From: Brachionus manjavacas
Lineage: Eukaryota; Rotifera; Eurotatoria; Ploima; Brachionidae
Assembly (NCBI GenBank): GCA_019054805.1
Contig: JAHQIY010000008.1
Coordinates: forward strand, 1,907,501-1,971,500
Direction: 5' to 3'
DNA length: 64,000 nt
Numbering within the stretch: position 1 is the stretch's first letter; each line of letters opens with the position of its first letter. This document shows, piece after piece, positions 1-64,000 of this stretch. Made by a program: the position numbers and the translations under genes. The notes under the pieces were generated by a model that was not told where the DNA came from, made no database searches, and saw nothing but the letters and a program-made list of their open reading frames with translations.

Positions 1-22
1 AACTTATTACAAGAGAAGATGA
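1..22 (+). CDS. 3' end of a Gly/Tyr-rich secreted peptide gene (partial)
   Basis: The first 22 bases encode Thr-Tyr-Tyr-Lys-Arg-Arg-stop, the C-terminus of the GY peptide found complete at 7280, 14022, 20920, 38372, 41826, 52532 and 56427. The following 3' flank matches the flank of the 7280, 14022 and 20920 copies, so this is an eighth copy cut by the window edge. Only the tail is visible, so whether the rest is intact cannot be judged. Confidence 0.85.
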
Positions 23-430
23 ACTATTTAAATCTCGCACAGATTAGATTAGTTTTTAATTTTTTTGTCAGCTTTTATTTGGTTTAATAATAAAATTTTA
101 ATGAAACATTTTTTGGTTTCAATTTTATTAAAAAAAAAGTCAAAATATTCACAGCGTCAATTTTCAATAAATCGAGAAAAGTTAAATTCAATCCGATTGA
201 ATTTATTTGACAATATATTTTTCCATTTTACCTTTCACAGTAATAAAGGATATAATATAGCTTATTCTAATAAAACGTTAAAACTGTTTTGAAGTAAATT
301 AAACAAAATTTTAAGAGCTTCTTATTCAAACATTACTTAACAATAACACCTTTAAATCCTTTTTAAAAAACCAAGAATAAATCAAAAGCTAATAAAAAGC
401 ATCCTAAAATAAATAAGTAAAAATTAATTC
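23..430 (+). repeat. 3' flank of the GY gene, 'type A' family
   Basis: This stretch is nearly identical to 7616-8030, 14358-14770 and 21256-21670. It begins with the GY 3' UTR, including an AATAAA signal shortly after the stop, and continues as non-coding AT-rich DNA. Copies 38372, 41826, 52532 and 56427 carry a different 3' flank that diverges within about ten bases of the stop. The apparent 75-codon reading frame inside it is low-complexity and not supported. 431-931 holds nothing recognisable. Confidence 0.8.
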
Positions 431-931
431 AATTAATTCCTGAAGCTTAAAAGATATAAGCATTAAAAATTAGATATAATCTGTTACATAAAAAAAGATA
501 AAGTATTTTTTTTAATTTTTATTAGAGATTTTATCAGGCTTGCCTTTTTATTTAATTTTTTATTTTTAACTGTCTGAACACTTTTTTCCTTCAATTAATA
601 AATTTAAAAAAATCCCCTTTGAGATTCCATTTTAAGTTTTTTTTTCTAATCTTCCGATAAATAAAAAAATTACCTAATTGTTTGAGGTAGCTAAGGGCAT
701 TGTTGACAATCATAGACATCCTAATTAAAAAAATAAAATTAAAATAAAAAAATTTAGAAATTTTTCGTTAAAACCGAAGAGATAATCAAACCCTTGAGTA
801 TTTTCAGCAAAAAGAAAAATAATTTTTTAAACAAATTTATTTATTCAAATTATATTAAAATTTAAATAAACCATCATTTAACATAACAAGTCCAAAATTA
901 ACTTAAATAAAAAAACTAAAGCTCTAAAATT

Positions 932-3900
932 TTATTTTTTCTTGGTGTTTTTTTTCGATGTTTCGGACACTGATTTACTAGATAAATTTCGGCGTTCATT
1001 TTTAGAGCATCCATTCGGACTCATCAAATGCTCTTTCCAATTTTCTTCTCCCAGACCAATGTTTAAATGACACAATGGACACTTATTGGTATTTTTTTCG
1101 AATGGAATACATTTTTTAAGTTTGAAATGGAGATCATTCTCTTGCCCAATGTTAGTGTTTACCGCTTCGCTGCACCGTGGACACTCTTTATAATTATTTT
1201 TGAATTGACATTCTGTTAATAAGTGTTCATTTTGAGTTGCCACTTCTATCACTTGTTTGCAATTAGTACATTGCTTTAGCATTGGACACGACTTCCAAAA
1301 ATGCATTTCAAAACCTTGTTTGGCAAATTTTTCATTCACATCTCCACAAAACATGCAAGTATTGTCTTGACCATATTCGGACTCGTCGATCATACTAGTC
1401 GGTGTTTTACGATCCAGGCTAGCATTTTGATTCGGAGTCTTTGAGCGGTTTTTTGTTGGGGTTCTTCGACCAGGTCGAGGTGTGTGCGAGCCCATATGGT
1501 CACTCTAAAAAATAAAAAATTTAAAATTGTTAATTTTAAAGTTTATTTATTTTTTTAGCAAAGCTTAAAAAAAGATTTTTTTAAATAAAATTTTTGATGA
1601 AGGTAGCAGATAGCCGATTAAAAAGGATCTTAAAATTCGGAATGAACATTGCAAAAAAAATCATTAATGATTATCAACTTCAAATAAAATTTTCTAATTT
1701 AAATTTTTTATAATGAAATAACTAAAATAAAAAAAATTAAATTTCATACCAGATTATAAACTAATTAATTTTTTAGTAGTCCGTTTTTTAATAATTTGGA
1801 TCAAATTTTATTTTTGGAAAATTAGAATATTTTTTAGATGTTAATAGCTGATTCTAAAGATTTGTTAGTTAAGATAGTTTATTTTTTGAAAATTTATTCG
1901 ATTTTTAATGTATTAATTTTTTATAAAATAATTTAGAAATATTTTTTCATATATTTAATTTTTGAAGTTTATTTTAAACATAAATGATGGCGGCTTGAGG
2001 AACCAAAAAGATCACTTTGACTTGTTGGTTTTTCTACAATAACACTAATTGCACTTATTCAATTATCCATTATTCTTTAGTTAATCAACATTATTTATTA
2101 AATAATATAGTTCAAATTTAGGTGCTTCCAAAGGATAAATTTTGATATGAGCTCTACTTATCCATATTAAACAAAATAAATTCTTCGAATAAACCTTCTT
2201 ACTTGAGTTTCAAATAAAATTTTTGATTAAAAATATTTTGTGAATAGTCTTAATAATAAAAATTAAAAAAAATTAATAAATTAAAAGAATACATTTGTTT
2301 ATTACTGATATTATAATTATGTTTATTGGCTTTACTCGACTTTTCTTAAGACTGAAAAGAATTTATTTGCTTTTCAATCCATTATGAAAAAGATCATAAG
2401 CAAGTAATTAGCTAATGAAGGAAAAATTCTTTTTAATTTAAAAATTTGTTAAATTGCTACAAAATTTTCAGCCAAAAAATTTCATCATTTTTAAAAGGTT
2501 CAAAGAAAAATTTAATCTCAGTTAAGGGTTTATCATTACTTGAAGGCTGATGAATAGTAAATTTTGGAAGCACCTTTATTTTTGCTTTTTTTATTGATTA
2601 TACAATGTTTTATTCCTTAAAATAATTCCGAGAAATCAATAAGTTTAAAGCATTGTATATCTAATTGCATTGTAAAATTTTAATACAAAAATTACAATTT
2701 AAAAATTAAAATAGTTTTTGATATTTTGTCTGATGGAAAAATGATGGGTGTTCACATTAAAATATAAATGTTATTTTTTTTTAATTTTAATTTTTTTAAT
2801 TAAATGTTATTTTTAATTTATTGATTAGTTTGAGGTTCTCGAAAAATGTGATTTTTTGATTATAGAATAAAAATTGGTGACCAAATTGACTAAAATTACA
2901 AATATTTACTAGACTATAACAGTTAAAAAAATTCAAAAATCTAGTCAATTAAAATTAATTTTAATAATTTTTAAACTATTTTAGTACAATAACTACAGTT
3001 CAAAAAGAAAAACGTTTTATTTTTTTTCTAATTTTGTAAGTCCTAAACTGTTGTAAAAAAATTTACGATAGTCTTTAGACTTAATTTACATTAGGAAAAC
3101 AATCATCGACTTCAAATGGTTTGGAAAGTCCAGCTGGCCGCACTATGCGAGATAATTTAGCAATCGACAGACAACTTGCAAGAAACTGTGGTATCCGGCA
3201 TAATTTCTTTACCAATAGAACAGCAGAATACTGGAACAAACTTGGTATAAAGTGAATGAAATAAATTATTGTCAGTGAATGAAATTAAATTGCATGTTTT
3301 TGCAGAAACTAAATTAGGGTGGCACAAAGTTTGTGTCAGTTGATACATTTTGCAGGACAATTTTTAGGCTCAAAGAGAAAAGCTATTTCATTTAAAAAAT
3401 TTTTTTTGTTCTCTTTATTCCAATATTTACAATGCCCTTTTGTTTAGAGGAAATAAAAATGGTACATGGTTCAACTTTTAAAAATTATGAAAAACAGGGA
3501 TGATTTGGACGAAATAAATCCTTTTCAATTAATCAACGATCAAGTCTGATTTTATAAAATCAATAAAAAAACATAGTAGTAAAATATTTTTTCTTCAATT
3601 GTACATAAACAAGATTTTACCCGTTGCTCTGCTGCCGGAATAATAAAAATTAAATAAACGAGAAATTATTTTTGATTATTTAATTTTTTAACTAAATATT
3701 TTATTTATCATATTGAAAAATTCTTATTATAAATTTATTTTAAAAAAAAATTCATATGTATTGACAAAATAATTAAATAAATATTTCTATACAGTATTTC
3801 ACAAAAAGTTAGAATCAAACTTGTTTTACATTTGATTGTATTTTTGTTCGCTATTTCGTTAACTGGGCTATTTCTCGTTCAGTCTTTGTCTGATCTTTCA

Positions 3901-6900
3901 AAAGACCTACAATTTGCCATCTTTGTTGATCGGTTATTTTATTTTTACCCATTTTTCTCTATTTTGGCAAATTTTTATGTAGTCTTATTTTAATGAGATC
4001 AAGAAATAAGTAAAGTGTCGCATTTATTGGCAGGTATGGTCTCAAATCAAAGAAAAATAAGTTTTTTAGCAAATTCGGAAAAAAATTATACATGACATCC
4101 GATATCAAATTTTTAATTAAAAAAATTTGATTCCAACTTTTTGTACCAAATTTTTTTTCTTAAAAAGCTATTATTTGAAAAAAATTCATAATTAACGATT
4201 TTTTTAATTGCAAAAAAACAATATTTTTGTTTTTTTCAGTTTGATTCTAAGTTTTTGTGACATACTGTATTAAACAACATTTCTTGTAAGAAAAACTTGA
4301 ATTAATGAACTTCAATGAAATTGAATATTTTTTTCTTTTCTTCTATTTTTTTTAATAAATAATTTATTTTTAAGTCGTAAAAAAATTAATATCTATTATG
4401 TTATATTTAAATATTAAAGTTAGTTATCGTAAGTATGTGCATGAAAATTTTATTTTTTTCACACATTTGGGTTTTAAATATTAAGATTAATGTAACCCTT
4501 TTGCAAGTAAATTAATTGAAGCACCTACAGTTGATGGTTTTAAAGTAGGTTTCGACTACTTAAAATATTTTTTTTAATCAGAAAATAAATTTAAACTATT
4601 AATTTTGATTTTTTAGTGTAATTTTTGTATTTAAAAAACAATTCAATACTTTTTTCACCTTTCATTTAACAAAAATCAACTTTACCTTGTCATAGTTTTG
4701 CAAAGGTTTTCCATCAATTGAATCAAATGCGTCATATAAACTGCGGTATTTTTTGTTTCGTCTATTCATGTCATTATCCGGAGGCAAATGCTTTCTTACT
4801 GCATTTCCATATTCCTTTTTGAATAAATATGTTTACCTTAATTTTAGAAAAAAATAAATTTTGTTACTCGATACATCTGCACTAGAATTTTGGCGGCCAA
4901 TTCTCTACATTCGCCACAATTATGGTCCAGAGCTTGTGCACAAAATTTTGATATATTATCAACATTAAGTCCATTTTCTTTGGTTCCCAATCGTCGGACA
5001 AGTTCATCAATTATTTCAACCCGACTGAGAGCCAATCTAGGCGCTATCTGCAGCCGTATTGGTACTGTACAATAATTAGGCACTGTGTGTAGCGGCTTTA
5101 TTTCCGTAAAAGTGGCCATTTCGACCAAATACTCTTGGGCTCGCTGTCTTAAACGAGCATTAGTATCGCCAGTCCTATGTATGAGCACTGGCAATGCTTT
5201 TTCCAGAACATAGTTTATATCACTTTTTCCGACTGAATGGTTGCTGGCAAACTCGGTGACTAAAAACTGGAACAAAGTGACTGTTTTATTGAATACACTA
5301 AACACATGGTCTTTGCACATTTTGGCGACCAAGATGCCCGATGCACGCATCAATAATTTAGCCTCCTCTCTTTCGCCCTTGTAATTAGTCAAATTATTGA
5401 ACACTTCTTGGATGGCGTCTTCTCTGTTTTGGAAATTTTTACTGTATAATTTGGTGACTATTTGCTTTCCTAAATAATCATTCATCAAGGCTGCTTCTCT
5501 AACTTCTCGTTCAGACATTTCTTCTGTGCCGTCCATAGGGTCATAGGATTCTGGCTCGAAGTTATCTTGTTCTGTGACTAGGGCGTCATTTGACTGGGTT
5601 ATTGGTCCCTCGTCATTTTCATTTGAAGGAAACTCATTTTTGTCTATTCGACTTTTGTTTGTATTTCGAAGAGTGGGTATAACTCGGTCTTCATACGGAG
5701 TTGGTGGTTTCTCTGGACGTTCGCTAATGCTCGCTCGGTTAGAACGAGGCGAGGTTTGAGAATTTCGTTGACGATTTGACAGTAAAGGTTTTGGTGAATG
5801 TATAACAGGTGACTTGCTTCCATTAGCTGAATCATAGTCCAAATCACCAGATAGCTAAATAGGGTAAGTTTAATTTTAAAAAGGTTTTATTTGGAAAATA
5901 AAGGTTAATCAGATTAGAGTTAAAATTTGTTAGTTTAATACCTCGATTGATTTTCGGTGAGATGTTCTTAAGTCAATTCTTGACTCAGCGTCGCTATTAA
6001 AATTAGCTCTTTTTTGAAGTAATTCTTTTGATTCAGGCTATAGAATTTAAGCAAATTTAAAAATAAAAAAAAAGCTCAAAAATCGCTTGGAAATTTAGGC
6101 TCAGTTGATTTACAAAAGATTTTGGGAAAGCAAGGCTTTGAAGCAGATTACATGGAACCAAGAGACAAACAATTTGTTAAAGATTATCTAAAAACAATAG
6201 TAAAAACAAGATAAATTGATATTGAAAATTTAAATATTATCTAATTTAAAGGTGTTCTTAGTTTTAAATTTAATTTATGAAAATAAATTGAAAATGGAAA
6301 TTTTTGCTTGACAAAAATAAAATAATCTTTAAGCAAAAAATTTAATTAAAAATAAATAATTTTGAATTAGAATTTACATTTTATTTTTTTTCACATTTTT
6401 TATTTTAATAGCAAACAAACAAACTAATTCTCAAGATATAAAAAATTAAATTTAACTAGCTTTAATTTTAATAAAACGATTCTTTAATCAACTAATTTTA
6501 AACATTGTAGATGAAAAAAAAATAAAAAATAACTATCAAATAAAAATTACATTTGAATGTTAAAAAAATTGGTCTTGATTTTTTTGATTTTCTAGAAAAT
6601 AAAATCGCCAATGCGATCTTTTTAGAAAAATCAAAAGGACTCTTTGAATATTTTGAAACTTTTGTTATTTACTATAAGGTTTTGTCAAAAAATTAAGATA
6701 TGCTGTCAAAAGAAGTAAATCAATCAAAAGAAACAAAAGCATTACCAGCCGAAGATTTTGATGAATTTTGAAATTAAAGCTATTGGGATAAATTTTAGAT
6801 TCTTGTTAAAAAAATTCACGAATGCCGAAGGTATATTCATACAAAGATTTCAAAAATTATGTCATGTACGAGAAATAAAGTGGTAATATGGTTATGAATA

Positions 6901-9400
6901 AGGATTAATAACCCAGAAAAAAACAATATGTATGAGAAATTAAAAATAAAATTGAAAACCAGTGAATTATTCGCAAATTGCGAATATTAATATATAGGTG
7001 AAGGCTGACAAACCAGAAAAAAAATATGTCTCTGACTTAAATATTTAAAATGGATGAGAAATCAAAAATAAAATTGAAAACCAGTGAATTAAATATATAA
7101 AAAATTGAAACTAAAAAGTTCAAAACCTATTTTTAGATAATAAAATAGAAAATGAAAGTGGATCAAAAATATTTGGTATAAATAACCAAGATATTTTACC
7201 AAGATAATCATTCAAATTAAAATAATTCAATTAAATAATTAAAAATATTCAATTAAATTTTCTAATCTAATTCTTAAAAATGACTTCAAAATTTACATTG
7301 GCATTTTTGGTTGTTCTCTTGTCAAACACAGCTGTGCTGAGTACTTCCCTTGGTGAAAAACTTCAATCAACTGGTCTTAAATCCGAATCAAACAATTTGC
7401 AGTCTTCGTCAGGAAATCTTCAAGGAGCATTTGGATACGGTGGTGGCTATGGAGTGTATGATTATGGTTATGGCTATCCAAGCTACGGATATGGTTTGTA
7501 TGACTATGGAATAGGTTACGGTGTTTCTGGATATGGTGGTGGATATGGTTACACATATCCAAGCTATGGATATGGATACGGTTATGGCTATCCAACTTAT
7601 TACAAGAGAAGATGAACTATTTAAATCTCGCACAGATTAGATTAGTTTTTAATTTTTTTTTGTCAGCTTTTATTTGGTTTAATAATAAAATTTTAATGAA
7701 ACATTTTTTGGTTTCAATTTTATTAAAAAAAAGTCAAAATATTCATAGCGTCAATTTTCAGTAAATCGAGAAAAGTTAAATTCAATCCGATTGAATTTAT
7801 TTGACAATATATTTTTCCATTTTACCTTTCACAGTAATAAAGGATATAATATAGCTTCTTCTAATAAAACGTTAAAACTGTTTTGAAGTAAATTAAACAA
7901 AATTTTAAGAGCTTCTTATTCAAACATTACTTAACAATAACACCTTTAAATTCTTTTTAAAAAACCAAGAATAAATAAAAAGCTAATAAAAAGCATCCTA
8001 AAATAAATAAGTAAAAATTAATTCAATTAATTCTTAATTTTTATAATTTAAAAAAAAACTTTAAAACTTTAAATACGCTAGACAATTTTTTCATGTTTAA
8101 TTACATTTTTAATAATTCAAACCTTTATTTAATAAATTTGTTTGATTTTGCCATATTTATTTGAAAATTTAAAAATTTAAGCTGTCAAGAAAATAAACCT
8201 TTTAATCCCAATAGAGAAAATGATAGATTTTTAAATATTTTTAACAAATAGAGGTTCCATGTAAAAGCTTATAATAAGAAAAATAACAAAAATCTTACAT
8301 CAATGAACTCGAGTAGATTATTTGCTTGCAATTGTCGATAAGTTTCTTTCCGGTATTCTTGTATTTGTTGCTTTTTTATTTTCGCTTTTTCGTAATCTTC
8401 TTCTTCAATAGCTTGACGTTTTTCGATATCGTAGCGAGCTAAACGCTCGCCGATCTTTTTTAATTCTAAAATAGCCAATTTAAGCCTCTTGGCTTCGTCA
8501 TATCGTTCAGCTAGGTGACACAAAATTTATTTATTACAAGAAAAAATAGAGAAAACTAATGCCTACTTAAAACGCAATCTGTTTTTTTTTTATCCAATTT
8601 TCGAATTATTTGGCTTATTTCGGCATCTTGGTACATTGCAAATGCCAAATCATCCAGTGGTGAAATGTAGTCAGCTCGCTTGATAGCAGCCAGAACAGTA
8701 GGGTCCGCGTCGTTGTTCTTTAGCATTTCTTGGTTAATCTCGTCATCCAAATCGATTCCGATCACGTTTATAGCAATAATACCAACCTTGGGAAATCAGA
8801 TATTTTTTTTTATTTTTTTTAATAAAGGTACCTGGTTGTAGACATTGAGTCGGTTTAGGAAATTTTTATGAAGAACTAGCTTTAGGAAAAGGCCCTCGGC
8901 ATCTACATGAACAGATTTTAGTTCACGTGCTTTGAGATCAGTTTTTTCGTTAGATGATAATTCAACATATCTTAAGAAAAAAGAAGGAAATTATTTTGGA
9001 GAAAAAAGTCAGTGGAGGTTTACCCAAGTCGAGTGTATTTTGCGGAGTCAAAAGAACTCTCGTGGTCATCAGTCTCAGGACTGTCGCCAATGTAAAACTC
9101 AACTTTAGATGCAATCAAATATTGATGAGATAATATTTGCACTTTTTTAAGAACAATTTTTTTATTAAATTGTATTATTAAGTCTATAGGGTATAGACAA
9201 TATCTATGATTAAGGTGTAAAAATTATTGACTCATTTATCTTTTAGAAAGAAAATACCTTTGTGAAGCCCATCCGTGCACTAAAGGTCCGTGCTTGTCAG
9301 AGTCTAAGTCGCTGGCGGGAAATTTTTCATCTTCACTAGTTACATGCACAACTTTAAATTCGATTTTTTTAGGCGGCATGTATTCTTTTTTAAACTTCAT
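932..9400 (-). CDS. CEP104: CEP104 centrosomal/ciliary tip protein, nine exons
   Basis: CEP104 sits at the distal centriole and ciliary tip, where it binds tubulin and microtubule plus ends. Exons, 5' to 3' on the minus strand: 9400-9258, 9203-9024, 8970-8832, 8786-8567, 8510-8299, 6037-5942, 5854-4868, 4814-4686, 1504-932. All junctions are GT-AG, phases agree, and the sum is 2679 bases (892 aa; human about 925). The N-terminal jelly-roll domain is about residues 8-165. A coiled coil covers about 205-295, following the family motif ADYISPLDDLAF. The TOG domain is about 440-690. The C-terminal Cys/His zinc-finger array is about 752-868 and starts CMFCGD. The ATG at 9400 is the most upstream; the in-frame ATG at 9379 (MPPKK) aligns better with the usual family start. 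Intron 5 (2.3 kb) contains an antisense GY gene and intron 8 (3.2 kb) contains transposon relics. No SxIP motif is visible in the C-terminal tail. Family very sure; the exon 5/6 join is the least certain. Confidence 0.93.
3100..3260 (+). mobile_element. LINE 3'-end relic (C-terminus of ORF2)
   Basis: The plus frame reads a Cys-Gly-Ile-Arg-His stretch followed by NFFTNRTAEYWNKLG. This is the conserved C-terminal motif of CR1/Jockey-like LINE proteins, seen again as NFFTNRTASDWNALD in the minus-strand LINE near 49.3 kb. It is followed by stops. It is a 5'-truncated, decayed insertion inside the CEP104 intron. Confidence 0.6.
3792..4267. mobile_element. Tc1/mariner internal-deletion derivative with terminal inverted repeats
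   Basis: The ends CAGTATTTCACAAAAAGTTA (left) and the reverse complement of the right end, CAGTATGTCACAAAAACTTA, form an inverted repeat of about 30 bp. It is flanked by TA on both sides (3790-3791, 4268-4269), the Tc1/mariner target duplication. The 476-bp element is far too short for a full transposase gene but keeps its start (see 3856-3952). Confidence 0.8.
3856..3952 (-). pseudogene. Tc1-like transposase N-terminal fragment (helix-turn-helix)
   Basis: From ATG at 3952 the minus strand reads MGKNKITDQQRWQIVGLLKD and onward to EREIAQLTK before a TAG stop. This matches the N-terminal DNA-binding helix-turn-helix typical of Tc1 transposases. The catalytic core is absent; the reading frame ends within the 476-bp element. 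It shows that the surrounding MITE derives from an autonomous Tc1-like element. Confidence 0.65.
6885..7095. repeat. Short direct repeat upstream of GY gene
   Basis: A segment of about 45 bases (pattern GAGAAATYAAAAATAAAATT followed by GAAAACCAGTGAATTA) occurs at about 6931-6971 and again at 7051-7091. It lies just 5' of the GY promoter in CEP104 intron 5. Confidence 0.55.
7177..7184 (+). promoter_or_regulatory. TATA box of the GY gene at 7280
   Basis: TATAAATA lies 96 bases before the ATG in a block conserved in all complete GY copies (TTGGTATAAATAACCAAG, then TTACCAAGATAATCATTC). Conservation of this block when more distal flanks differ supports a promoter. Confidence 0.65.
7280..7615 (+). 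CDS. Gly/Tyr-rich secreted peptide, copy 1
   Basis: Single-exon gene, 111 aa. Residues 1-21 form a signal peptide (basic Lys4, hydrophobic LAFLVVLL, small residues before the likely cleavage near 21). Residues 22-48 are a Ser/Gln/Leu-rich linker. Residues 49-108 are almost only Gly and Tyr with Asp, Pro and Ser, in loose repeats such as YGYGYPSYGYG. The end is Tyr-Tyr-Lys-Arg-Arg. Composition resembles cuticle, eggshell or adhesive proteins and the YGGYG-type peptides of nematodes; no homologue is recognised and function is not assigned. The gene lies antisense inside CEP104 intron 5. This copy alone has Asn16 where the others have Ser. An AATAAA follows about 70 bases after the stop. Confidence 0.85.
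   Translation: MTSKFTLAFLVVLLSNTAVLSTSLGEKLQSTGLKSESNNLQSSSGNLQGAFGYGGGYGVYDYGYGYPSYGYGLYDYGIGYGVSGYGGGYGYTYPSYGYGYGYGYPTYYKRR
7616..8125 (+). repeat. Type A 3' flank of GY copy 1
   Basis: Matches 14358-14866 and 21256-21764 nearly base for base, then diverges where the other two copies join a LINE relic. The shared block shows that DNA well beyond the GY transcript was copied along with the gene. Confidence 0.75.
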
Positions 9401-10360
9401 TAGAAAATATTATTAATCAAAGTACTATTTTAAAATAAAAGTTGAGGTTATTTTTGGTTTTTAAAATGATATTGGTCTAGGTACCAGTGTGTAATCAGTG
9501 GCTATAGAAACTCTTGAAAAACACAAGAAAATATTTCATTGTTTAAAGTTAATTATATAAGAAGTTTTGGCCAATTTATGGGGTTTAGATGAGTATTGCT
9601 TGTATACTGCGAATTTAAAAAATTGAAAAAGTTAATGCTGAAATAAAATTAAAAAAATAATAAAATTGCTGGTTGCTATGGTGATTATTCTATTTAGAAT
9701 TATTTTTCTATTAGATGATTGCTAGGAACAGAATTTGTGTGCGAATGTGTTAAGACTTTTATTTTATTTGGAAAAAGAATTTTCTATTTATTTTTAATTT
9801 ACTTAAATAAAATTAATTTTTTGCTTGTTTTGTTTATTATAGATTTCTAAATTGCGACAAAATATTTAAACTGTAAATATACAGAGACTTTGTTTTTTTT
9901 GTAATTGCTTGAATTGATTGTTAAAATTTAACAGTCAACTAGTTGGATTGAGGAAGATTTTAAATAACTTCCTAGCTCTAGTATCAAAAAAAGAAAGAAA
10001 TATGGTGCTACAAAATAATTCCTATTTAGATATAAAGAAGCATATAAACAAAATCGAAAATTTATTCATGCTAATAACAGAAATACAATTCACGAATATG
10101 CAATCTAAATTTTTAATTTCTCGTAATGTAAAGAATAAATTTACTTTTTATATTATAATTAAGTTAAAGAATAAATTACTTTAAAAGTCTAAAGATTCGG
10201 TGAAATTCAGTATAAAAGAACAGAATAATGTGATTAAAAAATTGAATAACTTTATTCGCTGCGGTGAAGTTTGCAGACAAAATAAAAATTAAAGCAAAGC
10301 TAATTATTTTAAAAATTTAAAAAAAAATTGATGATTAGAAAATTTTTTGCATAAAAATCA
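9401..10360. other. Intergenic, no gene seen
   Basis: AT-rich DNA upstream of CEP104. An 88-codon frame at 9918-10184 is low-complexity (Asn/Lys/Ile/Leu) without recognisable motifs and is not called a gene. The CEP104 promoter should lie in the first few hundred bases; no clear TATA box was identified. Confidence 0.5.
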
Positions 10361-10364
10361 GAAA

Positions 10365-10560
10365 ATTGGATCGAGGACTCGAAATCCCTGAGGGTGAAAA
10401 AATCTTCAAAATATCTCTGCAATACGGGGCGAATGTTTAAACTACTTTCATCATAAAAATAGGGGCACCAGTTTCGACTGGGTAATAATTGCGGTGTAGA
10501 TGATCAACTCGATGAAGTAACCTCTTTGTCAGATCGGTGCCGTTGCTCAAAAAGGTACTA
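10365..10560 (+). mobile_element. tRNA-derived SINE-like repeat, copy 1 (decayed)
   Basis: GGATCGAGGACTCGAAATCC resembles a tRNA arm with a polymerase III B box. It is followed by blocks shared with 57588-57785: AAAATCTTCAAAAT, CTTTCATCATAAAAA, a GTTTCGAC core inside a short hairpin, then GGTGTAGATGA and CAACTCGATG. The 5' A-box half is poorly preserved here. Two dispersed copies with a tRNA-like head and a common body fit a SINE. Confidence 0.55.
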
Positions 10561-10719
10561 GAAAAGGGGAACAATTTCCCTACCTTCACTAATATATTTC
10601 CTTATCTTCACTAATATATTTCCATCGTCACTAATAAAATAAAGCTCCACTTATAATATATAGCTCCACTATATAATTTGGGAATCATCTAATCAATTTT
10701 AAATATAAATCGAAAGTTT

Positions 10720-11340
10720 ATTTATTTTTATTTATTTGTTTTCTGTGCCGAGCAAAAGCTCCTTCAGATTAAAAAAAAAAATCAAAATAAAATAAAGTTA
10801 TATAAGATAGAATAAAAATTTTAAAAAAATAAAATGGTTTAAAATAGAGGAAAATTAATGAAATTGAACTAGAGAGTTAAAGGATACATATTTTTTAAAA
10901 ATTGATTGTTCAGGGAAAAAAGAAGAAATTGTAAGGTAGCAATTAGACAATGGTTGGGTATTCAATATATCTTGATTCGAAACCTTCTTTGTATTCCTCC
11001 ACCAGTCTAACAACCAATGGAATAGAATGTCTCAGTCCTGTCCCATCATATCTCTCACTCAAATCACAAAGCCGATTTGAGACTGTTAGCAATTTATGTT
11101 TATTAAAAGCCTGATGATGCAACATGTTGGAAGGAGTATCATATTAACTTTGTAACAACACATTTTAGACCTATCATATTATCATTATAACTTGAGGATA
11201 GCTCTGACTGCTGTATTCTGAACTGCTTGTAGTTTTTTGATAATATTTTCTGAAAATGAATTCAAGCAAGAAAAAGAATAGTCTAAGATTGATCCGACTA
11301 AAGATTTATATAAATTTCCTAGTGTGTTTATAGAAATAAT
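10720..11340 (-). mobile_element. LINE-A 3' relic (ORF2 C-terminus and 3' tail)
   Basis: Read on the minus strand: NTLGNLYKSLVGSILDYSF, then a decayed stretch, then LLTVSNRLCDLSERYDGT and ESRYIEYPT, then a 3' UTR ending near 10720-10770 in the shared tail CTGAAGGAGCTTTTGCTCGG and AAATA repeats. This is the region after the reverse transcriptase palm. The same family occurs four times in the tandem duplication. Where those copies have a TAA in 'YKS*V' this one has TTA, so it is closer to the functional ancestor. Confidence 0.7.
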
Positions 11341-11343
11341 CAA

Positions 11344-11953
11344 TTATTTATATTTTGTGCCATCAGTACAAACGTGTAATTTATTTACTACATATGTGGA
11401 ATTTATTATTAGTGAAGTATCCGGATGTATTGCCGAGGAGTTTCCTCTTGTACTTGGACAGGTAGTTAGCAACTTGTATACTTGAAGGTTCGGGTAGACG
11501 GTTCGTGTCAAGTAAAAAAAATCAAAGCTTTTCCGATTCCCGATCAGACCATTTCCCAATGCCATTAAAAGCAACTAAAAGATCGAAAGTTTTTTCCTCG
11601 TAATTCTCAGAATTGGTTTGATGGTGACGAATTTATTTAGATGAGGTTTAATTAATTAGAGTAGACTTCGAAATATATTAGGTTACATTTAATTTATTAG
11701 TGTAGATATTCATAATTATACTCAAATTGTTTAAGAAATTTGTATTTACAAGGCTCGACCATGAACAAATAAACCGCGATCTTGAACAACACATCAGGTC
11801 AACATCTTCTAATTGTCAACAAAGATTTGTTACTCCTTTTGACCTCTTCCAGAAAGCAAAAGAAGAAATCCAACGCACATAACATAAACCTCAATCAATT
11901 CATCTAACAAACTTTTCTTTTTAAATTATCCAAAAAAAAAAAAAATTGTATTA
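11344..11953. other. Repeat debris with coding-like fragments
   Basis: A 76-codon minus frame (11344-11574) and a 45-codon plus frame (11757-11882, containing INRDLEQHIRSTS and FDLFQKAKEEIQ) have protein-like composition unlike the AT-rich surroundings. They are probably pieces of retrotransposon ORFs, but no family was recognised. Confidence 0.3.
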
Positions 11954-12592
11954 CAGTAGAAGCTCTCAAAATGAACATCCTCAAATGTGAACAGCCCTAT
12001 AAGTGAACACAAATTTCTTGCGACCGACCAAAATGAATCTTTTTACATGGCATAAAATCCCTCAAATGTGAACATGAAAAATTTAGAAAAAAGTGAACAA
12101 AAAACTCGAAAAAAATTTATTTACAGTTAAATTCAAAAATTTTTTTTAATATCTTCATAATATACATGACTTTTAAATTTATAATACATATTTTATTTAA
12201 TTTTTAAAATAATCTTCGATTTTCGATTGTGTTTGGTGGGAAAAAAATAATTTTTACATTTGATATTTTTATATATCAAATGTAAAAATTTTTCCTCCAT
12301 GGTTAGTTTATTATAGTTATTCAACTTGGATGCTGACATTTTTCTAATTAGAGATTAATTTTGAGATTCAAATTTTTGCATTAATTTTATCATCATTCAA
12401 CTGATACTTCAATGAATACATGGTCTTATTTTTATTTTTATTTTTGTTTTACACAAAAATTAACTTAACATTTATTAATCTCACAAAAGTGAACAGTTCA
12501 CTTTTGAGAGAGCATCCTCAAGTGTAAACAGCCCTATGAATGAACAAAAATCCCTTGCGACGGCGAGTGTTCACTTTTGAGGGATTCTACTG
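11954..12592. mobile_element. pogo/Tigger-like MITE
   Basis: Ends CAGTAGAAGCTCTCAAAATG (left) and CAGTAGAATCCCTCAAAAGT (right end, reverse complement) lie between TA dinucleotides at 11952-11953 and 12593-12594. A block of about 55 bases (CATCCTCAARTGTRAACAGCCCTAT through CTTGCGAC) occurs in direct orientation near both ends, and AGTGAACAGTTCACTTTT is a palindrome near 12486. No transposase frame is present. TIR style and TA duplication suggest the pogo branch of Tc1/mariner. Confidence 0.7.
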
Positions 12593-12869
12593 TATGCTTT
12601 TTATTTTATTTTTCACATATCTTAACAAACAGAACTGCATGAATCATGTGACTAGTTTTTTTTTTTTTTTTTTAGTTTTTTTTTTACTTAACAAATTTAT
12701 CTTTTTCATTGGGCTGAAAGGAAGGACTAAGCTCCGTTCCAAACTGCCTGGGTTTCTTCCCAAACTATATTTTTAATAAATAAATAAATATATACTCAAA
12801 AGGAAATTTATTAGATGAAGAATAGATATTAATTAGATGACGAATTGGAAATATATTAGTGAAGGTAGG

Positions 12870-13365
12870 AAATGATAGCCCTAGAAAAGGAGATGAGCGC
12901 CTCACCATTATCCAATATATTGCATTTCGATTATTGCATGTCTTTATCAATCTATTTTCCCAAACGAACACTTCAAAAGTTAGCAAATACTTATTATTAT
13001 TACATTTACAAACTATTACACATTGATATGACGGTGTCCAATTTGGAAGATTTTAACAAGCTTTGTAACAAATTGAGTAATTACAATTTAGAGTGTTACC
13101 AACACAGATTGATTAAAAAAATTGCACGTTTCATTTAAAAAATTTTTAATAATCAAAACTCCCCAAGCAGACTAAAAATGTCACTGGTCAAAAACAGCGG
13201 TCAAAAAAAATTGGTTGCGTATGAGTTAAGAAACAAAAACAAGTTCTTTTTACCGCACGAAGGTATCTACAACGACCACATGAAATGGACGTTCGTTTAC
13301 TTTTACTCTAAATTCTTAAATAAATTTTTAGTAAGAGCCTGGATTTAACACCTAACCACTTCAAC
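12870..13365 (+). mobile_element. LINE 3' relic (ORF2 C-terminus)
   Basis: From 12872 the plus strand reads a frame containing LANTYYYYIYKLLHIDMTV and LECYQHRLIKKIARFI. It then runs, through stops and frame changes, into AYELRNKNKFFLPHEG and a final TFVYFYSKFLNKFLVRAW. The order 'hRxxKRIAxF ... LRNKNKFFLP' is the usual C-terminus of CR1/L2-like LINE polyproteins. Truncated and dead. Confidence 0.6.
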
Positions 13366-13814
13366 AGGAGAATTGAGAACAATATTAATTTGCATTTTCA
13401 AGTAACATAAGTTTTTCTCTTTATTTTTTCTTTTTTATTTCATTCTTTTTTTAAATTCTAACAATTTTTATATATTTTTTTTTTAAATCGTCATGGGACG
13501 TAGTTTAATTTTTCAATAATAATAAAAATAATAATAATAATTTTACTAAGATTTGTGAAATTTTTGCTAAATTTGATTTGAATTTTAGATTGTTTTATTA
13601 TCAATCAGAAAAAATTATCTTTTTTTTTTTAAAACAATAAATGAGTTCAATCGACCCTTACAGGACTTGAAACTAGTCTCTTCGATTGAATTGAAAGTAG
13701 GAAAGAATAGGGAAAAAAATTTTAATAAGAAGAAAAAGTAATCGAACAATTGGTCCTAATAAGTTCTTATCTGTTTGAACGCTCAAAAGCTTAGAAATAC
13801 AACTTCTAATAAAA
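13366..13814. other. Intergenic, nothing recognised
   Basis: Homopolymer- and AT-rich DNA with a short AAT microsatellite near 13520-13540; no gene or mobile-element signature seen. Confidence 0.5.
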
Positions 13815-13921
13815 AAATTAAATAAAAATAAAATTGGACATCCAAATAAAAATTTTAATTGAAACAAGAACAAATTTGAAAATTATATTTAGATAAGAAA
13901 ATTTGAAACAAAAAAATTAGG

Positions 13922-13929
13922 TATAAATA
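13922..13929 (+). promoter_or_regulatory. TATA box of the GY gene at 14022
   Basis: TATAAATA, 93 bases before the ATG, within the conserved block (AGGTATAAATAGTCAAG). The sequence upstream differs from copy 7280, so the promoter core is conserved beyond flank identity. Confidence 0.65.
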
Positions 13930-14021
13930 GTCAAGAAATTTTACCAAGATAATCATTCAAATTAAAATAATTGAATCAAAATAATTAAAATTAAATTAAT
14001 TTTCTATTGTAATTCTTAAAA

Positions 14022-14357
14022 ATGACCTCAAAATTTACATTGGCATTTTTAGTTGTTCTCTTGTCAAGCACAGCTGTGCTGAGTACTTCCCTTGGTGAAA
14101 AACTTCAATCAACTGGTCTTAAATCCGAATCAAACAATTTGCAGTCTTCGTCAGGAAATCTTCAAGGAGCATTTGGATACGGTGGTGGCTATGGAGTGTA
14201 TGATTATGGTTATGGCTATCCAAGCTACGGATATGGTTTGTATGACTATGGAATAGGTTACGGTGTTTCTGGATATGGTGGTGGATATGGTTACACATAT
14301 CCTAGCTATGGATATGGATACGGTTATGGCTATCCAACTTATTACAAGAGAAGATGA
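14022..14357 (+). CDS. Gly/Tyr-rich secreted peptide, copy 2
   Basis: 111-aa single-exon frame, same architecture as 7280-7615: signal peptide 1-21, linker 22-48, Gly/Tyr-rich 49-108, Lys-Arg-Arg end. The protein appears identical to copy 20920 and to the copies at 41826, 52532 and 56427. It lies at the start of the first 6.9-kb unit. The minus-strand frame over the same bases is a shadow produced by the repetitive codons. Confidence 0.85.
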   Translation: MTSKFTLAFLVVLLSSTAVLSTSLGEKLQSTGLKSESNNLQSSSGNLQGAFGYGGGYGVYDYGYGYPSYGYGLYDYGIGYGVSGYGGGYGYTYPSYGYGYGYGYPTYYKRR

Positions 14358-14865
14358 ACTATTTAAATCTCGCACAGATTAGATTAGTTTTTAATTTTTT
14401 TTTTGTCAGCTTTTATTTGGTTTAATAATAAAATTTTAATGAAACATTTTTTGGTTTCAATTTTATTAAAAAAAGTCAAAATATTCACAGCGTCAATTTT
14501 CAATAAATCGAGAAAAGTTAAATTCAATCCGATTGAATTTATTTGACAATATATTTTTCCATTTTACCTTTCACAGTAATAAAGGATATAATAAAGCTTA
14601 TTCTAATAAAACGTTAAATCTGTTTTGAAGTAAATTAAACAAAATTTTAAGAGCTTCTTATTCAAACATTACTTAACAATAACACCTTTAAATTCTTTTT
14701 AAAAAACCAAGAATAAATAAAAAGCTAATAAAAAGCATCCTAAAATAAATAAGTAAAAATTAATTCAATTAATTCTTAATTTTTATAATTTAAAAAAAAA
14801 CTTTAAAACTTTAAATACGCTAGACAATTTTTTCATGTTTAATTACATTTTTAATAATTCAAACC

Positions 14866-15010
14866 AAAGAAGAGAGTATTCATTATTTGTTTTGTCTTTT
14901 CTTGGTATATCGTTAATAAAAATACTAAATAGGAGGGCTAATTACTGAGCCTTGTGGTACTCCGGCTTTGATTGGGAAATCAAGTAGGGAAGAATATGCT
15001 TTATATACAA
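14866..15010 (-). mobile_element. LINE reverse transcriptase fragment (frameshifted)
   Basis: On the minus strand [10 protein letters not shown] is followed, after a 2-base loss, by the frame of [12 protein letters not shown]. This is the reverse transcriptase motif 'GVPQGSxxxPLLFxxxINDLP'. The homologous fragment in unit 2 (21764-21914) keeps the two bases and reads through, so the frameshift arose after the duplication. Confidence 0.65.
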
Positions 15011-15639
15011 TTAATTAATGATTCTGAATGAGATAATATCAATTTTATCCTTGATTTGTTCATAAAATGTTAAACTGCAAAAAAATAGACCAAATCAACT
15101 CAAATTAAATGATTCTTCAAAGATATTGGACTCAAATTCACTGAAAATTCATTATGAATTCATTGAGAAATCATTGAAAATTGAAATTGTTGAAATCAAA
15201 TTTTTTCGCTAATAATTTACCAGGAAAATCAGAAATTAATTAATATAGAAGATCATTATCATTAAAAAGGAATATCTTCCAAAAGCATCCGATCTCTTAA
15301 GAAATTTTAAGAAACTTTTCTTGATATTTTTTTTATTAGCAGATAAATAACTTAATTATTTGAATATTAGTCACTTATTATCAACAAAAAAAAAATTCCA
15401 AAATAATTCTTTTCTTTTTATTTTAAATTTTATTCTTTTTAATTTTACTTTATTTTTGAATTTTTTTGTTTATCTGAAGGAGATTTAGCATGTCAGAGAT
15501 AAATAAATAAATTAATAAATAATGCTGAGCAATATCAATGGATGAAGTTGTAAGAGATGGAATTTTTTCGGACTAATTATGTCTTGTTTTGTGAAAATCT
15601 GGAATATCAATTGCCGAATGATAATTTAATTTTTTTATT

Positions 15640-16117
15640 TATTTGTTTTCTGTACCGAGCTAGAGTGTCCTGGGAATAAATTATAAAAAAAATTGAAATA
15701 AAAATAAAGTAAATAAGCTTAAAAAAAACGTTAAGAAAGTTAAAAAAACATATATTGAAATAGGTTGTTACTTGTTACACATGTTTACATAGTTGAGGCT
15801 TCAAGGAAAAAAAGAGGAAATAGTAAGCTAGCTATTACACAATGGAGTTGGGTATTCAATATATCTCGATTCGAAACCTTCTTTGTATTCCTCCACCAGT
15901 CTTACGATCAATGGAATAGAATGACTCAGTACTGTCCCAACATATCTCTCACTCAACTCGAAAAGCCGATTCGAGACTGTTAGTAATTTAAGTTTATTAT
16001 AAGCCTCATGATGCACCATGTTGGAGGGAGTGTCATATTTAACTAGAGGATATATCTGACTGCTGAATTCTGAATTGCTTGTAGTTTTTTGATATTATTT
16101 TCTGAAAATGAATTCAA
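15640..16117 (-). mobile_element. LINE-A 3' relic, inverted-repeat arm
   Basis: The minus strand encodes YNKLKLLTVSNRLFELSERY and EEYKEGFESRYIEYPTPLC, then the 3' UTR and the tail with CTGTACCGAGCTAGAG at 15653. It is the inverted partner of 19142-19680. Another isolated tail of the same family is at about 16300-16345 and a diverged one at about 15470-15520. Confidence 0.7.
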
Positions 16118-16880
16118 CTGCGCAATTTAATTGCAGAGTTTTTGCAGGGCCTTATCTAATATTTAGCATATTTTTTGCATTAGTTAGAATTTTTCAGAGA
16201 GATTTAATCAAATACCATTCAAAAGTTATTAAAAAATACTTTTTGATCTGATTTTAAGCCCTAAAGATTCATTTAAATTTCTTAGTGTTTACTTTTATTT
16301 ATTTGTAAATCTGTACCGAGCTAATTCTCCTTCAGAATAAAAATATATACAATAAAAAAAATAAAAAAAAATAAAATTAAAAATAAAAATAAAGTTAAAA
16401 TAAAAAAAAGGATTAAATAATTAAAAAAAATTAGTGAATAATTTATTTATTTTTTCATCTTCAAAGACTTGAAAATACAGAAGTGAATACAGCATCAAAG
16501 GAGAAATTAATGCATTTTCATAAAGTCATTTTTTAAACTCCTTTCTTTCCTTCAGAATGAAATATTTAATTGTTTGAACGAACTATGTCTTTTAATTATA
16601 AATCCAATATTTAATCACAAAATTAATTTAACTTTGTAAAATTTACAATTTATTTTTAAATGAAGATTTTTTAAACTTACATATAAAATAAATACAATCA
16701 ATCGAAATAAATACGATTTTTTATAACATTAGTAAGACTTTTCTTTTACTTTAAAACAAAATTATATCAATTATTAGTTAAAAAAATAAAAAATTTTGTG
16801 TAAATCCACGAGCGACCTAGACAAAAATAGTATCAAGGTTTGTCTTTTTTGAACATTACTTTCTTTCGATATTAGATATA

Positions 16881-17664
16881 CAGTGATGATTTGATCCTAG
16901 TGTTTTTCGAATTTACGTAAATTTTACGTAAATTTACGAATATGCGTAAAATTGGTAAAAATGTATAAAAATTTGTAAAAAAATTAAAAATTCAACCAAA
17001 TTTTTTAGAACAATTTGCGAAATTTGTCCCTAATGGAGAAACTTTTGAAAAAGCTTTTGAGAAGGCGAGCAATTCATTAAGAAAGAATCATTCGGTTTTT
17101 AAAGCTAAAAAATTATAGATCAATTCATTATTAAATTTCAAAAATAAAAATAAAAATTTTTTGAATCAATTTTTTTATTCAAATTACTAAATTAATAAGG
17201 AAAGAAAAGCTAATATTCAAAAATCTATTCAAAATATTCAATTCACATATTTTTTAATGTTAACTTTGAAATATTTATTAATTCATATTAGAGATAAAGA
17301 AGAGATTGAAAGTTTAATGAAAAATAATGAAATATAATGAATAATAGTTTAAAAGTTTTATTAAATAATTTGATTGGATTTTCTGATTTTTTTTAGAAAT
17401 TTTTACTGAAATTTACCTTTTCAAAGTACGGTCTTTACGTAAATTTACGTAAAAATCTGTAAATTTTTTTTTTCTCAAAATTTTTTTGATTTTGTTAAAT
17501 TTACTAAAAAAACATAAAAATGGCCTAAAAAACGGCATTTTTTTGGCATTTTCCTTTTTACAAGTTTTTTCGTAAATTTTCGTAAATTAACATTTTTTTA
17601 CATGTGTAATTTTACGAAAATTTACGTAAAATTTGGTAAAAAAACTATTATCAAATCATCACTG
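16881..17664. mobile_element. 784-bp MITE with 15-bp perfect TIRs
   Basis: CAGTGATGATTTGAT at the left and its exact reverse complement ATCAAATCATCACTG at the right, flanked by TA (16879-16880, 17665-17666). The interior begins and ends with repeats of the palindromic word ACGTAAATTTACGT and similar. No protein frame is seen. Tc1/mariner-type non-autonomous element; an identical copy is in unit 2. Confidence 0.82.
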
Positions 17665-17666
17665 TA

Positions 17667-18675
17667 CCTAAAATTATTTTTGTTTTGAATTTAAAAAAAA
17701 AAATTATAAACTAAAATTTCTTAATAAAATCAATACTTTTGGGTTGAGTGGGAAGAGGCAACAAAAATTCTAGTGAAACACCTAATTCAAAACTTCGACA
17801 ATTATTTTGACTTTTTCATTAGTAAAGAACCATCATATTTAACAAAATTTTACACTACTCTTCAGAATAAAAATGAATAAGGATGTGGAATATGAAAATT
17901 ATTTTTAAACTTAATAATTTTGCCTTAAATTTGTTTTAAAGTTTATTTCTTTAAGATTTAACAGTTTTCAAATACCTTTTTACAGAAACAAAAATAAAGA
18001 TTTTTTTATTAGGCTAAAATTCAAACCAACTAACAGCCTTACCAAACTGAACAAACTTATTAAAAAAAAACATCGTTTGATTTAAAATTTACTTTGAAAA
18101 TTATAAAATGCTAAATAACCTGATTTTATTTGAGAGATATTTTATTAAGTTAAGCCTTGAATTACAGCGAATAACCTCATGTTTCAGTTTGTTGGTTTCT
18201 ATTCAGATCGTCAATACATAGAAAAAGAAAGATACTAGTTTTATTCTTTTCTCTTATTCAAGTCATTTGATTGACAGTAAGATTATCCCATCTTTTTAAT
18301 CCCAAGTAAGATTATCCCATCTTTTTAATATCAGTAATTGGCAGGTTATTTTTCTATTTAACTTTTTTGAAATTTTGAAATTACGTTGTTTCATTAAAAC
18401 TCAATACTTAAGCATGTTAAAATTTGAAATGTAATTACGCAATTATTTTTAGAAATGTAAAATAGAATAATAAACTTGCCAATTATTATTTTATTTATTT
18501 GGGTTGCTAAAACTTCATGTTCCACATTTCTTTACAGTTTACTTACTTACCGCTGGAAATTATATTAACCAAAAAAGATAATTGACAACTAATTTCTTAT
18601 TAATAAAAAACTAAAATCTCATTTTATTAACTTTAATTTTATTTTTAATTTATTTTTTTTTATTTTTTTTTAACT
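17667..18675. other. Non-coding part of the duplication unit
   Basis: AT-rich DNA without genes. A direct repeat of 25-28 bases containing AGTAAGATTATCCCATCTTT occurs twice at about 18278-18330. Confidence 0.5.
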
Positions 18676-18731
18676 TATTCTGAATGAGCTTTAGCTCGGT
18701 ACAGAAAACAAATAAATTAATTAATAAATAA
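18676..18731 (+). repeat. LINE-A 3' tail
   Basis: TTATTCTGAATGAGCTTTAGCTCGGTACAGAAAACAAATAAAT with a GAGC-TTTA-GCTC hairpin, then AAATA repeats. Same tail as at the ends of the longer LINE-A relics. Confidence 0.65.
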
Positions 18732-19680
18732 AATGATTCATTCACTTAATTTTAAATTGAATAATGTCTGAATCCAGCAAAAATACTGTTGAATTATTAT
18801 CAATCAATTATCACATTGCAAAACTAATCGCACCCAATAGCGATCTTAAATGGGTATCCTTATAGATGACAAGATAACAATAAAAATTCAACAAGATACG
18901 TGTGTATCAATTCAAAATGTTAGCAAGTCGTGTTCAGTAGTCTTCTCTGGGTACAAAAAAGAGAGTGATAATCTAAACTTAAAATTTTATGGAATTATTG
19001 ACGAAATTAAAGAAAGCTGCAATGAAAGGCTAAATATTATTAAGGTTTTGTCAAATAAAAAATGGGGTCTTACTCAAAACACACTAGGAAATTTATATAA
19101 ATCTTAAGTCGGATCAATTTTAGACTATTTTTTTTCCTTGCTTGAATTCATTTTCAGAAAATAATATCAAAAAACTACAAGCAATTCAGAATTCAGCAGT
19201 CAGATATATCCTCTAGTTAAATATGACACTCCCTCCAACATGGTGCATCATGAGGCTTATAATAAACTTAAATTACTAACAGTCTCGAATCGGCTTTTCG
19301 AGTTGAGTGAGAGATATGTTGGGACAGTACTGAGTCATTCTATTCCATTGATCGTAAGACTGGTGGAGGAATACAAAGAAGGTTTCGAATCGAGATATAT
19401 TGAATACCCAACTCCATTGTGTAATAGCTAGCTTACTATTTCCTCTTTTTTTCCTTGAAGCCTCAACTATGTAAACATGTGTAACAAGTAACAACCTATT
19501 TCAATATATGTTTTTTTAACTTTCTTTACATTTTTTTTAAGCTTATTTACTTTATTTTGATTTTTTTTTATCTCATTTTATTTACTTTAATTTTTTTTTT
19601 TATTTTGATTTTAATTTTTTTTAATTTATTCTGAAGGAGTCCTAGCTCGGTAAAAAAACAAATAAAAAAAAATAAATATA
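18732..19680 (+). mobile_element. LINE-A 3' relic, plus orientation
   Basis: A frame from 18841 reads GILIDDKITIKIQQDTC through TLGNLYKS to a TAA at 19105-19107, where the related copy at 11.3 kb has TTA, giving LYKSLVG. After a frameshift it resumes in KLKLLTVSNRLFELSERYVG (19267-19431) and ends in the tail CTGAAGGAGTCCTAGCTCGG. 19142-19650 is inverted relative to 15650-16117. The first 195 bases recur in direct orientation at 19681-19876. Confidence 0.7.
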
Positions 19681-19876
19681 ATGATTCATTCACTTAATTC
19701 TAAATTGAATAATGTCTGAATCCAGCAAAAATACTGTTGAATTATTATCAATCAATTATCACTTTGCAAAACTAATCGCACCCAGTAGCGATCTTAAATG
19801 GGTATCCTTATAGATGACAAGATAACAATAAAAATTAAACAAGATACGTGTGTATCAATTCAAAATGTTAAGCAAG
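19681..19876 (+). repeat. Direct repeat of 18732-18927
   Basis: The block starting ATGATTCATTCACTTAATT and ending near TCAATTCAAAATGTTA is repeated about 949 bases downstream, immediately after the LINE-A tail. This is a partial tandem array of LINE-A pieces inside the larger duplication. Confidence 0.7.
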
Positions 19877-20014
19877 TTTGACTTTAAAAGGAGACCAAGT
19901 AATAAAATTGAGAGGACTACATTATTACGACCCTTTAACAAAATAGTAAAAGCAACTCAAATTTAAAAAAAAGAAGTCTATGAGAAGAATGAAAAGTGAG
20001 CTACGCAATGCTAA

Positions 20015-20194
20015 AGAGATTTTGAGACGAATTTAGTAAATAATGGGGTTAGTGATAGAGTAATCGCTGCGCGGGTACCAACTATGAAAAAAATTTTATC
20101 TTGTCTTACAAAAATCAGAGCCAAAAATAATGAAAAAGAACCACAAGATTATTCAAATTTAGAATTAATTGTTGAATACAGTGTCACTAACTAA
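20015..20194 (+). pseudogene. Short coding-like relic (possible MULE-type protein piece)
   Basis: A plus frame of about 60 codons contains GVSDRVIAARVPTMKKILSC and LELIVEYSVTN before a stop. 'AARxPTxxxxxRxxxxxR' followed by an acidic/hydrophobic stretch and TN recalls the segment found in FLYWCH/MULE-related proteins, but the match is from memory and weak. It is duplicated at 26918-27097. Confidence 0.25.
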
Positions 20195-20819
20195 ATTTAA
20201 GATATGATAACAAATCTTGTGATAACAGAATTATAATTTTTGTTTTTAGTTTAAGTTATTTAAGTTTGATCAGTAAAATTAGAGCTGAAGAAAATCAAAG
20301 AAAACACCAGGATTTTTTGGGCATAAATTCTAGTAGTTTTGATTTAATTTTTCATTTTATAACAAATTTTTTTTATTAATTAAATAAATTATAGTTTCAT
20401 TAACAGTTTCTTATTTTATATTTCTGAAAAAAATGGAATAATATTCATATTTTTCTGGTAACAAAAAAAAGAAAATTTTCTTATTTAAAAAACGAGATAA
20501 TTTTTTGAGGATAAAAAAAAACGTGATGATTTTACTTTTTACCAGTCTAGCTTGAATTAAAAGAAAAAAAACAGCTCGTTAATTTAATTCTGCATTTAGG
20601 ACAACTTACGCATCTCCATTAAAAACAAAAAACTTATGCATTTTTCTAACTAATTCAAAGTCTACTCGTCATGGCAATTCACTTAACTCTGCACTCAGTT
20701 TTCTAGAAAATTAAATTAAATAAAAATAAAATTGGACATCCAAATAAAAATTTTAATTGAAACAAGAACAAATTTGAAAATTATATTTAGATAAGAAAAT
20801 TTGAAACAAAAAAATTAGG

Positions 20820-20827
20820 TATAAATA
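20820..20827 (+). promoter_or_regulatory. TATA box of the GY gene at 20920
   Basis: TATAAATA, 93 bases before the ATG, identical context to 13922-13929. Confidence 0.65.
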
Positions 20828-20919
20828 GTCAAGAAATTTTACCAAGATAATCATTCAAATTAAAATAATTGAATCAAAATAATTAAAATTAAATTAATTT
20901 TCTATTGTAATTCTTAAAA

Positions 20920-21255
20920 ATGACCTCAAAATTTACATTGGCATTTTTAGTTGTTCTCTTGTCAAGCACAGCTGTGCTGAGTACTTCCCTTGGTGAAAAA
21001 CTTCAATCAACTGGTCTTAAATCCGAATCAAACAATTTGCAGTCTTCGTCAGGAAATCTTCAAGGAGCATTTGGATACGGTGGTGGCTATGGAGTGTATG
21101 ATTATGGTTATGGCTATCCAAGCTACGGATATGGTTTGTATGACTATGGAATAGGTTACGGTGTTTCTGGATATGGTGGTGGATATGGTTACACATATCC
21201 TAGCTATGGATATGGATACGGTTATGGCTATCCAACTTATTACAAGAGAAGATGA
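20920..21255 (+). CDS. Gly/Tyr-rich secreted peptide, copy 3
   Basis: 111-aa single-exon frame that appears identical to copy 2 at 14022, as expected from the tandem duplication. Signal peptide, linker, Gly/Tyr-rich mature part and Lys-Arg-Arg end are all intact. The shared 3' flank follows to about 21764. Confidence 0.85.
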   Translation: MTSKFTLAFLVVLLSSTAVLSTSLGEKLQSTGLKSESNNLQSSSGNLQGAFGYGGGYGVYDYGYGYPSYGYGLYDYGIGYGVSGYGGGYGYTYPSYGYGYGYGYPTYYKRR

Positions 21256-21763
21256 ACTATTTAAATCTCGCACAGATTAGATTAGTTTTTAATTTTTTTT
21301 TTGTCAGCTTTTATTTGGTTTAATAATAAAATTTTAATGAAACATTTTTTGGTTTCAATTTTATTAAAAAAAAAGTCAAAATATTCACAGCGTCAATTTT
21401 CAATAAATCGAGAAAAGTTAAATTCAATCCGATTGAATTTATTTGACAATATATTTTTCCATTTTACCTTTCACAGTAATAAAGGATATAATAAAGCTTA
21501 TTCTAATAAAACGTTAAATCTGTTTTGAAGTAAATTAAACAAAATTTTAAGAGCTTCTTATTCAAACATTACTTAACAATAACACCTTTAAATCCTTTTT
21601 AAAAAACCAAGAATAAATCAAAAGCTAATAAAAAGCATCCTAAAATAAATAAGTAAAAATTAATTCAATTAATTCTTAATCTTTATAATTTAAAAAAAAA
21701 CTTTAAAACTTTAAATACGCTAGACAATTTTTTCATGTTTAATTACATTTTTAATAATTCAAA

Positions 21764-21914
21764 CCAAAGAAGAGAGTATTCATTATTTGTTTTGTCTTTT
21801 CTTGGTATATCGTTAATAAAAATACTAAATAGGAGTGGGCTAATTACTGAGCCTTGTGGTACTCCGGCTTTGATTGGGAAATCAAGTAGGGAAGAATATG
21901 CTTTATATACAATT
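21764..21914 (-). mobile_element. LINE reverse transcriptase fragment
   Basis: The minus strand reads [20 protein letters not shown] in one frame, the reverse transcriptase GVPQGS box. Unit 1 has lost two bases here. Only about 45 codons remain and both sides run into unrelated DNA. Confidence 0.65.
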
Positions 21915-22539
21915 AATTAATGATTCTGAATGAGATAATATCAATTTTATCCTTGATTTGTTCATAAAATGTTAAACTGCAAAAAATAGACCAAATCAAC
22001 TCAAATTAAATGATTCTTCAAAGATATTGGACTCAAATTCACTGAAAATTCATTATGAATTCATTGAGAAATCATTGAAAATTGAAATTGTTGAAATCAA
22101 ATTTTTCGCTAATAATTTACCAGGAAAATCAGAAATTAATTAATATAGAAGATCATTATCATTAAAAAGGAATATCTTCCAAAAGCATCCGATCTCTTAA
22201 GAAATTTTAAGAAACTTTTCTTGATATTTTTTTATTAGCAGATAAATAACTTAATTATTTGAATATTAGTCACTTATTATCAACAAAAAAAAAATTCCAA
22301 AATAATTCTTTTCTTTTTATTTTAAATTTTATTCTTTTTAATTTTACTTTATTTTTGAATTTTTTTGTTTATCTGAAGGAGATTTAGCATGTCAGAGATA
22401 AATAAATAAATTAATAAATAATGCTGAGCAATATCAATGGATGAAGTTGTAAGAGATGGAATTTTTTCGGACTAATTATGTCTTGTTTTGTGAAAATCTG
22501 GAATATCAATTGCCGAATGATAATTTAATTTAATTTTTT

Positions 22540-23019
22540 TATTTATTTGTTTTCTGTACCGAGCTAGAGTGTCCTGGGAATAAATTATAAAAAAAATTGA
22601 AATAAAAATAAAGTAAATAAGCTTAAAAAAAATGTAAAGAAAGTTAAAAAAACATATATTGAAATAGGTTGTTACTTGTTACACATGTTTACATAGTTGA
22701 GGCTTCAAGGAAAAAAAGAGGAAATAGTAAGCTAGCTATTACACAATGGAGTTGGGTATTCAATATATCTCGATTCGAAACCTTCTTTGTATTCCTCCAC
22801 CAGTCTTACGATCAATGGAATAGAATGACTCAGTACTGTCCCAACATATCTCTCACTCAACTCGAAAAGCCGATTCGAGACTGTTAGTAATTTAAGTTTA
22901 TTATAAGCCTCATGATGCACCATGTTGGAGGGAGTGTCATATTTAACTAGAGGATATATCTGACTGCTGAATTCTGAATTGCTTGTAGTTTTTTGATATT
23001 ATTTTCTGAAAATGAATTC
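22540..23019 (-). mobile_element. LINE-A 3' relic in unit 2, minus
   Basis: Counterpart of 15640-16117. Near 22625 this copy has the variant AATGTAAAGAAAG, which in unit 1 is found in the opposite (plus) arm. Confidence 0.7.
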
Positions 23020-23784
23020 AACTGCGCAATTTAATTGCAGAGTTTTTGCAGGGCCTTATCTAATATTTAGCATATTTTTTGCATTAGTTAGAATTTTTCA
23101 GAGAGATTTAATCAAATACCATTCAAAAGTTATTAAAAAATACTTTTTGATCTGATTTTAAGCCCTAAAGATTCATTTAAATTTCTTAGTGTTTACTTTT
23201 ATTTATTTGTAAATCTGTACCGAGCTAATTCTCCTTCAGAATAAAAATATATACAATAAAAAAAATAAAAAAATAAAATTAAAAATAAAAATAAAGTTAA
23301 AATAAAAAAAAGGATTAAATAATTAAAAAAAATTAGTGAATAATTTATTTATTTTTTCATCTTCAAAGACTTGAAAATACAGAAGTGAATACAGCATCAA
23401 AGGAGAAATTAATGCATTTTCATAAAGTCATTTTTTAAACTCCTTTCTTTCCTTCAGAATGAAATATTTAATTGTTTGAACGAACTATGTCTTTTAATTA
23501 TAAATCCAATATTTAATCACAAAATTAATTTAACTTTGTAAAATTTACAATTTATTTTTAAATGAAGATTTTTTAAACTTACATATAAAATAAATACAAT
23601 CAATCGAAATAAATACGATTTTTTATAACATTAGTAAGACTTTTCTTTTACTTTAAAACAAAATTATATCAATTATTAGTTAAAAAAAAATAAAAAATTT
23701 TGTGTAAATCCACGAGCGACCTAGACAAAAATAGTATCAAGGTTTGTCTTTTTTGAACATTACTTTCTTTCGATATTAGATATA

Positions 23785-24568
23785 CAGTGATGATTTGATC
23801 CTAGTGTTTTTCGAATTTACGTAAATTTTACGTAAATTTACGAATATGCGTAAAATTGGTAAAAATGTATAAAAATTTGTAAAAAAATTAAAAATTCAAC
23901 CAAATTTTTTAGAACAATTTGCGAAATTTGTCCCTAATGGAGAAACTTTTGAAAAAGCTTTTGAGAAGGCGAGCAATTCATTAAGAAAGAATCATTCGGT
24001 TTTTAAAGCTAAAAAATTATAGATCAATTCATTATTAAATTTCAAAAATAAAAATAAAAATTTTTTGAATCAATTTTTTTATTCAAATTACTAAATTAAT
24101 AAGGAAAGAAAAGCTAATATTCAAAAATCTATTCAAAATATTCAATTCACATATTTTTTTAATGTTAACTTTGAAATATTTATTAATTCATATTAGAGAT
24201 AAAGAAGAGATTGAAAGTTTAATGAAAAATAATGAAATATAATGAATAATAGTTTAAAAGTTTTATTAAATAATTTGATTGGATTTTCTGATTTTTTTTA
24301 GAAATTTTTACTGAAATTTACCTTTTCAAAGTACGGTCTTTACGTAAATTTACGTAAAAATCTGTAAATTTTTTTTTTCTCAAAATTTTTTTGATTTTGT
24401 TAAATTTACTAAAAAAACATAAAAATGGCCTAAAAAACGGCATTTTTTTGGCATTTTCCTTTTTACAAGTTTTTCGTAAATTTTCGTAAATTAACATTTT
24501 TTTACATGTGTAATTTTACGAAAATTTACGTAAAATTTGGTAAAAAAACTATTATCAAATCATCACTG
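23785..24568. mobile_element. 784-bp MITE, unit 2 copy
   Basis: Same 784-bp length, TIRs and TA flanks (23783-23784, 24569-24570) as 16881-17664. Confidence 0.82.
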
Positions 24569-25636
24569 TACCTAAAATTATTTTTGTTTTGAATTTAAAA
24601 AAAAAAATTATAAACTAAAATTTCTTAATAAAATCAATACTTTTGGGTTGAGTGGGAAGAGGCAACAAAAATTCTAGTGAAACACCTAATTCAAAACTTC
24701 GACAATTATTTTGACTTTTTCATTAGTAAAGAACCATCATATTTAACAAAATTTTACACTACTCTTCAGAATAAAAATGAATAAGGATGTGGAATATGAA
24801 AATTATTTTTAAACTTAATAATTTTGCCTTAAATTTGTTTTAAAGTTTATTTCTTTAAGATTTAACAGTTTTCAAATACCTTTTTACAGAAACAAAAATA
24901 AAGATTTTTTTATTAGGCTAAAATTCAAACCAACTAACAGCCTTACCAAACTGAACAAACTTATTAAAAAAAAACATCGTTTGATTTAAAATTTACTTTG
25001 AAAATTATAAAATGCTAAATAACCTGATTTTATTTGAGAGATATTTTATTAAGTTAAGCCTTGAATTACAGCGAATAACCTCATGTTTCAGTTTGTTGGT
25101 TTCTATTCAGATCGTCAATACATAGAAAAAGAAAGATACTAGTTTTATTCTTTTCTCTTATTCAAGTCATTTGATTGACAGTAAGATTATCCCATCTTTT
25201 TAATCCCAAGTAAGATTATCCCATCTTTTTAATATCAGTAATTGGCAGGTTATTTTTCTATTTAACTTTTTTGAAATTTTGAAATTACGTTGTTTCATTA
25301 AAACTCAATACTTAAGCATGTTAAAATTTGAAATGTAATTACGCAATTATTTTTAGAAATGTAAAATAGAATAATAAACTTGCCAATTATTATTTTATTT
25401 ATTTGGGTTGCTAAAACTTCATGTTCCACATTTCTTTACAGTTTACTTACTTACCGCTGGAAATTATATTAACCAAAAAAAGATAATTGACAACTAATTT
25501 CTTATTAATAAAAAACTAAAATCTCATTTTATTAACTTTAATTTTATTTTTAATTTATTTTTTTTTATTTTTTTTTAACTTATTCTGAATGAGCTTTAGC
25601 TCGGTACAGAAAACAAATAAATTAATTAATAAATAA

Positions 25637-26590
25637 AATGATTCATTCACTTAATTTTAAATTGAATAATGTCTGAATCCAGCAAAAATACTGTTGAATT
25701 ATTATCAATCAATTATCACATTGCAAAACTAATCGCACCCAATAGCGATCTTAAATGGGTATCCTTATAGATGACAAGATAACAATAAAAATTCAACAAG
25801 ATACGTGTGTATCAATTCAAAATGTTAGCAAGTCGTGTTCAGTAGTCTTCTCTGGGTACAAAAAAGAGAGTGATAATCTAAACTTAAAATTTTATGGAAT
25901 TATTGACGAAATTAAAGAAAGCTGCAATGAAAGGCTAAATATTATTAAGGTTTTTTCAAATAAAAAATGGGGTCTTACTCAAAACACACTAGGAAATTTA
26001 TATAAATCTTAAGTCGGATCAATTTTAGACTATTTTTTTTCCTTGCTTGAATTCATTTTCAGAAAATAATATCAAAAAACTACAAGCAATTCAGAATTCA
26101 GCAGTCAGATATATCCTCTAGTTAAATACGACACTCCCTCCAACATGGTGCATCATGAGGCTTATAATAAACTTAAATTACTAACAGTCTCGAATCGGCT
26201 TTTCGAGTTGAGTGAGAGATATGTTGGGACAGTACTGAGTCATTCTATTCCATTGATCGTAAGACTGGTGGAGGAATACAAAGAAGGTTTCGAATCGAGA
26301 TATATTGAATACCCAACTCCATTGTGTAATAGCTAGCTTACTATTTCCTCTTTTTTTCCTTGAAGCCTCAACTATGTAAACATGTGTAACAAGTAACAAC
26401 CTATTTCAATATATGTTTTTTTAACTTTCTTAACGTTTTTTTAAGCTTATTTACTTTATTTTGATTTTTTTTTATCTCATTTTATTTACTTTAATTTTTT
26501 TTTTTATTTTGATTTTAATTTTTTTTAATTTATTCTGAAGGAGTCCTAGCTCGGTAAAAAAACAAATAAAAAAAAATAAATATAATGATT
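25637..26590 (+). mobile_element. LINE-A 3' relic in unit 2, plus
   Basis: Counterpart of 18732-19680, with the same TAA in 'LYKS*V' and the same downstream frameshift. One residue differs (VFSNKK versus VLSNKK). Near 26430 it carries the AACGTT variant that belongs to the minus arm in unit 1. Confidence 0.7.
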
Positions 26591-26917
26591 CATTCACTTA
26601 ATTCTAAATTGAATAATGTCTGAATCCAGCAAAAATACTGTTGAATTATTATCAATCAATTATCACTTTGCAAAACTAATCGCACCCAGTAGCGATCTTA
26701 AATGGGTATCCTTATAGATGACAAGATAACAATAAAAATTCAACAAGATACGTGTGTATCAATTCAAAATGTTAAGCAAGTTTGACTTTAAAAGGAGACC
26801 AAGTAATAAAATTGAGAGGACTACATTATTACGACCCTTTAACAAAATAGTAAAAGCAACTCAAATTTAAAAAAAGAAGTCTATGAGAAGAATGAAAAGT
26901 GAGTTACGCAATGCTAA

Positions 26918-27097
26918 AGAGATTTTGAGACGAATTTAGTAAATAATGGGGTTAGTGATAGAGTAATCGCTGCGCGGGTACCAACTATGAAAAAAATTTT
27001 ATCTTGTCTTACAAAAATCAGAGCCAAAAATAATGAAAAAGAACCAAAAGATAATTCAAATTTAGAATTAATTGTTGAATACAGTGTCACTAACTAA
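26918..27097 (+). pseudogene. Short coding-like relic, unit 2 copy
   Basis: Same frame as 20015-20194 with two substitutions near the end. Function unknown. Confidence 0.25.
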
Positions 27098-27730
27098 ATT
27101 TAAGATATGATAACAAATCTTGTGATAACAGAATTATAATTTTTGTTTTTAGTTTAAGTTATTTAAGTTTGATCAGTAAAATTAGAGCTGAAGAAAATCA
27201 AAGAAAACACCAGGATTTTTTGGGCATAAATTCTAGTAGTTTTGATTTAATTTTTCATTTTATAACAAATTTTTTTTATTAATTAAATAAATTATAGTTT
27301 CATTAACAGTTTCTTATTTTATATTTCTGAAAAAAATGGAATAATATTCATATTTTTCTGGTAACAAAAAAAAAAGAAAATTTTCTTATTTAAAAAACGA
27401 GATAATTTTTTGAGGATAAAAAAAAACGTGATGATTTTACTTTTTACCAGTCTAGCTTGAATTAAAAGAAAAAAAACAGCTCGTTAATTTAATTCTGCAT
27501 TTAGGACAACTTACGCATCTCCATTAAAAACAAAAAACTTATGCATTTTTCTAACTAATTCAAAGTCTACTCGTCATGGCAATTCACTTAACTCTGCACT
27601 CAGTTTTCTAGAAACGTATTATTCGTGCAAAATTCTTCAATTAAAATGAAATTTTATGACTATAATGTCTCAGTGAACCTCAATTCCAAACAAAAGAGAA
27701 AAAAAAATAAAAATAAAATCATCACTAACC

Positions 27731-27749
27731 TCTTTTTGTTCATTTAGAC
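27731..27749 (+). promoter_or_regulatory. 3' splice-site-like sequence in the ZFR 5' leader
   Basis: CTCTTTTTGTTCATTTAG followed by an A/C-rich leader ends about 55 bases before the ZFR ATG. It could be the acceptor of a 5' UTR intron or of spliced-leader addition. No matching donor was identified. Confidence 0.3.
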
Positions 27750-27802
27750 CTCAATTGACTGATTAATTTCCCCAAATCAGCCAAACAAATCACAACAACA
27801 AA

Positions 27803-33664
<5,862 letters not shown>

Positions 33665-33726
33665 ACTCATCTTTGTATTAATATTGATTGTTGTTTTTTC
33701 GTTCATTTAATCTTTTCTTTTAAATT

Positions 33727-33732
33727 AATAAA
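33727..33732 (+). terminator. ZFR polyadenylation signal
   Basis: AATAAA 63 bases after the ZFR stop codon, the first canonical signal in the 3' UTR. Confidence 0.6.
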
Positions 33733-34489
33733 AAATTAAATTTTATGTCTTAATTATTTGGATCGCATATGAAATGGTTCCGAGAATGAGCTTTTTCTTT
33801 TACTCTAAAATAAATTTGTAAATTAGCTACGAAGCTTTTTTTGTTTAAATAAATAAAAATGTTCAACAATTTAATTAAATTTTTATTCAAAATAGTGTTA
33901 TTGTATGATTATAGTGTAAGTCATTTTTATTGCAAAGCAAAATTTCGGTTAATTTTACTTTAAAATCTTATATTAAAAATACTTAGCACAAACATAGATC
34001 ACTTTTTTTTGTTACAAGAATCATATAATTATTTTTCAATCTTATGTTTAGTTGGTTGAATAATTTCACTTTGATGTAAATATACATTTTTTAGAAAAAT
34101 TTTTCAAAAAAGTGTTAAAAATCACAATAATAGATAGATTTAAATAATTTCTTGTTAATCTCATAATTTTGTATATTCTTGCAAATTTTTATGAGGCTAC
34201 CCAATTTCTATCTATTAACAGTTATTGATTAAAAAGCAATTTTCAATAATTTTCATATTAGGTCTTTTATTACACTTTTTTCATATTAACTTTTGATCAG
34301 TCGAATGTGAAAATGATTTTGAATAAGATGGTTTTTTTAACATTAAAAACATTTTAACTCCTGAATTTTATTTAAAATTCATTTACCGTGCAAATTATGG
34401 AAAAACTCATGAAAAAGCCAATAATCAAATTTCTTACAGTCAAAAAGTTACTTTCCATTTAGAAACAAGGCTTTTTGAATTCTACAACA
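33733..34489. other. Intergenic, nothing recognised
   Basis: AT-rich sequence after ZFR; neither long frames nor TIR pairs were found. Confidence 0.5.
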
Positions 34490-35755
34490 CCAACTAACTT
34501 GAAATGATGGGGTTGATAACTGACACGCTTATACACGTAACACAATCGACATTGTTTATTTCGACTATCCAAAAGCATTTGACATCGTATCACAAAAATG
34601 GCTTTTACTTATATTAGAAAAACATAGTCTTGATAAAAAAATAGTCAATTGATCAAAGCGTAACTTAATGGTCGTCAACAAAGAGTTGTCCAAGGGAACA
34701 CAGTTTCAGCTTGGACTTAAGTCTCACGTGATGCACCACAAGGATCCGTCTTATAGCAGATACTTTTCATCATATATATAAACGACTTAATTGATTAATT
34801 AAGCAGTTTTTATGAATTATTTGCAAACGATACTAAATTAGGAACGATGCTTGATCAAAATGAAAAGTTTGATTTACTCAGAAACGACATAAATTAAATT
34901 TAATAACATAAATTCTGATGGTTTAAAACTTGACATATTAGTGTATGCTAACTATGTTCTCCTCTTAAGTACAACGAAAAAAAGGTCTCCAAGAACTAAT
35001 CGATAACATTCAAGCATATGGTGAAGTAAATGAAATAACATATAACCCAGAAAAAACGACGCTCATGATTTTAAACAAAAAGATCAAATGATCAGCCTAT
35101 GAACCGAGAATAGATCTATGACAAGATAAAGAATAGCTTTACAATATCGAGATAAAACAACTCGAACATTTTAAGTATCGAGGAATCGAAATCACTTACG
35201 ACTATAGTCACTCTAAATATTAAGAACAAAGAAAAAAAGGCGCAACTGCAGAAGATTAAATCACTTGGTCTGCTTGACAACAACCTACATCTAACAATGA
35301 AAAGTCACCTCTATAGAACATTTATACGGCCAGTATTACTCTATGGAAGACATCCTAAAAATTAAGAGGGTAGAAGGCTACACTGTAAAGACGATACTTG
35401 GCATCCCAATTAGGTGCAGGACAGCGAATTTATTCATTGTCCTAAAAATAGAACCACAAAACAATATATTCAGGTCTTAAAGAACGACATCGTCGTAAAC
35501 CTATTAAAGAAAAACTACATACTCTCGATTATCGAAAACACAAAATCACCAGAACAAAAAGATCAATTGAAGAAATTGATAACAACACCTAAGGCAGGAA
35601 CTCAACGAGCTCGAGTTAAAAGTAGAAGAACTTTTCTCGATTGACAAATACATTTTGAAAACCGAGATAAGATCGAACTGTAAGAACATCCCCATAGTGA
35701 ACGAACTAAATAAAATTTTTGCTCCAGAAGGAACACTGTTTTGCTAGAAAACTTT
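34490..35755 (+). mobile_element. Decayed LINE reverse transcriptase relics
   Basis: Across frameshifts and stops the plus strand reads VYFDYPKAFDIVSQKW, then APQGSVL, FIIYINDLI and ELFANDTKLG, where FANDTK stands for the catalytic FADDTK box. A second reverse transcriptase-like series follows: LLLSTTKKGLQEL, NPEKTTLMI, HFKYRGIEI, LGLLDNNLHLTMKSHLYRTF and IRPVLLYG. The last part (35414-35644) is a 76-codon frame of the C-terminus. Two adjacent relics or a mosaic; no intact frame. Confidence 0.65.
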
Positions 35756-37201
35756 TAACTTAAGCGTTTTATTCAAAATAAAAGTGGTTATACATTTTTT
35801 AATTCAAAGTTTTTTTTCGTCTAATTCGATAGAATTTTTCAAATTAGTAATTTTTTTTGACAATTTTTGATCCGATGACGAAACAAGTTTGAACTGACCT
35901 TATTTGCTTATCGTTTTCAGCGGGTCTTAATTAGTAGAAAATAATTTTACTAGAATTTTAAGATAGCCGATGAGTCCGTTGTCTAATGTTGTTATTTTTT
36001 ATGGGTTAAGAGGTTAATGAGGTATCACCTCAATTCCCAAAAATCCAAACCATTTACCCCTAAAAATAAAATATTTAACATAATTAGACTGAAAGGACAA
36101 AAATGATCACAATGACGTCAATTTCTATGAAAAATTTAAAATTTTGTTTCTCCTTTTTTTACAAAAATAATTTGATTTTATTTGAAAAAAATATTCATTC
36201 TGTAATATCAAAAATCGTCAATAAATTATAAAATGAATCAGAACAAACAAAAAGAAGTTAAAAAAAAAAGTATTCGATGGAAGATCTTGATAACGCATAG
36301 AAAGATGTTTTTTTAAAAAAAATCGAACACTATTCAAGCTTCAAATTTATCAACATTCCGAGACTGACCTTTTTAACTAATCTTTTTAGCTAAAAAAAAA
36401 TCAAACATAAAATTTATTTTGAATTCGTTAATAATTCGTTTAAATTTTTTTCTAAATAGTTATGTTGTAGCGTATATTTAAAAAGATAATAATAAAGAAT
36501 ATTTTAAATATTTATGTTTTTAAAAATAACATTTAAAATCCTTTTTTTAATTCTTATTGGGCTAATTGCGTGAATTCGGTGAATATCCTGAAAAAGAGGT
36601 TAGTTCTCGGGCTAAATATTTACAAAATCAGGGGTAACTGGGTTAACCTAATTTACCCAATAAGGCCTCACCCAATTAACCGCAGGAGGTAAAGGGGTGC
36701 CTAGAAAAAACTGGTCTAATTCGGTGAGCATTTTTGGAGTTTTTGAATAAAATGAGTGCGAAATATGCAATAAAAAAAAAAATAGGTCACCCGGTTAGGC
36801 TCATTTACCATATTTTTATATTTATTTATTTATTTATAAAGTGAGAAATGTTCATTTAACCAAAAACTTTGACCAACGTCACAATATTTTACAAAAAAAG
36901 TATCAAGCGTTTGGAAGGGTTGCTATTTTTCGCTTTTTGAAAACTACTCCAATGCATAATATTTTACGATACTTTATTCGATTAAGACGTGAAATAATTA
37001 AAAATGCAGTGTGAAAAAAATAAATTTTAATACAAATTAGTTATTTTTTTCACTATTGCAATAATTGCAATTTAATAAAGACATTATTAAGATTAATTTC
37101 TAATACAAGATATTCAACTTCAAAAACAAGTATTTGGAAAATTTTAAAACTAAAGTTTATTCAGCTTTTATCCCTTTGTTTAGGTGTAATCCATTCTTTT
37201 A
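35756..37201. other. Intergenic, no gene
   Basis: AT-rich with two GC-richer patches (about 36000-36070 and 36580-36720) containing GGTTAA/TTAACC and TACCCC words in loosely inverted order. This could be the eroded ends of a DNA element, but no convincing TIR pair could be aligned. Confidence 0.35.
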
Positions 37202-38268
37202 TTTAAGTTAATATCGAAAATACATATTATTGATTGTGTAATTTAAGAAATTATTTCATTGATTAATAACTCTAAACATTTTAAAAGAATAAAAATTAAA
37301 AAAAAAACCTTTTTATACCTTTTTTTATAAAAAATAAAATAAGACTGTTTTATATTTTTTCTTCTCAAGAGGACTCCAGAATTAATAGGTTCATCTTTTC
37401 TCTTTGACTTCATAATTATTTGAAAAAAATTAATTTACTATTATTTATTTATTTATTATAAATATTAATAATATAAATAATAATAATAATTATATAATAA
37501 TAATAATAATAATATTAATAATAAACTCCAGAATTAATAGGTTCATCTTTTCTCTTTGACTTCATAATTATTTGAAAAAAATTAATGAATAATTCAAGTT
37601 AAATAATTCAAATCTTGAAACAAACTCTAAAAAAATTAAGTTGATGTTATTGAAAATCGAAAGTTTTAAAGCTTGTAGTTATTGATTTCTTGATGTCAAA
37701 GCATTTCATAATTCTTGGATAAAAATATTCGGACGTAAGATTTTGCCATCGGTTCAATCAAGCTATTGCTGTTTCTTAAATTATATTTCAAATTTCTTGA
37801 GTCACTTTTCTTTAGTTTTACTTTTAAATTAGTGAGTTATTATAAAAAAGAAATTTTTAAGAAAGAGTAATAATTCTTTCAAATATTCTTTGCTGGAAAG
37901 AAAAAGGCCATATTTTTCTTCTAAAGAGGATCCCAGAATTAACAGTTTCATTTTATTTTAGTAAAAAAATAAAAATTATTTTTAAACTCATTTTTGTATT
38001 TAGATCAAAAAGAGACAAAAGACAAATGTCTAGAATTTTTTGACAATCTAACCTATGTTTTTAAGGAATTGACAATCTTAATATAAAAACCAATTTGAGA
38101 AAAATCAAAATTAAAATAATAATTTTTATTTAAAAATGTGGAAAGATTAAAAATAAAAATGAAAATGAATGGATTTTTATTTGAAATTGTTTAATGTGAA
38201 AATTCAAGTTCAAAGCCTATTTTTAAATAAAAAAATTAGAAAATAAAAAGTGGATCAATAATACTTGG

Positions 38269-38276
38269 TATAAATA
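38269..38276 (+). promoter_or_regulatory. TATA box of the GY gene at 38372
   Basis: TATAAATA, 96 bases before the ATG, in the block CTTGGTATAAATAACCAAG. Confidence 0.65.
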
Positions 38277-38371
38277 ACCAAGATATCTTACCAAGATAAT
38301 CATTCAAGTTAAAATAATTCAATTAAATAATTAAAAATATTCAATTAAATTATCTAATCTAATTCTTAAAA

Positions 38372-38707
38372 ATGACCTCAAAATTTACATTGGCATTTTT
38401 AGTTGTTGTCTTGTCAAGCACAGCTGTGCTGAGTACTTCCCTTGGTGAAAAACTTCAATCAACTGGTCTTAAATCCGAATCAAACATTTTGCAGTCTTCG
38501 TCAGGAAATCTTCAAGGAGCATTTGGATACGGTGGTGGCTATGGAGTGTATGATTATGGTTATGGCTATCCAAGCTACGGATATGGTTTGTATGACTATG
38601 GAATAGGTTACGGTGTTTCTGGATATGGTGGTGGATATGGTTACACATATCCTAGCTATGGATATGGATACGGTTATGGCTATCCAACTTATTACAAGAG
38701 AAGATGA
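38372..38707 (+). CDS. Gly/Tyr-rich secreted peptide, copy 4
   Basis: 111-aa single-exon frame with the family layout. It is the most divergent copy at protein level: Val13 for Leu in the signal peptide and Ile39 for Asn in the linker; the Gly/Tyr-rich part is unchanged. It lies convergent with copy 5 (41826-42161) across an SR-protein gene. The 3' flank is 'type B' (GAACACTTTAAATC after the stop). Confidence 0.85.
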   Translation: MTSKFTLAFLVVVLSSTAVLSTSLGEKLQSTGLKSESNILQSSSGNLQGAFGYGGGYGVYDYGYGYPSYGYGLYDYGIGYGVSGYGGGYGYTYPSYGYGYGYGYPTYYKRR

Positions 38708-38840
38708 ACACTTTAAATCTCGCATTTGTTTTAGATTAGTTTTTAGTTTTTTTGTCAGCTTTTATTTGGTTTTATAATAAAATTTTAATATAAGATTTTT
38801 TTTATTTTTTTGAATAAAATAGCTTCAAAAAGTAGATATT

Positions 38841-40232
38841 AAAATTTAATTATAAAATTAGCAACTCAAATAGACTTGTGCAAAAGTCGAACAAAAAGTC
38901 ATTTTATAGTCTTTTTTAAGTCAAATCTTTTTTTTTTAATTGAATTTTTGTCCGAGAAAAAGTCATTTCAAAGTCCTTGACATAAATGTGCCCGCCACGA
39001 TTACTACATAACGCCAAAAAATTCATGTGAACGCGATTATAACTGCATGGAACGCTAAAAATTTAAAGATTCTTAATTAATTAATTTAAAATTAATTTTT
39101 GATTTTGAAGTAATTTTAAATTACTTCGTCATCATGAATTTTAACCCAATTGTTTCAAAAAGCGAAAAAGACTGGCAATTGTGTCGACTTTTTAATAGCA
39201 ATTAAAAGTAAAAATTCCTTAATTAAATAGAAACTGGTAAATTTGAGACTGAACTTTTTTTAGATCGAATGGACGAATAAATCAAATAATTTTTTTGAAA
39301 AATTTTTAATACTTATACATTTTAGGTTGATAAAAAACATAATATGTTAAATCAAAAATACAGGGTCAACCAAAAAGAACGCTTTCTTCAGATTTATTAA
39401 ACTTTGGAAGAAAAAAGTCTTTCCAATTAATTTTTTCATACCAAAATTTACTTAAAATTTTTTTTGAATAAATAACATAAGTTAAACTGTAAAATTGGTA
39501 ATTTTTAATTATTAAAATTTCATTTTATCAAATTAAACAATTCAACTATAAATTGAAATATTAAAAATCATTTAGCAACATATTGAATGCCATCTTTTTT
39601 GTCTAATTAAATGACTTATTCTTTAAGCTTATCTTAATATCTCCATGTGAAACAATTTTTTTTTTTGAATTGAAATTACCTTAAAATTTGGTAAATTACC
39701 TTTAAAAAATGGCGAAACTTAACTTAACAAAAAGTGTTTTCAACTTTAATCATCAAGAATCTTGGTTGAATTTTCTAAAATGATAAAATATGTATTATTT
39801 AAATATTCTTTTAGTTTGAAAATAGCAATTAAAATAATTTTTTTAATTTTTTTTTCATTAGAATTTTTTTTTAAATATCCTTAATTTTCCGAGATATTTT
39901 GTTTTATTTATTAACTTTTCTACCAAGTTTTTATTTTATTCAAAATTTTTGAACAATAAAAAGAATTTAAAGATGATTTTACATTAAAATAAGATCAAAT
40001 GGTCTCAAAATTGACCATATCTTCATTAACTAATTGAAATTAGCAATTAATCATCTAAACATTTAATTTAATTTAGTAAATAGTTTAATTTTTTGGATTA
40101 TTTAAAATTAATAGATTGTATTTGGGTTTTGCTTTAATCTAAAAGATTAAGCTCAAAATTTATTTTAATGTTAACAAACAAACATTAAATATTTTTGTAA
40201 TGTATTTACAAAAAAGTTTGAAAAAATATGTT
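38841..40232. other. Spacer between GY copy 4 and the SR-protein gene
   Basis: Non-coding. 38841-38925 resembles the inner end of inverted duplication 2. At 39359 TACAGGGTCAACCAAAAAG looks like the start of a mariner-type TIR without a partner. A GC-richer patch at 38985-39055 is unexplained. Confidence 0.4.
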
Positions 40233-40849
40233 TTAATCACGGCTACGGCTTCTGGATCGGCTTCTATCACGTCTATCTCGGCTGCCTCCATCAAAACGCT
40301 CTCCTCGAAAGTTATTTCGGCCCATGTCTCTTTCTTCTCTACGGCCGAATTCACGTCTTCCTCCGCCACTGCCACCTCGCCTATTTCGGCAGTCTCTGGC
40401 GAAATGACCCCTTTCTCCACACTCGAAGCATTCGGACGGTCGGCCTCCATCTCTGCCGCCTCCTCGACCTCCTCTTCCACCGCCGCGTCCACCAAATCTG
40501 TCTCTGTCCCTGTCTCCGCCTCTTCTTTCTCTCTTCTCGTCTTTTCCTTTGGCAAACTGGACTACCATTGAAGCTCCACACATGTCTCTTCCATTTTCAG
40601 AATTTAGCGCGTCCTTTAATTTAAGTATTCTAACTTTTCTTTCTTATTTCTCAGAGTAATTTAATTAGAAAATTTAACAACTTCTGCGTCTCTTTCGTCC
40701 TCGAACTCAATGAAGGCAAACACCGGGCCAAAGCCTTTGTTTTTAAGCTGGCATTGTTTTATAGCTCCGTAACGTTTGAATACATCCTCTATCTCTTCTT
40801 GTCTTGCATCTTTGTTCAAATTGCCAATGTATAGTTCTGTCTTGGGCAT
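40233..40849 (-). CDS. SR splicing factor with RRM, zinc knuckle and RS tail (SRSF7-like), two exons
   Basis: SR proteins bind exonic enhancers in the nucleus and recruit the spliceosome. Exons 40849-40682 and 40613-40233 are joined at a 68-base GT-AG intron, splitting DAE|DA inside the RRM; 182 aa. RRM residues 1-77 have RNP2 LYIGNL (6-11) and a degenerate RNP1 VFAFIEFED. An Arg/Gly-rich linker follows, then a CCHC zinc knuckle [14 protein letters not shown] (118-131), Gly/Arg-rich sequence and a short Arg-Ser tail. RRM plus one CCHC knuckle is the SRSF7 / fly x16 arrangement; the RS tail is much shorter than in vertebrate SRSF7 (about 238 aa). The gene sits in the spacer of inverted duplication 1. 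A paralogue lies at 58485-59447. Serine-rich frames on the plus strand are shadows. Confidence 0.9.
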
Positions 40850-41679
40850 TCTGTATACCTAATGAATTTTTTATTAATTTAAAATAATTTTTTTTTTAAT
40901 TTAGTGTCTGTTTTTATACAGTAAACGAGAGAAAAATCAAAATGGAGCACGCTCTTTATATGTTTATTTTTTTGTAGATGTATTAAAAAATTTTTTTCTT
41001 TTTATTTAGCATTTTATGAGCGATTTTTGAAATTATATTCAATTCAGACTAAATAAGTACTTCGTCAAAGCTTCATTTTTATTTGGCTTTTTTTGCAAAA
41101 ATTATTTTATTTTGTTATTTGTTTCCTTATTTGTTTAAAATATCTTATAAAGTTATTTTTTCTCAATACTTAAATGCCTCAAATTTTAAACCGTATCCCA
41201 GAGATTTCATATTTTTAAATTTTTATTTGTACATAAATATCAATTTTATGATTTTTGACACCTAAACAATAGAGACAATTAATGAAGACAATTTAATTTT
41301 GAAGGATTCTAATAATTCTTTGGTGCCTATTTTTTTTTTTTAAATTTTAACAATTCACAGTTGTACTAAGATCTAAGTTGTAAATAAAATTTTGCAAAAT
41401 TTTATCTTATTGATATTTTAATTCTTTTTATTTAAAATTTTTAAAAAAGATAATTTTAAAATGATCATTAAAAAAAAATAAAGTAACTAAATTTGTTCAT
41501 AAAAATTCATTTATTACGAAATAATCATTGTAAGAATAATTTTTTTAATTCTTTATTTGTTTTTTAAGATAATGAATAAGGCAAAATTTTCCATATTTTT
41601 AACAATCTTAGTTCTTCTAATAGAATAATGATTATTAATAAAATAATTTATTCAATTAAAAAATATTTAATAAAATATA
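40850..41679. other. Intergenic, 5' side of the SR-protein gene
   Basis: AT-rich; presumably contains the promoter of the minus-strand SR gene. No reliable TATA box or other signal was identified. Confidence 0.4.
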
Positions 41680-41825
41680 AATATCTACTTTTTGAAGCTT
41701 TTAAATCTTTAATTAAAAGCAAAAAACATAAAAAAAATCTTATATTAAAATTTTATTATAAAACCAAATAAAAGCTGACAAAAAAACTAAAAACTAATCT
41801 AAAACAAATGCGAGATTTAAAGTGT

Positions 41826-42161
41826 TCATCTTCTCTTGTAATAAGTTGGATAGCCATAACCGTATCCATATCCATAGCTAGGATATGTGTAACCATATCC
41901 ACCACCATATCCAGAAACACCGTAACCTATTCCATAGTCATACAAACCATATCCGTAGCTTGGATAGCCATAACCATAATCATACACTCCATAGCCACCA
42001 CCGTATCCAAATGCTCCTTGAAGATTTCCTGACGAAGACTGCAAATTGTTTGATTCGGATTTAAGACCAGTTGATTGAAGTTTTTCACCAAGGGAAGTAC
42101 TCAGCACAGCTGTGCTTGACAAGAGAACAACTAAAAATGCTAATGTAAATTTTGAAGTCAT
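41826..42161 (-). CDS. Gly/Tyr-rich secreted peptide, copy 5
   Basis: 111-aa single-exon frame; the protein equals that of copies 2, 3, 6 and 7. Silent differences include ACT for Thr2 (as in 7280 and duplication 2) where its palindrome partner at 38372 has ACC. 3' flank type B. Confidence 0.85.
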   Translation of the reverse strand: MTSKFTLAFLVVLLSSTAVLSTSLGEKLQSTGLKSESNNLQSSSGNLQGAFGYGGGYGVYDYGYGYPSYGYGLYDYGIGYGVSGYGGGYGYTYPSYGYGYGYGYPTYYKRR

Positions 42162-42258
42162 TTTTAAGAATTAGATTAGAAAATTTAATTGAATATTTTT
42201 ATAATTATTTAATTGAATTATTTTAACTTGAATGATTATCTTGGTAAGATATCTTGGT

Positions 42259-42266
42259 TATTTATA
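42259..42266 (-). promoter_or_regulatory. TATA box of the GY gene at 41826-42161
   Basis: TATAAATA on the minus strand, upstream of the ATG at 42161 at the family spacing. Confidence 0.65.
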
Positions 42267-43124
42267 CCAAGTATTATTGATCCACTTTTTATTTTCTAAT
42301 TTTTTTATTTAAAAATAGGCTTTGAACTTGAATTTTCACATTAAACAATTTCAAATAAAAATCCATTCATTTTCATTTTTATTTTTAATCTTTCTTTCAT
42401 TTTTAAATAAAAATTATTTTTTTAATTTTGATTTTTCTCAAATTGGTTTTTATATTAAGATTGTCAATTCCTTAAAAACATAGGTTAGATTGTCAAAAAA
42501 TTCTAGATATTTGTCTTTTGTCTCTTTTTGATCTAAATACAAAAATGAGTTTAAAAAAATTTTTTTAATTTTTTACTAAAATAAAATGAAACTGTTAATT
42601 CTGGGATCCTCTTTAGAAGAAAAATATGGCCTTTTTCTTTCCAGCAAAGAATATTTGAAAGAATTATTACTCTTTCTTAAAAATTTCTTTTTTATTATAA
42701 CTCACTAATTTAAAAGTAAAACTAAAGAAAAGTGACTCAAGAAATTTGAAATATAATTTAAGAAACAGCAATAGCTTGATTGAACCGATGGCAAAATCTT
42801 ACGTCCGAATATTTTTATCCAAGAATTATGAAATGCTTTGACATCAAGAAATCAATAACTACAAGCTTTACAACTTTCGATTTTCAATAACATCAACTTA
42901 ATTTTTTTAGAGTTTGTTTCAAGATTTGAATTATTTAACTTGAATTATTCATTAATTTTTTTCAAATAATTATGAAGTCAAAGAGAAAAGATGAACCTAT
43001 TAATTCTGGAGTCCTCTTGAGAAGAAAAAATATAAAACAGTCTTATTTTAATTTTTATAAAAAAAGGTATAAAAAGGTTTTTTTTTTAATTTTTATTCTT
43101 TTAAAATGTTTAAAGTTATTAATC

Positions 43125-44859
43125 GGGTCCTACTAAAATACTGACCCCCATTTATTTTGCAAAGCAAAAATATTTTTAAAAGTTTTAATTTATAATTTAG
43201 TTTGAATTTTTCTCTATTTTTTGAAAATTAAACTAGTTTGTCTCCAAAATTTTTTTTTTTTGTGAAAATCGAATATTTTTATACTTTTAAAAACCTGACC
43301 CCCTACTGACCCCCAACTGACCCCCATTTTTCTTGAAGAGAATTTAACAAGCTTTCCAAAAATGTGCCTAGTTTTTCTCCAGGATGTATAGTTTTTGAGA
43401 TATTTTGATTATAATAAAAGACCTTAGTTATTCTGAAATCGGATTTTAAAATTTTTAATACGATATACCAATAGATCAAGAATTTTCTAAGCTTTTTGAT
43501 TTTTATGTTTGTTTTCTTAAATTCAATTTTATTTTTAGCGAAAAAACTATAATCTTCTTTTAAAGAAACCTGACCCCCAATTTTTTACGACTGACCCCCC
43601 TTATTCTTGAAGAGAATTTAACAAGCTTTCAAAAAATGTGACTAGTTTTTCTCCAGGATGTATAGTTTTTGAGATATTTTGATTATAATAAAAGACCTTA
43701 GTTATTCTGAAATCGGATTTTAAAATTTTTAATACGATATACCAATAGATCAAGAATTTTCTAAGCTTTTTGATTTTTATGTTTGTTTTCTTAAATTCAA
43801 TTTTATTTTTAGCGAAAAAACTATAATCTTCTTTTAAAGAAACCTGACCCCCAATTTTTTACGACTGACCCCCATTATTCTTGAAGAGAATTTAACAAGC
43901 TTTCAAAAAATGTGACTAGTTTTTCTCCAGGATGTATAGTTTTCGAGAATTTCAAAAGATTTCATAATAATTGAGAAAAATTCAATTTATAATTGTAATA
44001 TTTGATATTTTTTGTTTTATTAATTTAGTTTTTATAATTTTTTAATAAAAGTTACAATTAATTTTAATAACAATTAATTTAATAAAAAAATAAAGTCTTT
44101 GTCTTAAATTTTTAACCATGTAAAAATAAAAATATAAACTTAAATGAGGCGAAATTTTTTTATTTTTTCTATTGCAATCTTTTGCCTCTTTTTTCTGATT
44201 TTCGTAAAGGCAAGTTACATTTCTTTTTATTTTAATTTGATCTTTTGGTGGTGGAATCATTTTTAAAAATTTTGAAAAAGACATATTATGTAATAAGATA
44301 TTTGGAAAAAAGAAAATCGGGATGATGCCTTAATTTCTAGCTAAAGCGAAGATGAATTTACTTTTAAAGTTAATGAATTGATCGAGGAACTTAATTATTT
44401 TGAGCCAAAAAGGAAGAATGATTTGATAAAATTGAATTTAAGAAAACAAAACATAAAAATCAAAAAGCTTAGAAAATTCTTGATCTAATGGTAAATCGTA
44501 TTAAAAATTTTAAAATCCGATTTCAGAATAACTAAGGTCTTTTATTATAATCAAAATATCTCAAAAACTATACATCCTGGAGAAAAACTAGGCACATTTT
44601 TGGAAAGCTTGTTAAACTCTCTTCAAGAAAAATGGAGGTCAGTTGGGGGTCAGTAGGGGGTCAGGTTTTTAAAAGTATAAAAATATTCGATTTTCACAAA
44701 AAAAAAAAATTTTGGAGACAAACTAGTTTAATTTTCAAAAAATAGAGAAAAATTCAAACTAAATGATAAATTAAAACTTTTAAAAATATTTTTGCTTTGC
44801 AAAATAAATGGGGGTCAGAAAATTTTAAAAAATTGGGGGTCAGTATTTTAGTAGGACCC
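43125..44859. mobile_element. 1735-bp non-autonomous TIR transposon with 8-bp target duplication
   Basis: Ends GGGTCCTACTAAAATACTGA and its reverse complement TCAGTATTTTAGTAGGACCC are flanked by TATTAATC on both sides (43117-43124 and 44860-44867). The left arm of the inverted duplication has the uninterrupted site with one TATTAATC, proving insertion. The terminal repeats are long (several hundred bases, with TGACCCCCA words) and enclose tandem repeats. An 80-codon frame at 44042-44284 (minus) has no recognisable motif. An 8-bp duplication occurs in hAT, P and Merlin groups; the superfamily is not settled. Confidence 0.9.
43331..43940. repeat. 274-bp tandem repeat in the left TIR of the 1735-bp element
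   Basis: TCTTGAAGAGAATTTAACAA begins at 43331, 43605 and 43879: two full 274-bp units and one partial. The right TIR (about 44440-44650) holds only one, so the left arm expanded after the element formed. Confidence 0.85.
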
Positions 44860-44926
44860 TATTAATCAATGAAATAATTTCTTAAATTACACAATCAATA
44901 ATATGTATTTTCGATATTAACTTAAA

Positions 44927-45604
44927 CAATAGAAAAATAAAAAAATTTATTTTTTTATAATTTGTTTAGAACAGATATGTTCCAAGTATCCGATAGAAAT
45001 CAAATTTTTGCTTTAATAAGAAAATAATTGTAAACATTTTTTTTAATTGAAAATAATTTTTGGTAGCGGATAATTTTATTCTTTCGTAAGATAAATAATT
45101 TCATAAAAAAAAATATTTATTTTTATAACAATTTATCTTTTTTTTTCAAAAAAATTAAATCTACCGAAAAAATTAATAATTTATAATTTCACATTTTAAC
45201 GTCAGTATTTTGATTATACAATGATTTTGGTGGACGTCCTCTTCCAAGTTATTGAGCTAAATTGAACTGAAATGGTTTAAGTTTTTTTCACACAAATAAC
45301 ATATGAAAAAAAAAATTTCGTTTTCTTCTTGTCTTTACATCTTTTTTTGCCGAATTGCTGTCATCAATTTTTCGCATCTTTGAAATCTATAAATAATGCG
45401 TTGTTGATGTAATAATAGACTGTATCGTAAAGGAATCCCTTTCCTCTTTTTTTGGGTTTTTTAAAACTTCATTTTAACTTGAAAAACTAAAAGAATAATT
45501 TTTCTCCAAGGTAAAAATAATTCATTTAAAAGTTTTTGATTTATTATTTTTATTTTCAGTTATAATTAACTATTTAAGTGTCAATTATTTTACACGGGGT
45601 CTGT
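44927..45604. other. Intergenic, nothing recognised
   Basis: AT-rich DNA between inverted duplication 1 and the pseudogene. Confidence 0.45.
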
Positions 45605-46312
45605 TTAATTTAAATTTTGCTGTTGGTGCTGCTGCAATTCTGGCAGCGAAGATAGCTTTTGTAATTTATCATCCTGCCCCATTGGCATTAAACTTTCTAC
45701 ATCATTGTCTTTTTTATCCGCTAGTGGAGTCTTCTCCTTTGTCTTTAGCTCCTTAATTTCATCACTCGGCTTATCAAATTTTTAAAACTTATTCGCATGA
45801 TTATCTAACTTCCGCATCGAGTTGTGGAAATTAAATCCTTTACCATCGTCATCCGGCTTTTCCACATCTAATTTAACGTCACTCGTAATTTTAGCTTTCT
45901 TTGTATTTGATTCAGATTTGGTCACATGTGAGTTGTTTTGTGCGACTGGTGAACTCGACAATCCAGAAAAAGACCTCATATTAAAACTTAAGTTAAATGA
46001 CTTGAAATCATAATAAACTCTATTATTATGCACACTTTCCTTGGTTTTATTGGCAGATCCCGTCGGCCTCCCCCTTCTCCTTCTCGAATTCAACGAGACT
46101 GGCTTCCCTTTTCCTTTATCTTTCAGCTAAATTAAATCATCCTTCAAAACCTCATCCTGGACCGCCATAATCTTTTGTTGAGGCGCTTGAATAGGGGTTA
46201 GTTTTGAAAGTCCGACTAATCGGCTCAATTAAAATTGAGCTTCTACTGCTGTCATCACTAATATGGCGGCTAGTTCGAGGTCGGTCAGCTGTTTTTGTTT
46301 ACCAGGTGCCAT
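45605..46312 (-). pseudogene. Intronless pseudogene with AT-hook-like motif
   Basis: From ATG at 46312 one frame of 235 codons runs to a stop at 45605-45607, broken only by TAA at 46231-46229, TAG at 46129-46127 and TAA at 45784-45782. It starts APGKQKQLTDLELAAILVM. Then follow RRRRGRPTGS, whose RGRP core resembles an AT-hook, Lys/Ser/Asp-rich sequence, and LSSLPELQQHQQQ at the end. Composition stays protein-like across the stops and is clearly richer in G+C than its flanks. A retrocopy or a recently dead gene is the simplest reading. The parent protein was not recognised; a chromatin-associated role would be a guess from the motif. Confidence 0.55.
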
Positions 46313-46464
46313 GATTTAAAGACTAGTTAGAATTCTTATATGTAACAATCTTTTCCAATTTATGTCTTTTCAACTTTCATTTTTTTAGCTTATTTACTCT
46401 ATTTTGATTCTTTTTTTTTATCTAATTTTATTAACTTTAATTTTATTTTATTATTTTTATTTTA

Positions 46465-46512
46465 TTTTTAACTTATTCTGAAGAAAACAAATAAATAAAT
46501 AAATAAAATAAT
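46465..46512 (+). repeat. LINE-A 3' tail, shortened
   Basis: TTAACTTATTCTGAAGAAAACAAATAAATAAATAAA: the LINE-A tail lacking the GAGC/GCTC hairpin, preceded by the same T/A-rich 3' UTR type. Confidence 0.5.
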
Positions 46513-46739
46513 TATAAATGTTTTATTCTTTTATTCAAAAAGAGAGTAACAAGCTAAGATAAGAAAGATAACAATAAAATCAAATATATTTAACTAGAAA
46601 ATAATATAAAAAATTTGGAACCATTTTCTTGTATAAATGTATCAGTTAAATTTCCATGTGTTTTAATTTTATGGATAATACTCTATCTCGATGTACTGAG
46701 GTTTCTATCCCATACTTAAAAATTTCAAAGTATTAATTT

Positions 46740-46985
46740 TAGCAACAATTAGCAATTGAGATGTTAAAATCGCAAAATGAACAGGATAAAACTCATAAAA
46801 AAATCAATAGAAACTTCTGGTGGGGCAAAGAGATTAAAGACCTGCACGAAAAATACAAAGATCAATTAAAAATGCGCTATTTTTTGAAACTTTACAAAAA
46901 TAGTTATCATGTAGACCAATCCTCTAATTTCAACTATAATATATCAAAAAACGATCCCGGAGTGAACAAAGAAAAAGAATGATAG
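46740..46985 (+). pseudogene. Possible LINE linker fragment
   Basis: A 73-codon frame contains NRNFWWGKEIKDLHEKYKDQ. A Trp-Trp followed by a charged helix recalls the segment between endonuclease and reverse transcriptase in LINE proteins. Stops occur on both sides. Weak evidence. Confidence 0.3.
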
Positions 46986-47205
46986 CGAAAAATGATAAAA
47001 AGTGCTTGATGTTAAATATTTTATACAAAGATCAATTAATCAATTAAGCATTTAATTTTCTATTCATGGAAAATTCATTAGTTAAAGTTAAATTAACTTT
47101 TTTTAGTTAAAAGTTCAATTTCTGATTTCATTTTCTAACGTAAAATGCGTTAAATAAAAAAAAAAAATTAAATTATTTTAGAAATCATTTTTTGTCTTTT
47201 TTTTT

Positions 47206-47325
47206 GACTATAGTGACATGTCGCAACACTAATTAGCCAAAAAATGTAAAAATGAAAACCAGTGTTCGATACATAATAACATGTCACTATAGCCGAATAT
47301 CCAACTTTAGTGACATGTCAGTAAA
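47206..47325. repeat. Short inverted/direct repeat of TAGTGACATGTC
   Basis: CTATAGTGACATGTC at 47210, its reverse complement GACATGTCACTATAG-like copy near 47290, and a third copy TTTAGTGACATGTCAG near 47312. Non-coding; possibly a tiny foldback element. Confidence 0.45.
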
Positions 47326-47589
47326 ATCGAGCAATTACGTTATCTTTAATATTTTTATCTTAAAAATTAACTGCTTCCGAACAACTTACCAGATTATTTT
47401 TTAGAACATTATGTCTTAGCCCATCAATGCTTTGTGCTAGTGTTGTACTGTGACAGCCATTTCTGTTGACATTATCTAAAGCCGCTTTGAAGCTTTCGGT
47501 TGATTTGGACACTTCTATACTTTGGGGCAACCTATTCTAATGTAGAAACACTCTATTTAAAAAGAAATTAATTATAGCTTTCCGGCTTT

Positions 47590-47860
47590 ACAGCAAACCA
47601 GTTTTTGAATCCAGTTTTTTTTGAAACCGGTTTTATTTAACTAAATTGAATTGTTAATATTTATTTTATAGAATTAATATTAAATTTTATTCCATTAAAA
47701 GCTTCTGCGGATTAAAAAAAATCATACTTTAATGAAAATATAAAATTAAAAAAATAAAAATTTTCTGAACAAAAAATATTTATATCATTAAATAAAATTA
47801 ACAGGTTTTGAAACCGGTTTTTTAAGCCAGTTTTTTTTTCAAAACGGTTTATTTAGATTT
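47590..47860. repeat. Cluster of AAACCGGTTT-type palindromes
   Basis: Several CCAGTTTTT / AAACCGGTTTT words at 47600-47635 and 47810-47855 in both orientations flank a plain AT-rich centre. They may be sub-terminal repeats of the neighbouring hAT relic. Confidence 0.35.
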
Positions 47861-47984
47861 AACTGCTTTTTTTAATATTTTAAGTATACAATCTAAATGA
47901 AAATTACAAGAAAGATAATTTTTTTTTTTTATATAATTTTATCAATTATTGAAGTTTAAAATTTTGAATTTTAATTTAATTTAG

Positions 47985-48500
47985 CCAAGATTTTAAACAA
48001 AGGAGCTCTTTAACTCTATTTGAATGCAATTTTGTTTGATTTTCATCGACCGTCAAACCATCTATAGAAAAATTTTTTTCCGAAGTACACTTGTAGGCAT
48101 TAAAACAAATAATCTCTTGCCATTTTATCTATACTAAGGAATGTTCTGCTATTTTCTTTTCACCATAGTAAAACATTTGTCTCATTTAAAGGCTGCTTAA
48201 AATACTTATTAATTTTATCATCATTGTTATTTTTGGTGTTTGAAACTTTTGAGATCATCCTTCCATTAGTGTTTAAGGCTTTTCTTTTGTAGTTGTGTCT
48301 GAGCTTGTTTCAGCTTGATTTTTCAAGTTTTATTACTCACATGATTCAAATTGACTTTTAAATAAATCCGTTGCCCTTTATTTTAAAATTTTACCTTCAA
48401 AATGGCTTTTAATGAACCTTGGATCAAGCATATGACAAATTAATGCTTCTTCTATGATTTTTTCCCAATAGCCAAAAATTTGTCTTTCATATCAACAATG
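47985..48500 (-). pseudogene. hAT transposase C-terminal relic
   Basis: The minus strand reads IICFNAYKCTSEKNFSIDGL, then VDENQTKLHSNRVKELLCLK and SWLN-stop. This matches the hAT dimerisation domain pattern 'YLSIxATSVPSERxFSxAG ... RNRLxPxxVxxLLxLxSWL'. Further upstream GYWEKIIEEALICHMLDPRF appears after frame changes. Homology may extend to about 48900. Dead. Confidence 0.6.
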
Positions 48501-49099
48501 GCATCTTTGATAAAATCGAATTTATCTGTTTTACAGCTTCTTAAATGATCCTCAATTAATTTGAAACAAGGATACAAATGATAGGAAACAATTCTTTATG
48601 TAAAGGAGATATATCGAGTCCCTAATAAATATATCGTTATTTTTGATCAATATAATTAATTTCTATCAATTACCTTGATTAAATGGTTCTAGAAATTCAC
48701 ACACCTTTTCGGCAAATTTCCAATCTAAAGGTTCAATTTTAAGGAAATAAGTTTCTTTCTCTATGAATACTGAAGAAGCTGTTATTGACTTCTTCAATTT
48801 TAACTAGAATTTTTCTCAATTTTGGTTCACCATTTGAAGTATTTGGTCTTCAAGAAATTGATTTTGAAAAAGATTCGTAGACGCCCCACTTTAACAGCCA
48901 ATTGCCTCTTTTTTTAAATAAGCTATTGAATAAAAGCTTATTTTTACAAATTATATTTATTAATTTGTTTTTACATTTTTTCTAATATCCTTTTTTTTTG
49001 TCAATTTTTATTTTTTTTTAGTTTTTTTTTAATTTTTTTTTTTAAAATGTTTGTGTTAGTTTCACACTTAGTCTCCACGTTCAGAGTAATTCGGCAAGG

Positions 49100-50880
49100 T
49101 CCTGTAAAATTTTTTCATGTGCTTATAATGTGTGTAAAGTGATTTTGGTGGGTGTTGTCTTTTCTAGTTGGAAACCCAGTTGTTTATCAATTCTGTTTTT
49201 AAATGTGCTGGTGTTAGTCACGCATCTCGTCGCTCCATCGAGGGCATTCCAGTCACTTGCAGTCCTGTTCGTGAAGAAGTTGGTGCGTGGCTCGCAGTTT
49301 CGAACCAAATGGCGCTCAATTGCACGATGACAAGTTCTTGTGTTCCCTGCTGGACAATCGAGGCCATCAGACGCCAGCCTTTGAACGCCGTTGATGAAGC
49401 ATACGTGGTCTCAGCCGTGCTGAATCTTATGGAGCTGGATGAGGTCACCTCGACTACGCCGGTCTTCTAGAGTGGTCCAACCGAGAGCTTCTCTTCTAGG
49501 TGGGGTTTCGTTTTGAGTTCAGGGACTAGCTTTGAGAATCTCCTTTGCACCTGTTCAAGCAGTTTAATGTCACCCCGCCGAAAAGGATTCCAGGCACCGA
49601 CTGCAAATTCTAAGTGAGGCCGTATAAACGACTTGTAGAGCAGGTTCACCAGGTTCAATGAGAAATACTTCGATCCAATGAGAAATACGAGAAGGTTAGC
49701 TTGATTCGGCACGCTATCATCGTCGCCCTAGACGCCGCTCTCTTGGACTGCTCAGTCCACTTAAGGTCATTTGTGATAATGAAATCGAGGTCTCGCTCTT
49801 TTGTGGTCTTTTCAAGTGTATGATCGCCTAGTATGTACTCGTAGTAACCGTTGTTGTTCCCAACATGCATGGCGTATCATTGATGAAAAGAAGTGGGCCA
49901 ATGACCGAACCCTGAGGAACGCCATTTGTAACTGGTACCCAATCCGATTTTGCTTCGCCCATTACTACTCTCTGTCTTCGGCCGCTTAGGAAGTTACGAA
50001 TCCAGCTAACAATGAGATCGGAATTGCCGTACGCTGCTAGCTTGACTAGGATCAGTTCGTGTGATACTTTGTCGAACGCCTTCTCGAAGTCTAGGTATAT
50101 TATGTCTACAGGCTCTTTACGACTGGCGCAGTCCGTCAGGTAGTCAACTGTCTCGAGCAGGTTGGTCACACATGCCTTATGTGCCACAAAGCCATGTTGT
50201 TTTTTGGTTATCAAATTATGTTTGTCCAGGTACTTGACCATGTAGTCCTTAATGAGTGATTCCAAGACCTTGCATTGGACTGAAGTAAGAGAGACTGGGC
50301 GATAATTGCCAACTGCGATTCTACTCCCACTTTTGTAAATAGGCGATACATTTGCAAACTTCCATTCCTTGGGAAGTGTAGATGAGCTAAGAGACTGTGA
50401 GTAAATAAGTGAGAGTGGTCCGGCAAGCTCCTTGGAACACATCTTAAGTGCGTGCGTTGCTACTTGGTCGACTCCTGCGGACTTGTCACTGCACAATTTC
50501 ATTAGCTTGGGTTGCACTTTACAAGGAGTCACGACTTCACGTAAGCTAAAGCATGGATCGGCTAGAGAGCGCATTAAATTAAATTATCTTTAGCTCGCCT
50601 TATGTCTTTCAGTGAAGTTGGAGGCTCGAAGACCGAGAAGAAAAACATGTTTAGCCTGTTGCAAATGCTGGTCCGGTCAGTAACGGTCTGGTCGTCGCAA
50701 CGAACATGCGGATGTGGTAAATATGGAACGTCTAATAAAAATTCATTTAGCTCCCATTCACTGTCAATAAAATGAGAAGTAAGTGAAAGATAAGGATCCT
50801 TAATTAAAGACGACCAAACGTTACTTGTTATGTTAATATTTGAATCATTTTTTGCGATATTTTCTTTTATTTCCCTTTTT
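49100..50880 (-). mobile_element. LINE-C: truncated non-LTR retrotransposon with internal deletion
   Basis: GC-richer than its surroundings. In minus order: a finger-domain stretch from about 50874 (SNVWSSLIKDPYLSLTSHFI), a frameshift near 50580, then the main frame 50574-49828 with LKMCSKELAGPLSLIYSQ, IYLDFEKAFDKVSHELILVK and [19 protein letters not shown]. The frame then changes at about 49870 directly to MHVGNNNGYYEYILGDHTL. Compared with LINE-B some 55-60 codons, including the catalytic ADD box, are deleted at this point. Frames 49870-49655, 49712-49467 (FIRPHLEFAVGAWNPFRRGD) and 49308-49123 (NFFTNRTASDWNAL) complete the C-terminus. CR1/Jockey-like architecture. Confidence 0.8.
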
Positions 50881-51841
50881 TTTACTACATTTTTTTTTTA
50901 AACATTTCCCTGACAGTTTTCCTGTCAGGAAGAACGTATTTTGGAATGAATTTTACAGGTTTTGTTTATAAGTCGATTTTAGATATTTTAATGAAGCTAT
51001 TTGTATCAATTTTTTTATGTAAAATATATTAATAGGTTAAAAAATTTTTGTTTTTTTATTTGATATTTTCTTTATAGTATAATTTTTTAATCTGTTAGAG
51101 CTTTTTATGAAATCTAAAATTTTAATATTGATTCTATTTAATAATTTATTAAGTATTTATTTTATTTATTTATTTGTATATCTTTACTAAGTTATTGCTT
51201 CTTCAGATTTAAAAATAAAAAATAATGCAAAAAATATTTTAAAATAAAATAAAAATAAGTTAAATAGGTTTGAAAAAACAAATTGGTTTCAAAAACCAAT
51301 ATATAAACTCATTTATTTAAAATTGGATTAAAATTAAGGTTCGCGCCTAGCAAAACGACATCACTATCTTAATCGGCAATTTTCGATAGCATATTCATAA
51401 TCTACGTATATGAAAACCTAGGAAAACTTGTTTCTTTAGGGGATGAAAAAAAAAAGATTTTTGACTAGAGGGTCTTGAAGTAACTATATTTGGACTTTTT
51501 CTTTGGATTAATTAAGCTTTAAATAAAAAAAGTGAAACCTGAGATTTGTTCAGAATTTTATCTCGTTTTATAATTTAAACAAAAAAGTTAGGGTCTTGGG
51601 TCAATGCTCCCACGAGAATCAAAAAAACTGGAAAAAAGTACAAAAAAATGTGTTTTTTTGGTTTAAAGTGTAACTTAATTCCACTTAAGATATTTGAAAA
51701 ATATATCATTTAATAGAAAATTTTGCGCTCTTTAAAAATATATGAAGATATAGTAACTTTTGAATGAAAACTCATCTCAAAAATTTCAAAAACCTAAACC
51801 ACTGTTTTCAAAAACAATCAAACTTCAAGACCCTTTGGTCA
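50881..51841. other. Intergenic with a LINE-A tail remnant
   Basis: At 50909-50929 CCTGACAG-TTTTC-CTGTCAGG forms a perfect 8-bp hairpin. About 51165-51210 is a diverged LINE-A tail (minus). The rest is AT-rich with no gene. Confidence 0.45.
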
Positions 51842-52428
51842 AAAATCTGTCCCATAATTCTTTTAAAAATTGTTTCCAAAATTTCAAAAGAAATTAAAAA
51901 GTGCATTAAAAATTTAATTTTTAAAAAAGGTAAACATATAAACTATTAGATGATTTAATTTTAAGCTATTCGAAATAAAATAATGGGCTTTTTGTTTAAT
52001 TTCACTAATGACCGATAAACTTTTCAAATCGAATTGAGTTTGAATCAGTTAAATGCGAACCTTTTTCCAGGTCTTTAGTTCAAAAAATCAAATTTATCCT
52101 AGATGCAAATGTATTAAATTTTTCTTATTTTGCATAAAATCGAGAATACACTTTAACTATTATAAAAAAAAAGTTTAATTAATTAGAAGATAAAAATCTA
52201 TTAAATTTTTTGACTATCTAACCTATATTTTTAAGGAATTGACAATCTTAATTTAAATAACAATCAAAAATAATAGAATATTTTTTATTTAAAAATGGAA
52301 GATAAATTAAAAATAAAAATGAAAATGAATGGATTTTTATTTAAAATTGTTTAATGTGAAAATCAAGTTCAAAGCCTATTTTTTAAATAAAAAAATTAGA
52401 AAATAGAAGGTGGACCAAAAATATTTGG

Positions 52429-52436
52429 TATAAATA
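52429..52436 (+). promoter_or_regulatory. TATA box of the GY gene at 52532
   Basis: TATAAATA, 96 bases before the ATG, in TTTGGTATAAATAACCAAG. Confidence 0.65.
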
Positions 52437-52531
52437 ACCAAGATATTTTACCAAGATAATCATTCAAATTAAAATAATTCGATTAAATAATTAAAAATAT
52501 TCAATTAAATTTTCTAATCTAATTCTTAAAA

Positions 52532-52867
52532 ATGACTTCAAAATTTACATTGGCATTTTTAGTTGTTCTCTTGTCAAGCACAGCTGTGCTGAGTACTTCC
52601 CTTGGTGAAAAACTTCAATCAACTGGTCTTAAATCCGAATCAAACAATTTGCAGTCTTCGTCAGGAAATCTTCAAGGAGCATTTGGATACGGTGGTGGCT
52701 ATGGAGTATATGATTATGGTTATGGCTATCCAAGCTACGGATATGGTTTGTATGACTATGGAATAGGTTACGGTGTTTCTGGATATGGTGGTGGATACGG
52801 TTACACATATCCTAGCTATGGATATGGATACGGTTATGGCTATCCAACTTATTACAAGAGAAGATGA
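52532..52867 (+). CDS. Gly/Tyr-rich secreted peptide, copy 6
   Basis: 111-aa single-exon frame; protein equal to copies 2, 3, 5 and 7. It shares two silent private variants (GGAGTATAT and GGATACGGTT) only with copy 7 in the opposite arm. 3' flank type B. Convergent with copy 7 across a LINE-filled spacer. Confidence 0.85.
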   Translation: MTSKFTLAFLVVLLSSTAVLSTSLGEKLQSTGLKSESNNLQSSSGNLQGAFGYGGGYGVYDYGYGYPSYGYGLYDYGIGYGVSGYGGGYGYTYPSYGYGYGYGYPTYYKRR

Positions 52868-53339
52868 ACACTTTAAATCTTGCATTTGTTTTAGATTAGT
52901 TTTTAGTTTTTTTGTCAGCTTTTATTTGGTTTTATAATAAAATTTTAATATAAGATTTTTTTTATTTTTTTTGCTTTTAATTAAAGATTTAAAAGCTTCA
53001 AAAAGTAGATATTTATATTTTAATTATAAAATTAGCAACTCAAATTAGACTTGTGCAAAAGTCGAATAAAAAGTCATTTTATAGTCTTTTCTAAGTCGAG
53101 TCTTTTTATCTGACTTGAAATTTTATTTTAACTTAAGCGTTTCGCAACAAGTTCGTTTGGTACGGTCGTTTAGGTTCGGTTCGTCTGGTTGGTACGGTAC
53201 CGTTTATGGCACGGTTTGGCGCCATGCTTCGGTATTAGGTCTCGATCTTAGGGGTTCATTACGATTTTCTAATACCCACTGAATTTGCTTCAGTACTGGA
53301 AAATAATGGTTCAAACCTAAATCGAAACAAATATTGTTA

Positions 53340-55792
53340 AGTGACAGATTGAAAATTGAGGTAGACAACAACTGATTTCAGATATTTATGGTTATTTTAT
53401 TATGCCAGAAACAATGAAAGAGATTTTAACCGACAGGAGGGCAGAAGATGAAGAAAAAATCAAACAAATTCTGACCACTATGGGAAAAAGTGATATCAAG
53501 CCAGCGTATTCGAGACATTTGAGATCTAAAGACCAAAGTATACCAGGCCAAATTCTAGAAGAACTCAAAGAAGAATCAAACAGAAATCCACTACTCCTGG
53601 CAGCCAAAAAGTTACGAGATTCTAATACTTTAAAATCTATTTATCTTAGTCCAGATTTGATTGAAATCGAAAGAGCTTTAGATTTTGAATTGAGAAATCA
53701 AAGAAACGAAGCAAATAATGGTCTTTCACAAGACTCGCCCTTTTGATATGGCTTACGTGGAAATCAGATCGTCAAATTCAAAAGCAATAATCGTTCATCA
53801 AAAGCGTCATCACTTGTAGATAATCTCGAATATTTAAAATGTATGTATTTAAATGCTACTTCTTTGGACAATGAACTTGATAAATTCAGTGTTGTAGTTG
53901 AAACATATTTCCAACAAATTGTGGCAGTTAGTGAGACTTTGTTTAAGAGTATCTCAAATACAAACGTTAAAGGATACAATTTGTGCAGAAAAGACAAAAG
54001 TGATGGACGCATAGGCTGGGGTGTATGTCTCTACATTGATGAAAATATCGATTCATTTGAATTAAATGATGCAGGTTTTAATTAAATTAAAATAGAACAA
54101 ATTTGGGTAGCAGTTAACTTTAATGGTGAAAAGTATTTAGTTGGCTGTCTTTATAGGCAAAACGATTTTGTTGATATGAACGATTTTGATTTAGTCTTCA
54201 AGCAAGCTAAAGACTATGAGGATGAAAGAGGTCTTAAGGATATTCTAATAATGGGTGATTTTAACTTTCCATCAATCATCTGGTCAAATTGGTGTGTTAC
54301 AGAAATCTAAAAGTAACCAAAAGTAATCTTAAACGAAAATTGCATCGGACATAAATTCAGCGAGACGCTAAGCGAAACTTTTCTATATCAGCACGTAAAT
54401 ATTCGAAAATTTCAAATGTCAAACTAAAAAGCTGTCAACACTTTGGATTTGATTTTAACGACTCAGTCTGGCTGTGTGTATGTAATCGGTACAAAATTTG
54501 TGCTTCGTAACATTAATAAAAGACTTTTACATACACACAGCCAGACTGAGTCGTTAAAATCAAATCAAAAGTGTTGACAGCTTTTTAGTTTGACATTTGA
54601 AATTTTCGAATATTTACGTGCTGATATAGAAAAGTTTCGCTTAGCGTCTCGCTAAATTTATGTCCGATGCAATTTTCGTTTAGAATTACTTTTAGTCATT
54701 TGCAGACTTGTAGAGTTTTCTTCTGGAAACTCTAGATTTCATCTCAATGAGTCTAGACAAAAGTCCTGCTTTCTTGAAAAATAGAAGACAACGAGTTATT
54801 CAAGGTGAAATTTTGTCGGATTGGGTTGAGATTTTTAGCGGTGTACCACAAGGGTCAGTAATTGGTCCTCTATTGTTCGTTTTGTATATCAATGATCTAC
54901 CAAAAGGAATAGAGAATGTTGTCAAAATGCATGCAGATGATACTAAAATATTCTCACAAACTGCATCAGAAATAAGCGCCGTGAAACTACAATCAGATTT
55001 AGATTTAATTTTCAAGTGGACTCAAAATTGGCTTCTTCTCTTCAACACATCAAAATGTGTGGTTATGCATTACGGTCATAAAAACAAAGAATTCACTTAT
55101 TCTATTAATGGTAAACAGTTATCAACGTCTGAAACCGAAAGAGATCTTGGAGTTATCTTCAATACAAATCTCAAATGGAAAAAACCAAGTGATAGAGGCT
55201 ACAAACAAAGCAAATCAAATGTTGGGTCGCATCAGGAAATCATTCGCTCGTTTTGATTGTAAGTTATTTAGATCATTGTATTTAACTTTTGTTCGTCCTC
55301 TTTTGGAATTTGCTGTGCCTGTATGGTCTCCAATTCTTAAGTCGGACTGTGAGAATGTTGAAAGGATTCAAAGCAGAGCTACGAAATTTGTTTCTTCAAT
55401 TAGAACCAGATCGTATGAAAGCAGATTGAAGGCTTTAAACATTCCAAATCTGGTGGAAAGAAGAACAAGAGGTAATCTGATTCAATTATACAAGTTCATT
55501 CATGGAATAGAATTGGTTGAAAAAACAACAATTTTAATGTCTAAAAATTCCAAGGAAGAGATCACTGCTTCAAATTTCACAAAGAAATTTCGAGGCTCAA
55601 ACATAGAGATAACTTTTTTTTTTCAACAGAACCGCTAACATATGGAACTCAATGCCAAATCAAACAGATTTAAAGCAGGCATTGATTGCTGGATGAGCAA
55701 CAATCAATCACATCAGCTGTCATAGTGTGCTTTATCAGCACACTCGCTGGCTAGCCAGCTACAATCAAAACTACTACTACTATTACTTCTAG
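53340..55792 (+). mobile_element. LINE-B: non-LTR retrotransposon copy, broken by stops, frameshifts and a foldback insertion
   Basis: 53402-53746 encodes an ORF1-like part ending in SIYLSPDLIEIERALDFELR. A TGA at 53744 interrupts 'PF*YGLRGNQIVKF', and the same frame continues into an AP-endonuclease domain (IVAVSETLFKSISNT, GWGVCLYIDE, TAA at 54083, LIMGDFNFPSIIW with the catalytic Asp-Phe-Asn). The foldback element 54307-54695 follows. The reverse transcriptase resumes only at [38 protein letters not shown] and HADDTKIF (54747-55256), so the finger region is missing. After a frameshift near 55190 come YLTFVRPLLEFAVPVWSP and, after another in a T-run near 55620, FFFNRTANIWNSMPNQTDL. CR1/Jockey-like. 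Confidence 0.85.
54307..54695. mobile_element. Foldback MITE inside LINE-B
   Basis: 54319-54485 and 54527-54693 are nearly perfect inverted repeats of about 167 bp around a 41-bp loop (for example CTTTTAGTTTGACATTTG against its complement). The ends read CTAAAAGTAA; the left end has a 10-base duplication of AAAAGTAAYC. It lies between the endonuclease and the remaining reverse transcriptase of LINE-B. A single RNA of it would form a long hairpin. Confidence 0.85.
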
Positions 55793-56202
55793 ATAAGAAG
55801 AATGCCATCAAATTAAAGAATGTATTATTAAACCAATAGAGCATAGAAGTGGTTCTATTGGAATTTGGTGCTATTTGGTTTATTATGGTCTAGGATTTTT
55901 TTCTATATTTGACTGAAGGCTTAATTATCAGAGATATGTTGATATTTTATGATATAACTAACTATGATTATAACTAACAATAGATTTGCTAAGAGAAGGT
56001 ATGGCTTTCAGATTCCAACAAGACAACGGCTCTTGCCATTGAGACAGATAAGTGAATAAGCTTTATTCAGGATAGATGCTCATTTTTTATTAAAAGAGCC
56101 AAGGCTTAATTTTTAAAATTAATAAAAAAAATCTAAGTCAAGTCATAACTTTGACTTAAATTTTTGTGACTTAGACTTAAAACTGTGACTTAAAAACGTC
56201 TG
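55793..56202. other. Spacer between LINE-B and right arm
   Basis: Follows the LINE-B 3' end (TACTACTACTATTACTTCTAG). Non-coding, with repeats of the word GACTTAAA/AAGTCAAGTCA just before the arm. Confidence 0.4.
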
Positions 56203-56426
56203 GAAAAGACTATAAAATGACTTTTTATTCGACTTTTGCACAAGTCTAATTTGAGTTGCTAATTTTATAATTAAAATATAAATATCTACTTTTTGAAGCT
56301 TTTAAATCTTTAATTAAAAGCAAAAAAAATAAAAAAAATCTTATATTAAAATTTTATTATAAAACCAAATAAAAGCTGACAAAAAAACTAAAAACTAATC
56401 TAAAACAAATGCAAGATTTAAAGTGT

Positions 56427-56762
56427 TCATCTTCTCTTGTAATAAGTTGGATAGCCATAACCGTATCCATATCCATAGCTAGGATATGTGTAACCGTATC
56501 CACCACCATATCCAGAAACACCGTAACCTATTCCATAGTCATACAAACCATATCCGTAGCTTGGATAGCCATAACCATAATCATATACTCCATAGCCACC
56601 ACCGTATCCAAATGCTCCTTGAAGATTTCCTGACGAAGACTGCAAATTGTTTGATTCGGATTTAAGACCAGTTGATTGAAGTTTTTCACCAAGGGAAGTA
56701 CTCAGCACAGCTGTGCTTGACAAGAGAACAACTAAAAATGCCAATGTAAATTTTGAAGTCAT
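56427..56762 (-). CDS. Gly/Tyr-rich secreted peptide, copy 7
   Basis: 111-aa single-exon frame on the minus strand, same protein as copy 6 and sharing its private silent variants. Signal peptide, linker, Gly/Tyr-rich part and Lys-Arg-Arg end intact; 3' flank type B faces the spacer. Confidence 0.85.
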   Translation of the reverse strand: MTSKFTLAFLVVLLSSTAVLSTSLGEKLQSTGLKSESNNLQSSSGNLQGAFGYGGGYGVYDYGYGYPSYGYGLYDYGIGYGVSGYGGGYGYTYPSYGYGYGYGYPTYYKRR

Positions 56763-56857
56763 TTTTAAGAATTAGATTAGAAAATTTAATTGAATATTTT
56801 TAATTATTTAATCGAATTATTTTAATTTGAATGATTATCTTGGTAAAATATCTTGGT

Positions 56858-56865
56858 TATTTATA
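56858..56865 (-). promoter_or_regulatory. TATA box of the GY gene at 56427-56762
   Basis: TATAAATA on the minus strand, at the same distance from the ATG (56762) as in the left arm. Confidence 0.65.
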
Positions 56866-57587
56866 CCAAATATTTTTGGTCCACCTTCTATTTTCTAATT
56901 TTTTTATTTAAAAATAGGCTTTGAACTTGATTTTCACATTAAACAATTTTAAATAAAAATCCATTCATTTTCATTTTTATTTTTAATTTATCTTCCATTT
57001 TTAAATAAAAAATATTCTATTATTTTTGATTGTTATTTAAATTAAGATTGTCAATTCCTTAAAAATATAGGTTAGATAGTCAAAAAATTTAATAGATTTT
57101 TATCTTCTAATTAATTAAACTTTTTTTTTATAATAGTTAAAGTGTATTCTCGATTTTATGCAAAATAAGAAAAAATTTAATACATTTGCATCTAGGATAA
57201 ATTTGATTTTTTGAACTAAAGACCTGGAAAAAGGTTCGCATTTAACTGATTCAAACTCAATTCGATTTGAAAAGTTTATCGGTCATTAGTGAAATTAAAC
57301 AAAAAGCCCATTATTTTATTTCGAATAGCTTAAAATTAAATCATCTAATAGTTTTTATGTTTACCTTTTTTAAAAATTAAATTTTTAATGCACTTTTTAA
57401 TTTCTTTTGAAATTTTGGAAACAATTTTTAAAAGAATTTTGGGACAGATTTTCTTGAATTTTAAACAAATAGAGTTCCATATGTTTTTATTAATTTTTTC
57501 GATTTTTAGTAATATTTTTTTTTAAAAACGAAAATAAACTCAATTTATTAATGATTAGATTCATTGATCTATTACCTATAGATCAAT

Positions 57588-57785
57588 CAGAGCCCGTATA
57601 ACCGAATGGTTTGCGTGTTAGTTCAAGCAGAGGATCGAGGGTTCTTCAAAATGAAAAAAATCTTCAAAATTTCTCTGTAAACGCAGCGAATGTTTCAATC
57701 CCTTTCATCATAAAAAAGGGGGACCTGTTTCGACCAGGTAATAATTGGGGTGTAGATGACCAACTCGATGTTAATTGTGCAAATT
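57588..57785 (+). mobile_element. tRNA-derived SINE-like repeat, copy 2
   Basis: AGCCCGTATAACCGAATGG resembles a tRNA 5' half with an A box, and GATCGAGGGTTCTTCAAA lies at the B-box position. The body is shared with 10365-10560, including a hairpin ACCTG-TTTCGAC-CAGGT followed by AATAATTGGGGTGTAGATGA. The open frame across it is not a gene. Confidence 0.6.
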
Positions 57786-58150
57786 CAACATACTGTGAGG
57801 TAAAGAAAATTGAGTCACCCAACAAAAACGAAAAATTAGAAATTCAGATAGCACTTTTAAATTTCCTGAAATTTAACCGAACCATTTTTTTTTTTACTTT
57901 TTTCTTAAATCAAAAAAAAGATTAAAAACTCATACCAGGATTTTCTCAAAATTTAATTATAAAATCATAATTGACTTAATATTCTCAATGGTAATTTAAA
58001 AAAAAATTTGCTCAAAAATTATCCAAGACATAATAATTACAATTCCTGATGACATACCGAATGGAGCCTTAATTATTGATTATACAAAATAAACAAAAGA
58101 AAACAGAAGAAAAAATTTTTTAAATTTTAACCCCCCGCTCAAAAAAATTG

Positions 58151-58328
58151 CTATGATAAAGATTAAATTTATTTGAAAATTAAAATTGTGTTAAGTAAAT
58201 TATTTGTATCAGGATCTGTATTGTTAGGTGGCGAAAATGCGAGTCCAGATTCTAAGGCAACCAAAATAAAAACAATGGCACTTAACTTTTATTTACCAAG
58301 AATTCCAATCAAATCTGAAAAAAAATAA
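58151..58328 (+). other. Unassigned short coding-like frame
   Basis: About 50 codons ending VSGSVLLGGENASPDS, then TMALNFYLPRIPIKSEKK-stop, with less AT-biased composition than around. Could be an exon or a transposase fragment; not recognised. Confidence 0.25.
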
Positions 58329-58484
58329 ATCAAAATTCAATTAATGAGTTTTATTGACTGATGACTAAAAATAATAATTGTTTGAATTAGTTTCTAAACT
58401 AATCAATTAAACAAACAAAAATTTTAAATACTTAAAAAAAACACGTTTATTAACATACAAAGTAAGATTATTTTCTGAAAAAAA

Positions 58485-59447
58485 TCAAGATCTAGACCTT
58501 CTAGAGTAGCTTCGGGATCTAGACCTTCTTCTCGAGTCACTTCTTGATCTCGATCGCCTTTTGGTCACACTTGGCGATCGAGATCGTCGCCTTGATCTGC
58601 TTCTAGAGCGCGATCTTCGTCTAGAAAAAAAATAAATAAAAAATTTCATAAAAAAGTGTATCTCTACCTATCGCGTCTATCATCTCTGTCGCGGTCTCTT
58701 CGGTCGCGGTCCGAGCGTCTCCGGTCGGGACAGTCCTTGGCAAAATGGCCCCTCCGGCCGCACTCATAACAATCCAGAGACCGAGGAGCGCGGCCTCCTC
58801 TGGAAAAGCCATTTCTTCCAAACCTACTCTCGCGACTTATCTTCTCCTCCTTTGACTTGGCCCATTCGATCACCATGGATCGACCGCGCAGCTCTTTGCC
58901 ATTTTCACTTCTCAACGCATCCTAAGAAAAATCAAACAATCACTATTGCGTCACTCAAATATCTGCACTGGTTTGCTAATGACTGACTCGTGAGTACTGG
59001 GGAGTTCTGAATCAAGTGTAACTAGAGGATTTATGAGCCTGAATGCCTTATCACTGTATGGAATTAAGGTGACTATCATTGATGAATGACTAGATGCATG
59101 ACTTGGTGTTTTAGTGATTTAGCTATCATGTTTATTGAACTAATTTAGTCTAAGCACCCAAATGTGTGTGTTTGACTGGGCTCTTTAATAAAAAACTGGA
59201 TATTATCACATAAAAAGTGGCAGTCTGATTTTAGTTGCAGTTATTGTAGTATAATTAGTAAATGGTTGTGCGAGCTTACCTCTGCGTCTCTCTCGTCATC
59301 AAAATCCAGGAATGCGTAGCTGGGCGCATTGCCTTTGCTCTTAATGTCGCAAGCGAGTATTTTTCCATACTTGTCAAAAGTATCCTCAATGTCGCGACGC
59401 GTTATGTCGCGATCTAAATTTCCCACATATAGTTGAGTCTTGGGCAT
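58485..59447 (-). CDS. SR splicing factor with RRM, zinc knuckle and RS tail (SRSF7-like), three exons
   Basis: Second SR protein. Exons 59447-59280, 58921-58668, 58620-58485; GT-AG introns, phases agree, 185 aa. RRM with RNP2 LYVGNL and RNP1-like SYAFLDFDD. Exon 1 is 168 bases and ends DERDAE exactly as in the gene at 40233-40849, so the RRM intron position is shared. CCHC knuckle CYECGRRGHFAKDC at residues 107-120. Exon 3 gives a true RS domain (RRSRSRSRRRSRSP and further Arg-Ser repeats) to the stop. The start at MPKTQ is chosen by alignment with the paralogue; the upstream in-frame Met precedes a TTTAG acceptor-like site next to the ATG, so it is probably outside the coding region. Confidence 0.9.
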
Positions 59448-60276
59448 CCTAAATTTCGTAGTTAAAAAATTTTTTTTATTTTTTTTGTTCAAATATGAAG
59501 GATAAAATATACAGAATTTTTGCTATTTATGCTCGACAGAATTACTGAAACCGTGTAACCAAGCACATGTAGCGCTTAGTTTTCAGATTTAACATAACAT
59601 TTATGCATTCTTTAGGAAAAAAGTCAAATCTGCTATAAATGGAATTTGTTTATTTTTTTTATTTTTATTATTCGAATAAAACAATAAAATTTTTATAGAA
59701 TTTATTGTATTAGGATAGCGCCTAATGCCTAAGGTAGCAGGGTTTAAAATTCAAATATTTTTTTTAAATTTTTTTCTAATTTTAGAATTTGCCAAAAATC
59801 CGAGGTTTAAGGGAAAATTTTGCTCCAAAAAAAAATACAAAAAATCACTGAATTTTTGGCATTTTGAAGTCTATGATCAGTTTTTGATGCTCAAATGATC
59901 AAACCAAGTTTTAATTTTGAAATAAATTGTTATTTTTTAATAAAATTAATGCAGAGGTAGATTCATGGATCTAGCATACATTGTTAAATGTAAAGGTAAA
60001 CTCTGCCAGAATAATAACTCACTAAAAATAGTATCATTTAGATGGTGTGCACTCTGCAATATCCATTTTGATATTGAAGAGTTTACTTTTGGATTTACCT
60101 CTAGAACTTAAAAATTCCGAATTTTTTTGTGTTTGTTTTTTTTTAAATCTAATAGCACAATTTTGGAGATAAGACGGTACTGTGGATTTCAAATTCAAAT
60201 TGAAAAAAAAAATTTTCTTTTTCGATAAAATAAAAATTAATAATAATAAAAAATATTTAAAAAATAGTGCATCATA
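59448..60276. other. Intergenic, nothing recognised
   Basis: AT-rich; an 81-codon minus frame at 60034-60279 is Lys/Phe/Leu low-complexity sequence and is not called. Confidence 0.45.
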
Positions 60277-60541
60277 CAATGCTGGAAATTAACTTGTCAC
60301 ATCATATCATCTGATATCATTTAATATCATTTTTTTAAACTTTCCTCATTTCAGCTGATATCAGCTATTATCATTTGATATCAGATGATATCAGGTGAAT
60401 TAAAATATGAATTTTTTTATGTAAAAATATGAAAATAATTTTTTTTCCTGATATTAGCTTATATCAGTTGATATCAGAGCATACCATCTGATATCAAATA
60501 ATATCCTATGATATGATGTAACAAGTTAATTTCCAATACTG
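60277..60541. mobile_element. 265-bp Tc1-type MITE, copy 2
   Basis: Same family as 31250-31493: CAATGCTGGAAATTAACTTG and right end (reverse complement) CAGTATTGGAAATTAACTTG, TA flanks (60275-60276, 60542-60543) and a GATATCA-rich interior. Terminal bases have diverged slightly more than in copy 1. Confidence 0.82.
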
Positions 60542-60915
60542 TACTTTTTTGCACCTAAAATAAATTTTCTAATGTTATAAAAGGACAAAAATAAAATATC
60601 AATAAGATTTAAATTGATTGTTGACTTGATTTACTGAAAAAAAAAGAAAATTGAAAATTTTATTTCAGATAAAGGTTCAACAAAGCATTTTGCCATATTT
60701 TTATAAATGTATTTTATTATTTTTAATTTAATTTTAAAATAAAAAAACATTTTTGTTCAATTTGTATTTGAATTTCACTTTCGTTAAAACCGAATAATAG
60801 AACAAAATTAATCGAAAGAAAAAAGCTTGTAATTCACAAGAATATTAAAAAAAGTGGAAAGGATTAAAAAAGAAGTAAAATCTAGTTAAAAATTAATTTT
60901 GGCATTTGGTTACTC

Positions 60916-61077
60916 TTAATTACAGCTTATGAGATTCCTGAAAGCGTCCGACAGAGTAAGTAATTTTTCGTTTTGGATTTGTTGCCCGTAGTCGTTTAAT
61001 TCTTTTGCTATCAGATCTTGCTTAGATTTGTTCGACAGAAATTTTAAGAATAAGGCATTGTAAATTTTTATACAAAG
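60916..61077 (-). CDS. Candidate terminal exon of an unidentified gene
   Basis: After a TTTAAG acceptor-like site the minus strand reads LCIKIYNALFLKFLSNKSKQ, then DLIAKELNDYGQQIQNEKLL and TLSDAFRNLISCN-stop. It looks like a real amphipathic protein segment. No upstream exon was recognised between here and 64000, so this is either the last exon of a gene continuing past the window or a relic. Confidence 0.35.
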   Translation of the reverse strand, partial: LCIKIYNALFLKFLSNKSKQDLIAKELNDYGQQIQNEKLLTLSDAFRNLISCN

Positions 61078-61099
61078 CTTAAATTCTTAATTAATATAT

Positions 61100-61985
61100 G
61101 TATTTGTACTACAGATTTTTCTGTAAATTTTTAAAGGTGAAACGAAGAATGTTTCATTTAACAGTCCAGTTTGAAGGAAAAATTTAAATAAATATTTAAA
61201 ATATAAATTGATTTTAAATCAAATAGTATGTCAAATAACTTAGATTTTAAAATAACCACCTAATTCAAAATTATTTAAGTAGTGATGACAGGATTTTAAC
61301 ATTTAAATAAAATAAAAAGAATGACACTTAAAATTGCAAAAAAATTCAGATTAGAATTGAGAGAAAAAAAAATAAATTTAAAAATATTGATATTTTATTT
61401 GATTATTAATATTTCCCTGTTCATTTACGCCATTAAATTTAAAAAGCTCAATTTTTTCAAATTAAATAAATGAAAAAGAATTTAATTTTTGTAATTTTTG
61501 GAAGGTTTGCATGAAAATTCACAATTTCTAAGAATTGTCTGCTCGATTTTATTTCGATAGTTATTAATTTAGAGTTTTTATTAGGTAAATTGAACTCATT
61601 GATGTTTCTATCGAATAGTATTAATAATAATAATAATATGAGCTTCAGCAGGCATTAGCCTGTAGAGCAAGACTAAGGGCCTCACAATGGTAGCTTAATA
61701 GATAAATCAGAGTTGTTTTTAAGTCAAAAGTCATAAGTCAAGTCAATAACTTAAATTTTTTTTATTCTTTTTTTCAAGTCAAGTTAGTGATTTTTTTTTG
61801 TAGGCGGACTTTAAATTTTTTATTTTTTTATCGAACTCCAGTTTAACTTAATTTTAAATGAATAAATAAATAGAAAAAAATTCAAATCAAAGTTTGTTAA
61901 AATTTTTATTAAATAAAAAAGTTTTTTTAAAAAAAACTTTGACTTAAAAAAAATCTAAGTCAAGTCAGAGTAAGTAATTCATGAC
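61100..61985. other. Intergenic, no gene
   Basis: AT-rich, with an AAT microsatellite near 61620 and AAGTCAAGTCA-type words near 61740-61980 similar to those at 56140. Confidence 0.4.
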
Positions 61986-61989
61986 TTTG

Positions 61990-62430
61990 ACTTTGATCAA
62001 CTCTCTCTCTACTCTATTTAGAGTGGTTAGTCCTAGTTTATTTGCCTCTCTTTATAGGTGAGGTTATAGATGGACTTGGCAAGCTTCTTTGCCTCGCCTA
62101 AACTTTTTCCAAAATTTAAATGTCCTTTTTTGTATAAGGGCACCAGGCTGCGATCGCGTATTCAAGATGAGGTCTAACAAACGCAACATAAAATTTCTTA
62201 AAAGTGCTAACTGTCTAGCAATTAAAAGTTCTACTCAATTGTCCCAATAATGTGGCTCTATTAGATTCTAGTGTTGCTTCGTGATTTCATTTTAGATTCG
62301 AGCATAGCATATCTTGGATCTTGGAGATTAGACTCCAAGATCACGTTCTTTATCAGTCATTCCGAGCGCCCTCCTGTACATTGACAGGCTAACACTAAAG
62401 TGCTATTTGTTTATTACCATAGCCCTACAT
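61990..62430 (-). mobile_element. LINE reverse transcriptase C-terminal relic
   Basis: The minus strand reads LGMTDKERDLGV, then after decay STFKKFYVAFVRPHLEYAIA and AWCPYTKKDI, followed by stops. 'ERDLGV' and 'FVRPHLEYAxAxWxPYxKKDI' are standard LINE thumb-region motifs, aligned with LINE-B (ERDLGVIF, VRPLLEFAVPVW). Confidence 0.65.
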
Positions 62431-62766
62431 TTTTCCTCTTTGAATTTTTCATCATTTTTTTTTTTCGTACAAGATTTTTTTTTGTGACTTGTTTATTTCC
62501 TATGTGCTCGTGGTCAGACTTGAATGAAAGTTTCGGGTCAAGTTTGATGCCAAGAAAGATCGGTTTCCGTTCAATTGAGATTTTTAAATTTCCTATTTTA
62601 AGATCCAGTTTATACTTTTATAATCCAGCAGCATTGAACGTGTTTAGCAAGTCTTTGACTTCTCAATTTTGAAACCCAAGATCGAACAGATTCCGTGTAT
62701 TTTTTCAATGGTTGGTTGGAGAAAGTATTCGATTTCTTTGATGTATGGACAAGATATTCAGATGCA

Positions 62767-62960
62767 TACAGTGGTGTTTCGGATTTAGTACTTATAAAAA
62801 TAGTAAATTTTTAAAAATCACCATTTTTTCATTTTTTTCTGGTCCTTTTTATATTTACTAAAATTACGTTAAATGTCGTAATTTTCCGGAAATTTACTTT
62901 TTATACGTAAAATTACCAGATACTACGTAAATTTTTGTAAAAAGTAAAAATTCCAAAAAA
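62767..62960. mobile_element. Unpaired Tc1-type terminus with ACGTAAAT words
   Basis: TACAGTGGTGTTTCGGATTT followed by TACGTAAA/TTTACGTA words resembles the beginning of the 784-bp MITE family (TACAGTGATGATTTGAT). No right end was found before 64000. Confidence 0.4.
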
Positions 62961-63654
62961 TTTATTTAATTAATTTTTAGTAAAAAAAAGTAAAATGTTT
63001 AATTTTTTCGAAAATTTTTTCAGAAGTTTATTTTATTTTTTTTTAATCATTTTTAAGGCAGTCACCAGCTTTTCTCCATGATTCTTTGTAACCAGAGTTT
63101 TTTGGCACAAGCTTCAACAAATCCTCTTTAGTAAAAACAATTAAAATTAAAGCTTTTTTTTCATTAAAATACTTATTTTTTTTTCCTACATTTCATTTGG
63201 AAATTTTTTTTCATAATCCCCTAGAATCTGTTCTTTTTCATTTAAAAATCTCTTCACTATTTAATAAAAAGATAAATTGTTATGAGTGAGATATTTTAAT
63301 TCAAAGTTTTTGTTAGTTTTTGTACTTTGACGTTTTTTTTAAGGGTATCCCCAACCGAATTTCAAAAAATTAAGTTCAAATTCGTATTCAGCATCTAAAA
63401 ATTTACTTAGATACAAATTTTCATGATGTTATGGCAAAAATTGACTGAAAAAAATTGAATTAAAATATGAAAAACAAAAAAAAAATGCTTTTTTTTTACT
63501 TTTAACAGAAAATCATAGCAGTACTGTACTAGTAAATTAATTATCATTCTTTCTAGAAAGGACTAAGCTTTTTTCAAAATTATAATATCATTCTTTTTAT
63601 ACCTTAAATATTAAAATAAGATAATAACTGAGAAAAAAAATGACTGTATTTCTT

Positions 63655-64000
63655 CTGTTGAACTCGCATTATTAATTGAGAAAAAAATCAGAAAAAGTGT
63701 ATCAAGTAGCGTTGTAAGAAAATATCGATTTAAGCAGGTAATTAATTTTGTTCAAAATGAATATAAGATATTTCAAAAAAGTCTCTAGATTTCCGTTACC
63801 GACAGTTAAGAAAATCACCAATATTAACAGATCATCATAAATTATTTAAACAACTTTGCTTGGGTAAGTTATTTGAATAATGACTCAAAAATTATTTACA
63901 TTAAAATTTGAGTCATTTCTATTAAATAAAGATTAAATCTCCCCCAATCTCTCCCGATTTAAATCCCATTGAACTTATGTGGAACGAGCTAAAACAGCAT
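63655..64000 (+). pseudogene. Tc1/mariner transposase relic, continues past the window
   Basis: The plus strand reads KKIRKSVSSSVVRKYRFKQ, the second helix-turn-helix region. After a frame change it reads FRYRQLRKSPILTDHHKLF, and after a gap lacking the first catalytic Asp boxes PPISPDLNPIELMWNELKQH to the window end. The SPDLNPIE box contains the last acidic residue of the DDE triad. The copy is internally deleted and frameshifted. Confidence 0.65.

What the first reader, a model, noticed from the sequence alone, without database searches (positions are those of the whole stretch)
1..56762. A small Gly/Tyr-rich secreted-peptide gene amplified and dispersed eight times in 64 kb
Seven complete 111-aa copies and one tail are nearly identical in coding sequence (at most two residue differences). 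They sit in an intron of CEP104, in a tandem duplication beside ZFR, and in two inverted duplications. Each complete copy keeps its own TATAAATA block and AATAAA, so copying was at DNA level, not by retroposition. A low-complexity Gly/Tyr peptide at this dosage suggests selection for high expression of a structural or defence peptide. That last step is inference. I do not know a described family with this sequence.
Basis: partly seen in the sequence, partly recalled or inferred. Interest (0 to 1): 0.75.

Follow-up and report, generated by a model that had tools for sequence, protein, structure and literature searches.

The report
Eight near-identical Gly/Tyr-rich secreted-peptide genes
A chromosome, probably of a small animal, carries a cluster of eight almost identical genes for a small secreted protein rich in glycine and tyrosine, perhaps a building block of a hardened coat or glue, and the copies seem to be kept alike by copying over one another.

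Summary
Eight complete, intact 111-aa copies lie in 57 kb of one contig (C8:1907187-1964262; the 'tail' at window 1-22 is a whole gene cut by the window edge). One divergent, frameshifted paralogue lies on another contig; the genome search scored 11 candidates and gave no further match. Copying was at DNA level: TATA block and AATAAA are kept in 8 of 8, and homology ends differ from pair to pair, so no transposon unit is seen. The new result is a mosaic. Coding sequences differ by 0-6 of 336 bases among all pairs, while adjoining 5' and 3' flanks differ by up to 20% and 13%, and c1/c2 join one 5' class to the other 3' class. This fits gene conversion or ectopic exchange over the coding sequence, though not every pair shows it. 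The product has a signal-like start, then no Cys, 24% Tyr, 28% Gly and about +1 net charge; it matches no Pfam family over cut-off and no PDB entry. Best reading: a dosage-amplified structural protein meant for tyrosine cross-linking. Function, expression, copy number by depth and organism are not shown.

The parts
1..22 (+). c1: last 22 bases (with stop) of a complete copy; ATG at window -313 (C8:1907187)
7280..7615 (+). c2: 111-aa Gly/Tyr gene (S16N), on the strand opposite to CEP104, probably in one of its introns
14022..14357 (+). c3: 111-aa Gly/Tyr gene in tandem unit 1
20920..21255 (+). c4: 111-aa Gly/Tyr gene in tandem unit 2; CDS identical to c3
38372..38707 (+). c5: 111-aa Gly/Tyr gene (L13V, N39I)
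41826..42161 (-). c6: 111-aa Gly/Tyr gene, inverted partner of c5
52532..52867 (+). c7: 111-aa Gly/Tyr gene
56427..56762 (-). c8: 111-aa Gly/Tyr gene, inverted partner of c7; CDS identical to c7
7177..7184 (+). TATAAATA of c2 (-103); in the other copies at -100 to -105 of the ATG
7684..7689 (+). AATAAA of c2, 68 bases after the stop codon; in the other copies at 66-69
6966..8033 (+). segment shared by c2 and c1 (-314 to +753 of the ATG, 98.97%)
13815..20709 (+). tandem unit 1, begins 207 bp before the c3 ATG
20713..27614 (+). tandem unit 2 (99.48% to unit 1), begins 207 bp before the c4 ATG
37525..38852 (+). left arm of inverted pair c5/c6 (97.3% over 1345 aligned bases)
41668..43012 (-). right arm of inverted pair c5/c6
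51842..53091 (+). left arm of inverted pair c7/c8 (99.68% over 1251 aligned bases)
56203..57452 (-). right arm of inverted pair c7/c8

Best explanation
A single-exon gene with its own TATA block and polyadenylation signal, encoding a small secreted Gly/Tyr-rich protein, has been amplified in place to eight copies by several separate segmental duplications, one tandem and at least two inverted. The copies are homogenised by gene conversion or ectopic exchange over the coding sequence (seen as a statistical pattern, not observed directly). The likely product (inferred) is a disordered structural precursor whose many Tyr residues are cross-linked outside the cell to dityrosine or DOPA-quinone, as in eggshell, cuticle or adhesive. 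The likely selected effect (inferred) is dosage: many equal copies, all intact.
For: 8 of 8 copies are intact, and a profile of the core finds no further remnant in the 84 kb read. Synonymous differences against flank differences, Fisher, uncorrected: c3-c5 0/79 against 23/117 in the 5' flank (P=4e-6) and 11/92 in the 3' flank (P=9.5e-4); c1-c3 1/79 against 18/117 (P=8.6e-4); c1-c7 2/79 against 12/92 in the 3' flank (P=0.013). Flank classes disagree: the proximal 5' flank joins c1,c2 with c5-c8, the 3' flank joins c1,c2 with c3,c4. Among 10 pairs of five representative copies (c2, c4, c8 left out), the longest agreeing run beats shuffles at p below 0.02 in 5, best c1-c3 (p=4e-4) and c1-c7 (p=0.0014). 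Synonymous sites can change: 11.3 of 49.8 differ between c3 and the C2 paralogue, dN/dS 0.32 over 72 codons, and the two length changes in its repeat region are 42 and 6 bases, in frame. Peptide: hydrophobic stretch at about 5-20; of the 90 residues after residue 21, 25 Gly, 22 Tyr, no Cys; 14 of these 22 Tyr are followed by Gly. AlphaFold pLDDT is below 50 over 51-111 (only 4 sequences).
Against: No expression, proteome, read-depth or population data. Of the 9 between-group pairs tested, both flanks are significantly more different than synonymous sites in only 2 (c3-c5, c3-c6), one flank in 5, neither in 2 (c5-c7, c6-c7); c3-c7 misses at the 3' side (P=0.055). Run-length shuffles give nothing in 5 of 10 pairs, c3-c5 and c3-c7 among them. 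The tests use related copies, are uncorrected, and count inherited changes many times. The 6.9-kb tandem pair could be two haplotypes assembled in line. Cross-linking enzymes could not be looked up. The signal peptide was judged by hydropathy only.
Confidence: 0.6

Rival explanations
1. Secreted antimicrobial or defence peptide cluster, like the Gly/Tyr-rich nlp and cnc (caenacin) peptides of C. elegans.
For: Small, apparently secreted, Gly/Tyr-rich, multicopy cluster; PMC2453101 describes glycine- and tyrosine-rich AMPs, many in small clusters (passages).
Against: About +1 net charge after the signal stretch, pI 7.7; 3 variable residues over 8 copies, whereas the nlp-29 cluster is reported to diversify under natural selection.
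Confidence: 0.15
2. The copies are simply very recent, and the flank differences come from fast-changing neighbouring DNA; no gene conversion is needed.
For: Within the four pairs CDS and flanks do not differ significantly in divergence, and c5-c7 and c6-c7 show no difference either.
Against: Between other groups the homologous 5' (-120 to -1) and 3' (336-429) flanks differ by up to 20% and 13% with 0-3 synonymous changes in about 79 sites, and flank classes are discordant in c1/c2.
Confidence: 0.15
3. Synonymous sites are frozen by selection on RNA, codons or DNA of the coding sequence rather than by conversion.
For: Constraint on the protein, dN/dS 0.32 against the C2 paralogue.
Against: 11.3 of 49.8 synonymous sites differ from the C2 paralogue, against 0-3 of about 79 in the 13 cluster pairs tested. 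The C2 copy is frameshifted, so part of its change may have come after loss of function.
Confidence: 0.07
4. Assembly artefact: fewer real copies, duplicated by haplotype or fold-back errors.
For: The tandem pair is 99.48% alike, the c7/c8 arms 99.68%; depth cannot be checked.
Against: The groups differ in their flanks, c2 probably lies among CEP104 exons, and sequence beyond the homology ends differs between the partners of each pair.
Confidence: 0.08
5. Cargo of a mobile element or retrocopies.
For: Reverse-transcriptase fragments lie between copies.
Against: Homology ends differ from pair to pair; promoter and 207 to about 850 bp upstream are copied.
Confidence: 0.03

Closest known systems
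Trematode eggshell precursors P14 / P19 / P48 (PMC2758302, passages read)
   Same: Tyr-rich, Tyr often followed by Gly (here 14 of 22). That P14 genes are small, intronless and multicopy is recalled, not read.
   Different: No sequence link tested; probably another animal group; expression in egg-forming cells unknown.
C. elegans nlp / cnc (caenacin) Gly/Tyr peptides (PMC2453101, passages read)
   Same: Gly/Tyr-rich peptides in a local cluster.
   Different: The nlp-29 cluster is reported to diversify under selection; these copies are nearly identical.
Nematode epicuticlins and arthropod GYR/YLP cuticle proteins (PMC9612446, passages read)
   Same: Signal peptide, disorder, Tyr motifs proposed as dityrosine sites.
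   Different: No GYR match in the Pfam scan; no repeats of 49-51 residues.
Plant glycine-rich protein family PF07172 (GRP)
   Same: Weak match over residues 1-90, E=0.69.
   Different: 11 bits against a cut-off of 30; most likely composition. TAP35_44 (PF07265) is similar, 10.9 bits against 25.

Membership tests
Trematode eggshell protein P14 | Tyr-rich with Tyr often followed by Gly | tested here: met
   14 of 22 Tyr followed by Gly; feature as stated in PMC2758302. A composition feature only.
Trematode eggshell protein P14 | sequence homology to P14 | not tested
   no P14 sequence was fetched
Trematode eggshell protein P14 | expression in vitelline cells and oxidation to DOPA in the shell | not testable with these tools
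   no transcript or proteome data
GYR cuticle proteins / epicuticlins (PF02756) | GYR motif | tested here: not met
   not among the 2 matches listed up to E 5; HMMER's filters drop most matches above about 0.1
nlp/cnc antimicrobial peptides | antimicrobial activity, infection-induced expression | not testable with these tools
   no expression data or assay
nlp/cnc antimicrobial peptides | diversification of copies | tested here: not met
   3 variable residues over 8 copies
Plant GRP family PF07172 | score over curated cut-off | tested here: not met
   11 bits against 30
Mobile element cargo | common termini in all copies | tested here: not met
   homology ends differ from pair to pair
Processed retrocopy | promoter lost | tested here: not met
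   TATA block and upstream DNA kept in 8 of 8
Gene family under gene conversion | synonymous sites more alike than homologous flanks | tested here: met
   at one flank or both in 7 of 9 between-group pairs, at neither in 2 (uncorrected)
Gene family under gene conversion | discordant grouping of the two flanks | tested here: met
   c1/c2 group with c5-c8 at the 5' side and with c3/c4 at the 3' side

The most novel reading that the evidence does not exclude
A lineage-restricted protein of Tyr-cross-linked extracellular material, made by an eight-copy cluster in which inverted gene pairs and a tandem unit serve as mutual templates, so that conversion over the coding sequence keeps one product at high dose while the flank and promoter classes drift apart and may drive different timing or tissues.
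Probability: 0.25. Interest if true: 0.5.

Novelty: new member of a known kind. Interest (0 to 1): 0.35.

Why it matters
It is a compact case of concerted evolution in which exchange tracts can be mapped, because flanks diverged while the coding part did not. If the product is a tanned shell, cuticle or glue protein, it is a candidate material protein without a Pfam family and a marker for the gland or stage that makes it.

Tried and rejected
Transposon cargo and retroposition were rejected. Pfam and PDB searches of the peptide gave nothing above a cut-off. Rfam and tRNA scans of the window were empty. Structure prediction gave mean pLDDT 46 from four sequences, so no fold search was made. Naming the organism failed. 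Of six 3-kb contig ends I counted a few telomere-like words only: TTAGGG occurs 8 times in L019 and 0 times in the other five, in what looks like satellite. Size (114 Mb), 27% GC in the window and satellite made me think of a monogonont rotifer (Brachionus), a guess from memory that no call tests; papers on that genus (listings and passages) did not settle it. Paper searches for rotifer Gly/Tyr proteins (listings only, 12 of 39 shown), for gene-converted Gly/Tyr families (0 papers) and for primers (passage in 38) gave nothing usable. Wanted but not answered: other GYGYGY-coding loci, COX1 and 18S for identity, tyrosinase genes, and 40 kb on either side beyond the 10 kb read.

Full report
Observation. 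Seven complete 111-aa ORFs lie in the window. A protein search of the window's own genome (114,169,980 bases, 61 contigs) scored 11 of 11 candidates and gave nine matches at E up to 0.001: eight complete copies at C8:1907187-1964262, none with an internal stop, and one at C2:6158815-6159036 with 80% identity over residues 22-111 (the tool calls counts of families lower bounds). The first-stage 'tail' is copy c1, whose ATG lies at window -313. A profile of the core gives exactly eight hits at E up to 0.01 in the 84 kb read. Amino-acid variation is three sites in all: S16N in c2, L13V and N39I in c5.

Neighbourhood. CEP104 is on the minus strand (zinc-finger ORF 932-1495, TOG ORF 4847-5854). ORFs at 8272-8526 and 8559-8795 look like upstream CEP104 exons; one has a UVR motif at 20.9 bits against a cut-off of 21.5, the other no match. 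So c2 probably, not certainly, sits in a CEP104 intron, on the other strand. A ZFR-like zf-met ORF is at 28110-29150 and a DZF match at 32098-32247. Reverse-transcriptase matches lie at 49828-50574 and 54747-55256.

How the copies arose. Pairs c1/c2, c3/c4, c5/c6 and c7/c8 share long but different stretches: -314 to +753; about 6.9 kb starting at -207; about -850 to +490; -690 to +559. Between groups the shared stretch also varies: about -350 to +490-590 for c5,c6 with c7,c8; about -220 to +750-845 for c1,c2 with c3,c4; and otherwise from between -248 and -133 to about +430-460. The ends I looked at show no common terminus. The TATA block and AATAAA are kept in 8 of 8, and some 50 bases from the TATA box on are largely kept in the C2 paralogue too, though TATAAATA as a word is common in this genome. 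This is segmental duplication at DNA level.

Mosaic. In an alignment of the eight copies the coding sequence differs by 0-6 of 336 bases, while proximal 5' flanks (-120 to -1) differ by up to 23/117 and 3' flanks (336-429) by up to 12/92. Of 45 polymorphic columns among 545 ungapped ones from -120 to 429, 9 are in the 336 coding columns. Two flank signals disagree: by the proximal 5' flank c1 and c2 go with c5-c8, by the 3' flank with c3 and c4. Thirteen of the 28 pairs were tested for synonymous sites against flanks. Of the nine between-group pairs, synonymous sites are more alike (P<0.05, uncorrected) than the 5' flank in four, all with c3, and than the 3' flank in five; both flanks in two, neither in c5-c7 and c6-c7. 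The four within-group pairs show no difference. Shuffled run lengths for 10 pairs of five representatives give p below 0.02 in five (c1-c3 4e-4, c1-c7 0.0014, c1-c6 0.003, c3-c6 0.013, c1-c5 0.014) and nothing in c3-c5, c3-c7, c5-c6, c5-c7 and c6-c7. The C2 paralogue shows that synonymous sites can diverge (11.3 of 49.8), with the reservation that it is frameshifted. Gene conversion or ectopic exchange over the coding sequence explains this best. Recent duplication alone suffices for the within-group pairs.

Product. Hydropathy marks a secretory-signal-like stretch at about residues 5-20 (no signal-peptide program was used). The 90 residues from 22 on hold 25 Gly and 22 Tyr, no Cys, pI 7.7; 14 of the 22 Tyr are followed by Gly. 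AlphaFold gives pLDDT below 50 for residues 51-111 with a four-row alignment, which fits disorder but is weak. There is no Pfam match over cut-off and no PDB match up to E 1. dN/dS between c3 and the C2 paralogue is 0.32 over 72 codons. That paralogue keeps the repeat region open, with length changes of 42 and 6 bases, but its ATG frame runs into a stop at codon 24, so it is probably a recent pseudogene or an assembly error.

Interpretation. Tyr-rich, Gly-spaced, Cys-free secreted proteins suit material hardened by tyrosine oxidation. PMC2758302 (passages) says that trematode eggshell precursors P14, P19 and P48 are Tyr-rich with Tyr frequently flanked by Gly on the carboxy side and are oxidised to DOPA-quinones; PMC9612446 (passages) describes disordered Tyr-motif epicuticlins and dityrosine. 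The Gly/Tyr nlp and cnc peptides of C. elegans (PMC2453101, passages) are the main rival; that cluster is reported to diversify under selection, this one is uniform, and a charge of about +1 fits less well with membrane-active peptides. I put the whole explanation at about 0.6. Membership in P14 or any other family is not claimed.

Novelty. Local amplification and concerted evolution of small secreted-protein genes is a known kind of event (general knowledge). The family itself was not found in Pfam or PDB. Three searches of an open-access paper library with rotifer terms listed nothing that describes it (listings only), but the organism is not identified and no animal protein database was at hand, so nothing can be said about orthologues.

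Noticed in passing
C2:6158815-6159036 (L017, L026:5001-5222): Single divergent paralogue with conserved TATA block, open repeat region and a frameshift in the signal-peptide part.
   Followed up: yes
window 40236-40643 and 58667-59522, minus strand: Two zinc-knuckle ORFs with Arg-rich stretches, the second next to an RRM ORF at 59244-59522; they look like two SR splicing-factor paralogues. The first lies between inverted copies c5 and c6.
   Followed up: partly
window 15678-16117, 19142-19578, 22582-23021, 26047-26482: A 440-bp segment present four times in inverted orientation (97.5-98.4%), two per tandem unit, with an 88-aa ORF that has no Pfam match.
   Followed up: partly
window 43141-44818: Nested direct (93%) and inverted (98.5%) repeats.
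   Followed up: no
window 53360-55638: ORFs that look like pieces of a non-LTR element (RVT_1 match only at 54747-55256; no match for 53360-53743, 53747-54082, 55009-55635) in the spacer between inverted copies c7 and c8.
   Followed up: partly
L018 (C1:1-3000); L019, L020, L023: Contig end made wholly of a 337-bp satellite, 8.9 copies in 3 kb; by eye related repeats at the other end of C1, the start of C2 and the end of C8, but not in L021 and L022.
   Followed up: partly
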